A DNA stretch of 64,000 nt from the NCBI GenBank assembly GCA_905221615.1, contig CAJNDT010000976.1:1-64000 (forward strand), written 5' to 3'. The translations under genes were made by a program, and so were the position numbers. Positions 1 through 64,000 of this stretch are shown in pieces. The stretch's first letter is position 1. The number at the start of each line of letters is the position of its first letter. Source of the stretch: Symbiodinium sp. CCMP2592 (taxonomy: Eukaryota > Sar > Dinophyceae > Suessiales > Symbiodiniaceae). The notes beneath the pieces were generated by a model. The model did not search any database. It was not told the DNA's origin and saw only the letters and a program-made list of their open reading frames with translations.

Positions 1-13
1 GGATGCTGCCAGT

Positions 14-685
14 ATGCCCTATAATTTACTACATGACGTGCCTTTCGGTATTTATCAGTCCAGACAGCGTGCCCAGTGGATGGATGCCAGAGGCACCTAC
101 AATTCACTTGATGATGTACCACACTGTCTTCAGAACCGATGCACGACATCCAGTTTTCAGGCACGTATGGCATCCAGCAGTGGTTCACATGGCACACCTG
201 CGCAGCTATTGGTCCTGGTTCCGGCAACATCTGATTCTCTGGATGATGTACCACATTGTCTTCGAGACCGAGGAAGTGAACCTATCTCATGTATCACGAT
301 GGATATGCTACATACCTGGGCCGATCAGCCTGCCTCTCAACTTCTTACTCCCCACCACCTTGCTCAATTTTTGCATCGGTGGGGTTTTTCAGCCGTGGAT
401 ATTGTTGAATGGGGCATTTATTACTACTTTGAGCAGGCTCCATGTACAGATGCAGAGTGGAAACAGGTGCTTCTTCAGCAGCTACACCGCAATGTTTATC
501 AGCTTTCCATGTCTGGTGCCATATGCTATTTCAAACAGCTGCTAGTGGGTGCCCATCGGGAGGACTTTTATGAGGAGCTTTACACGGTGGCATGCCGTCG
601 CATTCAGCTGGATAATCCTACTACTACTATGACCACTGTTCTTCACTGGCTATATATACTGGCCACGTATGGTACCTTGGTCTGA
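14..685 (+). CDS. Unrecognised ORF, 223 codons
   Basis: I do not recognise this frame. It holds an internal repeat: the phrase LDDVPHCL occurs twice, about 45 residues apart, and LHDVPFG near the start looks like a third degenerate copy. The second half (a TWADQPASQLLTPH stretch followed by an aromatic-rich segment) has more protein-like composition than the first. An overlapping frame at 3-545 is also open, so openness alone is weak evidence. It lies upstream of the methyltransferase-like remnant of retroelement E1 and could be a decayed part of that or another element. Whether it is a real gene is doubtful. Confidence 0.25.
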   Translation: MPYNLLHDVPFGIYQSRQRAQWMDARGTYNSLDDVPHCLQNRCTTSSFQARMASSSGSHGTPAQLLVLVPATSDSLDDVPHCLRDRGSEPISCITMDMLHTWADQPASQLLTPHHLAQFLHRWGFSAVDIVEWGIYYYFEQAPCTDAEWKQVLLQQLHRNVYQLSMSGAICYFKQLLVGAHREDFYEELYTVACRRIQLDNPTTTMTTVLHWLYILATYGTLV

Positions 686-851
686 TGCCTCAACAGCTGT
701 TTCTTTGACTGCATGGCCTTCACAGTCTGGTGGGCCATGCTATCCATCAGCTTCCGATCCACTGCTCTTCAATCTTCTGTATGGTGCCTCTGATTTCGAT
801 GGTGTTGCTTCATCAACGGTCTATTTACAGCATGGGACCTCTTTGTACATG

Positions 852-1075
852 TACATACGGTCGAGAAGTCCAGTCCGTCTGGTTAGACCACTGCCATGTG
901 TACAAAGGTCTAGTAGTCCAGTTCGTCTGGTTAGACCACGATGTATATACGATCGAGTAGTCCAGTTCGTCTGGTTAGATCGATGCCATGTGTACAAAGG
1001 TCTAGTAGTCCAGTACGTCTGGTCAGACCGACGTGTATATACGATCGAGTAGTCCAGTACGTCTGGTTAGATCGA
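852..1075. repeat. Tandem repeat, alternating 48/44-bp units
   Basis: Five copies of the core AGTCCAGTNCGTCTGGT begin near 867, 915, 959, 1007 and 1051. Spacing alternates 48, 44, 48, 44 bp, so the true unit is a 92-bp dimer present about 2.5 times. Copies differ by a few substitutions. Units alternate between a GTGTACAAAGGTC and a TATATACGATCGAG linker. No function is evident. Confidence 0.85.
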
Positions 1076-1217
1076 TGACTTGTGCTCTGTCTCACCTTTG
1101 TTAATGCTGACGTTGGTTTTTAAAACCACTCCTGCAGTGTTTGCCCACATGTGGCTAGCCCGGTGGGATTCACTGCTTTTGCTCACTCTGAGCCGATGCC
1201 ACTGTGCATTGTAGCGT

Positions 1218-2074
1218 AGCGCGAGACTGCTGGACAGTTTGCGTCATACAAAGTACAAAGTACAAAAACAGCGAGTCGTGCTCGTGAAATTTTTCGTCGC
1301 GGTGAAAGCCTACCTGCTCCCGCGAGAAGTGATGTCCACCCGGATGGGCTACCAGACCTCACTGGCGAGCTCCGCGTTCGCGTTGCTAAGGCCAACGATC
1401 TTTATGCCGTCACTGGCAAGATCTTTGCACACTGCATCCGTTCTGGGAAGCTCGTCTCTTGCGAGAATCCAGGCCGCTCTTACTTCTGGCAAACGACCAT
1501 GTGGCTCGCTGCCGTTGCCGACCTGCAGTTTGAGGAAACCCTTTTTCATAACTGCCAACACGGCGGCGAGCGTGCCAAGCTCACCCGCCTAGCCCATAAT
1601 GTCCCTTTGCTACACGAGCTATCCCTTCTCTGCCCGGGGGAATCAACATCTCATCGCCACCTGCCCTGGTCGCGATCCTCAGGTGCCTTCGACACAGCCG
1701 CCGAGAAGGTCTACCCTCGTGTGCTCTGCCAACGTATGGCCGACATCATTGTCCGTGCTGCCGCCGAACGTGGCCACACTGCACCCGCTTCATACCTTGC
1801 GCCTGGTGCTGCCCTTCCCCTGCGTGAGTCTCAGGTTGCAGCTGGTGTGCAACCTCGCAGCAAGCGTGTGCCACCCCTTGTGCCCGAGTTTCGGCAGATT
1901 GTGGTTCTTTTTAGTCCTGAACCCCTCTTTCCCGGCGTGCGTAAGCTGGAAGCCGATACCCCCCTTCCACCTTGTGTCTCATGCTCGCCCTCACTGCTGA
2001 CGCTTCCCGCGGGCACTGCGCCAGAGTGTCATTGGGGTTGTGCCAGCTGGAGCGCAGAGATCGTGCTCGAGTAA
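1218..2074 (+). pseudogene. Methyltransferase-like domain remnant of E1
   Basis: This frame is open after a TAG near 1,215 and holds the C-terminal half of the methyltransferase-like domain seen whole in E3. The visible landmarks occur in the same order as in E3. They are an HPDGLPDL segment, an AKANDLYAVTG segment, a motif-VI-like CENPGRSYFW, then FHNCQHGGERAK, HRHLPW and YPRVLCQRMADII. The N-terminal half, with motif I and the PP/PC motif IV, is missing, so it is unlikely to be catalytic. The frame overlaps the following pol frame at 2,040-2,074 in a different phase, implying a frameshift between domains that are fused in E3. I identified it by comparison inside the window. Confidence 0.6.
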
Positions 2075-4886
2075 CTCAGCCGCCTTATCCACACCTGTGT
2101 CGCACCCCACAGTTGCCCCGAATGCCGAGGCGGAGGACGATGGAAACTTAGCCATCATGGAGGACGACCAGATGGACCCCGAAGCTTTCTCACATTATGC
2201 TCTCCACTTGGGAGCGTCAGCCAGCAACGAAGCATGGCGTGACTGCATTTGCCACTTGTGTGAGCTACTTGTCTCGGATACCCCGTCTAGGGGCGGGCGA
2301 GGCACTGACGAATTCTCCTGGTCATGTGGTGCCTTCTTTCATGCCAACAAGGTGGGCCTGCGTTCCAATACCTCATCGCACCCCAGTGTGAGCAAACTCT
2401 TGTGCGAGTATGTGCGCCGGGTTGCCCCGGGCCACCCTTTCACCTCCCTGATGCTGGGCAAGAACCTCGCAGGCAAGGTGCATACCGATAGAAACAATGA
2501 GCCAGGACTGCCGAATGCAGTCTTGAAGATTTCCTCCTTCGAGCAAGGGGGAGTGTGGATCGAATCACCTAGTGGCTCCGTCGCTTGTCCTGATCCTGGC
2601 CACCCCGAGCTTTTGGGAAATGTTCTTGACTTCGAGGGCCGACGGATAATCTTTGATCCGAGTGGTAGACATTGTCAAGCTCCATGGTGTGGGGGACCTA
2701 GGATCACGCTTGTTGCCTATGCGATACGCGATCACCACAAACTTCTTGACGATCAGAAGACACGGCTTGTTGACCTTGGTTTCAGCCTCCCTGGAAGCTC
2801 CCCAGAGTGCTGCCCAACAGCCGGTCCCGAGGCAGCCACCCGTAAGTCTGGTTTAGGCCCCAGCTCCTCGACTAGGCCACCACCTGGGATCCCGTCCCGC
2901 AGCATGCCAGAAGATGGCCGAATGCACAAGGTGGCCGTGGGCATCCCTTGGAAACCTCAGGAGTTCATCGAGCAAGCACTGAAAGCTGGGCACCCCCGTC
3001 ACCTCTTGGACGGTGTGCCATCGCATTCCAAGACGGCCATCGACCGCCTTGCTGACATGTCGCTCCACGAGATAGGAGCCCAACGCACCGAGAGGCTCCG
3101 GCATTGGATCAGCAAGGCCCGTGAGCTGGAAGCCGAGGAAGAGGAGTTGCGTGACTCAATGCCGCAACATTGCAAACGTGTCCTGGGTCGGAAGCGGCTG
3201 GTCCTTTTTAGGACCATGCTCGAGGAGTGTGGCCACGAAGACCTAGAGATAGCGAATGACATCGCCAAGGGTTTTGACCTCAGTGGTGCGATCCCGAGGA
3301 ACCCAGCATATCGCCCCAAGTTGTCACCTGCTTCTTTATCCGTCTCTGACCTCCGGAGCTCTGCGGCTGTGATGAGGGAAGCAACTCTTCTCGCCACCAA
3401 AAGTTCCGGGGACCCTGAACTTGATGAGGCCCTCATGGCAGCCACTGACAAGGAAGTCGCCAAGGGGTGGTTACGAGGACCTATCGATCCTGCGTCGCTA
3501 GGTCCTAATGCTGTTCTCTCGCGCCGCTTCGGCGTTTGGCAGGGCGGCAAGTGTAGGCCTATAGATGACTTCAAGGCCTCTGGGGTTAACTCGACGACTT
3601 CAGCCGAAGACTCGGTGACTGTGCACACGGCGGATGCAATCGCCGCTTCCATTGCTTACCGTCTCAAGCGCGACCCAAAGTGCCGACGACACGGCGGGCT
3701 TGAGATGAAATCTTATGACTTACACAAGGCGTATAAGAATCTTCCTTTGAGCACTTCGGCGGTGGAAGAAGCTTATCTCTCGGTGTACAACCCCCGGTCG
3801 GGGAAAGCAGAGATCTACGAGCAGTGCGTGTTGCCCTTCGGCGCTCGTGCGTCGGTCCACTCGTTCTGCAGAACTTCGCTTGGCATCTGGACGATTGGGG
3901 CGATTCAGCTGGCTTTGATGTGGTCAGTGTATTACGACGACTTTGTCGGCAACGAAGTCCCGCCACTTACACGGCTCTTTGACCTTTGCGCTGAATCGCT
4001 CTTTCAGATCCTTGGCTGGGACACGTCTCCAGACAAGCCTACCACCTTCGGAAGCGTGGCAAAAGTCTTAGGCCTGGAGTTTGACTTGCGTGAATCCTAC
4101 CTCGGCAACTTCTACATGAGAAATACGACGGCTCGACGCGAGGAGCTGAGAGAAAGTCTTTCTTCTATCATCGGAAAAGGGGTGCTGGCTAGGAAAGACT
4201 GCGAGAAGCTGAGGGGCCGCCTGCAATTTGCCGCCAACCAGGTTGCTGGGAAGAAGGCTGGCATCGCATTCAAGATCCTGTCCAAACATCTTACGGAACG
4301 AAGCCCTAGCATCGGAGACAATCTGAGGGCTGCACTTCTGTTCCTGAGGGACAGATTTCTTGAAGGGCCCCCGAGGGCTCTGAGTGCCAACGTCTTGCAT
4401 CTTTGGCATGTGTATGTGGACGCTTCTTGTGACAACGATCGCATCGGTCTTGGAGGAGTTCTTATCTCAGACAATGGGACGAAAGTTGGGCACTTTAGCG
4501 AGTGGGCCTCTGATGAGCTACGACTTCTCGTTGGCCCCGAGAGCAAGAACCCCATCTTCGAGTGCGAGTGTTTGGCGGTACTTATGTGCATACATGTATG
4601 GAGGGGACTCCTTAAAGGATGCAACACTGTCGTTTTCTCGGACAACGAGGGCACTCGTGCCTGCATGATCAAAGGAGCGTCAGACAACTCAGTCGGGATG
4701 CGCATCGTAGATGCCACTCATGATGCCATCGACGCCGCGAGCTGTATACCTTGGTTTGAGCGCGTGAATACTGCATCAAACATAGCAGACGATCCCTCTC
4801 GAGGAATATCTGACGAAAGCCTTGGTCAGCGTTTCGAAGTGGATGCGCTGAGCATCGCAAAGTCTGCATTGGTTCCGTGGGGATGA
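2040..4886 (+). CDS. E1 pol: 2OG-dioxygenase-like, reverse transcriptase, RNase H
   Basis: The first ATG is at 2,157; the frame is open from a GTG at 2,040. Residues about 40-250 form a 2OG-Fe(II) dioxygenase-like domain: an HTDRNNEPG iron-binding motif (about 2,478), FEQGGVW, then FDPSGRH with the distal His and PRITLVAY with the likely 2-oxoglutarate Arg. It closes with the LGFSLP motif shared by the other elements here. A linker follows. The reverse transcriptase spans about residues 470-720, with FGVWQGGKCRPIDD, VLPFGARASVHSF and the catalytic box YYDDF. RNase H spans about 790-930: YVDASCDND, ECECLAVL, VVFSDNEG and ASNIADDPSRG. This RT-RH arrangement is DIRS-like. No integrase or protease is present. 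The stop lies inside the first terminal repeat. The frame is intact over 900 residues, so the copy may be fairly young. Confidence 0.85.
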   Translation: MPAGAQRSCSSNSAALSTPVSHPTVAPNAEAEDDGNLAIMEDDQMDPEAFSHYALHLGASASNEAWRDCICHLCELLVSDTPSRGGRGTDEFSWSCGAFFHANKVGLRSNTSSHPSVSKLLCEYVRRVAPGHPFTSLMLGKNLAGKVHTDRNNEPGLPNAVLKISSFEQGGVWIESPSGSVACPDPGHPELLGNVLDFEGRRIIFDPSGRHCQAPWCGGPRITLVAYAIRDHHKLLDDQKTRLVDLGFSLPGSSPECCPTAGPEAATRKSGLGPSSSTRPPPGIPSRSMPEDGRMHKVAVGIPWKPQEFIEQALKAGHPRHLLDGVPSHSKTAIDRLADMSLHEIGAQRTERLRHWISKARELEAEEEELRDSMPQHCKRVLGRKRLVLFRTMLEECGHEDLEIANDIAKGFDLSGAIPRNPAYRPKLSPASLSVSDLRSSAAVMREATLLATKSSGDPELDEALMAATDKEVAKGWLRGPIDPASLGPNAVLSRRFGVWQGGKCRPIDDFKASGVNSTTSAEDSVTVHTADAIAASIAYRLKRDPKCRRHGGLEMKSYDLHKAYKNLPLSTSAVEEAYLSVYNPRSGKAEIYEQCVLPFGARASVHSFCRTSLGIWTIGAIQLALMWSVYYDDFVGNEVPPLTRLFDLCAESLFQILGWDTSPDKPTTFGSVAKVLGLEFDLRESYLGNFYMRNTTARREELRESLSSIIGKGVLARKDCEKLRGRLQFAANQVAGKKAGIAFKILSKHLTERSPSIGDNLRAALLFLRDRFLEGPPRALSANVLHLWHVYVDASCDNDRIGLGGVLISDNGTKVGHFSEWASDELRLLVGPESKNPIFECECLAVLMCIHVWRGLLKGCNTVVFSDNEGTRACMIKGASDNSVGMRIVDATHDAIDAASCIPWFERVNTASNIADDPSRGISDESLGQRFEVDALSIAKSALVPWG

Positions 4887-5202
4887 GTCAATTGCTGACT
4901 ATCCGATGCGTGCATTGGAATGCACATTGCGTGATGTGCTGTATGTACATCATGCGGAGCATCACGGATGCTCGAAGGGGGGACCATTTCACTTCGTCTC
5001 GACTTACTCGGAATTCCCCGAGCGACGGCTTTCGCCAGACCTTTTAAAAAGAGAGAGTGGGCGCTGCATGTCTCATTGAATTATATATATTCAACGATGA
5101 CACATACATTGACTGGAGTCGCGCTTTGCGCAACAAATATATTTCGCTCAGAAATATATTTTGTTTCTTTGGGAACATATAGAAACAGAATTTGGAAATA
5201 AG
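4879..5202 (+). repeat. E1 split direct repeat, copy 1 (324 bp)
   Basis: This 324-bp sequence is repeated at 5,423-5,746 and looks identical on inspection. It begins with a G-run overlapping the pol stop codon and ends in GGAAATAAG. The pol-repeat-spacer-repeat layout matches the B1-A2-B2 ends of Ngaro/VIPER-type YR retroelements. Confidence 0.9.
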
Positions 5203-5251
5203 CCACCCTTCAATCGTGATTGACAGGGTATTATTTCCAGATTTTGTTTTG

Positions 5252-5275
5252 AAGGAAAAACTGGTGTTTTTCCTT
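5252..5275. other. Perfect hairpin in E1 spacer
   Basis: The arms AAGGAAAAAC and GTTTTTCCTT form a 10-bp perfect stem with a TGGT loop, in the spacer between the two E1 repeat copies. A second hairpin (TTTTCCGA/TCGGAAAA, 5,377-5,399) lies directly before a TTTTGTCCC motif at 5,401. Confidence 0.7.
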
Positions 5276-5422
5276 TGTTTCCCACTTTTCCGTTTCGACT
5301 TTTTCGGACAAATCTTTTCACATGCAAGTTGCGGCATCATCTTTACAACATGTCTTGATGTGAACGAACTGCGCAGTTTTCCGAATCACAGTCGGAAAAA
5401 TTTTGTCCCGCACGCCCTCCCC

Positions 5423-5746
5423 GGGGATGAGTCAATTGCTGACTATCCGATGCGTGCATTGGAATGCACATTGCGTGATGTGCTGTATGTACATCATGCG
5501 GAGCATCACGGATGCTCGAAGGGGGGACCATTTCACTTCGTCTCGACTTACTCGGAATTCCCCGAGCGACGGCTTTCGCCAGACCTTTTAAAAAGAGAGA
5601 GTGGGCGCTGCATGTCTCATTGAATTATATATATTCAACGATGACACATACATTGACTGGAGTCGCGCTTTGCGCAACAAATATATTTCGCTCAGAAATA
5701 TATTTTGTTTCTTTGGGAACATATAGAAACAGAATTTGGAAATAAG
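5423..5746 (+). repeat. E1 split direct repeat, copy 2 (324 bp)
   Basis: This is the second copy of 4,879-5,202, separated from it by a 220-bp spacer. It ends 17 bp before another, unrelated repeat pair begins at 5,764, so the junction is probably between adjoining or nested elements. Confidence 0.9.
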
Positions 5747-5763
5747 GCTTCGAGTGCCTTCAA

Positions 5764-5983
5764 GGGGGGTGAACCAGTCGTTCGCCTTACCCTCGACCAG
5801 CGGTCGACTTTTTCCGTTCAGATGCCAGTGGCATCCTTTTTCTTCAGTGCCCGAGGATCGGGCCCGAACTGACCCCCCATATCCGCTAGGAGAAAAAAGA
5901 CAGAGTGCTTTGCACAGGGTTCTTCTGCAGCGCAGTAAGGGTTTCCCGTCCGCGCGCAAACGGAAGTTTCGTTGGAAAATAAG
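5764..5983 (+). repeat. Second split direct repeat, copy 1 (220 bp)
   Basis: This is a 220-bp sequence beginning with GGGGGGTGAACC and ending GGAAAATAAG. It recurs at 6,394-6,613 with one visible difference (GAGGATCGG versus GAAGATCGG). Its ending resembles that of the E1 repeat. No pol gene precedes it, so it may be the left end of E2 or the remains of a separate element. Confidence 0.9.
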
Positions 5984-6120
5984 CATCCATCATGCGTGCG
6001 TGAATGGGTTTTATTTTGCGCCGAAAGTGTAGACAAAGTTTGTCGAAAAAGGAAAACAGTGTTTTCACTTGCGTGTGGTTCACACTAGATAAACTTTGCC
6101 GTGCAGCTTTCGGCTTGAAG

Positions 6121-6157
6121 TTGGATCTGTGATCCAAAACTTTTTGTCCCACCCACC
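6121..6157 (+). other. Hairpin plus TTTTGTCCCACCCACC motif
   Basis: A 7-bp hairpin (TTGGATC/GATCCAA, 6,121-6,137) is followed 4 bp later by TTTTGTCCCACCCACC (6,142-6,157), inside the spacer of the second repeat pair. The same hairpin-then-motif layout occurs in the E1, E2 and E3 spacers and as a lone relic near 24,925. Confidence 0.65.
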
Positions 6158-6393
6158 ACACCCTGTATAGTTTGCGGGGTCGGGGACACCGCAGAGGCAG
6201 CAGAGCTGTCAGGAGCAGCGCTCCTATACTATCTCTAGCAGAGATGCGTCAGCACAGAGTGCGCTTTGTACATAGGCCGTAGGCCGTTCAGAGCACAGAG
6301 TAGCAACTGGTAGCTGCAGTGACCCAGTAGGTCAAAAAACGTTTCACTAATTCTCCCGTTGTACGGGTTATTCCCTTGTAGGGGTCTAAAGGC

Positions 6394-6613
6394 GGGGGGT
6401 GAACCAGTCGTTCGCCTTACCCTCGACCAGCGGTCGACTTTTTCCGTTCAGATGCCAGTGGCATCCTTTTTCTTCAGTGCCCGAAGATCGGGCCCGAACT
6501 GACCCCCCATATCCGCTAGGAGAAAAAAGACAGAGTGCTTTGCACAGGGTTCTTCTGCAGCGCAGTAAGGGTTTCCCGTCCGCGCGCAAACGGAAGTTTC
6601 GTTGGAAAATAAG
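6394..6613 (+). repeat. Second split direct repeat, copy 2 (220 bp)
   Basis: This is the second copy of 5,764-5,983. The coding sequence of a tyrosine recombinase begins immediately after its last base. The spacer between the copies is 410 bp, the longest of the four pairs. Confidence 0.9.
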
Positions 6614-7810
6614 GCAGTACGATGGTTTTCTTCCACGGTGCAGCCCTCTGGCTTTCCTTCATTATATGATGGCCTGTTCCATGCCAGGTCATGGCAGTCG
6701 CAGGGTGCATCTAAAGAGGCTTTACCTCTTCCATTATCCTTTGTACTGTGGCTGGAGACTCAAATCGTGTGCGGCCACTTTACATTGGAAGAGACTGCTT
6801 TCGCGGGATCAGTGCTTGTTTGCATTTGGTGCAGCTTGAGGTTTGGCGACTCTCAACACATTCAGTTGTCGGATCTCTACATTGACTTCGATAGCTTTAG
6901 AGGTGCATCTTACCGAACGAAAACACAAAAAATTATGGCATTTGGCTGCCTTTTCTCAGGCCTTTGAGGCTACCACGCACACAATGCTGGCTTTTACATT
7001 GGCTAGTGGCTCTCGAGAAACTTATGGATTTGCATTCTGATCCTTCAGACAGACCGGACTACATTTTCTTCCTTCTGGACAAAGGGTGCATCAGACCTTT
7101 GACTTACGCAGAGTGCCTGTCGAGGCTCAGACGATTGCTGGTCATGTGGAACCAGCTTCCATCAGAGCAAGAACTCCAATATACATTGCATTCCATGAAA
7201 GTTACATTGCTTTCTTTCTTCAGGCAACTGAATATGTCGCTTGAATCGAGGCACCTTCAGGGCCACCACAAGCACTCGGCTTCTTGTGTGTTATATGGGC
7301 GAGACGATGTCTCTCCATTACTGCTCGCTCAGGACAGCTTCATTGAGAAAGTTAGAGGAGGCTGGCGATCGCGAACTCCATTAATGCGTGGAGTCACCTT
7401 TATGCCAGTTGAGCCAGCTTTGCAGTGGCCTCCGGATCTAGGGGCAGTTTTGTATGCTGCATTGCCAGTCTTCTTCAGGTTGGATACATTTCCGCCGACT
7501 TTGGTGCCCTCGCCTGATGTACCCTCAGCTTCGGCTGCATCGGTCGCACCGGTCAAGGATGTGATTGCATCTGCTTTGCCTTCAAAGGTTCCGGAAGAGG
7601 CGGAAACAAGCAGCTCGGAGGGCGAGCTGGGCGAGGCGGAGGAGATTGCTTTCCTCAGTGCAACAACTAGCTCCATTATACATGCTTGCATTGAAGGCAA
7701 ACCGGCTTGCGGCTGCCGGGGAACCTTCCATTTGATCTCGCACCCACCTGCGGGCTCGCGATTTTGCAAGTCAAAGTCTTGCATTTCCATTCTCACGAAC
7801 CTCTCGTGAA
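6614..7810 (+). pseudogene. Tyrosine recombinase of E2, one frameshift
   Basis: The catalytic residues of a tyrosine recombinase can be read across two frames. The first frame (to about 6,967) has the box-I arginine in CSLRFGDSQHIQLSDL and the beta-hairpin lysine in YRTKTQK. The second frame (from about 6,964) has LHSMKVTLL, in the place of HxxR with Lys instead of Arg, then GHHKH, and the nucleophile context VLYGRDD. A phase change near 6,955-6,967 separates them, so the gene is broken as sequenced. After the recombinase comes a Pro/Ser/Glu-rich tail with a short Cys cluster (ACIEGKPACGC). In such elements this enzyme integrates a circular double-stranded DNA intermediate. The N-terminus starts abruptly at the end of the preceding repeat. 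Confidence 0.75.
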
Positions 7811-8110
7811 GTGGTCGGGCGCCTGACAAAACATTGCATTTCTTTGCAATTGCGACTGCGAGTGTTTCATCACTTGATTATACTCTTCTTTGGTGCAAGT
7901 GCGGGCATTTGCATTGCATACCTCGGCAGTGGAGTGCTCAGACGATGAGAGTTGCATGGCAGGCATCATGTTGCTGACAGGTGCACTTTCATGACTTGCT
8001 TTAGTCTGTGCCGTGAATTGATTGCATTTGCAGGGCATGACTTTTCAAGTTTCCATCGACTTTAGTCTTTCTCTGAGCTTGCATTTCGCTACTCTGCGAA
8101 ATTTTGCATC

Positions 8111-8834
8111 ATGGAGAACATCCGTGACACCGAGGAAGTTCGGAAGGCCCTGAGCTTCATTTACAATTCCGATGTCCACCAGGTCGTCAGTTGCATTAGG
8201 GGCGGACCGGCGGCTGGCCAGCGAAAGCTGTTGCTCATCAGTGCCATGAGTTTCCAGCAGTCATCCACTACATCATCTCCTCCGAAGTCCGACAAGACCT
8301 CCATTGAGGAGGACAAGAACAAAGCAGCTCCATCGGAGGAGACGAAGAAAGATGCATCAAGTGCTGGGTCGGCTGGTGCATCAGATGGTGATGCCCCTTC
8401 CACTGCAGATGCATCCAAGACACCCCCTTTCGGGGACTGCAACAGCAGGGGATCCCACTGCATCCCCGCCTGCCGCGGCTGCAACTACATCCCCGGCGCC
8501 ACCGATACAGCCCATTCACAGCCCTACATTCCTTCAGGAGGGCACGGGGGGCCACAAATGCCCGGTGGCTACCCGACAGGTTGTATGTTGCCGCTCCGAG
8601 TGCGACACTGATGGTTGCATTGCACTCTGCGGATATAGTTCCGAGGTACCCAATGACAGCCATTTCATTGCATCCTCAACCCGCCATGCTTGCAAGGCGT
8701 GCTATCGTGCACGCATGCATTCCAAGGAGTCTCAGGATCATGGTACATCGAGTACATCCTGGGACCAGGACTGGGGGGATGATCAATGGAATCACGGCGA
8801 CAGCTGGAACTGGTGGCGTCGAGGAGGATACTAG
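8111..8834 (+). pseudogene. E2 Cys-rich accessory ORF, probable frameshift
   Basis: I do not recognise this protein. An ATG at 8,111 opens a frame with an acidic, Ser/Ala/Lys-rich low-complexity region. Near a C5 run at about 8,421 the plausible reading moves to another phase, which continues to a stop at 8,834. The second part has a Pro/Ala linker and then a Cys/His-rich segment (HKCPVATRQVVCC, CDTDGCIALCGY, HACKACYRARMH) that could bind zinc, ending in a Trp/Asp/Gly-rich tail (WDQDWGDDQWNHGD). It lies between the recombinase and gag of E2 and shares the TGCAT-rich composition, so I assign it to E2. It could be part of a larger gag precursor. Confidence 0.45.
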
Positions 8835-9339
8835 CTGCATCCTCCATCGTGCATTCTTGCACTTTTCTCCATTTTAACAATGGGTTGACGGCCCAGGAGG
8901 TAGATTCAGGTCTCCTCCACAGCTTCGGCAGCCACCTTGGCGCCCGCAGCCGACCTCCCAGCGAGGGAGTGAAAAGAGTTTTCGGATCGGACTGATTGCG
9001 TTGTCAGCTTGCATCTGCTGAGTTCGGACCTTTGCGGTTCATGTCCTTCAACACTACTGTGTTGCATTTCTTTTGGCCCCAGCGATTGCCATGCTTAGGC
9101 ATTCTTGTGGACATCATGTCACGACACTTTCTCGGAGTGCATTCTTACATCCACTGCACGATTTACATTCTCCAAGGCACTTGCAGCTCTCTGGTAGCCC
9201 ATACCAATTTTGCAGAGTACACGAGTGCAGCTTTGGCTTTCTCCGCGACTGGTGCATTCGCACCATTTACAGGCCTGAGGTCACTGCATTTCTTCTCTTA
9301 TTCCTTTGTGTCGCTGCCAGGTCATTTTCTTTTGGGAGT

Positions 9340-10542
9340 ATGTCGTCCCCCAGCTTGGAACAAATCCTCAAAGAGGAAAAAGTTCCGGATCTCATTGCAG
9401 GGCAGCTCACTTCGCAACTCACGGTCCGCTCCTTTCCTTGCATTTGCGAAGGTGTGGACACTCTGCCAGACTGCATCAAGGATGTCTTGGACGCCCCGGG
9501 CCAAGCTCTCCTTACGACTGTCACTTTGGCGTGCTTGAAGGCAGCATACCATCGCTGCATTTCTTCCGTTATTTCGGCGACACCCTCAGCTACGTCGGCG
9601 CCTCCTGCATCGGGCAGTGGAGCTCTCAGTACATCTTCGTGGACAGAGCCTTTTCCTGCGAAGTTGAGCATTGAACGAGTGAATACCATGAGAGCTACAT
9701 TCGAAGCTTCATATCCCTCCGAAATTCTCGATGCATCCAGTATGCCCTCGTCAAGGCTCCTTGCATCCTGCAACAAGCAAGTGCAGGACAAGCACTTTTC
9801 TTACATTCCATGGAAGTTTCGTCTCAGCGAAGAGAAACAGGAAGATGTTACATCATCCAGACCGAAAAAGATCGCACGTCTCGACGACTTCATTTTTGAC
9901 GACGTCCCCTGCAGGGACATAGCTGATACTGGCGTGTCGCAAATGTTCCTTTCGCATTTGCTAGACTTGATCGCCTTTGCATTTTGTTTGCTTAACATCG
10001 GCCACCTCAGCTCCTTTCGTGCATACAACAAGCTCTTCATAAAGCTTGCATTCCATCGTCCGCCGCCGGAGTCAGGGCTGAGAAGCCCGAACGTCACGGA
10101 AATGCAGGCGGCGGACAGAGAAGCATGGAAATGCATTTGCGAATTGGTGAACAAAGGTTGGTGCATGGATGATGCATTGCATGAGATCGTGCAAGTCCGT
10201 TGCATCCTGCAGAGTCACTTGCAACCGCGAGTTTTCATTCAGAAAACCAGGAGGCCCAGCACCGGGTCAGGCAACCAAATTCAGCCTGAAAAAACCCACC
10301 CGAAGGGCAAAGGCGGCAAGGGCAAAGGCAAGAATGGGAAGTCGAAGGACAATCGCGATCAGAATGGCCCCAAGTGGATGGTTTCATTTTATGAGAACGG
10401 CGTTCAGAAGCAGATGTGCAAGCGATGGAACCTTCGCTCGGGTTGCAAGTTGGATGACTGTGCATTTGTCCATGGTTGTGCGGTCGATGTGGGTGGCAGG
10501 CCTTGTGGAAAGGATCACCCCGCTTACATGCACAAGTCCTGA
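9340..10542 (+). CDS. E2 gag-like protein with CCCH zinc finger
   Basis: This is the likely nucleocapsid/capsid protein of E2. The frame is open further upstream, but MSSPSLEQILKEE at 9,340 reads like a natural start. The body is helical with no clear motif. A basic Gly/Lys-rich linker (KGKGGKGKGKNGK) leads to a C-terminal zinc finger: MCKRWNLRSGCKLDDCAFVH, a C-x8-C-x4/5-C-x3-H pattern typical of gag proteins in these algal retroelements instead of the retroviral CCHC knuckle. A second Cys/His group follows (CAVDVGGRPCGKDHPAYMH). The stop is TGA (10,540-10,542). The pol frame continues in the same phase directly after it, with no further stop, which raises the possibility of stop-codon readthrough. 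Confidence 0.75.
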   Translation: MSSPSLEQILKEEKVPDLIAGQLTSQLTVRSFPCICEGVDTLPDCIKDVLDAPGQALLTTVTLACLKAAYHRCISSVISATPSATSAPPASGSGALSTSSWTEPFPAKLSIERVNTMRATFEASYPSEILDASSMPSSRLLASCNKQVQDKHFSYIPWKFRLSEEKQEDVTSSRPKKIARLDDFIFDDVPCRDIADTGVSQMFLSHLLDLIAFAFCLLNIGHLSSFRAYNKLFIKLAFHRPPPESGLRSPNVTEMQAADREAWKCICELVNKGWCMDDALHEIVQVRCILQSHLQPRVFIQKTRRPSTGSGNQIQPEKTHPKGKGGKGKGKNGKSKDNRDQNGPKWMVSFYENGVQKQMCKRWNLRSGCKLDDCAFVHGCAVDVGGRPCGKDHPAYMHKS

Positions 10543-10557
10543 AACAGCCCGAAACCT

Positions 10558-13500
10558 GTGGAGGGGCAGCTTTCTGGGCTTGCACCACATGCACCCTCGC
10601 CTTTGCCATCGGCTGGTCATACATCCACTTCTGATGCAGAAATTCTTGACTTGCTTCAGCAATCTTTTACATCAACCACGGTGAAATACAGATGGCAGGC
10701 TATTGAGGGGGATCGTACGGAGGCCGCGTACTTCAACCTCGGTGGTTTCTCTCAGTCGGTGCGTTTTGGCCTGACACATCATACATTCCAATACCAGCAC
10801 ATTTTGTGCCGACTCAATGCTTGGTTATGTATGCTCTTTCCATTGGGTACATGGACTTCGTTATGTGTCTCTCACAACGAAGTGCTCAAAGTCCATCGTG
10901 ATACATCCAACGAGCCAGGCACCCTCAACTACACTGTTGCTCTGGGTGACTTTTCTGGCGGAGGTTTACTGCTGGAGTCCTCATCGGGCGAGAAATCCAT
11001 GCGAGTTGAAGCTTTACAGAAGTGCATAAATTTTTCATTGGTTGATACCAGGTCATCGCCTCTTGCATTCGATGGTGGTCTTTGGCACGCCACTGAGCCC
11101 TTCGTGGGCGACAGGTGGGTCATCACGGCCTACACTTGCAGGCGGTTGGCGGAATTTCAATCCTCGGACATTGATGCATTGCGCATGTGGGGGTTCCCCC
11201 TACCTGGGGAATCCCTGCCCCGTCGGATGCCTCAACCTCAGGCGGTCGAACTGCCTCAGCCTACTTTGCCGAAGAAATTCTGCCTTTTACTGGCTTCTCA
11301 GCACTCTGAGGTACTTCGTGCCGGCCTCTCAACTGCTGGTGTTCCTCATGTGTGCATTCAGTCTCTGGATCAGGAGCATACCAGAAATTGCATTTTTCGA
11401 TGTGCTGGGGAAGGTGTTTTTCCTTCCATTTTCATGGTGTACTCCCCTGACTGGAGTGAGAGTCACACTCGCTGGGTGCTGCAACTCTGCAAAGTTGCAT
11501 ATTCGGCAGGTTCTGCGGTGCATTTTGATATTTCGGGCTGGAACCAATGCTGGTCGGATCAACTGTTCCTTCACTGCATTTGTACTGGTCTGCAGCACAT
11601 CGTGCAGGTGCCGGCGTGTGCCTACAAGGGGGTTGGTGGTAGCCCATGGGTCATGGTCTCCTCATCGCCTTCCTTTTCTGCATTGGGGCACCCATGCTCG
11701 TGTGGTCGGTGCTGTTCGACCTCCACGACCTCTGATTATCCTCCTGCATTCGTGGATGCTCTTTGCGATATACTGTTGATATCCAAACTCCGCAATTGCT
11801 CAGGTCAATGTGAACTTTCCATTGATGAGGCTTGGTCTTGCATTCCAGAAAAGCCGATTGGCTCTCCACCACATGCTTGGGTGGATGGTGGCGGGCTTCA
11901 TAGCCGTCCCGACTGGAGTGGCCAGGAGCGATCCACTGATGATATTTTCAAATCGCTCCGCCATGCCTTAATTGCTTGGTGTGGCAAGGCATGCATTCCT
12001 TCCAGAGTTCGTCAAAGATTGTTGCATCCATCAGATTCCCATCTCTTCTCGGAAACTGAGGTGAAGGAAATCCGTGGACTCTTCAGCACATGGCTGGGGT
12101 CCCAGGGTTGCACTTCCATTGATTGGCAAGTGAAGGATGGCCAGCCATACTGCTTGAATTCCCTGGCTGCATTGTCCTCCGCTCTTAAAGATGCGGATAT
12201 GACTCTCTTCAGTGCATTACTGAGTGGGGTTCCTACTGGCTTCAAACACGATATCCCCATTTCAGGTGTTTTCGCTCCATCGGGTCGCTCAGCCTCTGAT
12301 GATGCATTAACGGTTTGCCAGGAAAACTGGCAAGGTGCTGAGGACGACCCAGTCCTTCTCGAGGAGCTGGTGCAGATCGAGGTGGACAAAGGCTGGTTAC
12401 GGTGCATTGAGTCGTTGGAAGCTGCACGGCAGATCTGGCCGAACGTTGCTGTTGGTAAGCTGAATATTGTACATTCCGAGGGCCGAAAACCTCGCTTGGT
12501 TGTTGATTCTTCCATTTGTGGTACAAATGCCTGCTGCCTCATTCCTGAGCGTTCTGCATTGCCTACATTGCAAACTATCCAAGCCTCTTGGCCATTACGG
12601 GGAAAGCTAGAACCCCTGGCAGCTTGGTCCATTGACGTTCAGGCAGCCCACAAGTCCATTATGGTGCGCGAGTCAGAACAAGGGCTGCTTGGCATTCGAG
12701 TGGGTCCCAAGCTCTATTTCTATACAGTTTGTCCATTCGGTGCAGCTTTTTCAGCTTTCTGGTTTGCTCGCCTCGGTGCATTTTTCGTTCGCACCCTTCA
12801 TCGCTTGATTTTCATTGCCCACTGGCTGGCAATGTATGTGGACGACTTACTTGGCTTTCAATCTGCATCAGTTGCAAAGATGAGCTTTTGCATTACTTTA
12901 TGTTTCTGTGGGGCCTTTTCCATCCCCTTATCCTGGAAGAAATTACAGTTTGGATGCTCCATCCGATGGATAGGATGGGAGCTCAATTTCAGTATGGGCT
13001 GTGTTTGCATCCCATCTGACAAGCTTGAAAGGTTGCATTCAGTTATCGTGTCGGCACTCCGTGGCAAGTACACTGACCGGGCTACATTGAGCAAGTTGTG
13101 TGGCATGTTGCAGTGGCTTTTCAAACTGTTTCCATTGGCTAGGCCATGGCTGAGGTCTCTTTATCAGGACCTCAACACTCCACGTGCAACCAACTTCAGT
13201 GTTCGACAGAACGACTGGCAATCATTCATTTCTTGCTTGAACGACACTTTACATTTGGTCAAGCTACCTCCTGGATCGGCGGTTACGGTGGGCAGCCGTG
13301 TTCTTGCTGTGAGACATCACAAGGTTTCCACCAAGCGCGAACTTTTACATTGCAACCTGGGGGATAAGGATATATGGCTTCGCATTGCAGACTCTGCCTC
13401 CAAGCGTCGTGCATTGAGTCCATCCTCCAGAAGTCTGTTGCAGTTCTGGCTTGATTGGTCTGCATTGCCTCCAATTTGGCGATCGCTTCGCCCTATGGAG

Positions 13501-14058
13501 CATTTACAGGTGGAGGCAGCAGCTGATGCCATGGGCCATGGCCGCACTTTCGCTATAGGCGGCTACATTGCTTTGCCAAGTGGTGAATTTTGGTTTTCAG
13601 AATGCTTTACTGTGGAGGATTTTGCATTCGCAGAGCTTCCGTTGAAATCTGATCAGATTGCATTAGTTTGGCTTTTGAGTGTCTTAAGCCCAGGATGCAA
13701 GCTGTCGGTTCGCATGCATTCCTGGTGTGACAACAGTGGTGCCGAAGCCACTGCCAACAAGCTGTTCACTACATCCTGGCCTCTCGCTGCATTTGTGCAG
13801 CGACTGGCCATTTTAAGCAGTTTTACTGGCACCCACTTGGATGTACATCACATTGCAGGTCCAAAGAACACTGAGGCTGACTTTTTGAGTCGCTGGCTTC
13901 CACCAGCTGCTTTGCCGGCTCGGTGGAGCCTCTCTCGAAGGCGTCGCATTGCTTTAAAGGCACTTTGGAATGCTTCGCCTTCCATTTCGATTTCGCCTCC
14001 ATCTTGGAAGCCTCCTTTCAGCATTCCGAGTAGCTCTCCTTTAGGAGCAGCACTCTAA
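10558..14058 (+). CDS. E2 pol: 2OG-like, methyltransferase-like, RT, RNase H
   Basis: This frame is in phase with gag across one TGA. The 2OG-Fe(II)-like domain comes first (about residues 20-220): VHRDTSNEPG, FSGGGLLLE, LWHATEP with the distal His, then DRWVITAY and the closing WGFPLP. The methyltransferase-like domain follows (about residues 235-420). It is recognisable by position and by YSPDWSESH, SCGRC and YPPAFVDALCDIL, which align in order with E3, but catalytic motifs look eroded. RT occupies about residues 590-830, with YTVCPFGAAFSAF and the catalytic MYVDDLLGF. RNase H occupies about 970-1130: EAAADAMGHG, WCDNSGAEATANK and GPKNTEADFLSRW. There is no DDE integrase. The domain order 2OG then MTase is reversed relative to E1 and E3. 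Confidence 0.85.
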   Translation: MEGQLSGLAPHAPSPLPSAGHTSTSDAEILDLLQQSFTSTTVKYRWQAIEGDRTEAAYFNLGGFSQSVRFGLTHHTFQYQHILCRLNAWLCMLFPLGTWTSLCVSHNEVLKVHRDTSNEPGTLNYTVALGDFSGGGLLLESSSGEKSMRVEALQKCINFSLVDTRSSPLAFDGGLWHATEPFVGDRWVITAYTCRRLAEFQSSDIDALRMWGFPLPGESLPRRMPQPQAVELPQPTLPKKFCLLLASQHSEVLRAGLSTAGVPHVCIQSLDQEHTRNCIFRCAGEGVFPSIFMVYSPDWSESHTRWVLQLCKVAYSAGSAVHFDISGWNQCWSDQLFLHCICTGLQHIVQVPACAYKGVGGSPWVMVSSSPSFSALGHPCSCGRCCSTSTTSDYPPAFVDALCDILLISKLRNCSGQCELSIDEAWSCIPEKPIGSPPHAWVDGGGLHSRPDWSGQERSTDDIFKSLRHALIAWCGKACIPSRVRQRLLHPSDSHLFSETEVKEIRGLFSTWLGSQGCTSIDWQVKDGQPYCLNSLAALSSALKDADMTLFSALLSGVPTGFKHDIPISGVFAPSGRSASDDALTVCQENWQGAEDDPVLLEELVQIEVDKGWLRCIESLEAARQIWPNVAVGKLNIVHSEGRKPRLVVDSSICGTNACCLIPERSALPTLQTIQASWPLRGKLEPLAAWSIDVQAAHKSIMVRESEQGLLGIRVGPKLYFYTVCPFGAAFSAFWFARLGAFFVRTLHRLIFIAHWLAMYVDDLLGFQSASVAKMSFCITLCFCGAFSIPLSWKKLQFGCSIRWIGWELNFSMGCVCIPSDKLERLHSVIVSALRGKYTDRATLSKLCGMLQWLFKLFPLARPWLRSLYQDLNTPRATNFSVRQNDWQSFISCLNDTLHLVKLPPGSAVTVGSRVLAVRHHKVSTKRELLHCNLGDKDIWLRIADSASKRRALSPSSRSLLQFWLDWSALPPIWRSLRPMEHLQVEAAADAMGHGRTFAIGGYIALPSGEFWFSECFTVEDFAFAELPLKSDQIALVWLLSVLSPGCKLSVRMHSWCDNSGAEATANKLFTTSWPLAAFVQRLAILSSFTGTHLDVHHIAGPKNTEADFLSRWLPPAALPARWSLSRRRRIALKALWNASPSISISPPSWKPPFSIPSSSPLGAAL

Positions 14059-14126
14059 TCACCTTGTCGCACGTTTTTCATTTGGGGAATTGATGCGCGA
14101 CTTCGGTTCTCTGGCAGATTGCATTT

Positions 14127-14326
14127 GGGGGAAAACATGCAGACCCTTTTCACAAGCAGCTTCTTGCTGCTGAAGCTCGGATCTGCATTTCCCGCCAGAG
14201 AACAAAAGGAGCGAGTTTGTGCGAGTGACTGCATCAATTCCCTTTTATACATTCCTTGCTTTATATGTATACATTTTTGTATATAAAGCTGCATATAGGA
14301 AGCAGCTGCGAATACATTAACCGAAC
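14127..14326 (+). repeat. E2 split direct repeat, copy 1 (200 bp)
   Basis: This 200-bp sequence begins with GGGGGAAAACATGC, 69 bp after the pol stop, and ends CATTAACCGAAC. It is repeated at 14,644-14,843 with one visible difference (TTTTGTATA versus TTTTGCATA). It contains a TATA-rich palindromic stretch. Confidence 0.9.
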
Positions 14327-14429
14327 GGTATGTGTGCTTGCTCACGAGTGTTTGGTAATGTTTTGCATGCTTGCTGCATTCATGACATTCCATGTGCATT
14401 GCAGCAAGCAGGCTCGCAGCTGCCAGCTC

Positions 14430-14466
14430 GCCTGCATAGCGGGCAGAAACTTTTGTCCCACCCACC
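14430..14466 (+). other. Hairpin plus TTTTGTCCCACCCACC motif, E2 spacer
   Basis: A 6-bp stem with ATA loop (GCCTGC/GCGGGC, one G-T pair, 14,430-14,444) is followed by TTTTGTCCCACCCACC at 14,451-14,466. This is the same arrangement as in the other split-repeat spacers. Confidence 0.6.
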
Positions 14467-14643
14467 TCTTCCCTTTTCTGGGTGCTAGTGCTGGCGACTG
14501 CACTCTTACATTTTCTTCTGCTGGCTTGCATTTGCATTCGGTTTCCGTTATACGATCTGTCCTTTAAAAGGATGGGTCCATCTGCATTCCCTCTCTCTAT
14601 GGCCGGTCGGTGCCTTTTGATGCACCTAGATCCCATCTGGGGA

Positions 14644-14843
14644 GGGGGAAAACATGCAGACCCTTTTCACAAGCAGCTTCTTGCTGCTGAAGCTCGGATC
14701 TGCATTTCCCGCCAGAGAACAAAAGGAGCGAGTTTGTGCGAGTGACTGCATCAATTCCCTTTTATACATTCCTTGCTTTATATGTATACATTTTTGCATA
14801 TAAAGCTGCATATAGGAAGCAGCTGCGAATACATTAACCGAAC
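14644..14843 (+). repeat. E2 split direct repeat, copy 2 (200 bp)
   Basis: This is the second copy of 14,127-14,326 after a 317-bp spacer. Its last base directly abuts a recombinase-tail-like reading frame assigned to E3. Confidence 0.9.
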
Positions 14844-14845
14844 TC

Positions 14846-15232
14846 TTGCGGCCGTTGGAGGGCTGGGCCGAGTTTCGGGCCCAACATCTCGCTGAAAGCA
14901 GCGGGAACTGCGTCAAGCCTGGTGATCTTGTGATGCCTGCCAGGACTCCTGAGCTCAAGGATGCATGCAAGTTCTTTGTATCAGTTTTGGGAAAGAAGAA
15001 GCTGCGGCGGCTTCATCGTGTAGGTGGATGCGGCAGCACGCCTGAGTCTGTGGCAAACTGTGAGTTGTTTGAGTCGCTGGAGGGCGTTTCTTACGACTGG
15101 CAATGCAAGCACTGCTTCAAGCCTGAGCAGGGACAGCAGGCAGCTCAGGCGGACGCTTCGGGATCGGAGGACTTCTCCTCCAGCACTTCCGGTGAGGCAC
15201 AGACCTCAGGAGAGAGCTCGAGCGAGTCGTGA
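14846..15232 (+). pseudogene. Recombinase C-terminal tail fragment (E3)
   Basis: This short frame contains KKKLRRLHRVGGCGS, then VSYDWQCKHCFKPE, followed by a Ser/Glu-rich end. I believe that H-x4-C ... C-x2-C arrangement with an acidic Ser-rich end is a zinc-binding tail found after tyrosine recombinases in dinoflagellate YR elements; this is from memory and not checked. The catalytic domain is missing: the frame starts directly after the E2 repeat, as if the upstream part was replaced when E2 arrived or the frame is a 5' truncation. Confidence 0.4.
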
Positions 15233-15566
15233 TTGCTCGGACTGCAAAATGTGTGCACACCTAGGGTCGATCGTGCTCATATTGAGAGTGCCACTGCTGC
15301 CTGCAAGTGTACGTCAAGGGATCATGCATCCACATGCAAGTGTACGCCAAAGGATTGTGATCTCGAGCTGGGAAAGGAACGATCAGTTTCTTACTTCATC
15401 ACGCGTCTTGAGGGCCTCATGGAGCCGGAGCCTGCTTCAGAGCGATCGCATCAGCATGGTGAGATCGGCAATCAGCACAAAGGTTTCGCCGGTGACGGTT
15501 CAACCAGGGTGCGTTGCTGAATTGAGTATTGTCCTGCCTTTGATTTTAGGGTTTTCCTTGCCTCAC

Positions 15567-16801
15567 ATGGCGGCGCCGGCTGCTCTGACGGTCGCGCAGA
15601 GAGGGCACTTGGAGACGTTGGGACCGGATCTCAGGTTCCAGCTTGAGCAGCGGATGTTCCGGCTGTGTGGCAGGCAAGGCTGGGAGAGCTGGGAATCCGC
15701 AATGTGGCTTTGTTCTCGGGGCTCGATGAGTCTCGGGAGCGGGTGAGAGCAGCACTGATTGCGGAGCTGCCCATCGATCCTACAGCGGGGGTCGCAGAGC
15801 GGCTCGTGGTGGCACGCCTATTGGCGGCTTGGGAAGCATCCAGGCTTCACTTGCAGGTTTCGGAGAGAAACAAAGCTGAAGCGCGGCTGGGGACTCAGCA
15901 GCGACTTGTGCAGCCTAGCGAGCATCATGCCATGCGGCTGGCAGTTGAAGCATCGCTCGGAAAGTTGAAGGACAAGGAGGTTCCTGCCAAGTTCTTGCTA
16001 GCGGCCAAGCTGGAGCAGATCGAGAACAATCAGCCGGTAGCCGAGCTGCTTACGGAAGTGGCGTCGCTCGAAGATTCAGAACTCGAGGCGTACTCGGCGG
16101 TGATCGATCCTACTACCAATGTGCTTAAAATAAAGCCTGGGAAGACTCTTACTGGCATGCCCAACAATCCTGAGGAGCTGCGGTTGCGCCACAGGCGCAT
16201 CGGGCTAGCTTGGGACTTCCTGGCGACCAAGCATGCTCTCAGGCCCTGGCTGTCCAGAAACTCCACGGATGTCCTGCGGAGGTTCAGTGATTATGTGTTG
16301 GGATCACAAGTTGCTGGATTGGTGGCTGGTGACGGGCACACTCCAACTTGGGAGCTCGTCTTGAGCTTTGAACTCGAGGCTCGCAAAACCCTGTATCGCT
16401 GGATCCGGGACGGCGAAGTGGGCACTATCGAGGAAGCCTTTACAAAGGCCATGCATGATATGGAGCTTCTCAATCGACATCTTGTCATTCCTTTCTCGCT
16501 TCGGGCCGTGCCGCCTCCCCCGTCTGTTCCGGCTGACGGGAGGCGCGAGTCCAAGGGAAAGGGCAAAGGCAAAGCCCTGAAACGTGCATTGGCTGCTGCG
16601 GCAGCCGAAGAGGCCCCTGGCAAGAAGGCTGCCAAGCTCATGAAGACTCCAGATGGCAAGCCTATTTGTTGGAAGTTCAACGGGAAAGAAGGGTGCAAGA
16701 ACAGCGCCTGTCGCTTCCTTCATGTATGTCAACGTTGTCTCGGCAAACACCCTTATCATGCATGCACGCAATTGTCGTCCGGAGGCGGCTACAGCATCTA
16801 A
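15567..16801 (+). pseudogene. E3 gag-like protein with CCCH finger, probable frameshift
   Basis: An ATG at 15,567 opens a frame (MAAPAALTVAQRG...) that seems to continue, after a phase change near 15,645-15,665, into the longer frame ending at 16,801. The long part is Ala/Glu/Arg-rich and helical. A basic stretch (SKGKGKGKALKR) precedes the finger ICWKFNGKEGCKNSACRFLH (C-x8-C-x4-C-x3-H), followed by VCQRCLGKHPYHAC. It resembles the E2 gag in layout though not closely in sequence. It is probably the RNA-binding structural protein of E3. The following pol frame starts just after the gag stop in another phase. Confidence 0.65.
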
Positions 16802-16805
16802 CTGA

Positions 16806-19800
16806 CTCTCGGACGGCGGAGACACCGAGGAGAACGTCTCTCAAGGACTCGATTCGCCTCCACAATCCGACATTTCTTTCCTCTATCTATTCGCGGGAGA
16901 GTCTCGCCGGGCTGACTTGAAATCATTCCTGGCGGCTGCCTGCGAGAAAGCCGGGCTGTCATTCCGCTATCAAGAAGTTGATATCGGGGAGTCGGCTCCG
17001 GATGTTCTTTCAGACTCTTTTTGGTTGAGATTGCTCAATCAAGTTCGACGACATGAATTCAATCTTCTTTTCATGAGCCCGCCATATTCTACATTCAACC
17101 GGGCCACGTTCGTCAATCGCACAGGACCACCGCCTCTGCGGAACTCGGACTGGCCGGAAGGTTTTCCTTGGCTATCCGGTGTATGGAAATCCAGAGCAGA
17201 GGCTGGAACGAGTTTGGTGCGCCGGGTATTGTCCTTAGCCACCCTGGCCACCAATGAGCATGTACCCTGGTTGATTGAGCATCCGGAATTTTTGGGTGCT
17301 ACGGCGGCTGGCACCCCGGCTTCAATCTGGACTTGGGAAGAAGCTGTTCGTGTTTTCCAGGAGACTCGCGCCACTTCGGTGACACGATTAGCTGGAACCT
17401 GGCACGGTCTACGATCGGTTGGTGTGGCCGGTTGGCCGCGACTTGACCCTCAGCAGCACTATCGAGGGCCGTTGTCTCGCAAATGCGGGCATGCGCATGC
17501 CCCTCTCATCGGCACCGACGAAAATGGTCATTTTCTCGCCGGGCCGGCTGCTTACCCTTCGGGCTTCTGTGAAGCGCTGGCCAGTATTGCGGTTCTCACC
17601 TTCAGGCAAAGAGTGTCCTCCGAATCGATGTTGGGGGAGGAGCAAGCTCGTTCTTCTGACACTCTTGAGAATGCGACTTCGACAGCTGTGGTCCACCAGG
17701 CTGAAGCTCTGGCACTGCGTTTGCAACACTCGGCGGTCTCGAAGGAGTCTTTACTTCAGATCTTCGACTTACTTCCCGGCGAGGAATTGTCCATCACTTG
17801 GAAGGATTCGAAATCTTTTGCTGTCGGGGCTTATGCCGTGGGCGGTAGCCTTGCCGGCCTTCGTAGGAACTCCAGGTTGTTTCCCGGGGTGGCTAGGGTT
17901 TTGTGTAGGTTTGTTCGGGGTCTGGACGCAAGCTTTACATTCTCTGCCATTGCGATATTTCGCAACCTTCAGACGGCCCCGCATCGAGATACAGGCAATG
18001 AGCGAGGATCGAGAAATCTCGTGGCAGGGCTCTCGTCCTTTCGGGGCGGGGGCATCTGGACTCAGGATGGCGGAGGTCAGGAACCGTGCCCTTCGAATCC
18101 CTCATTAGGCTTGGGACATACTCTCGAGCTCGATGATGGCTGTCATGTTTGTTTCGATCCCACCGCTTGGCACTGCACGCAGGCTTGGGAAGGGACTAGA
18201 ACAGTACTCGTGGCATACACCCCTCGGGTGAATCCTTCCTTTCCTTCGGCCGACTGGAGGTTTCTGGAGTAGCTGGGATTCAACTTGCCGCCCCAGCCGG
18301 GGGTTGCGTCCTTGCCACACGCGGTGAAGCGCATCCTGGAGGACAACAACGATGATGCCGTGCCGAAGGACGATGAGTGGTGGAGACCCAAACCCGACAA
18401 CCAGGACGACGAGGAGGAGGGTGGCTCTACTTCTGAAGAGGATGTCGATGGCGTTCCCAAGGCAAAGCTAGGTGAGGGTATACTCGGCTTTGGACCTCCT
18501 CTGAAGGCCACTCTCGTGGGAAAGCGGATTGATTTCTCCGATGGGCATGGCTTGGCATCTCCTGGCCGATGGTTGCCAAAGGACAGGCCAACAAGTCTCA
18601 CGCATCCGGACATTTCCTTGCACGGGCAGATTTTCGAGGACGCTCTGCACATGCTCCAGAAGCACATCGACGTGAGGAAGGAAATCTGTCGCTTGGCCAC
18701 GGGGAGGGCCACGTCTTCGCCTTTCCCGGATTCGATGGTGGTGGAGATGCGCTCGCTTGTTTTCCAGCGGCTGAGGGACTGGGGCTCCACGAAAGAGCTC
18801 GAACATGTGGCTCCCCGACAACCTTTCTACCTCGAGGCCATTGGGGAGCTCTTGAGGGCAGCTGGAGACCCGGACTGGAGACAATATGCTTCTTCATCCG
18901 TGTCCTTTGCAAGAGGGGTTCCGATCGGGGTAGGGGAGCGCCTACCTCGGACGCCTGCACTTTTCGAGCGGAAGTACAAGCACAGGAAGTACCCAGATGC
19001 CGACACTCCGCTCGAAGACGGTCTTCGCGAAAACTATCCCGGGGCGCGAGACAACCCCGTCCAGCTTGATGAGCAGCTCGCCAAGGAGATGAGCCTGGGG
19101 GCGATGATCGCGCTCGACTTGGAGGAGGCCCGGGCGAAACATGGTGATTCCTTATCTGTCGCATCGCTTGGGGCGGTGCCCAAGCCAGACGGCTCTCTGA
19201 GGATTGTGCATGACGGCAGCAATGGGCAGCATGTCAACGATTGCATCCGTGTTCGAGATGCCCAACGATATCCTACGGGCGCTGATCTTCAAACTGCCGT
19301 GGAAATCTTGCCACACGCTTACTTCTCTCTGAGTGGTGACATCAGCAGAGCTCATCGTCTTTACCGTGTGCGGGAGCAGGACTGGCCACGACAAGCTTGT
19401 CGTGGATCAAACCCAAAGAAGATATACTACAACTGCGTGGGGACGTTCGGCATCGCTTCAGCTTCTTACTGGTGGTACAGACTCATGTCGGGACTTGGCA
19501 GACTTCTGTACTACTGTCTGCAAGGCGACCCGACGGTTCTCTTGAGCTATGTGGACGACCTCATATGGCTTACCCAGTCCGGAGACGGGCTGATCAAGAT
19601 CTTGGCGACCATCTTATTGCTTCAGGTACTTGGAACCCCATTTGCCTGGCATAAGTTCGCCGGGGGACTGGAGCATGGCTGGATCGGATTCTCGGTGTTC
19701 GCTTTCGGGAGGACGATTGGCATCAGCCAGTCAAGGACTGATTGGATCGTCGGCTGGATCCGTAAGACCAGGGCCGACGGCATGGTGCGAGTGGCCGACA

Positions 19801-20642
19801 TGCAATCCGTATTGGGCCGCCTCTCATTCGCTTTCACGGTCCTTCCGATGCTGAGGCCCTTCCTGGGGCCGCTGTACGCTTGGACCAGTGCAGTGTCTCA
19901 GTGCCACACCTTGCGACTCCCCAAGGCCGTCGACTTGGTTCTGGTTTTCGTGGAAGCGCTGTTGCTAAAAGGTCTCAGGGTCACGAAGGTTGCACAACAT
20001 TCGTCTGAGGCGGCTCCGGAGCTCTTCAGGACGGATGCTAGAGCAGAGGGGCCAGAGATGCATATTGGAGGATGGTCATGTGCAGACTCCGACGATCCTC
20101 GTCGGTGCCGGTGGTTTGCCGAGCGGATCAAACCTGAAGATGCTCCTCTCTTCTTTATGGCAGGGGAGTCTTACCGTTCCATAGCATCCCTCGAACTTCT
20201 GGTCACCATGGTGGCGGTGTTGCTCTTCGCTCCTACGGGAGCGGGCCCTTCGCGAACAGTCTGTTCAGCGGGGACAGACAATAAGGGCAATTCACACATT
20301 GTCTCGCGTTGGCTCACAACTTCATTTCCATTGGTGGCCGTATTGATGGAATTAACTGCTGTGCTCCTTGAGAAGTCGTGCATGCTCGAGCTCACGTGGG
20401 CACCACGCCTTCAGAACATGCTGGCTGACTCTCTGACTAACGGGGATTTCAAGCAGTTCGATCCAAAGCTGAGGTTACGATTTTCATTTGCCGAATACCA
20501 AGGTCTGGTTCTCAGGCCTCTTTTGCAAGCGGGCTCTGCATTGTACGGTGAGATTGCTGAGTGGAAAGAGAAGCGGGTTTCCAAAACCGCTGCCAAGCTT
20601 AAGAAGGCTGAACGGTTGCGCGAGAAGGATCCCTGGAAGTGA
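16806..20642 (+). pseudogene. E3 pol: MTase-like, 2OG-like, RT, RNase H with in-frame TAG
   Basis: The phase is open from 16,806 without an ATG. The methyltransferase-like domain carries a motif-I-like YLFAGESRRADL (about 16,884), a motif-IV-like MSPPYSTFNRA (about 17,075) and a motif-VI-like WLIEHPE (about 17,272); CGHAHAPL and YPSGFCEALASI close it. The 2OG-like domain follows with HRDTGNERG (about 17,984), FRGGGIW, FDPTAWH and TRTVLVAY. A TAG at 18,270-18,272 interrupts the frame exactly within the conserved LGFxLP motif (FLE-stop-LGFNLP). The same phase then continues to 20,642 through RT (SLGAVPKPDGSLRIVHDGS, the YVDD box in LLSYVDDLIWL, about 19,540) and RNase H (FRTDARAEG, YRSIASLELL, AGTDNKGNS, NMLADSLTNG). 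The stop is either a single nonsense mutation or a readthrough site. Confidence 0.85.
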
Positions 20643-20665
20643 TGTGCCACTGTCACTCGTTGAGA

Positions 20666-20964
20666 GGGGAGAGTTTTATTATGGACGTGGGGTGCAGTTG
20701 GCACAACACGTGAATGACGGAGCATTGCATCGGCTATGCTTCTCTCCTCCCTTCCTCTTTCGTGCACTCTTTCGACAATCGTTGCACGGCAGCGTGAAAA
20801 CATGTGGAGCCCGCGCATTGCATTCAGTCATGTTGCTCGCTTCTTGTCAGTGCGAACAGTCTCATGTCAGAGTTCCCGGCTCGGATTTTTATAATCCTTT
20901 TTTTGCAATATTTTATTGCATTTGGGCGGGAACTTGTGGGCGGGTAGTTATGTTGGTAATCTCG
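20666..20964 (+). repeat. E3 split direct repeat, copy 1 (about 299 bp)
   Basis: This begins with GGGGAGAGTTTTATT, 23 bp after the pol stop, and ends near GTTGGTAATCTCG. It recurs at 21,264-21,564 with a few substitutions and small indels in T-runs, so these copies have diverged slightly more than those of E1. Confidence 0.9.
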
Positions 20965-21203
20965 TGATGTGGACCTGTCCATCAGAATGAGATTAAGAAA
21001 CATAACTTGCTCACATTTTCATGTGCCAATATCGAAAATGCTTTCCATTTGTTGAGTCGGGTTTCGACTCTTTTATGGATTGATTTTCATGTCACACAGT
21101 GTTTTGTTTTACATGAACTTTTTCATGTGCGGTTGTTGTTCCCTCCTGCTGGAGGAACAGATGATAATCATTATTCGTCCGAACCTTTGGGCTCGGCTCT
21201 GCG

Positions 21204-21245
21204 GAGTCCAAAAGGGGAGGGGGGGACTCATTTGTGTACCCACCC
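21204..21245 (+). other. Hairpin plus degenerate TTTTGTCCCACCC motif, E3 spacer
   Basis: The arms GAGTCC (21,204) and GGACTC (21,224) are followed directly by TTTGTGTACCCACCC (21,231-21,245). Another 6-bp hairpin (GAGTCG/CGACTC) lies at 21,054-21,070. This is the E3 counterpart of the motif seen in the other spacers. Confidence 0.5.
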
Positions 21246-21263
21246 GCCCAGCCCTGTTTGGAG

Positions 21264-21564
21264 GGGGAGAGTTTTATTATGGACGTGGGGTGCAGTTGGC
21301 ACAACACGTGAATGACGGAGCATTGCATCGGCTATGCTTCTCTCCTCCCTTCCTCTTTCGTGCACTCTTTCGACAATCGTTGCACGGCAGCGTGAAAACA
21401 TGTGGAGCCCGCGCATTGCATTCAGTCATGTTGCTCGCTTCTTGTCAGTGCGAACAGTCTCATGTCAGAGTTTTCCGACTCGGATTTTTATAATCCTTTT
21501 TTTTGCAATATTTTATTGCATTTGGGCGGGAACTTGTGGGCGGGTAGTTATGTTGGTACTCTCG
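21264..21564 (+). repeat. E3 split direct repeat, copy 2 (about 301 bp)
   Basis: This is the second copy of 20,666-20,964, separated by a spacer of about 299 bp. A recombinase-tail-like fragment follows. Confidence 0.9.
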
Positions 21565-21810
21565 GCAAGCTGACAGTGAGCAAAGCGGTGCGGCAAGCAG
21601 CAACACACCCACGCCGAGTGTTGCCGTGCATGTGAAAGTTGAAGGTTCTGCGGTTTCGCTAGCTAGTCAGCTAGTCCCGAACCTGCCGAAAACCCTGAGC
21701 TTAGCAAGCCCACTGCAGAAAGTGCCACCAGTGCGTCCAGCAGTGCAGCAGCGCGTGCCGATGATCATGATGCTCCAGAACCCAGTGCAAGCTCTTCGAG
21801 TGCCGGTGCG

Positions 21811-22026
21811 ATGCCGAAAGCAATGTCTTTCCCGCCTCCGAGGCACGTTATCGATGAGTGGAGGGCCGAGCAACTTGTATGGGTTACCAAATCCAGAGGC
21901 AAGTCATATCATCACAGGCGGACATGTGGAACGCTTGGAAATGCAAAGGCACTTGAAAGGATCAGCAGGCAAGAAGCCATCAATCGAGGTTTCAAGAAGT
22001 GCAAATGTTGTTACGGCAGTACTTGA
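21811..22026 (+). pseudogene. Recombinase-tail-like Cys motif fragment (fourth element)
   Basis: The frame includes SYHHRRTCGTLG, a basic segment, and RGFKKCKCCYG. A Y-H-x3-C motif about 30 residues before C-x-C-C again looks like the C-terminal tail of a YR-element recombinase; this is recalled, not checked. It follows the E3 repeat copy 2 just as other recombinase sequences follow the preceding repeat pairs. No catalytic domain is visible and no complete element follows. Confidence 0.35.
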
Positions 22027-22079
22027 AGTAATGCTCATGATGCGCCAATCCTTGGGTTCATTGCTCTGGCACTGAGCCG

Positions 22080-22660
22080 ATCGGTTGGATCTTGTACAAA
22101 GGCCGCGAAACGACTGTACATAGACTTGTTGAGCAGAACTTGTCTCCACCATTTTGGTGGCAATACCGCATTGACTTACCAACCACTGAGCCAGCTGTGG
22201 AGCAGCTGGGAGTCTTCATAGGTAGGCATCGTGCCACCTGATGCATATAGGCATCGCAATCCTTGTGTGCGGATTCCATAGGAATACCAACATCTTGATG
22301 GGGCAGCTGCGAGCTGCATGCAACCCACTTGAATGATCCTTGTGTTGCTTGTATGCCGAGCGCAAAACTTGAACCTTGGAAGTGCCTTCACTTGGGTGAG
22401 TCAAGTTTTATCACTTCGTCGGCTGCTCCTAGCCTTCTGAAGTGGTGTAACTAGTCGTAGTTGTACAGTCCTACGTAGCAGTAGCAGTTGAGCCAGCGAC
22501 CCTTAGAGGCAGAGCTCGAGAACGCGCAAACTTTCTCATGAGTGCAGTCGTGAACTAGTGTATTTGTTTGAGCAACGGAGAATCATGGTACAGAAACCCA
22601 TGCCAAGGCCATGAGAGCCTGTAGGTGGGGTGTTTATGATTTCTCCATGTAGCATACCGT
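22080..22660. other. Non-coding stretch, nothing recognised
   Basis: Only short overlapping frames are present here, on both strands. I see no domain, repeat or RNA feature. Confidence 0.5.
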
Positions 22661-22666
22661 ATTTTG

Positions 22667-23197
22667 ATGTATTTGTTTTATCGTTGTTGCACTCATTTTC
22701 ACTTGTGCATGCGAAAGACATGTCGACTATCCGCAAGCGTTCTTCAGATTTTCAAAAGCACTAAGGACAATTCTTCACAGACGATTGCGGTGTTCATTGA
22801 CCACAACATCCAGTTACCATCGAAGTTTGTCGACAAGCTCACGGCGAGCAAGATCGAGAAGAAGAGAAATCCCAATGCTGCACGTCCTGCACTACATCAC
22901 ATTTCAGCATCCGAATACCTTCCTCGTCGGCAAACGCCCATCGTGGACACTTCGGTTACAGCTGAAGAAAGTGAGCGTGTTGCAGCTCCCAAGCCTACTC
23001 GCAAGGCCTCTGCCCGTGATCGAGATCAACGATGGAGAGGGTGGAACACAAATTCTTACCATGACTCCAAAGGCAAAGGAAAAGGGCAAGGCAAGTCCAA
23101 GAATCCAGAGGACAACCTTCAGCCATGGGAACGTGATGATCCCGCTCGTACTCGCCAGTGGGTCCTGGACAGCACGTTAGCTGCGACCACGCCATGA
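22667..23197 (+). CDS. Unrecognised ORF with basic Gly/Lys-rich segment
   Basis: I do not recognise this protein. It has a Cys-rich start, a middle section containing AVFIDHNIQLPSKFVDKL, and a basic GKGKGQGKSK segment like those before gag zinc fingers in this window, but no zinc finger follows. It may be a fragment of a retroelement gag or accessory ORF. It lies downstream of the fourth recombinase-tail fragment, so it could belong to that broken element. Confidence 0.25.
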   Translation: MYLFYRCCTHFHLCMRKTCRLSASVLQIFKSTKDNSSQTIAVFIDHNIQLPSKFVDKLTASKIEKKRNPNAARPALHHISASEYLPRRQTPIVDTSVTAEESERVAAPKPTRKASARDRDQRWRGWNTNSYHDSKGKGKGQGKSKNPEDNLQPWERDDPARTRQWVLDSTLAATTP

Positions 23198-23199
23198 TC

Positions 23200-23930
23200 G
23201 TGACCTCGGCAATATGATCGTGATCTCTATCGCGAATGCCTTTTCTTCGGTGACGCCTGATGCTATATGCGATTTCGGGGGATCGTTACTTCACGCCATT
23301 TCTAATTGGGATGCAAGGCTCTTGTTCCAAACATGTCAAATTTGCGGCGATGAATCCCTAGTGTTTCCAAGCGCGCCATCTTCCGGGTGAGTGGTGCCGG
23401 AGGCACAACTCATGGGGGGTGCGAACGGACTGCGATACCCAGTCAATTCTGTGGTGTCACGATAAGAGCTATGAGCTGTGACTTGTAAATTCAAGAGCAG
23501 GGGAGCGTTTCACGTACCTCGATCCTACGTGGACGCCTGGGGAACGCTTCGCGTACCACAGTGCTACACTGTACATTCATATGCCGCCGATGCAACTTCG
23601 GCTCAAGAAACCGATGCCATAAGCTTAGCTTAGCTTATTGTCTTCTGTGACCTTTCTGAGGAACAGAGCCATCCCGAGCACAGACGATTCATCGCCGATC
23701 ACGAAGGTGAAAACAAGCGAGCTCTGAATATGCCTGCTAGGGGCAAGGGTCTGAACGTGGACGTGAAGGTGATAGATTATCGAGTCTGTTGAGGGCAACC
23801 ACACTCACATTCATTAGCTCGGTGGGGTGAGCGACAAGGGACATCATCAAGATCAAATCCCCACGCATACACTGGCACCAACACTAACACTAACACGAAG
23901 ACGTGCACTAACATTAATATATACTTAGTA
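23200..23930. other. Non-coding stretch with small imperfect repeats
   Basis: No convincing coding frame is visible. Two related phrases, GAGCGTTTCACGTACC (near 23,506) and GAACGCTTCGCGTACC (near 23,542), form a short degenerate duplication. Towards the right end the sequence becomes AT-rich. Confidence 0.4.
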
Positions 23931-23957
23931 ATATTGATATATACATATATGCATATA

Positions 23958-23994
<37 letters not shown>

Positions 23995-24018
23995 GTATAT
24001 ATATATATATATATATAC
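23930..24018. repeat. TA-dinucleotide microsatellite
   Basis: This is a run dominated by TATATA with ATGTATAT interruptions. Coding frames across it are artefacts of the repeat. Confidence 0.9.
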
Positions 24019-24266
24019 TTACAGTAAGCACTAATACTACTACTGGTATTAACACGAATACCAATACTAATATTAGTATTCATCCGAATATCAATACGAC
24101 CACAAAACTATTAACTCATGTACCGCGCGTCTGGTCCATGCGTCCTCAGGACATGGCAGTGGCATTTGTACTGTAATGGTTTTGCTTTATACAAATTATC
24201 GTCATGTGCGGTGTGTTTAGATACAATATCTCAGCCGAGTCACCGAAAGAGAGTACACCGTCACAA

Positions 24267-24467
24267 GGGCATGGTCTGTCAACGGGGGGGTATATATATA
24301 CACATTCTTTTTTGTTTTAAGGGCCCTCTTCCGTCCGCAGTGACTGCTTCGAAAGTAAGGATTAGAGTCTAGAGTTTAGGGTTTAGAGAGGGTCAAAGGT
24401 TGCCTACTCTAGTACTATCAATGATTTATGAGTCCTTTCGTCCATTCTGCGGGCTTTAGGGGGGGTA

Positions 24468-24505
<38 letters not shown>

Positions 24506-24541
24506 TCACCCCCCCCCCCCCCCCGTTGACAGACCATGCCC
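24267..24541. mobile_element. Short TIR element (MITE-like)
   Basis: The left end GGGCATGGTCTGTCAACGGG and the right end CCGTTGACAGACCATGCCC are perfect inverted repeats of about 23 bp including flanking G/C runs. The interior has TA microsatellites beside both ends, a TTTAGGG-like stretch near 24,377 and a C16-type run. It encodes nothing. A target duplication is not clear (TCAC versus TCAA next to the extended ends). It looks like a non-autonomous DNA transposon or a fold-back element. Confidence 0.6.
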
Positions 24542-24609
24542 TTTCAACTCAGTCGTAGTGCATGGTCTGTGATTGGGGGGAGGGGGCACTCAGCTTTCAA
24601 AAGCACAAT

Positions 24610-24705
24610 TTCAAAATTTCCAAAACTCTCTCCCCTAACTTTCCAGATTTCCAAAATTTCCGAAATTTTCGAAATTTCCGAAATTTCCAAAATTTCCAAA
24701 AAGTC
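24610..24705. repeat. 9-bp minisatellite, left arm
   Basis: These are degenerate copies of TTTCCAAAA / TTTCCGAAA. It is the inverse complement of the array at 25,230-25,400. Confidence 0.8.
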
Positions 24706-24860
24706 CGCCCTTATGTTTCGGAAGAACAAACTCTCCCGAAGGGGGATGTTTTCTTATTTGATTGTTTTCATGTTTGGAAAAAAATTGTTTACAATTTTTC
24801 ACGGGCACGATTTTTCATGTCATGCCTTGCTGGAGTATGTTTGCATGACTTGCTGTTTTT

Positions 24861-24937
24861 CTCACGAGTGCTTTACCACGCATGTCGGTGGTATTCGCAG
24901 TTTTGCTTGCAGGCGTGAGAAAATTTTTGTCCCACCC
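24861..24937 (+). other. Solo relic of YR-element spacer: stem plus TTTTGTCCCACCC
   Basis: CTCACG (24,861) can pair with CGTGAG (24,914), and TTTTGTCCCACCC follows at 24,925-24,937. A nearby hairpin with arms of the GAAAAATTG type (about 24,777-24,799) recalls the E1 spacer. There is no repeat pair or coding region beside it. Confidence 0.45.
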
Positions 24938-25229
24938 GCCCGCCCTTCGGGGAGTGGCATCATCTGCCTTTTTGCTTGCAGGAAGTTTTTTCACTTGCGG
25001 GAGAATGCCGGAAACCTCGTTGCTGGACAATCTTAGCTTTGCCCTTTTTTCGGAACATCGGCCACGAATGTGGAGCCGGAATCATCAGTCTGCACCCTCG
25101 CTCTAAAAAGAAATAGTGCCGCGCGAGTGATACAGTCTGTGAGTGCAGTCAGTGTACATGTGCTTCATGCTTTGTTAGTGCGCTTGGATTGAAAACATAA
25201 CCAAATAAAAATCCTGTCCACTACGTCGG

Positions 25230-25400
25230 GCCGTTTTGGAAATTTTGGAAATTTCGGAAATTTTGGAATTTTCTGAAATTTTGGAAATTTTGGAAATTTT
25301 GGAAATTTTTGGAAGTTTTGGAAGTTTTGGAAGTTTTGGAAGTTTTGGAAATTTTGGAAATTTTGGAATTATTGGAAATTTTGGAACCTTGGATATCTTG
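25230..25400. repeat. 9-bp minisatellite, right arm
   Basis: These are tandem copies of TTTTGGAAA with TTTTGGAAG variants in the middle. It is the opposite orientation of the array at 24,610-24,705. Confidence 0.85.
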
Positions 25401-25479
25401 GAATCTCTGGACCTTGGAACTGATTCTCAGGAGGGCTGATTGTGACCCATCCGATGACAGACCATGCGCTACGCCTTAT

Positions 25480-26500
25480 TTGCAAAGGCAAGGGCTGTCA
25501 ATACTCATGCCCATATTTAGACGAATATCTCTATATCTATCTGTCTATCTATATATACATATATGTTCTGATACTCCTACATATAGCCATTGCTAATACT
25601 GACATTGATCATTTGTTGAATGCTCAAGCTAATACCAGCATTACTACTAATATTACACTTCTATAAAAGCTTAGTACGAATATGCATAACACAAATACTA
25701 ATATTGATTAGTATTGCTATTAGTACTCCTATGCATATCAAAAATCATTTTCATATTGATAATAGTGTATATCAATACCAATACTAACACACACCTGTAT
25801 GTACTAATGTACATAAATATGCATACCACTATATTAAAGTACAAATCCTTTAACTCACTTATGTATTCAACTGTTAGAATTTCACGTGATCAAGAGTAAT
25901 AATAATACCAACATTCTTGCGAATGTAGATCATCAATAATATTATAGTACTAGCGCTAACACCACTGCTAATACTTAACACAAAATATATACTAACATCA
26001 ATATTTACATAGCTATTGATAGTCCTACGAATACGTAAACTCTTGTGCGTTAACAGTAGTGCTATCACCAACACTAATACGGACTTTGATAATCTGCTGA
26101 ATATTCAAGCATGCCACTAATATAACCAGCAAGAACACCCATATTATGGCTAATACGAGTATAAATTGGCGGTCGGTTTACGGGTAGGGTACCCCCCCCC
26201 CCCGACCAAAAATTAAAAAGCTATTTAATATGGAGCCGGTGACGCCGGACAGGGGTCAGGGGTCTGAGTGGCAGGGAATTGGGAGGTGCCGGGGTTTGGG
26301 GGTTGGCTTGGGTGCAGGGTCTGCGGTTCTGCGCGAATGCGCGGTCGGGGGTCGGGGGGGTCTGGGGATCACCAAATGCTGGAAACCAAGCCCCGATCAT
26401 TCCAAGACTACTACCAAGACTAAAAACCCTTCATTTTGAACACTTTTGCCTCCGTAACCTACACTCACACACACTCCCACCCACAATCGACCACGTCTGA
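25480..26500. other. AT-rich non-coding stretch
   Basis: This is AT-rich sequence full of short TACTAATATTA-like phrases and stop codons in all frames, then a C10 run near 26,193 and a G-rich patch. No gene is supported. Confidence 0.5.
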
Positions 26501-26509
26501 AGCTTGGTG

Positions 26510-27130
26510 CGGTACAATAATAGTACAGTAGTACAATAGTAGTACAGTAGAAATAATACAGTAGTAGTACAATGGTAGTACAATAATAGTGCAGTAGTAC
26601 AATAGTAATACAACAGTAGTACAGTGGTAGTACAATAGTAGTACAGTAGTAGTACAATAATAGTACAGTAGTACAATAGCAGCACAATAGTAGTACAGTA
26701 GTAGTACAGTAGTAGTACGATAATAGTACCGTAATACAATAGTAGTACAGTAGTAGTACAGTAGTAGTATAATAATAGTGCAGTAGTACAATAGTAACAC
26801 AACAGTAGTGCAGTGGTAGTACAATAGTAGTACAGTAGTAGTACAAGAATAGTCCAGTAGTACAATAGTAGCACAATAGTAGTACAGTAGTAGTACAGTA
26901 GTACAATAGTAGTACAGTAGTAGTACACTAGTAGTGCAGTAGTACAATAGTAATACAACAGTAGTAGCGTGGTAGTACAATAGTAGTACAGTAGTAATAC
27001 GATAATAGTACCGTAATACAATAGTAGTACAGTCATAGTACAGTGGTAGTACAATAGTAGTACAGTAGTACACTAGTAGTACAGTAGTAGTACAACAGTA
27101 GTACAGTAGTAATACAGCAATAGTACAGAA
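26510..27130. repeat. TAGTAGTACAR minisatellite, about 620 bp
   Basis: This is a tandem array of an 11-bp unit TAGTAGTACAA/G interleaved with a shorter 8-bp form (TAGTACAR). A small second patch lies at about 27,451-27,495. Long reverse-strand frames rich in Tyr, Leu, Thr and Cys across it are repeat artefacts. Confidence 0.9.
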
Positions 27131-27202
27131 ATAATACCAATAAGCAAAGCATAAAGCGAGTGAGCACATTCCCCCAATAAGCAAAGCATAAAGCCAGCGC
27201 CT

Positions 27203-27310
27203 GAAACCCTAAACCCTAAACCCTGAACCCTAAACCCTAACAAACCCTAAACCCTAACGAATCCTAAACTCCTAAACCCTAACAAACCCTAGACCCTAAG
27301 CCCTAAACCC
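27203..27310. repeat. Interstitial CCCTAAA telomere-like repeats
   Basis: There are about a dozen CCCTAAA or near-CCCTAAA units, including CCCTAAC, CCCTGAA and CCTAGAC variants. TTTAGGG is the plant-type telomere repeat, also reported from dinoflagellates. The sequence continues on both sides, so this is an internal relic and not a chromosome end. A short TTTAGGG patch also lies near 24,377. Confidence 0.85.
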
Positions 27311-27499
27311 TTCCCAAAGGGGGGTCGGTCCAGATTGGACCCAAAATTGAATTTTTTATACAAACTTTAATACTGGAGAGGCCTCTTTTGAGCTAGGGTC
27401 CAATCCTCGATTCGGCGGTTCACCCTAGCAGCCCCCCCAATAAGCAAGGCATACAGTAGCAGTACAATAGTACAATAGTAGTACAGTGGTAGTACAGAG

Positions 27500-28087
27500 T
27501 CCCATTCCTGACGCCCCAATAAGCGAAACAATTCTGCAAGAGATTTTCGGGCTTCAGGGCCAGGGTTTTAGGGTTGGGTGGGGGTTTGGGTGGGGGTTTA
27601 GGTCGTGGCTGCCTTAAGATTGACCATCAGCAAATAGCACAGCCCCGCCACCAAAAAATCACCCCAGCCAAAAAAAACGCGTTAATTAGACCGCCCAAAT
27701 TTTTGGTACCGGTCGGAATTAGCACCGGAGAAAACGCATTAAAGGAGCCCATGCTCCTAAACCGACCGGCACATTAATATGGACATTAATACTCCAATAG
27801 TATATTCATATTGATATGAAAACTAATATCATTACTAATAGACACCTGCATATACTAATGTACGTAAAATACATACCATTATCGTAAGATACTGATATAT
27901 ACATCAGTGCATTCATGTATTAATGCTTTGGCATAGGCATATACCCATATACCAATGTAACAATATACTTCTCGTCGTTGTATGAATATACTACACGAAC
28001 ATGTGACTATACTCATATACGACTAATTACTGCACTATGCAAGAATACCGACATGACAAGTTCGTATACTAATATGCCAACATACTG
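27500..28087. other. Non-coding stretch before the copia element
   Basis: This includes a GGGTTTAGG-like patch near 27,560-27,600, copies of an AATAAGCAAAGCATAAAG phrase nearby (from 27,139 on), and AT-rich sequence. No gene is supported. Confidence 0.4.
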
Positions 28088-28092
28088 ATATA

Positions 28093-28266
28093 AGTTAATC
28101 ATACTCGAGCCCCAAGCACCTGCATGATGTAGCTAAGATGTCCTTGTAGAAGGTAGATGAAGAGCAGCTTGACGCACACGAACGTATTTGGCTCAAGTAA
28201 AAGAAGTGCTGTGAGTGCTTGCTTTTGCTTGTTTTGTAACACGACGGGTTTACTTCGTGTTCAACT
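28093..28266 (+). repeat. 5' LTR (174 bp)
   Basis: This runs from AGTTAATCATAC to GTGTTCAACT and matches 38,179-38,352 over its full length. It contains TTTGGCTCAAG (28,187-28,197), which equals the last 11 bases of the dinoflagellate spliced leader as I recall it. Confidence 0.93.
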
Positions 28267-28285
28267 GGTTAACAGCCTCAGCATT
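28267..28285 (+). promoter_or_regulatory. Candidate primer-binding site
   Basis: The final T of the LTR followed by GGTTAACAGCCTCAGC would pair with a tRNA 3' end ending in CCA. Which tRNA is unknown; it is not the usual initiator-Met complement. Confidence 0.4.
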
Positions 28286-29010
28286 TCATATCATTCACTG
28301 TGGTCGTCTAGGGAGAGCCTAGGACCCCTGCGAGCCATAGTGCCCCGCGTGCAGGCCTAGTGTCTGTGCATTCCATATCTGAAAGCAACTAGCGAGGTTG
28401 CGTGAAATCGGTTCGCCGTAGGTCTAGTGAGAGACCTGCCCATCCTCCATACCACTTTCCGTATCCTGCACTGTCAATCTCCTGGGGTTAGAGCCAGAAC
28501 CCTACAGTTGAGATCCCAACCAGAGCGTACATCGCAGCCTGGTTTTGCACATTATCTGTGAGGTCCAAATCTGCCGCGTGATTCGCCTGCCTGCTCAGGC
28601 ATCCGCGTGGTAACCTTCTTCGGGTTTCTCAAAGCCCTGCCTTAGCACCTCTCCCGTAGTCCCGTTCACGGACGAAGGAGGCCAGGCCTTGTGGTGCAAC
28701 AGGCGATCCAGTAGAGAACAGAACACAACCGCAACGTGTCAGGAGTGCGATTGCATCCCAGCAACCCTCCTGTAAGAGTTCCGCTGAGATTGGAGGTTGA
28801 TTGAGATTTCTGGTTTGGGTTAGCGTGGGTGTTTCCCGTGCTCGGCCTTTGAACCGCTTCCTCAGTCCCTCATCCCAGCTGTAGACTGCCTCGGCAGCAC
28901 AGCACAACAGCCAAAGGCAAACAAAGAATCAATTCCAAATCCCTTCGGCTCTCAGTCTGATTTTCTTGGATTTCCCCGCTGCTGTTACTCTGCTGCCCTT
29001 GGGCCATTGT

Positions 29011-30408
29011 ATGCATCAGCCGAAAGCAGTAACTCCAGAGGAGCGGTTGGAGCTCAAGCACGTTCTTCTTCTTAACGCTGAAAAGCGCGGGGGCGAGAGC
29101 GGCACCAATCGCCGAGCGAGGAAGTCGCTGCACTTGAAGATCGTAGGAGGCTTTTTGGCACAACTGGAGCAGCTTGAACAGGAGGTCGGCGCTTTGCACC
29201 CGGTGGACGCTTCTAATAAGCAGGTAGCACTGGAGTACATTGATTGGTTGAAGGGCGGTAACTTTCCCACGCATCACCAGCCACTTCCTGAGTTTCAGAC
29301 GTCGCCAGTTGGACCTCCTCTCTTCCCTGTCGTTCCTAGTGCTCCATCTTCTTCAGTGACACCAGAGACTCCCGACAATAGAGCCGTCACTGATAATAGA
29401 ACCTCCGGGGCTGTACCCGTGAGCGAGCCACGCGAGCCACCGTATCCACCGCCTTCGATTCGTGCCTTGGGTACTAATTCAGAAAGGGTTGCGGGATCTT
29501 CAGGGCTAGAGGCTTCCGGGTCGCTAAGTGTTCTTCCGAGTGGGAGAAATTTGCCGCCCCAGCCTCCTGTTCCAAAAGCTAAAACAGGAGTCACGCCATC
29601 TACTGCACCAAACGTCGGACCATATCTCACGCTCGGACAGCGAGCAGCGGTTATCTCACCTAACAATCCGTTGCTTCGTGTGCGGTCGAGATCTCCACCA
29701 CGGTCCTCTTCGATCCCATCTGGATCGGCAGGTAGCGGGGTTGGACCCGAGAGGGAGCGCGAGGCAGCCGAGGAGATTCTTGAATCAGCCGAGGAGGCTG
29801 CGGAGGAGTCTCTTGATTCAGGTGCGGCTGCAAGCAGCGGGGTTGGACCCGAGCGCGCGACAACAGGCAGCGGGGCTGGACCCGAGAGGGAGTTGAGGTT
29901 CCGACCTGTGGCGCGTCAGGTGACTTCGCTTAAGGTTGCGGAGGGATTGCTTCCGCCGGGTACTTCTGTGCTGCTGTCATTGGACATTCATTTGGTCGCT
30001 GACCGCGACGAGGCGAGGACATCTGCGTGCCTTGAGAGACTCTTGCGAGAGCACTCGGACTTGGCTGTGATTTTCTGCTCGTACGCGGTGAAGCAAAAGA
30101 CCATTGATAAGGCGGTCCAGTGTATCCACCGTATTTGTGATCGGACGATTGTGCGGCGCCCTTTGACCTTTCCCATTTTCTTCACGACATCCAAGATTGC
30201 GCCGGGCACAGGCAAAGGAGCACAATTGTCTAAGTTGGCGGATATCTTTAGCCGGTCGCGCCCCGCTCCACTGACTTTTTTGTATCACGTGGACGATCAA
30301 GATCCGATTTGCAAGAACGTGACATCCTACGGCCATCACGGTGTGCATTGGGCGGAGGAGGACCCGCGTGCTTTGGATCAGATCGTGTGGGAGCTCTGCT
30401 GGCTCTAG
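29011..30408 (+). CDS. Copia ORF1: coiled N-terminus, disordered middle, HAD-like C-terminus
   Basis: This ORF lies between the 5' LTR and gag and is not a standard copia gene. The first ATG is at 29,011 (465 codons). Residues about 1-85 are helical and basic with EQLEQLEQEV. The middle is Pro/Ser/Glu-rich and contains short repeats (SGVGPERE, SGVGPERA, SGAGPERE). The last 150 residues look folded and follow a haloacid-dehalogenase-like order: a hydrophobic strand with LSLDIHLVAD, a strand ending FCSYA, the lysine segment GKGAQLSKL and a strand with YHVDDQDPI. The second acidic residue of HAD motif I appears to be His, so phosphatase activity is doubtful. It could be an accessory or gag-like protein. 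The HAD assignment is inference from motif order. Confidence 0.6.
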   Translation: MHQPKAVTPEERLELKHVLLLNAEKRGGESGTNRRARKSLHLKIVGGFLAQLEQLEQEVGALHPVDASNKQVALEYIDWLKGGNFPTHHQPLPEFQTSPVGPPLFPVVPSAPSSSVTPETPDNRAVTDNRTSGAVPVSEPREPPYPPPSIRALGTNSERVAGSSGLEASGSLSVLPSGRNLPPQPPVPKAKTGVTPSTAPNVGPYLTLGQRAAVISPNNPLLRVRSRSPPRSSSIPSGSAGSGVGPEREREAAEEILESAEEAAEESLDSGAAASSGVGPERATTGSGAGPERELRFRPVARQVTSLKVAEGLLPPGTSVLLSLDIHLVADRDEARTSACLERLLREHSDLAVIFCSYAVKQKTIDKAVQCIHRICDRTIVRRPLTFPIFFTTSKIAPGTGKGAQLSKLADIFSRSRPAPLTFLYHVDDQDPICKNVTSYGHHGVHWAEEDPRALDQIVWELCWL

Positions 30409-30550
30409 CCGCCGACTGGCAAAACAGAAAGGCAGAGGAAGACTGCAAACGCAGCTCCTCGGGTTTGGGTTCGTGTTGAGGGTCAACTTTGACGGTTGGG
30501 GTGAAGTATTTTTACAACCCTTAGACCTCGGTTGAACCGCTGTTCCCATA

Positions 30551-33500
30551 ATGCCTCTAGCATCACAACTGGGATTCGAAGAATCCTCACTGGAAATTTC
30601 ATCGTCAAGCACGCCCCCTAGGGCTCAAGCACTTAGCGTGCGCCCGGAGGCAGCTAGGCAGTCGGATTCATCAAGTTCGGGGCCGATTCGGAGGAACCGG
30701 GCTAGATCATTGTCGTATGGACCCGCATCGAGGTCTTCATCCCTGCAATCGGCACCAACCTTTGCAGCGAATGTTGGCCCTGCCCGTAGTCAGAACCCAA
30801 CCGGCCCGAACACGAGCCATCAGGAGTTGCACTTGCATCAACATGCCCATCGGCAGCAGGTCCTTCAGGTTGTGGTTGACCCGGTAGCCCATGCGAACAT
30901 GCAATCCGAAGCAACATCAGCCATCATGAACGCCAGAGCTGAGACAGCAGCCGTGTTTGGCGAAGCCGAAGCAGTGATTCAGTCTCTAAGATCAGAGAAC
31001 CAACAGCTAGGTGCCCAGGCCGCTGCGATTCAGGGTGAGTCGTATGCCGCCATACAGGCGCTAAGGTCCGAAAACCAGCAGTTGGGTTCACGCGCTTCGG
31101 TGATTCAGGGTGAAGCTGAAACGGTGATCGGAAACCTCCGAACTGAGAATCAACAGTTAGGGGAGATGAACCGTGAGCTCAACCAGAGACTCGAAAAGCA
31201 AGCTAAGATGATCCTTGAGCAGCAAGAGTTATCTAAGGCTATGCATCAGCAGCTAATCGCGCTTCAGTCGCATGTGCAAGCTGCCGAACCAAAGAACCCA
31301 AGCATCCCTTCATCGGCTATCCCCGCGAGCTCTACCCAAAATGGCGCGGATCAGGCTGCGTCTGCATTCAACGCATTGCAGGCACTCGCGGGTGAAGTTG
31401 GGGGAACAATGCGAAGGATTGAACAGGCAATTGAGGTAGCCCTTAGTCCCAAAGCCAAAGCAAAGAAGCAGAAAGCTAAAGCCGAGGCTACAGCTAGGGC
31501 CATTGCATCATCAGTTGCGTCTCCAATTCCCGCTAAGGCTTCCGGTTCTAGTGGTTCGGTTGCCCCGGGTCCGGTTGAGTTTGGATTGCCACCGTACCAA
31601 TGCAGCCGTAAGAGCATCTTCACGGGTAGATTGCATTCCGCAACACCCGCTTCTCCACCTCCTCCACCGCAGAAGCTAAAGCCCCAAGTCTTCGACATAG
31701 CAGATGAAGATGACTTTGATGAGCATGGCGAAGATGAGGGTGATGAGGACGGAGAAGATTTCGAGGATGATCCAATCGTCCCCGTTGCGGCTCACGAGCC
31801 TGAAGATGACAGAGATTACGAGTCTAGCATTTATAAGTACAAAGACCTGAAAGACATCAAGCTTCCCCAAATTCCGGGTTCTAGCGTTGAGTTCAGGGCT
31901 TACCGCAATTCGGTGCTAACACAGATTGCGTCAATCGATTGCAGCGGCAAAGCCGTCCTGTTGAAGTGGCTTCAGAAGAGCCTTGATCCATCAGGGAGCA
32001 TTGCATTGACACGGTCGCTTCAGCAGGATTGCGAGGGTTTGCCTAGACTTGATGGGTGGATCTCCGCATGTATCAGTGATGCGAAACACCTAAAAGGTGA
32101 ATGGGGATTGCAAGCGCAGTCGTACTTGGAAAGGTGTCATGCGTCTGGAACGATGCCATCGGGTCGTGCACTCTTGTCCATTCTTAGCAGAAGATACCGG
32201 ATAGATAAAGTGCGCGGGCCATTGGTGACACTACAATCCTTGTTCGATTTAGAACCTGACTCATTTTCCTACCAATCGCTTGTAGCCTTCAAACAACGCG
32301 TCGAGTACGTGTTGAATGGCTTACCGGAGCGGCAATGGCCAGATGCCGAAACAATGTTTTCCTGGATCTACTCACGGCTAAAGGGTTGCAGGATGCTTTC
32401 ACGCACAATTGATCGGGTCAAAGATGCCAAGCCGGGTTCAAAGCGTAGGACATTTGAGTACATTTGGAACGGGCTCGAAGAGGTTCTTGCAGAAGTGCGC
32501 GAGGATCGTAACGAGCAAGCGCTCAAGGATTCGCTCAAAGAGGATTCCAAACAGAAGCCGAAACCAGATGCAAATGCGAAAGCAGCCGCGGCCAAGGCTA
32601 CGCCCGCCGCTCCTGCTGCAAAGGCAAATGCAAAGGCTAAGGCCAAAGGCCAAGGCAATGACAAGCCCCCGAAGGCCCCGAGCAAAGCAACTCCAGGAGT
32701 CACCGACGCCAATCGTGGTGCCGGTGAGGGTGCCAACAGGGACAAAGGCAAAGGTAAAGGGAAAGGCGGAGGTAAGGATGGCAAGGCTAAACCTCAGAAA
32801 CCTCCAGCTGCAAAGGATTCGTCAGCTGAACAATCCGGCCAAAGGCCAGCGTGCTTCTTCTATCCAAAAGGAACATGCACTAGGGGAAAGGATTGCCCTT
32901 TTGAGCATGTAGATGCACCAAAGAAAGCTGCTCCATCAAAGGCCGCCCCAAAGGTGCCTGCCGGAGTCGCCATGTTAGCAGCCGCGTCGACGGGCGCGAG
33001 CGCATGCAACATCCCTTCATCATTTGTCCGCGGTTTCAAAGCCACATGTCGCTTGATCACCGCTCCCTTTCGTGTGTTTGCCCGCTTTGCGGCAGCACTT
33101 TCATTTGCATTGCCCGCAACCGTGCATCATTCGCATGATCGCATTGCCGCGACAGTCAGTAGACCTAACTGTTCAGGGGGGTCGTACTTCCTTGATTGGG
33201 TTGCTGATTCTGGGGCAGGGAGAAGCCTGCTAAGCCAATCCGCGCTTGCAGATCAGGGCATTTTGACTGATATGTTCAGCGATCACATCCGGTCAACCAA
33301 GCCGTTGCAGTTTGAAACCGGGAATGGTGTGACGAGCAGTGGCACCTTCCTTACTACAACGAGCGATGCCTTTGGATCAGTAGAATCCTATGTTCTGCAA
33401 AGCTGCCCGGTAGTGCGGTCTTTAGGCCAACTAGTAGAGTTGCAGCGAAAACCTTTCGTTTGGCTTCCTGGTAGCATGCCGTTCTTCGGTAGTGACGAAG

Positions 33501-36500
33501 ATTGCGTCCAGATCACTTGGGATTCGGATCGTGTCATTTATGCCCATAAGGTTGATGACTATGTTCCGGTATTTCGTGAGCAGATCAGGTTTGGTGGTGA
33601 TGGTTTGCACAGAGCCTTAGCCGCTGGTGAGTCTGCTCCGGCAGCCCCAGCAGAGGTTCCTGCGCCCGCTGTCCCAGCAGAGGACCCTCCTCTCCCAGCT
33701 CCCGCAGCACCCCCTCCACCTGATCCAGGGGAAGGTTCCGGTGCCGACGATGAGGGTGATGAGGATGCACCAACCAAGGCTCAGCGGCTAATCACTGAAG
33801 CCCAGAGTTTACAGCATCGCTTAACGCATATGCCAAAGAACCCCTACTGTGATGTCTGCAGTCGGAGTCGAATGCTAAAGAAGCGAACGGCGAGGACGCG
33901 CTATGCAAAGTGTGATGATGAGTTAGATCCGGTTGAGGAGTTCGGTCAACGGATAGCGGCTGATTTCATCATAGTGCACAAAGACGCTAAAAGCACTGAA
34001 ACCGTCGTCCTGACTGTGAGGGATGAGGCTACAGGGTACATAAGAGCTTTCCCGCTAGTGTCCAGGCACGAAGACGGGGTGGTACGATCATTGTTATCCT
34101 TTCTCGGTAGGCGCGCTTCTGGACCTTGTGTATTGTTCAAGAGCGACAATGCGCGAGAGCTCCTCGCCGCATGTGCGACGTTGGGGTTTACTTCAGAACC
34201 AAGCCTTGAGCGTAGATGGCCTCACAACTCAGTTCTCGAACGGGAGATCCGTACCATCGAGGAGTGTACAAGGGCTCTCCACATTGCGGCCGGTTTTCAG
34301 TTGCATTCGGGTCTTTGGGTTCACACTGTTCGCTATGCGGCACACACCATTAACCTTTTCCACCCTGCGGTCGGGATTGAGGGTTGTCGGTATGCGAACG
34401 CGATTGGATCCGAGTTTGGTGGCATGAAATTACAACTTGGTCAACTAGTCTATTACAGACTTGACCCGGCAAACCGTGAGAAGTTTCAGGCATCAGCAGC
34501 ACCTGGTGTTTTCGCAGGTTGGCGGTTCGATAGCGGTCCATCATCATTCAGAGAAGTCTACTATGTCTTGGATTATGGTAAGCTAAAGAACCGTGAACCG
34601 GGGTACGAAAAGGCGATCTCCGTCCCTAGAGAGGAAATCCACGTTCCCCGCGGCAATCCCATCCTCCCGATGTTCACCGCTGCAGAAGCTGCTTTGTCTA
34701 GTTTCACGAAAGCCGAGTATGAAGCCATCGAATTTCTTGATGTGCCGTTCAGCACGGTAGCGCCGTCAACACCCGTTGCCAAGCGCCACGAGTACATTAC
34801 TTTGGACAGACTTATGCGACTAGGTGCAACACCTGGTTGTAAGGCCTGCAAGTTCGATGGAACAGTACACACGCCAGTATGTAAGGCAAGATTTGATGGT
34901 TTGATTAAAGCCGAGAAGATTGCCGCGAGCAAGTCAGTCAGAGACGCTGCACCGCCTGATGTTGAGCGCCCTGATCCTTTGGCGGAGTCTGCACCCGCAG
35001 CCCCCGAGGGTGATGAGGATGCTCCAGAGCGCGCGAGCTCCTCTGCTGGCAAACGGGCTCCAGCTGGTGTTGTAGTCCAGTCTTCCGAAAGCAAAGTTCC
35101 AACAGGTGAGTTTGGTTTGAGTGCAAGGTTTCTCGCAAACGAGAGAGCGCGTAACAACACCAGAAGGGTGAAGGAACTTCCAGGGGAAAATGTTCTTATC
35201 GAGTACGGTTGTGAAGACGAGTCTGAGATAAGAGATGCTTGTGAACGTTGTAAGGTTCATTGTGTTAGTCTGTCCCAGTCAACGCTGGACTTGACTTCGC
35301 AGGATGACATGCAGCAAGTTGTTTCCCAAGCAATCCCGGGTGTAGATGCTTGGTTCACCATACCATGCACACATATGTCTTCACACCAAGCCGTACATCG
35401 TGAGTCCCAAAGTCCCAAGTACGCGCGAAAGATTGCACAAAGGCAAGCAACATCCAAGCGAATGTTGGTTTTGGCCCTAAATGTTGCCGACCATATCATT
35501 GAGCAGGGGGGTCGGGTTTCGTTTCAGTGGAGTTCTGATTCGGGGGTGCTTGTGCAGCCTGAGTGGATCGACTTCGCTTCGAAACACGAGCTCTCCAGTG
35601 TAGCCTGTGTCAGCGGTAACAAAGCCACCACCATTGCTTCGAACTCCAAGCGAGTACTGGAGCACTTCGCAAAGGTGTCAACGAAGGAGTCATCAGAGAT
35701 CAATGCAACCAACATCAAAGCGTATGAGCTTGCGGATCTCGTGATACAATCCTTGTTTCCCCAGAGGTACTTCAAAAGTGTCCCCAATCTTGGTAAAGCT
35801 AGCGCGCTTATCACCAAGAATCTCTCTCGCCGAGAATGGCAAGCTGAGCCGAAGGCGCTTGAAGCCATCGCTCAAGAAGCTGAGGGGTTGCGCCGAAACG
35901 GCACATGGGATGACACGACGGCCATGCCTTTGCATGAGTTGAGAAGTCAGGCTAGGTCTCAGGGACGCAAGCTTCGCGTCGCAGAACTGATGACCTTGTG
36001 CGGGGTAAAGCATGCCGAACTTGCACCTGAATTTCAAAAGTTCAAAGGGAGAATTGTTTATAGAGGGGATAGGGTTTTGGATGAGTTTAACAATCTGGTT
36101 TTCTTCGAAGAGACCAGTACGACTCCAACGGGGTTAATAGCCTTGAACGCCTCCCTCTTCTGGGGTTGCTTACCGGAGCACTCTGTGTCATGTTCTGACG
36201 CAATCCAAGCATACCTCCAATCAGAGCTTAAAGAAGAGACATACGTAATCCTGCCAAGGGAGTTGTGGCTCCCTGGTTGGGAGGAGCGTTTTGGAGCGCA
36301 AGCGCGAATAGTCGTTCGACTTCGCAAGAGCTTGTACGGCCACCCACAGGCCGGACGGCTCTGGCAAGAGTACTTGTCTAGGATTTTGATCTCATTAGGC
36401 GGAAAGGAGTCCCAGGAGTTTCCAAGCAACTGGTTCTTTGAGTACAAGGATGGGGTTCTCATCTTAAACATTTACGTCGATGACTTGAGTTTGTGCGGAT

Positions 36501-38020
36501 TAACAAAATTGCACACGCCATTTTGGCAAGCGTTGAGGGCGAAGGTCAAACTTGATCCCGAGTGTTTCATAGGTTCTGAGGGTGTTCGGATCTTAGGTAG
36601 ACTGCATTGTCGGTACGATGAACCATCGTCGACCACAATGGCTTTTAGGATGCCTGAGTATGCTGAGCAGATTGTCCAAACCTATTGCGAGATCACCGGG
36701 ACAACGCCCGACAAGCTTCGCCGAGTGAACACGCCCTGCATCGCTGAATCGTCAATGACCGACGAGGATATCTCAGCGCAAGGCGAGCTCCACGATTCAG
36801 CATCACGCATCTTGATGCGCTGTTTGTGGTTAGCTCGTCTCTGTAGAGCTGACATCGCATTTGCTGTAACTCGCCTAGCTTCCAGGGTCACTCGGTGGAC
36901 CGCCTGGGAGGACAGACAAGTGCTTAGACTTGTGTCGTATATTCATCACACCAGAGATGTTTGCATGAATGCCAGTTGCTCTTGGGATGCCGCTCCCGAG
37001 CTACGGGTGTATACAGACGCTGACTTCGCAGCCTGTCCCTACACTTCACGTAGCACGTCCGGGATTGTAGTCCACATAGGCACAGGTCAGCATGCATTCC
37101 CTGTGATGTGGCAAAGTCGCAAGCAAACGTCTGTTGCGAGGTCGACGCCAGAGGCCGAAATGATCTCAATGGCATCAGCCATGTTTTCAGAGGTCATAAA
37201 CCTGCAGACGTTCTTACAGTCAGCCTTCAAAAGCACAGTGCCAATCATCTTCTTCCAAGACAATGAAACTGTTTTGGCCATCCTGAAGTCAGGATACAGT
37301 CCAAAGCTTCGCCACTTAGGGCGCGTGCACCGCGTAAATGTGGCAAGTATGGCAGAGATCTTTGAACAAGAAGATTTTTCGGCTACTTACGTGAACAGCA
37401 AGGAGCAATTAGCTAATGGTTTGACTAAGATCATCCCTCCTGCTGAGTGGTCTGATATGCTCACACAGTTGTGCCTTCACGAAGGTGTCCCTCACAGTGC
37501 GACCGTCTCAAAGGTCGTAGCTGAGGAAGCAGAGCGTTTTGCAAGCTCACTGCCCAGGAAGATCACACAAGAAGACCTTGTGCAGCTTTTGTCGTACTTG
37601 CCGGGGGAGAGCGCCGTGCGCCCCTCTGCAAGTGAGGCAATGTGCTTCACCACCGGTGCGTTCGCGCACGGAGGTGGGATCGCAGGTTTAAGGCAAAATG
37701 TAACCCTCTTCCCAGTAGTCACTGCGGTTTTGTGCAGGTTCATCCGTAGGGTGTTGCCTAAGCATAAGTTTACGGCAGTGATGTTGGCCAAGAATCAAAT
37801 TACTGTGACTCATAAGGATTCTTACAACGAGCCATGCAGCAAGAACGCTGTAATCCCACTTGAAGTGTTCGAGGGGGGCCACGTGCACAAGACGGTGGCT
37901 ACCCATGCCCAGACCTCAGTCGAGGTGAAAAGGGCGAGATCCTTAAATGGCCAGCGATCTTCGATCCAAGACGGTTACATGCGACGACCCCTTGCACGAA
38001 GGGTGACAGAATCGTCATAA
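30551..38020 (+). CDS. Copia gag-pol polyprotein with MTase-like and 2OG-like insertions
   Basis: Single 2,489-codon frame. Gag: three coiled-coil repeats ending SENQQLG (about residues 140-210), an acidic belt (about 380-430), and a CCCH finger CFFYPKGTCTRGKDCPFEH (about 766). Protease: WVADSGAGRSL (about 885). Integrase: zinc motif HRLTHMPKNPYCDVC (about 1,090), then the D, D, E residues in RIAADFI, LFKSDNARE and NSVLEREIR (about 1,138 to 1,230). A methyltransferase-like insert (about 1,545-1,740) has LIEYGCEDESEIRDA, IPCTHMSSHQA with a Cys after Pro, and VSFQWSSD. RT: SLYGHPQAGRLWQ and NIYVDDLSL (about 1,976). RNase H: YTDADFAACP, STPEAEM, FFQDNETVL, EQLANGLTK. The C-terminus begins a 2OG-like domain (THKDSYNEP, about 2,422) but goes out of frame near 37,928-37,934, where one base appears missing from an AAAAGGG run. 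The correct continuation with the distal His and Arg is readable in another phase to 38,099. Confidence 0.92.
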   Translation: MPLASQLGFEESSLEISSSSTPPRAQALSVRPEAARQSDSSSSGPIRRNRARSLSYGPASRSSSLQSAPTFAANVGPARSQNPTGPNTSHQELHLHQHAHRQQVLQVVVDPVAHANMQSEATSAIMNARAETAAVFGEAEAVIQSLRSENQQLGAQAAAIQGESYAAIQALRSENQQLGSRASVIQGEAETVIGNLRTENQQLGEMNRELNQRLEKQAKMILEQQELSKAMHQQLIALQSHVQAAEPKNPSIPSSAIPASSTQNGADQAASAFNALQALAGEVGGTMRRIEQAIEVALSPKAKAKKQKAKAEATARAIASSVASPIPAKASGSSGSVAPGPVEFGLPPYQCSRKSIFTGRLHSATPASPPPPPQKLKPQVFDIADEDDFDEHGEDEGDEDGEDFEDDPIVPVAAHEPEDDRDYESSIYKYKDLKDIKLPQIPGSSVEFRAYRNSVLTQIASIDCSGKAVLLKWLQKSLDPSGSIALTRSLQQDCEGLPRLDGWISACISDAKHLKGEWGLQAQSYLERCHASGTMPSGRALLSILSRRYRIDKVRGPLVTLQSLFDLEPDSFSYQSLVAFKQRVEYVLNGLPERQWPDAETMFSWIYSRLKGCRMLSRTIDRVKDAKPGSKRRTFEYIWNGLEEVLAEVREDRNEQALKDSLKEDSKQKPKPDANAKAAAAKATPAAPAAKANAKAKAKGQGNDKPPKAPSKATPGVTDANRGAGEGANRDKGKGKGKGGGKDGKAKPQKPPAAKDSSAEQSGQRPACFFYPKGTCTRGKDCPFEHVDAPKKAAPSKAAPKVPAGVAMLAAASTGASACNIPSSFVRGFKATCRLITAPFRVFARFAAALSFALPATVHHSHDRIAATVSRPNCSGGSYFLDWVADSGAGRSLLSQSALADQGILTDMFSDHIRSTKPLQFETGNGVTSSGTFLTTTSDAFGSVESYVLQSCPVVRSLGQLVELQRKPFVWLPGSMPFFGSDEDCVQITWDSDRVIYAHKVDDYVPVFREQIRFGGDGLHRALAAGESAPAAPAEVPAPAVPAEDPPLPAPAAPPPPDPGEGSGADDEGDEDAPTKAQRLITEAQSLQHRLTHMPKNPYCDVCSRSRMLKKRTARTRYAKCDDELDPVEEFGQRIAADFIIVHKDAKSTETVVLTVRDEATGYIRAFPLVSRHEDGVVRSLLSFLGRRASGPCVLFKSDNARELLAACATLGFTSEPSLERRWPHNSVLEREIRTIEECTRALHIAAGFQLHSGLWVHTVRYAAHTINLFHPAVGIEGCRYANAIGSEFGGMKLQLGQLVYYRLDPANREKFQASAAPGVFAGWRFDSGPSSFREVYYVLDYGKLKNREPGYEKAISVPREEIHVPRGNPILPMFTAAEAALSSFTKAEYEAIEFLDVPFSTVAPSTPVAKRHEYITLDRLMRLGATPGCKACKFDGTVHTPVCKARFDGLIKAEKIAASKSVRDAAPPDVERPDPLAESAPAAPEGDEDAPERASSSAGKRAPAGVVVQSSESKVPTGEFGLSARFLANERARNNTRRVKELPGENVLIEYGCEDESEIRDACERCKVHCVSLSQSTLDLTSQDDMQQVVSQAIPGVDAWFTIPCTHMSSHQAVHRESQSPKYARKIAQRQATSKRMLVLALNVADHIIEQGGRVSFQWSSDSGVLVQPEWIDFASKHELSSVACVSGNKATTIASNSKRVLEHFAKVSTKESSEINATNIKAYELADLVIQSLFPQRYFKSVPNLGKASALITKNLSRREWQAEPKALEAIAQEAEGLRRNGTWDDTTAMPLHELRSQARSQGRKLRVAELMTLCGVKHAELAPEFQKFKGRIVYRGDRVLDEFNNLVFFEETSTTPTGLIALNASLFWGCLPEHSVSCSDAIQAYLQSELKEETYVILPRELWLPGWEERFGAQARIVVRLRKSLYGHPQAGRLWQEYLSRILISLGGKESQEFPSNWFFEYKDGVLILNIYVDDLSLCGLTKLHTPFWQALRAKVKLDPECFIGSEGVRILGRLHCRYDEPSSTTMAFRMPEYAEQIVQTYCEITGTTPDKLRRVNTPCIAESSMTDEDISAQGELHDSASRILMRCLWLARLCRADIAFAVTRLASRVTRWTAWEDRQVLRLVSYIHHTRDVCMNASCSWDAAPELRVYTDADFAACPYTSRSTSGIVVHIGTGQHAFPVMWQSRKQTSVARSTPEAEMISMASAMFSEVINLQTFLQSAFKSTVPIIFFQDNETVLAILKSGYSPKLRHLGRVHRVNVASMAEIFEQEDFSATYVNSKEQLANGLTKIIPPAEWSDMLTQLCLHEGVPHSATVSKVVAEEAERFASSLPRKITQEDLVQLLSYLPGESAVRPSASEAMCFTTGAFAHGGGIAGLRQNVTLFPVVTAVLCRFIRRVLPKHKFTAVMLAKNQITVTHKDSYNEPCSKNAVIPLEVFEGGHVHKTVATHAQTSVEVKRARSLNGQRSSIQDGYMRRPLARRVTESS

Positions 38021-38099
38021 TTGCCTTCACACCTAGAAACGTGAGCAGGCTGCCCGTCGACAGCCAGCTGAAGCTGCGAGAGCTTGGATTCCACTTCTA
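37934..38099 (+). pseudogene. Out-of-frame end of the copia 2OG-like domain
   Basis: Read in the shifted phase, this segment gives AIFDPRRLHATTP (distal His), GDRIVIIAFTPR (likely 2-oxoglutarate Arg) and ends LRELGFHF before a TAA at 38,097-38,099. These are the same landmarks, in the same order, as FDPTAWH / TRTVLVAYTPR / LGFNLP in E3. It is therefore the true end of the polyprotein, cut off by a one-base deletion. Confidence 0.75.
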
Positions 38100-38170
38100 A
38101 TCGGAGTGGCAATTCCGCCAAGTAGGTAGTCTGCGTAACTAAGTTCAGTGTAGCGTTTCACGCTGTCTTC

Positions 38171-38178
38171 AAGGGGGG
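38171..38178 (+). promoter_or_regulatory. Polypurine tract
   Basis: AAGGGGGG lies directly before the 3' LTR start and is the expected plus-strand primer site. Confidence 0.8.
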
Positions 38179-38352
38179 AGTTAATCATACTCGAGCCCCA
38201 AGCACCTGCATGATGTAGCTAAGATGTCCTTGTAGAAGGTAGATGAAGAGCAGCTTGACGCACACGAACGTATTTGGCTCAAGTAAAAGAAGTGCTGTGA
38301 GTGCTTGCTTTTGCTTGTTTTGTAACACGACGGGTTTACTTCGTGTTCAACT
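38179..38352 (+). repeat. 3' LTR (174 bp)
   Basis: This has the same sequence as the 5' LTR on inspection and is followed by the ATATA target duplication. Confidence 0.93.
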
Positions 38353-38357
38353 ATATA

Positions 38358-39095
38358 CTTATAAATGATTAGATAAAACAGTAATATAGTACACATACTC
38401 GTATACTAATATGCTAACGTACGAATATACTGGTATGTCAATATACTAGTAAGCTAATACAGCAATATAGTAGTGTACTCATGCACCAGTTGTACTAACA
38501 TGTAAAATATACTAGTATACAAGTATGCAAATATTTTGCTGTTCGAATACATTAATGTATTGATATATTAATCTGCTAATATACGAGACTATCAATATAC
38601 TAACATATCAAAACTAACTAGTTCTAATATTGATACTAATACTAGCACTTCTGCGAATATAAACTGCTGTTAAACCCAGCATTAAGACTGATACTGATAC
38701 TACGCGTAGCAGTGGTGCTGTATTACTGACACTGACACTGGCACTAGCGCTAACTCTAAAACACGAACATGAGCACTAACACTAATTTATAGTTGGCAAT
38801 ATTGATCTGTATATTTACAGCAAACAATAGTACTAATATTGATAATAATACTCACCCTAATACCGATACTACCACAAGACTATTACGTAACTCATGTGCC
38901 GCACGTCTGGTGCTGTACTGTGTACCTCATGTAAAGGTTTTGCTTCATAGAATATCGTCGTGCACGGTGTTTTTTAGACCCGCGGTCTGTCAACGGGGGG
39001 GGGGGGTGAGCATATATATACATACATATGTTTGTATCAATATTATATATGTATATATATATATATATACACATATATATATATGTATATATTTG
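38358..39095. other. AT-rich stretch with a GGTCTGTCAACGGGG phrase and TA repeats
   Basis: AT-rich non-coding sequence leads to GGTCTGTCAACGGGGGG near 38,984, the terminal phrase of the TIR elements at 24,267. This is followed by a TATATA/ACATATA microsatellite to about 39,092. No matching right end is obvious. Confidence 0.5.
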
Positions 39096-39099
39096 ACCC

Positions 39100-40100
39100 G
39101 TGGGAGAATTGCTTCGGCGAGCTGCACTTTCGACTTTGCGAAGACTGTAACATGCGCATTCCACCAATACACGGAGGCTGCCAGTTTCGACCATTGTTGC
39201 GTGGTTTCAGCCATGGTTGCACAAAGATTGACCTTGATTGCTTTCTCCAAAGCAGGCTTTCTTGCATCGGCTTGGAAGGCCGCGGCTGTTTTGACGGGGT
39301 ACATGTGTTCCGCAGCAGCCACAGCTTTCAGAAGCTTGCATTGCACCAACATCAGAAGCACTCTTGTAAGATATTGAAACCCACAAACGTGTATGACTTT
39401 AGCCCGGTCACAAAAGCCTCATTGGGACATGTAGCAGGATAGCTGAGATTCGACAACAACGTGTTGCCATACCTGGAATTGGCTGTGGCCTGTGGGTGGC
39501 GTCAGGGAACTTCCCAGCAAAGGCTTGTTCTGGCTCGATGAGGTTAATGTAAATGTTGTCTCGCTTCTTGCGCCTGGCAGGCCTCGCAAACATGCATGTT
39601 GTGTCTTGGATGCAAGAGGTGTAATTTGCGAGAACAGTAGATTTTGGTTGTTCACGCACCGCGGAACGTGGTTCAACTTTCAGGTTATCGGATGCATTTC
39701 CGTTCAGAAAAGAGCAAGGAAAGAAACCCCGACCGTAGTTTCGATCGCGAAGCTTAGCGGCTGATGTGCGACCGCTCCAAACGAGAGCCGAAACAAGCTT
39801 TCGGACTTCGAGACTCATTGGTTTGGCATAACGCATGTGTCGATCTGAGTGGTGCTCTGCACGCGAAACCCTGGGAAAGCACGTGATCGCTGTTTCAACT
39901 TGTAAACCATCTTGTGGGTGCGAAGGCTTCCAACAAGATTTCAATCCCCGAAAATTACCAAGCCTAACGCAAGTAAATTCGCGCATCCTGATGTTGAACA
40001 GTCAATACAAATATTCGTGAGACGAACCAAGTCTTATCCAGAGCATAACAAGGTTCTCATGTCAGCATTTGCGTATGCCTTGGTGCGCCGAGCTTTGCCT
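39100..40100. other. No supported gene; possible intron or 5' region of the GT61 gene
   Basis: Frames on both strands are open for up to about 190 codons (for example 39,408-39,986 on the minus strand), but none has recognisable motifs. The right end, TTTGCCTGACAG before 40,105, could be a splice acceptor for the glycosyltransferase frame that follows. Confidence 0.35.
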
Positions 40101-40102
40101 GA

Positions 40103-41494
40103 CAGGTAGAATGCTGTACACAAGGACGACGGTGGCAACAATTCCTATGCTTTCTGTTGGTGGCCATTGTCATAGTGCTTTATCAGGCAGACATATTGCT
40201 AAGGAGTCCGCGACCCTGGTCAGCTTTTACAGGCTTGTCCTGCCCAGGGCTTGAAGGTCATCAGGCTGTGTCCGTAAATGCAACATTGCAAGGCTGCCAA
40301 CTAGACAGGATTCCACCACAGCTGAAGGTCAGCCCTGACTTCAACAGCACAGCCAATCACGACTTTTTCAGACAGTGGCTGATGAATATGATAAAGCTGC
40401 ACCCAGCATCATTGGTCGCTCAAGATATGTTCAAAGTTGAGCATGTGCGCCAGCCCCGGTTCTATTTTCCAAGCCTTGCCAACATTTCCCGAGAGGGTCC
40501 GGACCGACACCAGACAGTGTTATGGAACAGTGCCAAGGAAACAAATCTCACATCCAGGAACTTTTTCTTTATACCACCGCTCGACAGGTCTGACACTCTG
40601 AAAGAGTGCCATGTTCACATAGCAGGCGCTGTAGCGGTTTACAGAGGCCATTTCTGGAACAACTTCCAATACGGGCATGTCTTGCATGACTTGCTCCCCT
40701 TTCTAGTGTGGTTGGGCTATTCATATCCGCATACAAGGGTGGTGCTTCCTCTCGACAAAGAGGGTGGCGTGGCACGTTTCCTTCAGGCCATTGACCCTTT
40801 CTTGCACGGCAGATCTGTGTACGTTCAAGTCGAGACAGTTGTGTGTGCGGATGAGCTGGTGGCTTTCTTGCCAGATGTGAGATATACAGTTGTGAACCAC
40901 TTTCGGCCCACGGCCTTATATGTTCATGCTCGCGCACGCATGGCTGCCATCCATGCACCTGCCAAGGCCACAAAAGTGCTTTATGAAATCCGCTCGAAAG
41001 AAAATGTCAAGCATGGCCGTCTTTTCTCTGACGAGCATTCCGAGGAAGTTGTGCGTGTAGCCAAGGCAGCACTGCGAAAGCATGGTCGCTCGGACGAGAT
41101 TTTTGTTTTTTCTGGTCAGGGGTACAGCTTTGTGGAGCAGTATCTTGCATGGAGCTCTTCATACCTTGCATTTGGACCACATGGCACTGGATTCTCCAAC
41201 GTGTTCTGGTTGAATGGAGGCGATTGCTCGCGGTCTGCAGCAGCGATTGAGTTTGTTTGCTCGCCGGCAACTCGTCATGTTATTGGATGTCAAATACGCA
41301 ATGCGACTCGACTGTCAGAGTACTGGAGCGCAATGGGTACAGCACCGTGGGTGCACTACTTCCTGGTTGGCGTCGAAGATGACCCAGCTCATGTACTCGA
41401 TGATAGGTCTGACAAGCTGCAGCCATATATGCGGGTAGACATTCAGGGCTTTTCTGCAGCGATAGATATCTCGCTGTCGCTTCTGCCCAAGTGA
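40103..41494 (+). CDS. GT61-like glycosyltransferase, type II membrane protein
   Basis: The frame is open from just after a TGA at 40,100 and has no ATG before the membrane segment, so the start codon is probably on an upstream exon. A hydrophobic anchor comes first (FLCFLLVAIVIVLY, about 40,133-40,175). The lumenal body has N-glycosylation-like NST, NIS and NLT sites and two hallmarks of family GT61 (DUF563): GHVLHDLLPFLVWL in the middle and FGPHGTGFSNVFWLNGG near the end. The family includes xylosyl-, arabinosyl- and GlcNAc-transferases of the secretory pathway; the sugar used here cannot be told. Length (about 460 residues) and layout are normal. It lies among repeats with no retroelement domains, so it is a likely host gene. 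Confidence 0.72.
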   Translation, partial: QVECCTQGRRWQQFLCFLLVAIVIVLYQADILLRSPRPWSAFTGLSCPGLEGHQAVSVNATLQGCQLDRIPPQLKVSPDFNSTANHDFFRQWLMNMIKLHPASLVAQDMFKVEHVRQPRFYFPSLANISREGPDRHQTVLWNSAKETNLTSRNFFFIPPLDRSDTLKECHVHIAGAVAVYRGHFWNNFQYGHVLHDLLPFLVWLGYSYPHTRVVLPLDKEGGVARFLQAIDPFLHGRSVYVQVETVVCADELVAFLPDVRYTVVNHFRPTALYVHARARMAAIHAPAKATKVLYEIRSKENVKHGRLFSDEHSEEVVRVAKAALRKHGRSDEIFVFSGQGYSFVEQYLAWSSSYLAFGPHGTGFSNVFWLNGGDCSRSAAAIEFVCSPATRHVIGCQIRNATRLSEYWSAMGTAPWVHYFLVGVEDDPAHVLDDRSDKLQPYMRVDIQGFSAAIDISLSLLPK

Positions 41495-41740
41495 AACGAA
41501 GTACTGTGATGCGAGACCCGACGCGGCTGCAAAATGGCTTTCGCAGAATGTGTGTGTGTGTGAGAGATCCTAAGCCTGAAAGTTACAAGGAGCCACCTCT
41601 CAACGATTCTTGTCGGGGTCACCTAAACTGCAACTCCGTGGACACTTCGTGCGTGCGGGAGTGTATGGGGTGTCTAGGCAGGTGAAACACGGTTATTTTC
41701 AGCCCCCTCCCGCAAAGAGGAAAAAGCATGTAAGAATCCG

Positions 41741-42410
41741 GCACACCCGCACGTCCTCACGCCCGCCCGCACGCCCGCACATCCCGCACGCATGCACGCA
41801 CGTGCGCACGCCCGCACGCCCGCCCGCACGCCCGCACATCCCGCACGCCCGCACGCCCGCACATCCCGCACGCCCGCACGCCCGCACGCCGCACGCCCGC
41901 ACGCCCGCCCGCACGCCCGCCCGCACCACACGCCCCTACGCATGCGCGCACGCTCGCACGCCCACGCATGCCCGCATGCCCGCATGCTCGCACACGCCAC
42001 GCCCGCCCCGCACGCCCGCCCGCACGCCCGCACGCCGCACACGCCCGCACGCCCGCCACACGCCGCCCGCACGCCGCCCGCCCGCCGCCGCACGCCCCCC
42101 GCACGCCCGCACGCCCGCACACCGCACGCCATGCACCCCGCACTCACGCCCGCACGCCCGCACGGTGCGGTGCGCACCCGCACACGCCCGCACGCCGCAC
42201 GCCCGCACGCACGCCCCCGCCCGCCCGCCTTGCCTGCCCGCCGCCTGCCCCGCCCCTTGCCTGCCCGCCCCCGCCCGCCCGCCGCCCGCCCCGCCCCCGC
42301 CGCCCGCCCCCCGCCCGCCCGCCCGCCCACCCGCCGTGCGGCACCAACGCACCCACACACCCACGCGCGCACCCACGCGCGCACCCACGCACGCACGCAT
42401 GCATGCTTGT
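41741..42410. repeat. C-rich minisatellite, CGCACGCCCG units
   Basis: About 670 bp of CGCACGCCCG-type units, nearly free of A/T pairs and with very few G residues outside CpG on the plus strand. It leaves all frames open on both strands, giving Ala/Arg/Pro/His-rich artefactual ORFs. The density of CpG and the strand asymmetry are extreme. Confidence 0.92.
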
Positions 42411-42699
42411 TTCTGCGTGAGCGAACTGTTTCGAACATGCAACTTGCGAGTCCCATTGTGCAGATATGCAAATTGTATATGCCAGGTGAGCGGGTCATGT
42501 CCTGTCCTTGATGGCTCTTCAGGTTTTCTTGCGATTGGATGGATATATCCTTGCACACGCAACGTGCGATTGCAACCAACGTTACCTCGGGCAATCAGGC
42601 CTTTGTCAAATTCCATTGTCCAGCAAGACCGACACATCCATCACACAACGTGGCCGGAGACTGGCAGTAGCTTCCGTCTTTCTTTCAAGTTCCAAAGCA

Positions 42700-43725
42700 A
42701 TGGTCGGCTGTAACAGATGTGCTGCCATTCCCCTGTTGCTTGTGGCAGCAATGCTTCTGTTCCAAGGGTGGGGCTCTTGCTTTTTCTTCTCGCAGCAAGT
42801 TGCCCAGACAACGCTCGAGGTACGAGGCAGTCATTTATCAGCTTTGCCACTGGTCCAGCCGGGAAGGGTTTGCACTGAATCTTGGTATCGGAGCAGTGAG
42901 TTGGAAGACACATTCCACGGGAATCCAGATGCGCTCACCGCTGACTGGACTTCTTCGTGTGAAACCTTGGAGCGCTTTGACTCCAATCACACGTGGATCG
43001 AGCGGATACAGAACAATTCCTATCGGGACTCAGATTACAAGATATTCTCAACCTTGTGCAGGGCCGGCTTTCCGGCACAAGTGATAGAACCTCTGGCAGG
43101 TGTTTTGAGGGACCCACGATTCAATTGTTCTCGTGGTGGGGGCGCTTATTTGGGAGTCAAGGAATATTTGATACTTGCTGATAGTGCAGACTTCCCACCA
43201 CAGCCTGGAACAAAGCGGATTTTCTTCGACGCAGGTGGCACTAGATTCGGAGATCAGCTCATGTGGTTTGCCACCGCCTATGAGAAGAGGGGTTTGCCAC
43301 TTGACGAGATCTATGTTTGGGAGGTCAAGAACATATCAGATGAGCAGTACTGGCAAAACGTTCCGCAGCAGCTTTACAATCGGTTCCACCCTGTGCTGAC
43401 AAGATACAATGCCGTCGGCATTTCTGACGCTGTCGGGGACCGCAACAACCCAATGACTCTGGTTTACGAAAAGTGTAGACCTCAGGATTTCTGTGTTTTC
43501 AAGCTCGATGTCGACACCTCGTGGCTGGAAAATGCTGTTGCCGGACAGCTTGTCAATGATCCTGGCAATCTGAAAGAGTTCTTTTTCGAGCACCATGTGC
43601 AGACCTTGCAGCTCGCACAGTGGTGGGGCCCGCCGGGCACTCACTCTGGCTTAACAATTCGCCACAGCTATGACTTGTTCGCGAGGATGCGGCAGAAGGG
43701 TGTTCGTGCTCATTCATGGATCTGA
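42700..43725 (+). CDS. FkbM-like SAM methyltransferase, membrane-anchored
   Basis: I chose the ATG at 42,700 because it places a signal anchor directly at the N-terminus (AAIPLLLVAAMLLFQGW); the frame itself is open from 42,508. The catalytic region begins with IFFDAGGTRFGDQLMWF, a glycine-rich SAM-binding motif, then LDEIYVWE with the acidic residue that would hold the ribose. FCVFKLDVDT and EFFFEHHV follow, as in FkbM-type methyltransferases. The protein is about 341 residues with several N-glycosylation-like sites (NHT, NNS, NCS), consistent with a Golgi or secretory location. It may modify glycans and sits near the GT61-like gene in the same direction, though a link is speculative. Confidence 0.6.
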   Translation: MVGCNRCAAIPLLLVAAMLLFQGWGSCFFFSQQVAQTTLEVRGSHLSALPLVQPGRVCTESWYRSSELEDTFHGNPDALTADWTSSCETLERFDSNHTWIERIQNNSYRDSDYKIFSTLCRAGFPAQVIEPLAGVLRDPRFNCSRGGGAYLGVKEYLILADSADFPPQPGTKRIFFDAGGTRFGDQLMWFATAYEKRGLPLDEIYVWEVKNISDEQYWQNVPQQLYNRFHPVLTRYNAVGISDAVGDRNNPMTLVYEKCRPQDFCVFKLDVDTSWLENAVAGQLVNDPGNLKEFFFEHHVQTLQLAQWWGPPGTHSGLTIRHSYDLFARMRQKGVRAHSWI

Positions 43726-43729
43726 AAAC

Positions 43730-46600
43730 CAGATGTAGGCTTTTGCTGGGCCCGCGCGCTCAATGGAAGAAGTGCGGGTTCTTATGATAAAATTTCTTGA
43801 AGTCTGCTGGAGTTGGCATGCCCAGCACGAGATGCAGCTGAAAAGTGTGAGACTTTGTGCTGCCTGTGGAAGCCTTTAGAAGCCTCTGTTTTCATCTAGA
43901 GTTGTGCCAGTGGCCGTAGGAGCCCAGATGCGTCTTGATCTTGTATTGGTTCCGCGCAGGTGGCACAGACTCTCGACAGCACAGTTTTTGTGATGTCTCA
44001 AAGCTGTGTTACACATAATTTTAACGCTGCGCTGCCCGCCTGGGCTTTTTAGCGGCGCGCAGCAGGGGAGGAGGGGGGGGGGAAGGGGTGGGCGGGGTGG
44101 GGGGGGAGGGGGAGGTGGGGGGAAGGGGGGCAGGGGGAGGAAAACGAGGAAATCAGGTAAAATGAAGGAACGCCGGGCAAGGGTGAGAAACGCACGCAAA
44201 AAACGGGGTGGAGGGTACCTGAGGAGACGCCTGGGCCAGTGGCCTCGGCGGATTTCTATCGCATGTTGTCCGCATGTTCTGGCGAACCTGATGAAATTTT
44301 GAAGCAACACAGCTGCTCAAACTTGTGGAAGATGGAAATGTTTCCGAAAAGTGTCATGTGGCAAGTAGCTTCACAGTTTCTTGACATTCCTGTGATATGT
44401 GGAGTTCATGTCAAGTTCACTCATATATGAGTTCATCCATACTCTAGGCTTTCTTACCGTTAGGGCTTCGTGCATGCTAGCTCTCGAGTGGCGGACGGGC
44501 GACGCGACCGACTTGCAGGTCTTACTTTGACGAACGATGCTGGTGAGTTGCCAAGGCAGCCAAGGCTGCATGAGGTGCCAGATGCCCGTGACCGCATCGA
44601 TATGCAAATGCCACTCGGTCCTGTGGTCGCTTGTCATGGCCGTGGTCGTGACAGCAAGTGCTTCACATGCCTCACGTGCCTTACGCAATGTGGACGGATG
44701 TTCCTGTGCGGTTACATGCCGGCAAAGTGCTGCTGTGAAAACGGACGCCATCTGTGTCAGATCTGCGTCAGTGTACGCAGCGCTTCTGGGTGCGATCTGC
44801 CGTTTCAGGCCATTTGTTCGCCGCGTCGTTGATCGTCGCATAGTTCAGTTTCCTTGAGCACGTCGTGGGCTTGTCCTTCGGCACATCTTGTGGACGGGCT
44901 CCACTGCCGTTCGGCGTCAACAGGTGATAATTCTCCGTTCGGCTTAGTCGAGTGTGCTGGTGATCCTTATCTTGACACTCTGCAGGTCACGCGAGTCGTG
45001 GTTGTGCTGCCTTTGCTTTTGTACACGGGTTTTCATTAGCGGTTCTGCGTTTGGTCCCGACTGCGCATGGATCCCGCGGCATCTAACGATGGCCGTCCAT
45101 GCCCAATGTCAGCTTCCCCAAGCCAAGCACCACACTGGCTGGTCATATGCAGAGGCTCGCGCTCCAGCGTGAGCTATTCAAGTCTCAGAGTCTGAGGGCC
45201 TATCCTGCCGGCAGTCATGCATTGGCAGCATTCGCAGTGCATGCGAACCTCCCTGCACTTACGAGTTGTTTACATCGTCTCATGGCAAACGCCGGTCTTA
45301 CTGAAGACTCGTGGCAAGCCACTGCTCCTGCACTGCCCCATAAACCTTGGACTTGCCCAGGAATTGCACCTTTCCAATTCTATGGTGGTCTACATCGGGA
45401 CGAAGGACACCTTGAAGCACTCTGACTGCTTTGAACCGAGTACCGCCACTACCCGATTCTGGAGCGGGCCGACACAATGTGCAGCTACAACTGGTAGCAA
45501 AGGCTGCAAGGAAAAGGTTGGACCCGGCAGTGGTGCAGCAGAAACCATCGAACAAATGCTGTATTAAACATACCCTGTGCTATGGCCACAGATAGGCAGT
45601 CTCTCACCGGCCGCTGCTCAGTGAAGATGCAACTGCTGCAGGTTCAGAGATATGATCATGTAGTCGAGCGGCACGTGCGTGCACCGCTTCAGCCTTTTCA
45701 TGATTGCAATCGGTTCCTTATAGGTCCGCGGACGTATATAGCTTTGCAAACAGCCGTGCTTTTGCTGGTGCAACCAGGCCATGATACTTTCCCCGTTTCC
45801 GGGGCCGCGGCAGCACTTGGGCGTTGGAAATGCTGCCTTGGTGCCGGCTTGCCTGCTGCTAAAGCGCGGTAGTCAGCCTGCCGTGATGCTTAAGCGGACG
45901 AAAGAGGCGCAGTCCCTGAAAGTTCGTTTGCGTGCTGAAGCTCTGGCGGCCGTCGATGCTTGACGCTCCTACTAGTGTCCCTGCTACTGCCTGCCGCATC
46001 ATCTCGTGCGTGCTATCCTTCCAGTGAACTTCTGCAGCAAGCCTCGGATAGTGATTTGCGGCGAGCCTTGATCTGCCGGCTCCCGCTCGAGGAGCAACGA
46101 ATGGACACTTGAGATCGACAACGGAGGTGTGCACTTGTTGAAGCCAAGTGCATCCTGGTGTTTTAGGCGCTATGTTTTGCAGCATGCGCTGCATATGCAG
46201 AGGAATACACACGTGCCGTCTGCGAATATTACAAGATATGCATTGCTGTCGCCTCATTGCAACCGTGCTTTTAGAAGTTTGCTGTGATAACAACCTGTGT
46301 GGCTCATTATTCATGTGCTACCGTCGTCGTTGCGTGCACTGAGAATGGAACAACATCCAGTATGGCCTCCAGTATTCTGCATTCATATTATTCTTCCATT
46401 GTTATAATAGAATATTAGTACATTGTCATGTTGTCATTTTGACGTTGCGCTATCAATTTTTACATTGTAATATCATGATGAGACGCACAGCGGCCTTTGT
46501 GCCCGTTAGACAGATGCCTGCTGACTTGTTCCGATAATTCTGCCGCTTCTGCCCAAGCACCTTTGTGCTGTCTTGTTGTAGATCTGTGTTGCCGAACTTT
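43730..46600. other. Long stretch without a supported gene
   Basis: Several frames of 100-150 codons exist on both strands but lack motifs, and they overlap. The stretch contains a G-rich patch at 44,060-44,150. Exons of an intron-containing gene could be hidden here. Confidence 0.35.
44060..44150. repeat. G-rich tract with quadruplex potential
   Basis: Dense runs of three or more G (GGGGGGGGGG, GGGGTGGG, GGGGTGGGGGGG and others) on the plus strand would readily satisfy the G3+N1-7 quadruplex pattern. Confidence 0.7.
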
Positions 46601-46610
46601 ATCATACATC

Positions 46611-47018
46611 ATGTGGGAGCACTTCTGGAGAATTGCGCTCTGTGTGGGCATGGCCCTTGCCTTTTCTTTCGGATATTCAATGAACTACTCGTGCTTGCCA
46701 CAGAGGTCAAAAGAGACGCTTGCAGTAGGTTCAGGGGTCTCAGAGAAAGTTGCGGCCAGTTCTGTGACCGGTTCTGTGACCTCAGAGAACGTTGTGGCAA
46801 GTTTTGTGACCAGGGCTCCATTGAAGATGGAGGTGGGCATTGACTGTGGCTTTCATACAGATTGTCCAAGAAGCTATGGGGCATCCGACATCAGATCGTT
46901 GATCTCGCAGAGGACTGAGAGCTCGACTCTTGCCGCAGTCAAGGCGCTTCACGCTCAGGGCTTAGCAGATTGCAGCGACAAGGACTGGGAAGTTTCCATT
47001 CGGTTCCAGCCTTGTTAG
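46611..47018 (+). CDS. Small membrane-anchored hypothetical protein
   Basis: I do not recognise this protein. The ATG at 46,611 puts a hydrophobic segment at once (FWRIALCVGMALAFSFGY), like a type II signal anchor. A short internal duplication follows (VAASSVTGSVTSENV, VVASFVT), then a Cys-containing lumenal-type part (GIDCGFHTDCPRSYG). At 135 residues it could be a complete small protein or the first exon of a secretory-pathway enzyme such as those at 40,103 and 42,700. Confidence 0.35.
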   Translation: MWEHFWRIALCVGMALAFSFGYSMNYSCLPQRSKETLAVGSGVSEKVAASSVTGSVTSENVVASFVTRAPLKMEVGIDCGFHTDCPRSYGASDIRSLISQRTESSTLAAVKALHAQGLADCSDKDWEVSIRFQPC

Positions 47019-47019
47019 C

Positions 47020-48080
47020 TCGACGGTCTTTTGAGCTGGCTTGTGCATAGTTGCATCCAAACATATGCTGTATGTTACTCCAGATGGTAGATAGCAAACT
47101 CGATTCACATGTGCGCTCCCAGGGTGTGTCATCCAGGTCGGCTTAGCGCGTCAAGGCACTTCCAGTTGTCTCTACTTTCTGAATGTCTGGAAGCACACGG
47201 GCGATCATGAAATTTCTTTTCTTGCTCGGCTCTGGGTCTTCTCCAGGTTTAGACTCATAGACTCAGAGAATCGCATATCTCATCGTCGCTTTGTCTGGGG
47301 TGATCAAACACGCACGAACCAGGCTCTCCGCGCGTTCCTCAGTCTCATCTACATATTTCTTGAGAACTAGGTAGGAAGGCGAGTCTTGTGAGGGATGTCC
47401 CGGAATGACCGGCATGTATCAAAAGTATCACTTGTCAAAGTTACCAGTAAAATATCAGACTATCAGATGAATACGAGCGGGAATACTAGCGGAAATACTA
47501 GCGGCAATCAGCATACAATAGCAACAATACTCGCGGGAATACGAGCGGCAATCCAGCAGGAGACAATAGAAACAAACATACGACAAAATGTACAAGAAGA
47601 TATATGAACAATCCAAGACGGCAAAGTTTTTACACAGCGAATACAAGAGAGAATACAAGAAAGAGACAAGAGAAATGCAAGAGACATACAAGAGGAGCAC
47701 AAGAACAATACAAGAGTAAATACACTAAAAGTCACGACAAAATCACAAGAACGATACAATAACAGCACAAAGTAAGTTGCTGCAACCCGCAGGGAACTAG
47801 AAGAGACACAGAAGAAACACAGAACAGTAACCGACTAGTGACTGGTGCAAGAACACTGGAAGAAAATTACATTGCACATTCATTCAAGAGTCATGCCAGA
47901 TATAGACCAAGTATCAAGACGAAGAAGTAAGCTTGCAATCTATATTCGAGTTACATATTGCATATGTATACCTATGTCGACCCGAGGTAATCCCAGGTAC
48001 CAGTTACTATCCGGACGGCCGTCGAGGTAGCCAGAAGGAGTAAGGCACAGGAGTAGAGTGAGTAGAGAGAGCAAGGGGAG
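47020..48080. other. Non-coding stretch with short repeats
   Basis: An imperfect array of the phrase GGGAATACTAGCGG lies at about 47,475-47,560, followed by A-rich sequence with many ACAAGAG phrases. No gene is supported. Confidence 0.4.
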
Positions 48081-48082
48081 AG

Positions 48083-48210
48083 AGGGGCTGGTGGCCTGGC
48101 TGTGGGGCTGGGGCTCGTGCTTGGGCTTGGGGCTGGGGCTGGGGCTTTGGCTGGGGGTTGGGGCTGGGGGCTGTGACTATAGGGCTGGGCTGGGGCTGGA
48201 GCTGGGGCGT
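48083..48210. repeat. GGGGCT hexamer repeat with an inverted partner
   Basis: Irregular GGGGCT/GGGGCTT units run here. The reverse complement (AGCCCC units) recurs at about 48,492-48,534, so the two could pair across about 300 bases. The G-runs have quadruplex potential. Confidence 0.75.
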
Positions 48211-48867
48211 ATTTGTATTCGTTTCTCTGGTCACAGTGGTACCTCTCCAATTCACTCGAATGTCCGTCGCATTTCTCCTGCGCCTCTGGTCCATCTCTGG
48301 TATTTCCGCTCGTATTTCGGCTCGTATAATCCCTAGGAAACTTGGAAAAATACGAGCACTAGAGTCACTAGAGAGATACGAGTGAGAATACGAGAGGTAT
48401 ACAAGAGAAAATACGAGAGAAATATGCACGCAAGGAGCAAGTACCAGTAAATTGCAAGAAGAAGTATGAGCGACAGCCCGTTGCTGCACTTAGCTCCAGC
48501 CCCAAGCCCCAGCCCGAGCCCCAGCCCCGCAGCCTTTTATGCATACATTCAGGGCGCTCTATCATGAAGCTGGCTTAGTGTCCGGAATCTAGGCCTGCAA
48601 ATTGGGCCGAAAACCTCAACTAAAAGCTGCTTAACTTGTGCCCGGCTCCCCCTAAATGATTGCATAGACCGGCTGGACGCATACCTGGACTACAATGCTA
48701 CGGGGCAGTGAAAATGGATATCATGGGGCCTCCCCTCACCCTGATTAGCATTGTAACACCCAAACGGGGTGTAGGGTCCCATGTAGATAAGGGCTGGGAC
48801 CCACCGGGTCCCACCGCCTCCCACCGAACCCGATTTGGGTCCCACGTAGAGACGATTTGTGCTCCCA

Positions 48868-49384
48868 TCCTTGTGACCAGATTTGCTTCCCGTGTTCGAG
48901 TTCCGGTTTCAGAGTGGCTCTGCGGACCCCAAAATTGGGCCAATGCACATGTATTATTATTATAAGAAAGCAATCAGCTTACATGCCCTGTCTGGGGAAA
49001 GGCAAATTCTGCAAGTGTAGGGCCATGTCGCAGCAAGCTACGCGCAAGCTTTGCATATAGTCTAGCAGCTAGCACGTTTGTGCAGCTGCAGGGGAGTGGA
49101 TTGGCCAGCAAAGCGTACGACTTCCAGTGTCCTTTCTGGGACTGTTTTCTGGGCAGCTTTCTCAATGCCAGCAAGAGCAAGGTCACCAGTTTGCGGGCCG
49201 CGCTGCGGGCCGAGTTTTGGGGCCACGGAAACTCCACATTTTGGGAACCATAATGTCGGCCCCAATCAGTTAGATCACTTGCTGGGCTGCTTTGTGCTCC
49301 CATCCTTGTGACCAGATTTGCTTCCCGTGTTCGAGTTCTGGTTTCAAGTCGCTGTGCGGGCCCCAACATTGGACCAATGCACAG
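48868..49384. repeat. Direct duplication of about 85-90 bp
   Basis: The phrase from TGTGCTCCCATCCTTGTGAC through CCAATGCACA occurs at 48,868-48,953 and again at 49,291-49,384 with a few differences. It may be a fragment of a dispersed repeat family. No coding content is evident. Confidence 0.7.
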
Positions 49385-49559
49385 TAGGTTCCCCTGTTCT
49401 GGCTCCGTTCACATCCGTACGGGTTTACATGTCCTGATAGTTAGGATCAGCCACCTGCAGTCTTTTATATCGCACCGCTCAACCCTTATACGTTTTTTTC
49501 CTAGGGTCTACCCTACGTTTTCCAATTTCCAATAAATTTTTGTTCGTTTTTGACATCCT

Positions 49560-50105
49560 CCCCTCAACCATTCTTAACAGAAATTCTAATAAAAAATGTA
49601 AAAATTTTCAATTTTTAATAAAAAACTCATAAATTTTCAAATTTCATTTTTTCAATCCACTTAAACAAATCATATTTATTTTATGATAAAAAATATTCAA
49701 AAATTTTTATCATAAAATTTATCAAAATTTTTCATAAAATAATTTTCAAAATTTTTATCATAAAATTTATCAAAATTTTTATCATAAAATTTATCAAAAT
49801 TTTTCATAAAATATTTTTCCAAAATTTCATAAAAATAATTTTCAAAATTTTTCATAAATTAATTTTCAAAATTTTCAAAAAAATATTTTCCAAAATTTCA
49901 TAAAATTAATTTTTCAATATTTCATAAAAACAATTTTTCAAAATTTTCATAAAAAAAAATATTTTTTAAAAAATTGCATTTTACAAATTAACATAATTAA
50001 GTTTTTATCAAATTTTCAGCATAAATTTATTTCAAATATATTTTATTAAAAAATATTTATAATAATATATATTACTTTTTCTTTAAAACATTTTAAAAGA
50101 AATAT
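49560..50105. repeat. AT-rich degenerate repeats at the viral left edge
   Basis: Imperfect repeats of TTTTCATAAAATA and ATTTTTATCATAAAATTTA phrases with almost no G or C. It occupies the place expected for a terminal repeat or origin of the viral element, but this cannot be shown without the other end. Confidence 0.6.
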
Positions 50106-50112
50106 ATAGATT

Positions 50113-50349
50113 TTAACCATCATTTTTTTCATATAACTCTATTAGTTCTTTATGTAATTCAATTTGCTTTTCTAAATAACTCATTTCCTTATCTAGTTGT
50201 TCTTGTTCATCATTATCTATAACGCATTTCTGTTTAATTTCTTCAATTTTACTTATCCTACTTTCTTTAATAATTTCTAATTTTTCCACCTCGTGCCTTG
50301 ATTGTTTATACAGAATCTCGAACAATTCATCTTGAACTGATTTCTTCAT
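50113..50349 (-). CDS. Small coiled-coil viral protein, 78 aa
   Basis: I do not recognise this protein. It is almost entirely charged heptads (EIIKESRISKIEEIKQK, EKQIELHKELIELYEK), predicting a coiled coil. It is the leftmost viral gene and the last of a leftward-reading group (53,873 to 50,113). TATATAT lies directly before the ATG, as for most genes in this block. Confidence 0.6.
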   Translation of the reverse strand: MKKSVQDELFEILYKQSRHEVEKLEIIKESRISKIEEIKQKCVIDNDEQEQLDKEMSYLEKQIELHKELIELYEKNDG

Positions 50350-50449
50350 ATATATAATACTATATATTTTAGTTTTTAAAACTTTTAAAACTTTTGAAAA
50401 AAGAAATATTTCAATAAATTATTATTTATTGAAATATGTCAAAGCTTAT

Positions 50450-51760
50450 TTATTTCTTATATATACTATTTCTATATAAATCCTTTAATTCTTGTAGATA
50501 TTGTTTCTTATTATCCTTGTTGCCAGCAGATCTTACCCAATTATTATAAATATTCCTAAAATTTCTATAAGTAGTTGCATTAATTGTTTTTCTGTTATTT
50601 GCTTCTTCAAATACTTCTCTTAATTTTTGAATACCCATTTTACTTGGAATAATTAATGTAGGTGATACCATATCTTGCTCTTCTGTTGTTCCTTCCTTCA
50701 AATTTGTTTTTCTTGTTAAACGTGTTCTTCTGGCTTCATTTTGTGGCGGTGTTGATGGTCTAGGCGGTGTTCTTTCTTCATTACTTCCTGAACCCGACGC
50801 CCCTCCTTCTTGAAAATTAGGTTGTGGTGGTGTTGGTGATGTTTTAGGTGTTGGTCTGGGTCTTGATTTTCCCCTTGGTTCTGTTGGTCTCTGTGGTCTC
50901 GGTGTTAGTTCTGATATTGCAGGTTGGCTTGATGATGCTACCGGCAAAGGTTGTTGCGTCGCTCCGAAATTGGGTTGATGTGGTTCTAATATTATAGATG
51001 GTGTTAAATATTGCATATTCGGTATTGGTGTTGTTTCATATGTTGTAAATTCACGATTGTTTCTCCCTTCACCTGTAAAATCTAATAGCGGTCTCGGTGG
51101 TGGAACTATTCTTCTCATCAGTGTTTCTTGTAATGTTTGCATAGCTTCCTGCGTCATACCAGATAACATAGCTGTTGAAAAATTCATACCAGACGCCATA
51201 TTACCAGCAACATTCCCCCCTAATCTTAATGCGCTACTTCCTAGACTTCTTAAAACTCCCGACCCGCCTTCTTCTTCACGTTGTAATTGTTGTTGATGTG
51301 CTTGGGATATCGCTTGTTGGTTGCCTTGATGTGCATTTGATACATTTTCTAATACTTCGTTTATTTCCGCGAGTTGTTGCTGTGGTGTTCCGTATTCTTC
51401 AATTACAGATGTGCTTTCTGCATCTGTTGCAATGTTAAACATTTGTGGCGTTAACGGTTGTTCCTCTTCTGGTCTGTCATGTTGTTTAAATAATGATCTG
51501 TGTGTTAATTCATTATCGCTAGCGTATTCACGTAGCATATGGTCTCTAACAATTCTTTCTGCTATTTGTTTTTCTTGAACTTTTGATTTATCTAAATGGT
51601 CTTTTCCATCAAACCTCGTCCCCTTATTACTTTGTTTAAAAAATACAGCATCTCTATTAGGAAAAGGTTTTAACGCTTCTTCATTATCATTAACCAGCTC
51701 TAAAATATCTTCATATCTAGATCTTCTGTGAAACTGTATATCAGCATTTTTAATTACCAT
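50450..51760 (-). CDS. Viral protein with Gly-rich amphipathic middle and Pro-rich region, 436 aa
   Basis: No family is recognised with certainty. The N-terminal third is charged. A Gln-rich linker leads to a small-residue amphipathic segment (LRSLGSSALRLGGNVAGNM, then a Met-rich helix). Next is a long Pro/Thr/Arg-rich disordered stretch, then a folded basic C-terminus (IYNNWVRSAGNKDNKKQYL). The amphipathic segment in a structural gene cluster recalls membrane-active minor capsid proteins of the adenovirus pVI kind found in PLVs and virophages, but this is only an analogy. It is transcribed leftward with the genes at 51,779-53,873. Confidence 0.55.
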   Translation of the reverse strand: MVIKNADIQFHRRSRYEDILELVNDNEEALKPFPNRDAVFFKQSNKGTRFDGKDHLDKSKVQEKQIAERIVRDHMLREYASDNELTHRSLFKQHDRPEEEQPLTPQMFNIATDAESTSVIEEYGTPQQQLAEINEVLENVSNAHQGNQQAISQAHQQQLQREEEGGSGVLRSLGSSALRLGGNVAGNMASGMNFSTAMLSGMTQEAMQTLQETLMRRIVPPPRPLLDFTGEGRNNREFTTYETTPIPNMQYLTPSIILEPHQPNFGATQQPLPVASSSQPAISELTPRPQRPTEPRGKSRPRPTPKTSPTPPQPNFQEGGASGSGSNEERTPPRPSTPPQNEARRTRLTRKTNLKEGTTEEQDMVSPTLIIPSKMGIQKLREVFEEANNRKTINATTYRNFRNIYNNWVRSAGNKDNKKQYLQELKDLYRNSIYKK

Positions 51761-51778
51761 TCTTTTTTATATATTGTT

Positions 51779-52120
51779 TTAGAAAATAGATTCACTTAAT
51801 TCACTTAATGTTTCAACCCTTTTTTTAAGATGTTCCAGAGATGTTTCAGGTATTCTCGGATTATATATTTCCCCTTTCAATCTTGCTATCTCACTTTCAT
51901 AGTTCGCTTTCATCTGACCCTCTAATAATCTACGCTTAAACGCCATATTTTGAACCTTCGCTTCTCTTGCTTCCAGTTGCTTTTTTAAATTAAGTAAGTA
52001 ATCTATATTTTGTTGCCTATATACCAAACCTTCGGGAGAATTCACGACAGGATTGTCCAATGATTTTTTTTGATGCATTTTTTTATTTTTCTGAAATTTG
52101 AACCTATTATATAGAACCAT
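51779..52120 (-). CDS. Coiled-coil viral protein, 113 aa
   Basis: Unrecognised. A basic N-terminus (FKFQKNKKMHQKK) is followed by long charged helices (LLNLKKQLEAREAKVQNM, HLKKRVETLSELSESIF). It is separated by only 18 bp from the downstream gene and 12 bp from the upstream one, a tight leftward cluster typical of virion genes. It could be a scaffold or core protein. Confidence 0.55.
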   Translation of the reverse strand: MVLYNRFKFQKNKKMHQKKSLDNPVVNSPEGLVYRQQNIDYLLNLKKQLEAREAKVQNMAFKRRLLEGQMKANYESEIARLKGEIYNPRIPETSLEHLKKRVETLSELSESIF

Positions 52121-52132
52121 TTGTATATATTA

Positions 52133-52705
52133 TTATTTAGATTTTTTACTTCTGGACTGAAACATTGCTTTACAGATATTATCTGATTTTTCCTGCTTCC
52201 TCCTCATGATTTCGGCATTCATTGATTTCATTTGCAATTGTATTAATTGCTGTGGTGTTAAATTTGCATAAGGGTTTAAATATTGCATAGGTTGTTCTTG
52301 TTGTAATTGTTGCCTTGGTATAGATGGTGTAGCTTTTGAAAGTGGAGGCACCATTTCTTGATTTTGTTGATGTTCCACTGAATTAGTTTCATTAATTTCT
52401 GGTGCCAGAGATTCAACTTTAACTTTTTTAGTTCTAGGCGCATATTTTTTTACAGGTTTATCAATAATATTACTTGGCTTCTTTTCACAAATACTAGGGT
52501 GACTATATCTCAATGTCTTTATCTTCATAGGTTTTTTACAATCCTGACATTCAGTCGGATTTTGCATAACTTTTGTTATTTTTACTCGCTTCTGTTCTTC
52601 ATTATCCACTTCGGGCTGTAATGTTTCTGTTTCAGGTGGTGTTTCAGTTGCTTCATTTTCGGGTTCATTGTTGATAGCTACGTTTTCAACGCTTTGTTCA
52701 GTCAT
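52133..52705 (-). CDS. Viral protein with CxxC zinc motif and basic/Gln-rich regions, 190 aa
   Basis: Unrecognised. An acidic N-terminus (about 1-40) precedes a CQDCKKPMKIKTLRYSHPSIC segment (two Cys in CxxC, then His and Cys) that could bind one zinc ion. A basic stretch (KKYAPRTKKVKVE) and Gln/Pro-rich C-terminal part follow. The pattern suggests a DNA- or core-binding protein, but no function can be named. Confidence 0.55.
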   Translation of the reverse strand: MTEQSVENVAINNEPENEATETPPETETLQPEVDNEEQKRVKITKVMQNPTECQDCKKPMKIKTLRYSHPSICEKKPSNIIDKPVKKYAPRTKKVKVESLAPEINETNSVEHQQNQEMVPPLSKATPSIPRQQLQQEQPMQYLNPYANLTPQQLIQLQMKSMNAEIMRRKQEKSDNICKAMFQSRSKKSK

Positions 52706-52749
52706 ATATATAACATTCTATATATTTTCTAGATAATATAAATCGTGGT

Positions 52750-53616
52750 TTATGTAGTATCAGTATTATGGAAGAGGAGAGAAAAACCGAGATTTATGCC
52801 GTTAAAGTCTATAAGGTTGCCCGAACCGTCTGTTATTCTGAATGTTAGCCGTCTTATTGAACGACGTGAGACATTAACAAAATCATAATCTGAAACACCA
52901 TAAGGGTCATTTATAATACCGGCGAAAGAAGCATTGACAGGAACTTTTTTTATTATTGCATTTGAAAAAGACGAAGGACTATGAAAATTATTGTTTGATA
53001 ATTCCGGACATGATATATAAATATCTTGATAATTTAACAGATTTATAAATCCTGATACCCATGGAACAGTCGTAGTTGAAAAATCTAGCGGTTGTGGTGT
53101 ATTTAAAGTATTGTTTATGCTGTTTATATTATTTAAATCAATACTATTTGAAAACGACCCTGCATTTGATGCAATCATATTATCGGGAAGGACGATAAAA
53201 ACTACTTCTGTATAGTTTGATTCAATAATGATTTTATTTGATATTGTATTATATGAAACAGTATATGTATTATCTCTGCCTACAACATCATAAAAGAAAT
53301 TTAATTCTGTTTGTATAATATTTGCTAGCTCTGGTGGTGTATAATTTCCTATTGGTATTTCAATTCTTGTAAAAACTGTTCCAGTTGGTGTAGCCGGAGC
53401 TAATACTCTATGTTGAAAGTATAAATTTTGATTATTTCTATTAATTGAATACCACGTGTTCGGAATTGCTATCTCGTGGACTTGCATAATTGTTCCATCA
53501 GGAATTTCAAAATTTTCTCTTAATTCTATTTGAAAATCGCTTATACTGCGACTACCAGAAGTTCTAAATTTTGAATTTACATAAACTTTTTTATATGTCA
53601 GTGGTCTGATACTCAT
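52750..53616 (-). CDS. Penton/minor-capsid-like protein, 288 aa
   Basis: The beginning (KKVYVNSKFRTSGSRSISDF then IPDGTIMQVHEIAIPNTWYS) matches my memory of a protein family common in PLVs and related algal viruses: a Y-V-x-S-x-x-R-T start, a strand-rich body and an IPxxWYxI motif, usually called penton or minor capsid. The body has alternating strands (YTVSYNTISNKIIIESNYT, VVFIVLP), consistent with a single jelly roll. It is read leftward, opposite to the major capsid gene. The assignment rests on recalled family features, not a search. Confidence 0.6.
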   Translation of the reverse strand: MSIRPLTYKKVYVNSKFRTSGSRSISDFQIELRENFEIPDGTIMQVHEIAIPNTWYSINRNNQNLYFQHRVLAPATPTGTVFTRIEIPIGNYTPPELANIIQTELNFFYDVVGRDNTYTVSYNTISNKIIIESNYTEVVFIVLPDNMIASNAGSFSNSIDLNNINSINNTLNTPQPLDFSTTTVPWVSGFINLLNYQDIYISCPELSNNNFHSPSSFSNAIIKKVPVNASFAGIINDPYGVSDYDFVNVSRRSIRRLTFRITDGSGNLIDFNGINLGFSLLFHNTDTT

Positions 53617-53648
53617 ATTGCTATATCTTAATATTAGATATTAAAATT

Positions 53649-53873
53649 TCATTTTTTCAGTCTTCGCCTGTTAGCTTCTGTTCGTTTTTCATTTAGTTTC
53701 GGATTTGCATTATATCTCTTTTCAACGAATTTTTGATGATATGGTGAATTTATATGTTTTAATCTATCCATAAATGTTTTTTCTATATAGGTTTGTCCAC
53801 ATGTTGCACACAATATTTTTTTACCTGATTTCGTTTGTTTCTTTTCTTTCTTTTCCTGTTTTTTCTCCGTCAT
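53649..53873 (-). CDS. Small zinc-finger viral protein, 74 aa
   Basis: A Lys-rich N-terminus precedes LCATCGQTYIEKTFMDRLKH and PYHQKF, which form a C-x2-C-x14-H-x5-H pattern, a plausible C2H2-type finger. The C-terminus is basic. It starts 45 bp from the lipase-like gene on the opposite strand, so the short gap must hold two divergent promoters. Confidence 0.6.
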   Translation of the reverse strand: MTEKKQEKKEKKQTKSGKKILCATCGQTYIEKTFMDRLKHINSPYHQKFVEKRYNANPKLNEKRTEANRRRLKK

Positions 53874-53918
53874 ATATATAATATAATTGATAAAAATAAT
53901 TTATGTTTTTTAATATAA
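53874..53918. promoter_or_regulatory. Divergent promoter region, 45 bp
   Basis: This separates the leftward gene ending its ATG at 53,873 and the rightward gene starting at 53,919. It contains TATATATAATATAATT on one side and TTTTTTAATATAA before the rightward ATG. The same TATATA-plus-ATG spacing is seen across the viral block. Confidence 0.5.
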
Positions 53919-54470
53919 ATGACAAAAATACAATCACAACTAAATACGATGCTGGAAAATAACGGAAAAATTTCAAATACCCAAGGAATAAAAAATGCAT
54001 ACGACAGAGATAATAAAATTTTTGTTAAGGGAAATAAAATGTTTGTTGGTGGAACAACTTCCACGAGAGACTGGCAACAAAATTTCACAAATCTTAAAAC
54101 AGGTAAGATTCGAGACATGGATCGTTATAAAGAAGCTAGACGTGTATTATTAGAAAATCCGCAGGTGGATACACTTTTAGGACATAGCATGGGTGGCAGT
54201 GTTGTTTTAGAATTAAATAAAGAGTTCAAGGATAAAAACTATAAGACTAGAACTTATGATGCTCCTGTTATAAGCTTGGTAGCCCCGATATTTGGATTAG
54301 ATAAACCGACAGAACAACATAAGCGATTTAGAATGACAGGCGATATCGTGAGTGCTTTTGATAACGCAGCTATAAATTATCCTACTAATTCTTTCAATCC
54401 TATCAAGAACCATGACATAAATGAACTTTTGAATATAAATGAAACAATTCCCGAGCAAGGATGGATTTAA
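53919..54470 (+). CDS. Lipase-like alpha/beta hydrolase, 183 aa
   Basis: TLLGHSMGGSVVLELNKEF is a textbook GxSxG nucleophile elbow (about residues 87-92) preceded by the helix-strand order of class-3 lipases (FVGGTTSTRDWQQNF ... YKEARRVLLENPQVDTLLGHS). The catalytic Asp and His could be in TGDIVSAF and KNHDINEL. Lipase-like genes are known from PLVs and some giant viruses and may act on host membranes at entry or release. It begins the rightward group with the capsid gene. The reading frame is complete. Confidence 0.7.
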   Translation: MTKIQSQLNTMLENNGKISNTQGIKNAYDRDNKIFVKGNKMFVGGTTSTRDWQQNFTNLKTGKIRDMDRYKEARRVLLENPQVDTLLGHSMGGSVVLELNKEFKDKNYKTRTYDAPVISLVAPIFGLDKPTEQHKRFRMTGDIVSAFDNAAINYPTNSFNPIKNHDINELLNINETIPEQGWI

Positions 54471-54493
54471 ATTATCTAAAATATTATAATATA

Positions 54494-54739
54494 ATGCTTA
54501 ATAGACCTAGAAAGCCGAAAGACCAAATAAGAGTAGGAAAACCACCCGAGAACGTCCGGTTTAAAAATAAACTTATAAAAAATATGCATAATTCAACATA
54601 TGAAAATATTAGAGAAATAGTTGAAGAGAATATATCAGATGTAGCACAGCCCCAATTAGATAAACATATTCCAAAAAATATTAATAATTTAAATTCCCAT
54701 AAAAAATATAATAATATTAATAAAAAATCTAATACATAA
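54494..54739 (+). CDS. Small basic hypothetical viral protein, 81 aa
   Basis: Unrecognised. The frame is open from an ATG at 54,461 that overlaps the lipase-like gene; I prefer the ATG at 54,494 because it avoids the overlap. The N-terminus is basic (RPRKPKDQIRVGKPP) and the end is Asn/Lys-rich. It ends 10 bp before the major capsid gene. Confidence 0.45.
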   Translation: MLNRPRKPKDQIRVGKPPENVRFKNKLIKNMHNSTYENIREIVEENISDVAQPQLDKHIPKNINNLNSHKKYNNINKKSNT

Positions 54740-54749
54740 TATATAAGTT

Positions 54750-56216
54750 ATGGATTTAGTTATTGCTGAAACTCAGGATAATATGATAAATTCTTTACAG
54801 TTCGGACTTCCAGAAAGTGCCGCTTATATCACTGATCGTAAACAGGTTCATTTTCTTAGTGTATCTGGAAATATTTTTAGTAGCCAGAATGGAAATAAAT
54901 ATATTAAATTTGTTGTTACAGGTGAAGATAATAATTACATTGATATGTCTAGTATTTGTTTATTTTTTGATCTTGTTAATACGTCTCAGACAGCAGGACA
55001 ATATTTAAGACCACTAGGAGAAAGCCACGCATTCTTTTCTCGATATAGATGTAACGCAGCGGGACAGCAAATTAACGACATTGATAATTATAACCTAGTA
55101 TGTGAAAAAATGAAATCATTTAAGAGTGAAGAAGTAAGAAATTTAGACGATATTCAGGAAGGTTGTATAACACGATATGACAGTAGAATTAACCGACTTT
55201 TCGCAGTTGCAATTGAAGGACACGACGCCCCAGCAAATACTGGAACAAATGAAAGAGGAATTGTTTTACCAAAGCTTACACGAGCCAACACGACAGGAAT
55301 TGAGCAAGGCAAATTCGTTCGGATGGGTCATAAGCCTTGTTGTGGTTTCGTGAATAGTGGATATTATCCACCTATTCGATACTGTCCATTAGAATTTATT
55401 TTTGAAATTTGTTCAGATCCACAGGAACCTGTAATTAATCCAGCTGAGCCAGTAGCAGGAACACAGGCAGAGGACGATGTAAACGGATTGTATTTTACTA
55501 CAAGAAATACTACTACTTCATGGTCCATTCAAAATTGTATATTTCGGTGTGATTTGATTACCGTTGATAATACCGTTAACAATAACGTGGTTTCACATTT
55601 AATGAAAGGTGGACGATTACGTATGGTTTATCCCGCCTATCATAGTTTTTCTCAAACATTCACGGCAGGAAATACCGAAATCAATATGAACATTGTTAAA
55701 TCTTCAACCCGACTTTCACAAATGTTCTTTACATTAAGTAATACAGCCATCCAGAATAATAATACAGCAGGAAACTTTTCAAGGAAGAAATGGACTTGGT
55801 TTTTTCATCCCATGGCTGCGTCTATTGATAATTTAGAAGGTGTTATAGACAGCAATAAACAAATTTCGTATTATATGCAAATAGCTAATAAGAAATTCCC
55901 TGAACAAGCTATTGAAAGTATAGCTGAGTCGATGTATTTCTTACGGAGTGCTGTTAATGTTATGTCTCCTTTCTACGATGGTTTTTCAATTGATATTTAT
56001 AGATATGCTAACGATAAGTTTATCGGAGGAATTAATTTCGATAAGCAACCAAACGTTAATTTCACAGGCCAGAATAGTAAAAATGGAAGCTTATTGACTT
56101 TTAAAATCCGAGGAGCCAACCAAAACTTCGCATTAGGAATTGAACAGGTATTTGTTACGCTTGTTAGTGAGCATATATTTGAATTAAGCGAAAGTGCGTC
56201 AACGGTTTTGGATTAA
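54750..56216 (+). CDS. Major capsid protein, double-jelly-roll type, 488 aa
   Basis: The N-terminal region (FGLPESAAYITDRKQVHFL, then GNKYIKFVVTGEDNNYIDMSS and CLFFDLVN) follows the pattern of PLV/adintovirus major capsid proteins: a Y-x-x-x-R start, then a G-x-K-x-I strand, a D-x-S turn and FDLVN. The rest is strand-rich with loops. The C-terminal part includes LSQMFFTLSNTA and SYYMQIANKKFPEQAIES, also usual for this group. Length of 488 residues is in the normal range. The frame is intact. It is preceded by AATATATAAGTT, a late-promoter-like AT-box next to the ATG. The protein would trimerise into hexon-like capsomers. Confidence 0.8.
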   Translation: MDLVIAETQDNMINSLQFGLPESAAYITDRKQVHFLSVSGNIFSSQNGNKYIKFVVTGEDNNYIDMSSICLFFDLVNTSQTAGQYLRPLGESHAFFSRYRCNAAGQQINDIDNYNLVCEKMKSFKSEEVRNLDDIQEGCITRYDSRINRLFAVAIEGHDAPANTGTNERGIVLPKLTRANTTGIEQGKFVRMGHKPCCGFVNSGYYPPIRYCPLEFIFEICSDPQEPVINPAEPVAGTQAEDDVNGLYFTTRNTTTSWSIQNCIFRCDLITVDNTVNNNVVSHLMKGGRLRMVYPAYHSFSQTFTAGNTEINMNIVKSSTRLSQMFFTLSNTAIQNNNTAGNFSRKKWTWFFHPMAASIDNLEGVIDSNKQISYYMQIANKKFPEQAIESIAESMYFLRSAVNVMSPFYDGFSIDIYRYANDKFIGGINFDKQPNVNFTGQNSKNGSLLTFKIRGANQNFALGIEQVFVTLVSEHIFELSESASTVLD

Positions 56217-56334
56217 AAGCTTAAAATAATTGAAAAACATCATGGTAAAATTAAAATATCTTATAAAATGATATCGTGAAAAGAAACTTATAAAAATATC
56301 ACGAAATATTATTTTATAATATATTATAGTAAAT

Positions 56335-56867
56335 ATGAGTTCCAGAGACTATTCACAAGGTAAAATATATTGTATCCGAAATAATATTAGCGATGATATT
56401 TATGTAGGCTCGACTTGTGAAAAATTTTTAAGTAAAAGAATGGTTCATCATAGAAGACAGAGAAACTGTAAGAATAATGAAAACAGACTATTGTATATAA
56501 AAATGAAAGAATTAGGAGTTGATAATTTTTATATTGAATTGCATCATGTATTTCCATGCAATACCCGTGATGAACTCTTATCAGAAGAAGGAAAAATTAT
56601 TAGAGAAATCGGTAATTTAAATCAGAGAATTGAACAGCGGGACAGAAACAGTATTATCAAGATAATCACGAGCGAATTAAGCAGTTTAATAAGGAAAAGT
56701 ATAAAGATAATTGCGAAGAAATCAAACAAAAAAGCAGGGAGTATTATCATAATAATAAACAGTCTGTCGCGGAATGGAGCAAGAAATATTATTTCAGAAA
56801 TAGAGAGATTATTTTACAAAAGAAACGAGAAAAACGGCAACAGAAGAAGGTTGAAGAGCAAAAATAA
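56335..56867 (+). pseudogene. GIY-YIG nuclease, frameshifted C-terminus
   Basis: GKIYCIRNNISDDIYVGSTC carries the GIY-YIG core, followed by R-M-x-x-H-R in KRMVHHRRQ and a catalytic-type Glu in ELLSEEGKIIRE. The fold occupies residues 1-105. Near 56,640 the frame slips: in the original phase the rest reads as Ile/Ser-rich noise to 56,883. In another phase it gives QYYQDNHERIKQFNKEKY and EYYHNNKQSVAEWSKKYY, the repeated Tyr/Asn/Lys tail usual for GIY-YIG proteins of large algal viruses, ending at 56,865-56,867. One base appears to be missing. Such nucleases are often selfish homing genes. Confidence 0.75.
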
Positions 56868-56905
56868 AACATTATTAAATTAAATAAAATCTACTTAATT
56901 TAATA

Positions 56906-59260
56906 ATGGCTACTGTAAATAACTTTAATACGGTTTTTGCAAGTCAAATATATAGAATTTCTGCCACAGGTGTTTCAGAAATAGCAGACCAATTCGCAAC
57001 CCGTGAATATGTAGATAATGAAATTTCAAATATTAATGTTGGTTCAGGTGGTGGTATAAGTCAGACTGATCTAGATAATGCAATAAATCCAATTATAGCA
57101 GTTAATGATGGACAGAATTTAGTAATTACTGATATTAATAATAATTTATCAAATAATTTTCAAACTACAACACAACTAAATAATAATTTTTACAATAAAT
57201 CACAAATTGATTCTAATAATTGGATTGATGCAACAGCACTTGCACCATATGCTTTAACATCTACATTAACATCAAATTATAAGAACAATACTCAGTTAGA
57301 TAATGATTATTACACGAAGGGACAAATTGATTCTAATAACTGGATTGATAACACAGCATTAGCACCATACGCAACAACAGCAACATTAACAACAAATTAT
57401 CAAACTAATAGTCAGTTAGCCACCAACTATTACAATAAAGGCGAGGTGGATGGATTAATAGCGGGGGTAAGTGGCGGAGGTGGTGGTGTTACTAATCCTA
57501 TTGAATTAGTAGATAGTAATACAAGTATTGAAAGATAGACAAATGCTACAAAATCAAATATTTCATTAGATTTTTCAATAAATGAAACTGCAAGTGCCAT
57601 AAGATTAATTACTGGAACTAATGACGACACTGACACAAACACTTATTTAGAATGTAATAATACAACAAACGGAACAACATTTTTTAAACAATTATTTATA
57701 GAAGGAACAACATCATTTAATAATGATACAGTATTTCTTCCAGTTTCTACTAATGGTATTTCATGATGGAGAGTATCTAATAATAGTATCCCAACATTAA
57801 GAATTAGAGACGGCACGGCACAATGGATATATGTTAATAACAATTTAAAATGTACCAATGCCAATACAGAAGACGGTAATATTATGATATTAAATGATAA
57901 TTCAGCAGTTAATAATTCTAACAGGATGAGATTAGGAAGTTTAACAAGTGCAGAAGTGGGAATAGGTAAAGCAAACGAAAGCGGATATATTTTATCAGTG
58001 GGAGGAGCTACTAAAGTTGATAGTTTAGAAGTAGAAAATAATATCACAATGGGCGGAGATACAATAACAGCAACAAATAATAATGGTATTGAAGTATTTA
58101 AAAATACAACAGATGCAAGTAATGTTTTAACAGTGAAAAACGCACAAGGATATATTAAAATGCATTCATTTAATATTAATGCTTATAATACATCAAATGA
58201 TAGTCAATCATTATTATTATTGAATACAGCAACAGCAGGAGGAGCAGTATATTGTAATAATTTAGGAATAGGAGCAATAGCAGGAGGAGCTACCCGATTA
58301 AATGTAGCAGGAGGAGGAAGTGCTAATTTTAGTGGCAATTGTAATTTTAATGGTAGTGATAATACTTTTAATAATAATATTTTAATTAATAGCAGAGGGA
58401 GAATATATCAACAATCAAACGCTAATTTTTCATTAAATCATATTGCAACAATAGAAGAAAATTTTTGTATTCAATCTAACAGAAGTGTAGATCCAACACC
58501 ATCAGATAGTTTTATTCAATTAAATGATGTAGCAGGAATAACATTAAATAAAGCAACAGTTTTTAATGATACAGTTAATACAATAGGTAAATTAACAAGT
58601 GAAGGAGAGTTTGAAGTGGATGTTAATGTATCAGGAACACCAGAATTTAGTATTGCTAATGATATTATATATATGTATGGAACTAAATTTCAAATTACTA
58701 ATACAACAGCAGTAGGCAATGTTGAAAGAATATATATGAGGAATAATGATATAGACGGTGAGACTTATTTACAAATACAGAGCAAAGATGTTTTAAAAGT
58801 TGATACTAATGGTATAGATATAATTGGTGATATTAGTTATACTGGATCAATTGGACCAAGTAGTGATAAAAGATTAAAAGAAGATATAAAAGAAATAAAT
58901 AAAAATAAAGCAGTAGAATTAGTAAAGAACATAAAACCCAAAACATATAAATTTATTGATAAAGAAAAATACGGAGATCGTTCTTGTTGTGGATTTATTG
59001 CTAATGAGATGATGGAGTATAAAGGATTTCCGGAAGAATGGAGCAACATAGTTAGGGAAGGTAGAGACGGATATTTAAAGTTTGATTATTCTATGACAAC
59101 TCCCTTGCTTTGGTCTGTGTTACAACCTTCCCTTGAAGAAATTGATAAATTAAAAAAAGATATTAATAAATTAAAAAAAGATAATAGTTATAACGAAGAA
59201 GAATCACCGAAAGCAAAAGCGAAATCCAAGGCAAAAGCAAAAGCAAAAAGTAAAAGCTAA
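56906..59260 (+). pseudogene. Fibre/tail-spike protein with S74 chaperone domain, two in-frame stops
   Basis: One phase runs 785 codons and is interrupted only by TAG at 57,536-57,538 and TGA at 57,764-57,766; no frameshift is needed. The N-terminal part has repeated modules (NNFYNKSQIDSNNWIDATAL, YYTKGQIDSNNWIDNTALAP) and a Gly hinge. The middle is a Asn/Thr/Ser-rich beta-fibre. The end (SDKRLKEDIKEINKNKAVEL, KTYKFIDKEKYGDRSCCGFIA) is a peptidase S74 intramolecular chaperone that trims itself after trimerisation. A Lys/Ala-rich tail follows. Both stops are one transition away from common sense codons (CAG and TGG). The protein probably formed the receptor-binding fibre of the virion. Confidence 0.82.
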
Positions 59261-59291
59261 TATTAAAATAATATTTCTAATTAAATATATA

Positions 59292-59513
59292 ATGGGAAAT
59301 ATTTTTAACAAGAAAAATAATAATGATAATTGTTATATGAATGAAATAAATAATATTAATGAAGACCAACTGGATTTAAGCAATATTGATAAATTACAAA
59401 TTAAAGTATTGAAAGAGCTGATAAAAGATATTAACGAAGTGAAAGATAAAAAGAGTGATAAATTTTATTATCGCTTGCCTGCAATAAACCTATGTTCATA
59501 TTCACTAATTTGA
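59292..59513 (+). CDS. Small hypothetical viral protein, 73 aa
   Basis: Unrecognised. It starts MGNIFNKKN, so Gly-2 could in principle be myristoylated, though the usual Ser/Thr at position 6 is Asn. The middle is a charged helix (KLQIKVLKELIKDINEVKDK). It follows the fibre gene by 31 bp. Confidence 0.4.
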   Translation: MGNIFNKKNNNDNCYMNEINNINEDQLDLSNIDKLQIKVLKELIKDINEVKDKKSDKFYYRLPAINLCSYSLI

Positions 59514-59542
59514 ATAATTAATAATATTAAAAATATATATTA

Positions 59543-60309
59543 TTAATTATCATCGTCAATAATGAATGCTTTTTCAAATCTAATATAAAATGTTTTATTA
59601 ATGTCTTGACTATTACAGTTTATATAAAAAAAGCTGTATGGCTGATCATTTACAGATTGTTGATACATATCATATAAGGTGTTCTTATCCACGAGGGCAC
59701 TATTCTCATCTAAAAAACTATTGACCTCTGTCATGTTTTTAAGTTTGAAGATATATAAAGAACTTGAATTTAGACGAATAATTGGTGCTGTGCTAGAATA
59801 CTTCTGTAAAGATAGAATACATGATACCGCCTGATGTCTTCCCCTTGTAAATAAACCATGTAGCATATTAGAATATCTTATAAATTTTGGATCGTCACTA
59901 TGATCATCGATCACTATACATATACTGAACAATTTTTTTTGATTGTTTTTTTCTGATATTCAATTACTTTTTTTTGCTTATCTAATATACTCTGTAAATC
60001 GGAAGGATTGAAACCCTCGAAATAGAGTTGCTCCTTGGTATCATCTACTTCCATTACTTCTTTTTGACATTTCTTCACTTCATAAAAGGCAGGATCAGAA
60101 TTCACACTTGGTGAGAAGATATAGCATCTTTCAAATGAACCACGATAAATATTTAACAAAAGATTTTGAATAAGGACAGTTTTACCTCCTGTCGAAGAGG
60201 CAACTATTATAGATCGAAAAGGCAGTTTAGGCACCATCTCATATTTACTTTGTTTGTATTTATATTCTGGTATGTTAATAGGTTTGACGATCGGAATGTT
60301 ATTATTCAT
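59543..60309 (-). pseudogene. A32/FtsK-type DNA-packaging ATPase, homopolymer frameshift
   Basis: Reading leftward from 60,309, the first part has the Walker A motif IIVASSTGGKTVLIQNLL after a short N-terminus. It runs out of frame at an eight-base T-run (59,933-59,940, A-run in the coding strand). One extra base there would join it in phase to the second part, which has the Walker B strand ICIVIDDHSDD, an RGRHQAVSCILSLQ sensor-like segment and NSSSLYIFKLKN. The reconstructed length is about 255 residues, normal for PLV and virophage packaging ATPases. The enzyme would drive DNA into the capsid. The indel could be biological or a sequencing error in the homopolymer. Confidence 0.82.
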
Positions 60310-60346
60310 TATAAATACATAGAAGATTTTATATTTTAATTATATA

Positions 60347-60496
60347 ATGAATTACGATAAATACATTGAAGCGATAAATGAGATAGAAGAAGTAGAACAG
60401 GTAATAATAACTGAACCGAGATATAGGCGGTGTTGTTATTCATTATTAGAAATTTGTAAAGGTGTATTACAATATTTGAAATTCAAGAAAAATTAA
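60347..60496 (+). CDS. Small ORF, 49 aa
   Basis: Unrecognised. It starts 38 bp from the ATPase start on the opposite strand, with TTATATA directly before the ATG as in neighbouring genes. It contains RRCCYSLLEICKGVLQYL, a Cys-bearing amphipathic helix. It could be a real small viral gene. Confidence 0.4.
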   Translation: MNYDKYIEAINEIEEVEQVIITEPRYRRCCYSLLEICKGVLQYLKFKKN

Positions 60497-60518
60497 ATAT
60501 ATTGTAATTTAAAATATT

Positions 60519-60941
60519 ATGAGTGATACATCTAACGATAATAGCGAAAAAAATAAAGGCTTTCATATTGATAAAAAGGGCTTTCACTGTATTCCGTGTA
60601 GATGCAAAAGACAATATTATCGCAAAGAATCAAAAACAGTGAAAGAAAAAAATAAAATTACGACAGATACGACCATTGATAAACGTAATACTAAATTCGG
60701 TGGTAATGGTAGACATCAATCTCCTGATGATATATTTAAAGATGAAAACACATTACAGACAGGCAGTGTTGAAATTTGCGACACAGGTTTTGGAATAGGT
60801 TGGAAGCCTACACCCGAAGAAAACCAGGAAAGGATATTTAAATTAGAGACAGATATAGAGGAAATTAAAAAAGATATAGAGGAAATTAAAAAAGATATTG
60901 ATGACATTAAAGAGCAAAGTAAATTAAACAGTTTGGACTGA
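60519..60941 (+). CDS. Hypothetical viral protein with Cys cluster and coiled-coil end, 140 aa
   Basis: Unrecognised. The N-terminal part has HCIPCRCKRQYYRK, a small Cys-rich basic patch. The middle is polar. The end is a clear coiled coil with two exact seven-residue repeats (DIEEIKK) after ETDIEEIKK, suggesting oligomerisation. It ends in TGA, which shows that TGA is a normal stop for this element. Confidence 0.5.
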   Translation: MSDTSNDNSEKNKGFHIDKKGFHCIPCRCKRQYYRKESKTVKEKNKITTDTTIDKRNTKFGGNGRHQSPDDIFKDENTLQTGSVEICDTGFGIGWKPTPEENQERIFKLETDIEEIKKDIEEIKKDIDDIKEQSKLNSLD

Positions 60942-60996
60942 AAGTCAATAAGTGATAATGTTTTAAAGATTGAAAAGTATATAGTGATAGAGTATT

Positions 60997-61818
60997 ATGG
61001 TTTCATATAAGAGGTGTGAGCATGGAAAAAGAATAAGTAGATGTCAAGAATGTGGAGGTAGTGAAATATGTGAGCACGGTAGAAGGAAAAGTGTGTGTAA
61101 GGAATGTGGAGGTAGTGAAATATGTGAGCATAATAGAGTTAGAACTCGCTGTCGTGATTGTGGTGGTGGGTCTTTTTGCGAACATAATAGAAGAAGAAGT
61201 ATGTGTAAGGAATGCGGTGGTGGTGAAATATGTGAGCATGGAAAGGAAAGAAGCGTATGTAAAGAATGTAGAGGGAGTAAAATTTGTATTCATAACAAAA
61301 TACGGAATGCTTGTAATGAATGTCATGGTAGTAGTATTTGTGAGCATAATAAGAGAAGATGCTCATGTGGGATATGTGGAGGAAGTCAAATATGTAAATC
61401 AAGAAAAGAACCTTATAACACTGGTTGTATAATACGAGGGAACAGAAAACTTAATGGCTTTTGTTCTCATTGCTTCGTAAATCTATTTCCAGATGACCCA
61501 AGAACATTGAATGTTAGACAGAAAACGAAAGAAATTCAAGTTGTAATATATATCTTATCAAAATATTCAGGCTTCAAGCACGACAAACCGTTTTATGTAG
61601 ATTTAGAGGGAGGGTGTTGTGAAACAAAAAGACGAATTGATTTAAGAAAACTAATTAATAATACAATGCTTTGTATTGAAATAGATGAAAATCAGCATAA
61701 ACGATATATTAAACAGGACGAGAGTAATCGGTATGACGATTTGTTTATGGATTATAGTGGTAAATATATTTTTATCAGATACAACCCCGACAAGTTTATT
61801 GATAAATATGGTAAATAA
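60997..61818 (+). CDS. Cys/His-repeat protein fused to a nuclease-like domain, 273 aa
   Basis: The first 145 residues are about seven tandem repeats of CEHGRRKSVCKECGGSEI type, each with a C-x-H ... C-x2-C-G-G pattern, predicting a string of small zinc-binding units. The C-terminal part has RRIDLRKLINNTMLCIEIDE followed by NQHKRYIKQDESNRYDDLF and YIFIRYNPD. I recall the D ... ExDExQH ... R arrangement in many giant-virus and algal proteins, and it looks like a PD-(D/E)xK-type nuclease core. The repeats may guide nucleic-acid or protein binding. It reads rightward in its own unit. Function is inferred. Confidence 0.65.
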   Translation: MVSYKRCEHGKRISRCQECGGSEICEHGRRKSVCKECGGSEICEHNRVRTRCRDCGGGSFCEHNRRRSMCKECGGGEICEHGKERSVCKECRGSKICIHNKIRNACNECHGSSICEHNKRRCSCGICGGSQICKSRKEPYNTGCIIRGNRKLNGFCSHCFVNLFPDDPRTLNVRQKTKEIQVVIYILSKYSGFKHDKPFYVDLEGGCCETKRRIDLRKLINNTMLCIEIDENQHKRYIKQDESNRYDDLFMDYSGKYIFIRYNPDKFIDKYGK

Positions 61819-61827
61819 AAAAACCCA

Positions 61828-61947
61828 ATGTTTGAAACACGTATGGAGGTTTTAGAAACAGCAATCAAAAAGCACATGCACAGAATTCATCATGATGAAA
61901 ACACAGACCTTGTTGAAATTTATCATGTTTTCTATGATGAAAATTAA
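61828..61947 (+). CDS. Small ORF, 39 aa
   Basis: Unrecognised. It starts 10 bp after the Cys-repeat gene and encodes a short charged helix with a His cluster (KKHMHRIHHDENTD). The two could be cotranscribed. Its size makes it uncertain. Confidence 0.3.
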   Translation: MFETRMEVLETAIKKHMHRIHHDENTDLVEIYHVFYDEN

Positions 61948-62303
61948 TATTTAGAAATATAAAATGTATAGTATATTGACAGGTAAGAATGCGTAAGCAT
62001 TCGCAACTATTGGATTTAAAAACACAGTTTTAAATCCAGCAGAGCCATAACGGCTATTTTGGAAAAAGAAGGAGAAGAAGAATCCCGTAATAGCAAGCCT
62101 ATTGAATGAACATAATAAAGGACAGTATTATGACACATTCAATATAATTTGTTATACATAAGTTATAACAGGAATTTATTCCAGAATTCGTTTGTCGCCC
62201 CTTATGCCAGTGCCTAGCAATTTTATATTTACAATTTTTTGTAAATATAAGATTTCAATTTCAATAATTATATTGTATTTAAATTATATTGTATTTAAAT
62301 AAT
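61948..62303. other. Viral intergenic stretch with three consecutive hairpins
   Basis: Three inverted repeats follow one another: GAATGC/GCATTC with a GTAA loop (61,987-62,002), TGGATTTAAAA/TTTTAAATCCA with a short loop (62,011-62,038), and AGCC/GGCT (62,043-62,055). After them comes unstructured AT-rich sequence with a more GC-rich patch near 62,188-62,220. It could encode a structured RNA or hold a terminator. No protein frame is supported. Confidence 0.5.
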
Positions 62304-62612
62304 ATGATTGATGTTGTTTTACAAAAGTCCAATAAAAAAGATAAAAAGCTTGATGCTGTTATAACAAAAAATGATGGTTCTAAAAAAACTGTTTCATTTG
62401 GTGCAAAGGGTTACAGCGATTTTACACGTCATAAAGATGAAGAAAGAAAACAAATTTATATAGCACGGCATAAAGTTAATCAGAATTGGAATGATTATGA
62501 AAGTGCTGGCATGTGGGCTAAAAATATCCTTTGGAATAAGCCAACGATAGAAGCATCGATTAAGGACACTAATAATAAGTTTAAGACGTTGAACATTAAA
62601 AACAAAATTTAA
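62304..62612 (+). CDS. Small conserved viral protein (DUF5754-like), 102 aa
   Basis: The ATG at 62,304 is preferred over an upstream TTG. The protein has VSFGAKGYSDFTRHKDEERK then ARHKVNQNWNDYESAGMWAK and LWNKPTIEASIKD. I recall this order (FGxxGYxDYTxHKD, RHKxxENW, GxxxxxxLWNKPTxxxSI) from a small family of unknown function, which I believe is DUF5754, widespread in giant viruses and PLVs. The family name is from memory. The frame is complete. Confidence 0.7.
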   Translation: MIDVVLQKSNKKDKKLDAVITKNDGSKKTVSFGAKGYSDFTRHKDEERKQIYIARHKVNQNWNDYESAGMWAKNILWNKPTIEASIKDTNNKFKTLNIKNKI

Positions 62613-62693
62613 AAAATATTTTTAAAAAAATATATAGAAAAATATTTCTTCAAATTGTTTTAAAGAAATAATAATATATACATTATAGTATAT

Positions 62694-63116
62694 ATGGAGA
62701 CCTCAACATTAGAAAATATGTTAAATGAATTAACTCTTGAAGATATTAAACTACAACTCGCATTATATCAAAAACTGTATTATCATAAAAGAAGAACAGA
62801 TGAGGCGTATATTGCAGGGAAAAGAGAAAGTGCTAGACAGCACGGCAAAAGAAAGGCACTTGACAAGATATTAAACGATAAAAACATTGATATAATGAAT
62901 AATCTAGAACTAACTGAATCCAAAAGTAGAGTAAAGGACAAAATATATCAAAAACATTCGTTAGATGATGTTGTATTTTTGAAGCCTCTAAAAGATAATA
63001 AGAGTAAAGACGAGAAAAGTCAAACCGAGAGAAAAAAGAAGGATAAACATGATAAAAAGGAAAAAACTGACAAAAATGAAAATAATGAAAAAGAAAAAAC
63101 CAATCCACCTACCTAG
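62694..63116 (+). CDS. Charged hypothetical viral protein, 140 aa
   Basis: Unrecognised. The N-terminal 55 residues are helical (LENMLNELTLEDIKLQLALY). The C-terminal 50 are almost only Lys, Glu, Asp and Asn. The last codons (Asn-Pro-Pro-Thr-stop) lie inside the first degenerate unit of the GGTGGATT repeats, so the repeat supplies the end of the protein. It is followed by the repeat array and then the integrase. Confidence 0.5.
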   Translation: METSTLENMLNELTLEDIKLQLALYQKLYYHKRRTDEAYIAGKRESARQHGKRKALDKILNDKNIDIMNNLELTESKSRVKDKIYQKHSLDDVVFLKPLKDNKSKDEKSQTERKKKDKHDKKEKTDKNENNEKEKTNPPT

Positions 63117-63291
63117 ATGGATTGCAATACCCCGCGCGAGGTGGAACACATTAAAAATGAAAGGAAATTAATTAATCCACCAACCTAGGTGGATTGCAAT
63201 ACCCCGCGCATGGTGGATTGCAATACCCCGCGCATGGTGGATTGCAATCCCCGCCATATGGTGGATTGCAATCCCCGCCATATGGTGGATT
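63115..63291. repeat. 24-bp tandem repeat array before the integrase
   Basis: Four head-to-tail 24-bp units run 63,188-63,211, 63,212-63,235, 63,236-63,259 and 63,260-63,283, followed by 8 bases of a fifth. The first two read GGTGGATTGCAATACCCCGC-GCAT and the next two GGTGGATTGCAATCCCCGCC-ATAT. A degenerate copy lies at 63,115-63,142. The array is preceded by an 8-bp hairpin (AATCCACC/GGTGGATT, loop AACCTA, 63,174-63,195). The GC content stands out from the AT-rich surroundings. Confidence 0.88.
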
Positions 63292-63345
63292 AAACATATA
63301 TATAATTGAAAAATAAATTTAAAAAAAATTGTAATTCTTTTTATT

Positions 63346-64000
63346 ATGAGTGATGATAATAAGAAGAATTCTATAATTAATGATATTTATTATGATAGGG
63401 CTGGTTTCGGAAGCAGAAAACAGACCCTCAAAGAGTCTAGAGTGAGAGATAAAACTATTACAATGGCTGACGTTGATAGATTTTTTAGAGAAAATGTTGA
63501 ACAGAAGAAGCAGATAAGAGGAAGAAACACATTTATAGCACCAGAACCGTTTTACGAATTTCAATTTGATTTGTTTTTTATTAATGACCTTGAAAAACAA
63601 AAATTTAACATAGGAGGACTGATGATTGATGTATTTAGTCGGTTTATGGTGGTGGTTCCAATTAAGAACAAAAACGAAGCAAGTGTAGCAAGTGCAATTA
63701 TAGAGGGCTTTAATAAAATGGGTGGAAAACCTAAAATAATTTATACAGACGATGAACCAGCGTTGCAAAAAGAAGCAATTCAAAAATATTTAGAAGAGGA
63801 AGGAATTCAACATCATAGAACGAGAGCACATGCTAATTTTAGTGAGAGGGGTATCAGAACATTTAAGGATATGCTTTATCGGAGACTTGAAGCTGATGAA
63901 AAGAAAGGAAAACCAAATATTCAATGGACAGATTATATTTTTGAAATTTTACTAACATATAATAATAAAATGGAGCATTCTGTTATAAAGATGACACCGA
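63346..64000 (+). CDS. Retroviral-type DDE integrase, partial (cut by window end)
   Basis: An ATG at 63,346 opens a frame of at least 218 codons that runs off the window. A helical N-terminus leads into FYEFQFDLFFIND, carrying the first catalytic Asp. GLMIDVFSRFMVVVPIKNK is the following strand-turn. IIYTDDEPAL has the second Asp, and RAHANFSERGIRTFKDML has the Glu, about 31 residues later. The order and spacing fit the RVE integrases of Polintons, PLVs and some virophages, which insert the linear viral genome into host DNA. No stop codon interrupts it here. It is the strongest sign that the block is an integrating element. Confidence 0.85.
   Translation, partial: MSDDNKKNSIINDIYYDRAGFGSRKQTLKESRVRDKTITMADVDRFFRENVEQKKQIRGRNTFIAPEPFYEFQFDLFFINDLEKQKFNIGGLMIDVFSRFMVVVPIKNKNEASVASAIIEGFNKMGGKPKIIYTDDEPALQKEAIQKYLEEEGIQHHRTRAHANFSERGIRTFKDMLYRRLEADEKKGKPNIQWTDYIFEILLTYNNKMEHSVIKMTP

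Follow-up and report, generated by a model that had tools for sequence, protein, structure and literature searches.

DNA methyltransferases in retrotransposons and TET enzymes in DNA transposons are each already known. The Symbiodinium retrotransposons SymbioLINE-Dnmt and SymbioDIRS-Dnmt3 encode cytosine methyltransferase (MTase) domains in their ORFs, DIRS/YR elements included, in genomes that are heavily CG-methylated (PMC5890265). These domains are recognisable DNMTs, detectable by Pfam in the pol of SymbioDIRS-Dnmt3; the sections of that paper drawn on here give copia as free of any DNMT and do not mention TET (PMC5890265). Fungal DNA transposons and some Helitrons carry TET/JBP dioxygenases, and the same paper states explicitly that retrotransposons have none (PMC12730594). 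In phage hypermodification systems C5 MTases are paired with TET oxygenases, and the two genes work with glycosyltransferases (PMC12730594). Orchid Ty3/gypsy retrotransposons encode a 2OG nucleic-acid dioxygenase of the AlkB family, which is active on m6A in RNA and occupies an additional ORF (PMC9289625). Our search of mainly open-access literature found no report of a TET/JBP and MTase pairing in eukaryotic elements, dinoflagellate retroelements included. Dinoflagellates contain 5-hydroxymethyluracil (5-hmU) at levels matched in few organisms. The base replaces 12-70% of thymine in their DNA (PMC6723414), and in B. minutum the repeats are enriched in it (PMC11071213).

The window analysed here comprises positions 1-64,000 of the forward strand of contig CAJNDT010000976.1 (GCA_905221615.1, Symbiodinium sp. 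CCMP2592, an organism related to coral algae), and the elements under study, the YR/DIRS-like E1, E2 and E3 and one Ty1/copia element, lie within 1218..38099 (Table 1). Like the Symbiodinium DNMT retrotransposons, these retroelements include cytosine MTase-like domains in their ORFs, although the domains are much more divergent, stay below the Pfam cut-off, lie beside a 2OG domain and have a homologue in copia. Like the fungal transposons they are mobile and encode a TET/JBP-like dioxygenase, but the domain is located within retroelement polyproteins, and, in contrast to the separate phage genes, oxygenase and MTase-like domain share one polyprotein. What appears to be new is a TET/JBP-like domain in retrotransposons, in most cases paired with an MTase-like domain. 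The preliminary description of this DNA held that all four elements carry both domains, which was partly confirmed: the 2OG domain was found in all four, while the MTase-like domain is evident in E1 and E3, has moderate support in copia and was not borne out in E2.

Table 1. Positions of the retroelement features in the window.
Feature	Positions	Strand	Evidence
E1 C5-MTase-like domain, C-terminal part (CENP..., NCQHGG..KLTR)	1265..1768	+	profile E=2.8e-11, residues 16-183 of P0001
E1 2OG (TET/JBP-like) domain	2238..2765	+	profile E=8.2e-37, residues 80-255 of P0002
E1 RT + RNase H region	3708..4667	+	RVT_1 0.14 (weak), RT_RNaseH 4.9e-6
E1 3' paired repeats	4874..5717 (4874-5173 and 5418-5717)	+	99% identity
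Tyrosine-recombinase-like fragments upstream of E2	6719..7362	+	ORFs 6569-6964, 6901-7809; profile E=8e-4 and 5.5e-11
E2 gag-like ORF, weak CCCH finger	9022..10542	+	zf-CCCH_12 0.058
E2 2OG (TET/JBP-like) domain	10732..11181	+	profile E=6.4e-15, residues 64-213 of P0004
E2 RT core	12628..12981	+	RVT_1 0.0016
E2 3' paired repeats	14127..14843 (14127-14326 and 14644-14843)	+	100% identity
E3 gag-like ORF	15647..16801	+	open frame upstream of pol; no Pfam match
E3 C5-MTase-like domain	16866..17624	+	profile E=2.4e-96, residues 21-273 of P0006 (in seed)
E3 2OG (TET/JBP-like) domain	17703..18266	+	profile E=1.9e-87 (in seed); Tet_JBP 0.016; model pLDDT 88.9
E3 RT core	19368..19616	+	RVT_1 0.0038
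E3 3' paired repeats	20666..21564 (20666-20874/21264-21472; 20898-20964/21498-21564)	+	repeat comparison
Copia 5' LTR (174 nt)	28093..28266	+	identical to 38179-38352
Copia gag-pol ORF (2,494 aa)	30536..38020	+	RVT_2 5.4e-10
Copia MTase-like domain, IPCTHMS at motif IV	35087..35791	+	residues 1518-1752 of P0009
Copia RT core	36182..36502	+	RVT_2 5.4e-10, residues 1883-1989
Copia 2OG first part (HxDxxN)	37535..37888	+	profile E=2.9e-31, residues 2334-2451 of P0009
Copia 2OG second part (distal His, Arg), other frame	37885..38064	+	ORF 37864-38097, E=3.3e-11
Copia 3' LTR (174 nt)	38179..38352	+	identical to 5' LTR

Classification of the four elements

The division into three YR elements and one Ty1/copia element proposed earlier stands for copia, where RVT_2 and the identical LTRs make the assignment clear. 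Pfam detected rve upstream of RVT_2 in the copia relatives L046 and L034, and gave no rve match in the window copy or in L033. Paired repeats, candidate 3' parts of the split direct repeats (A-coding-B-A-B) of DIRS/YR elements, lie 3' of E1, E2 and E3, and a YR-like ORF was located upstream of a relative of E3 (profile E=5.7e-8). These data, with the recombinase-like fragments upstream of E2, support the view that all three are YR elements, although a profile search of the window found no YR ORF for E1 or E3. The six recombinase ORFs of relatives picked for alignment share invariant R, K, HxxR/K, H and Y, positions that we take to be the tyrosine recombinase residues; Pfam did not recognise the YR-like ORFs of relatives. 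The gag-like ORF of E2 terminates at a UGA in frame with pol.

A TET/JBP-like 2OG domain

The four HxDxxNE motifs listed in the preliminary description were recovered, all in open frames and within a few bases of the positions given there, at residues 161 of P0002 (2,481), 118 of P0004 (10,894), 393 of P0006 (17,982) and 2426 of P0009 (37,811). The 2OG profile was built from a seed of 13 relatives that includes E3 and leaves E1, E2 and the window copia outside; as it still matches all three, homology across the four elements is not attributable to chance. The domain is split over two frames in the window copia, and occupies a single frame in its relatives L031-L035, L041 and L046.

In 15 chosen domains (3 from the window and 12 other loci) H, D, N at D+3, N at H+11, the distal H and R are invariant, so that the HxD, distal His and Arg emphasised earlier hold across a wider set of homologues. 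Position R+6 is Tyr or Phe in all 15, the sole all-aromatic column among 161 ungapped. In hTet2, Asn1387 contacts N4 of 5mC and Tyr1902 stacks on the base, as does Phe391 of CcTet, in which Arg385 binds 2OG (PMC11040006); the D+3 Asn, the Arg and the R+6 aromatic residue of the elements match these positions, whereas CcTet has Gly at D+3. Tet_JBP was the only Pfam 2OG family to respond (best E 4.4e-5), with scores below the Pfam cut-off of 34.9 bits (23.2, and 29.6 at best genome-wide). Comparison of the 2OG profile with the PDB returned no TET and two weak unrelated matches, and an NCBIfam search yielded nothing useful. The AlphaFold2 model of the domain is confident and strand-rich (pLDDT 88.9, pTM 0.87). 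Together the residue pattern and the Pfam response support a TET/JBP-like domain. A prolyl-hydroxylase reading was put low, as these enzymes bind 2OG through Lys and the corresponding residue here is Arg. ALKBH5 has Arg277 and Arg283 (PMC9289625), which places Arg at R+6, and the aromatic residue at this position in the elements, which also differs from that of the orchid gypsy enzyme, led us to put an AlkB reading low.

Relatives of the 2OG domain are numerous in the genome (150 scored of 4,997 candidates, and 150 of 4,769 in a second scan). Most of them have an open frame, and they belong to YR (DIRS-like) pols or form the C-terminal end of Ty1/copia polyproteins. A Tet_JBP scan of the 1.1-Gb genome identified four places, all in such retroelement pols and all with the 2OG and MTase domains of E1-type pols. 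Median dN/dS values of 0.04-0.12 in the four groups with at least 4 sequences indicate purifying selection on the 2OG domain, and the MTase of the PPY family has a median of 0.08. The values of 2OG groups of a single pair (0.09, 0.22 and 0.32) and a median of 0.39 in one MTase group count against the reading favoured below. An IMG/VR scan for viral relatives with alignment A4 gave 10 pattern matches, none of them a relative by tblastn.

The divergent methyltransferase-like partner

Relatives of the MTase domain display PPC, E(H/N)P and QC..G..KPTR motifs, and the core blocks of its model scored above 90. The only sequence matches of the MTase profile in the PDB were DNMT2 proteins (E 0.26-0.46), one of them a tRNA(C38) methyltransferase. 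In single comparisons (n=24) the top three were C5 MTases, with cheR, which is not a C5 enzyme, in fifth place; against the C5 set as a whole P=3.5e-4, with five of the eight C5 proteins scoring in the background. The partner is thus probably a divergent C5-cytosine-MTase-like domain, remotely linked to C5 enzymes. Pfam DNA_methylase matched 2 of 22 members (best E 0.034) without reaching its cut-off and gave no match in the window ORFs, and of the 124 PF00145 places listed among the best candidates none lies on the window's contig.

Support for the domain differs between elements. E1, whose sequence lies outside the seed of the MTase profile, lacks the catalytic PPC in the alignment, and the E3 copy reads PPY where PPC is expected and is missing the motif VIII stretch. 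The copia region resembles the YR MTase (hhalign P=4.9e-5), and when the polyprotein was compared in 43 tiled windows the best four (profile-profile scores 26.6-36.6) all overlapped this region, the best other scoring 18.9; against the C5 set it gave no signal (P=0.21). These comparisons moderately support an MTase-like domain in copia. For E2 the MTase HMM search returned no match, and the highest of five hhalign scores, 22.7 (P=0.016), at best weakly suggests such a domain. The same grading applies to the L039/L040/L044 family (P=0.0017 against the E1-type and 0.12 against the main profile).

In 66 rows, which include copies and count the window E3 twice (also as L001), the motif IV residue is C in 23, Y in 24, S in 10, A in 1 and G in 1, with 7 unreadable. 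Among the 42 readable rows that also have the 2OG domain, 30, with many near-copies among them, no longer have the Cys, and several 2OG-bearing families retain PPC (12/42). The residue is Tyr in E3's family and Ser in another family from the same genome. The Cys is also absent at the aligned place in the copia families L031/L046 and L034. All but one of the 61 rows readable at motif VI have its Glu, in the form E(H/N/F)P and not ENV, and motif VIII (QxRxR) was seen solely in variant form. Eight pols have the MTase and no detectable 2OG domain, seven of them keeping PPC. The earlier interpretation therefore survives as a TET/JBP-like 2OG domain common to YR and copia elements with a C5-MTase-like partner in YR elements, and not as a uniformly active writer and oxygenase pair, given the motif IV Cys replaced or absent in several 2OG-bearing families.

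Possible functions of the pair

On sequence grounds we favour, with some reserve, the reading that these polyproteins encode a TET/JBP-type 2OG/Fe(II) nucleobase oxygenase together with a C5-MTase-like domain, and that the oxygenase most likely acts on element DNA, which it might meet inside the particle, within the pre-integration complex or at a newly made insertion. It would oxidise the 5-methyl group of pyrimidines, 5-methylcytosine in the first place and thymine in the second. An MTase that retains the Cys could supply the oxygenase with 5mC to oxidise, while one that has lost it may serve as a base-flipping or targeting scaffold, the substrate then being 5mC deposited by the host. We infer that new copies would benefit by not being read as silenced or foreign DNA. 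If active, the retroelements would both place base modifications on copies of themselves and revise them.

That the oxygenase is instead a lone anti-silencing eraser of host 5mC, and the MTase-like domain the decaying remnant of an older writer, seems rather unlikely. Three observations are consistent with it: the motif IV Cys has been replaced more than once where the 2OG domain is intact, PPC is kept in seven of the eight pols that have the MTase and in which 2OG is undetected, and Symbiodinium genomes are heavily CG-methylated (PMC5890265). But a remnant should drift, which the low dN/dS of the PPY family argues against, and PPC persists in several 2OG-bearing families. A JBP-like thymine hydroxylase that makes 5-hmU directly in element DNA, with the MTase-like domain as binding scaffold, is unlikely in our estimate. 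The constancy of the 2OG site through losses of the MTase Cys would fit such an enzyme, as would the abundance of 5-hmU in dinoflagellate DNA (PMC6723414) and its enrichment over B. minutum repeats (PMC11071213). Against it, the partner is C5-MTase-like, the D+3 Asn is as in hTet2, and in the published data drawn on here the strongest 5-hmU lies on Maverick DNA elements and not on the YR and copia classes. A thymine hydroxylase of the host's own, if encoded by a split gene, could escape the genome-wide Tet_JBP scan. We regard as quite improbable the action of the pair on element RNA as an epitranscriptomic writer and eraser, comparable to DNMT2 on tRNA or to the orchid gypsy AlkB, an m6A RNA demethylase (PMC9289625). 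The restriction of the PDB matches of the MTase profile to DNMT2 and the CCCH fingers in gag-like and copia ORFs point in this direction; however, the DNMT2 matches are weak and involve motifs that C5 enzymes share generally, R+6 is aromatic where ALKBH5 has Arg, and Tet_JBP alone responds in Pfam.

To return to the reading that we prefer, a wider version, in which two retroelement orders run their own base-modification pathway, the MTase writing 5mC and the TET-like oxygenase hydroxymethylating 5mC or thymine, with the numerous copies contributing to dinoflagellate 5-hmU, strikes us as doubtful. If true, the pathway would mirror, in retroelements, the hypermodification of phage DNA. A link between the elements and 5-hmU is possible, and so abundant an element-borne TET/JBP-like oxygenase is a concrete candidate for the enzyme behind this base. 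That the oxygenase site stays constant while the MTase Cys has been lost repeatedly offers a natural experiment on the purpose of the pair.

The CpG observed/expected ratio is alike in E1, E3, copia and flanks (∼0.86) and is 0.66 in E2, and so gives no element-specific trace of 5mC. In an unrooted tree of 33 2OG domains E1 and E2 sit on very long branches, and a single copia clade was not rejected (p-AU 0.427).

A TET/JBP-like dioxygenase domain in YR and copia elements

The 2OG-Fe(II) dioxygenase (2OG) domain of these retroelements is TET/JBP-like. The preliminary description had located HxDxxN motifs in the three YR (DIRS-like) elements of the window, E1, E2 and E3, and in its Ty1/copia element; all four were borne out, to within a few bases, and when the four domains are aligned 12 columns do not vary, the motif's H, D, N, E and N being among them. 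Thirteen relatives went into a search profile, with E3 and two other copia proteins included and E1, E2 and the window copia copy withheld; it matched E1 at 8.2e-37, E2 at 6.4e-15 and, at 2.9e-31, the first part of the window copia domain. The latter is split over two frames, the second part being matched at 3.3e-11. The domain is unbroken at the end of 2,485-2,599-codon open frames in six copia relatives (L031-L035 and L046), and also in L041, where the open frame is 1,089 codons. As the two 174-nt LTRs of the window copia element are identical, its insertion is young.

In an alignment of 15 domains, made up of three window domains (without the split copia one) and 12 loci picked for family coverage, G42, H94, D96, N99, N105, G116, G125, H157 and R166 are invariant. 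The distal His and the Arg are 9 apart in 11 domains, and 10 or 12 apart in two domains each. According to PMC11040006, the 2OG binder of CcTet, Arg385, lies 9 residues past the distal His; hTet2 Asn1387, three residues past the Asp (D+3), contacts N4 of 5mC in TET structures; and CcTet Phe391 and hTet2 Tyr1902, 6 residues past the 2OG-binding Arg (R+6), stack on the base. R+6 is Tyr or Phe in 15/15 retroelement domains, the sole all-aromatic column of the 161 ungapped, in contrast to the Arg of ALKBH5 described in PMC9289625.

No 2OG family other than Tet_JBP appeared in the Pfam matches of the ORFs and proteins scanned; its E-values were 0.016 (E3), 4.4e-5 and 1.1e-4 (two E1-type relatives) and 0.26 (the relative L040), none of these matches reaching the curated cut-off, and neither L043 nor any of the three copia proteins scanned matched it. 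A whole-genome Tet_JBP scan, which could miss a host TET gene broken up into short exons, revealed four places at E ≤ 1e-3 (frames of 1,231-1,283 aa, none above the cut-off), and the same scan of 14 control genomes found no place. In all four the 2OG domain (profile E for the main piece, 2.9e-40 to 2.5e-29) is followed by the methyltransferase-like (MTase) domain that E1-type pols carry, with E-values between 2.0e-18 and 4.6e-18; the 2OG domain of one of them, L060, is spread over two frames. The AlphaFold2 model of the E3 domain has a pLDDT of 88.9 and a pTM of 0.87.

A methyltransferase-like partner that has lost its nucleophile in several families

The YR partner displays marks of C5 cytosine methyltransferases: an N-terminal LYLFAG/VEVFSG strand, PPCxTFSRA, E(H/N)P and QCxFG...KPTR. 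A model from 22 sequences (P0017 first) gave an overall pLDDT of 72.9 and a pTM of 0.72; many blocks of its core exceed 90, and its long ends are disordered. Pfam DNA_methylase matched 2 of the 22 members (best 0.034), PHROGs 'DNA methyltransferase' families a few (best 0.01), and the PDB sequence matches were exclusively DNMT2 proteins (E 0.26-0.46). In a single-protein comparison with 17 Escherichia coli proteins and 7 PF00145 places of this genome, C5 enzymes took the top three of 24 ranks (30.8, 28.5 and 22.5), followed by ubiB (21.0) and cheR (20.3); the five remaining C5 proteins scored 14.4-19.1 and dam 15.4. The C5 assignment is thus plausible but remote. Among the best PF00145 candidates listed for this genome, a frame of about 563 aa that includes DNA_methylase turns up repeatedly and may be the known LINE-DNMT ORF.

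The domain in the middle of the copia polyprotein is a homologue of the YR MTase (P=4.9e-5, motifs in register). When the copia polyprotein was tiled in 43 windows, the MTase region supplied the four best against the YR MTase, and the E1 copy matches both the YR and copia MTase profiles (2.8e-11 and 0.003). Compared directly with the C5 set, the copia domain gave nothing (P=0.21).

Three layouts were seen: MTase-2OG-RT (E3 type), 2OG-MTase-RT (L036, L038, L042 and L043) and MTase-RT-2OG (copia, with the integrase upstream where detected). Profile searches of eight YR pols, P0036-P0043, detected the MTase and no 2OG domain; seven of the eight keep the motif IV Cys. Across 66 MTase rows, which include copies and E3 twice, motif IV reads Cys 23 times, Tyr 24 times and Ser 10 times, with Ala and Gly once each (seven unreadable); rows with a detected 2OG domain comprise 12 Cys, 19 Tyr, 10 Ser, one Ala and six unreadable. 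Since E3's family is PPY in all readable rows from this genome, whereas the close relatives P0011, P0024 and P0031 are PPC, and family B of this genome is PPS, the alignments indicate that the nucleophile has been replaced more than once beside an oxygenase site that is constant among the aligned domains. A homologous MTase-bearing pol, P0041, has DUF4326 as a further accessory domain (1.5e-14).

Median Nei-Gojobori dN/dS, from non-independent pairs with dS of 0.02-1.5, was 0.10 for the 2OG domain in E3's family (133/153 pairs), 0.04 in B (43/55), 0.09 in E1-like (4/6) and 0.12 in copia G (5/6); groups with a single usable pair gave 0.09, 0.22 and 0.32. The MTase median was 0.08 in the PPY family (160/171) despite the lost Cys, 0.39 in B (25/45; the three pairs that have diverged most gave 0.13-0.14), 0.05 in a further group (4/6), and 0.15 (10/10) and 0.14 (1/3) in copia.

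Abundance, possible exchange between orders and proposed activity

The window occupies bases 1-64,000 of a contig 105,584 bases long. Against the 1.098-Gb genome (5,383 contigs), the E3 2OG query yielded 4,997 first-look candidates; the best 150 all scored E ≤ 1.2e-24, and 147 lacked an internal stop, the longest frames being about 1,295 aa in YR pols and about 2,500 aa in copia. The copia query yielded 4,769, of which 145 of the best 150 lacked a stop (longest frame 2,666 aa); these open-frame rates are biased because the lists overlap and contain best matches only. Two public clusters, representing 204 and 107 member sequences, hold the copia form.

Upstream ORFs of six chosen YR relatives all retain R, K, H..K, GHH and Y; a fragment of such an ORF also precedes E2, and an E3 relative has a YR-like ORF upstream (5.7e-8), matched over the portion that precedes the HxxK box. 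Neither Pfam nor NCBIfam recognized these ORFs. As the 2OG domain occurs in both orders, it passed between YR and copia elements or reached both from a common source; the unrooted 33-row 2OG tree does not settle the number or direction of exchanges. PMC5890265 reports that LINE and DIRS elements of Symbiodinium carry DNMTs and that the LTR Copia superfamily has no DNMT domain, and the term 'TET' does not occur in the text searched; PMC9289625 describes an active AlkB in orchid gypsy elements; a term search of PMC6338049 returned no dioxygenase.

The activity proposed, inferred at each functional step, is that of an element-encoded base oxygenase that would act on element DNA, its MTase partner presumably serving as writer where intact and as targeting scaffold where not. 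The likeliest substrate would be 5mC, as the partner is C5-MTase-like and the base-contact residue is that of hTet2; thymine would be the next candidate, since the oxygenase is retained where its partner is dead. PMC6723414 gives 12-70% of thymine as replaced by 5-hmU and PMC11071213 finds most B. minutum repeats enriched in 5-hmU, Mavericks most strongly.

Other features of the elements and window

In E2, L036, L037, L038, L040, L042, L043, L044 and L045, gag and pol share one frame with one stop between them, UGA in 9/9 junctions examined. This UGA comes after TCC in E2 and after either CAG or GAG in all eight relatives, an arrangement that would fit production of pol by UGA read-through. 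By contrast with E3, its relatives have open pol frames of about 1,295 aa. The AT-rich stretch is a possible insertion of virus-like or Maverick-like type.

Additional features in the window
Feature	Position	Detail
E2 gag-pol stop	10540-10542	
E3 pol in-frame stop	18270-18272	between 2OG and RT parts
Tandem array before copia element	26500 (where the search began) to at least about 27,200	steps of 8 and 11 bases; 41 copies reported, overlapping
Glycosyltransferase 61 ORF	40103-41494	2.4e-7; between copia element and AT-rich stretch
AT-rich stretch	50000-64000	GC 0.27-0.33
DUF5901 ORF	52750-53640	2e-6; in AT-rich stretch
Peptidase_S74 ORF	57767-59260	1.2e-11; in AT-rich stretch
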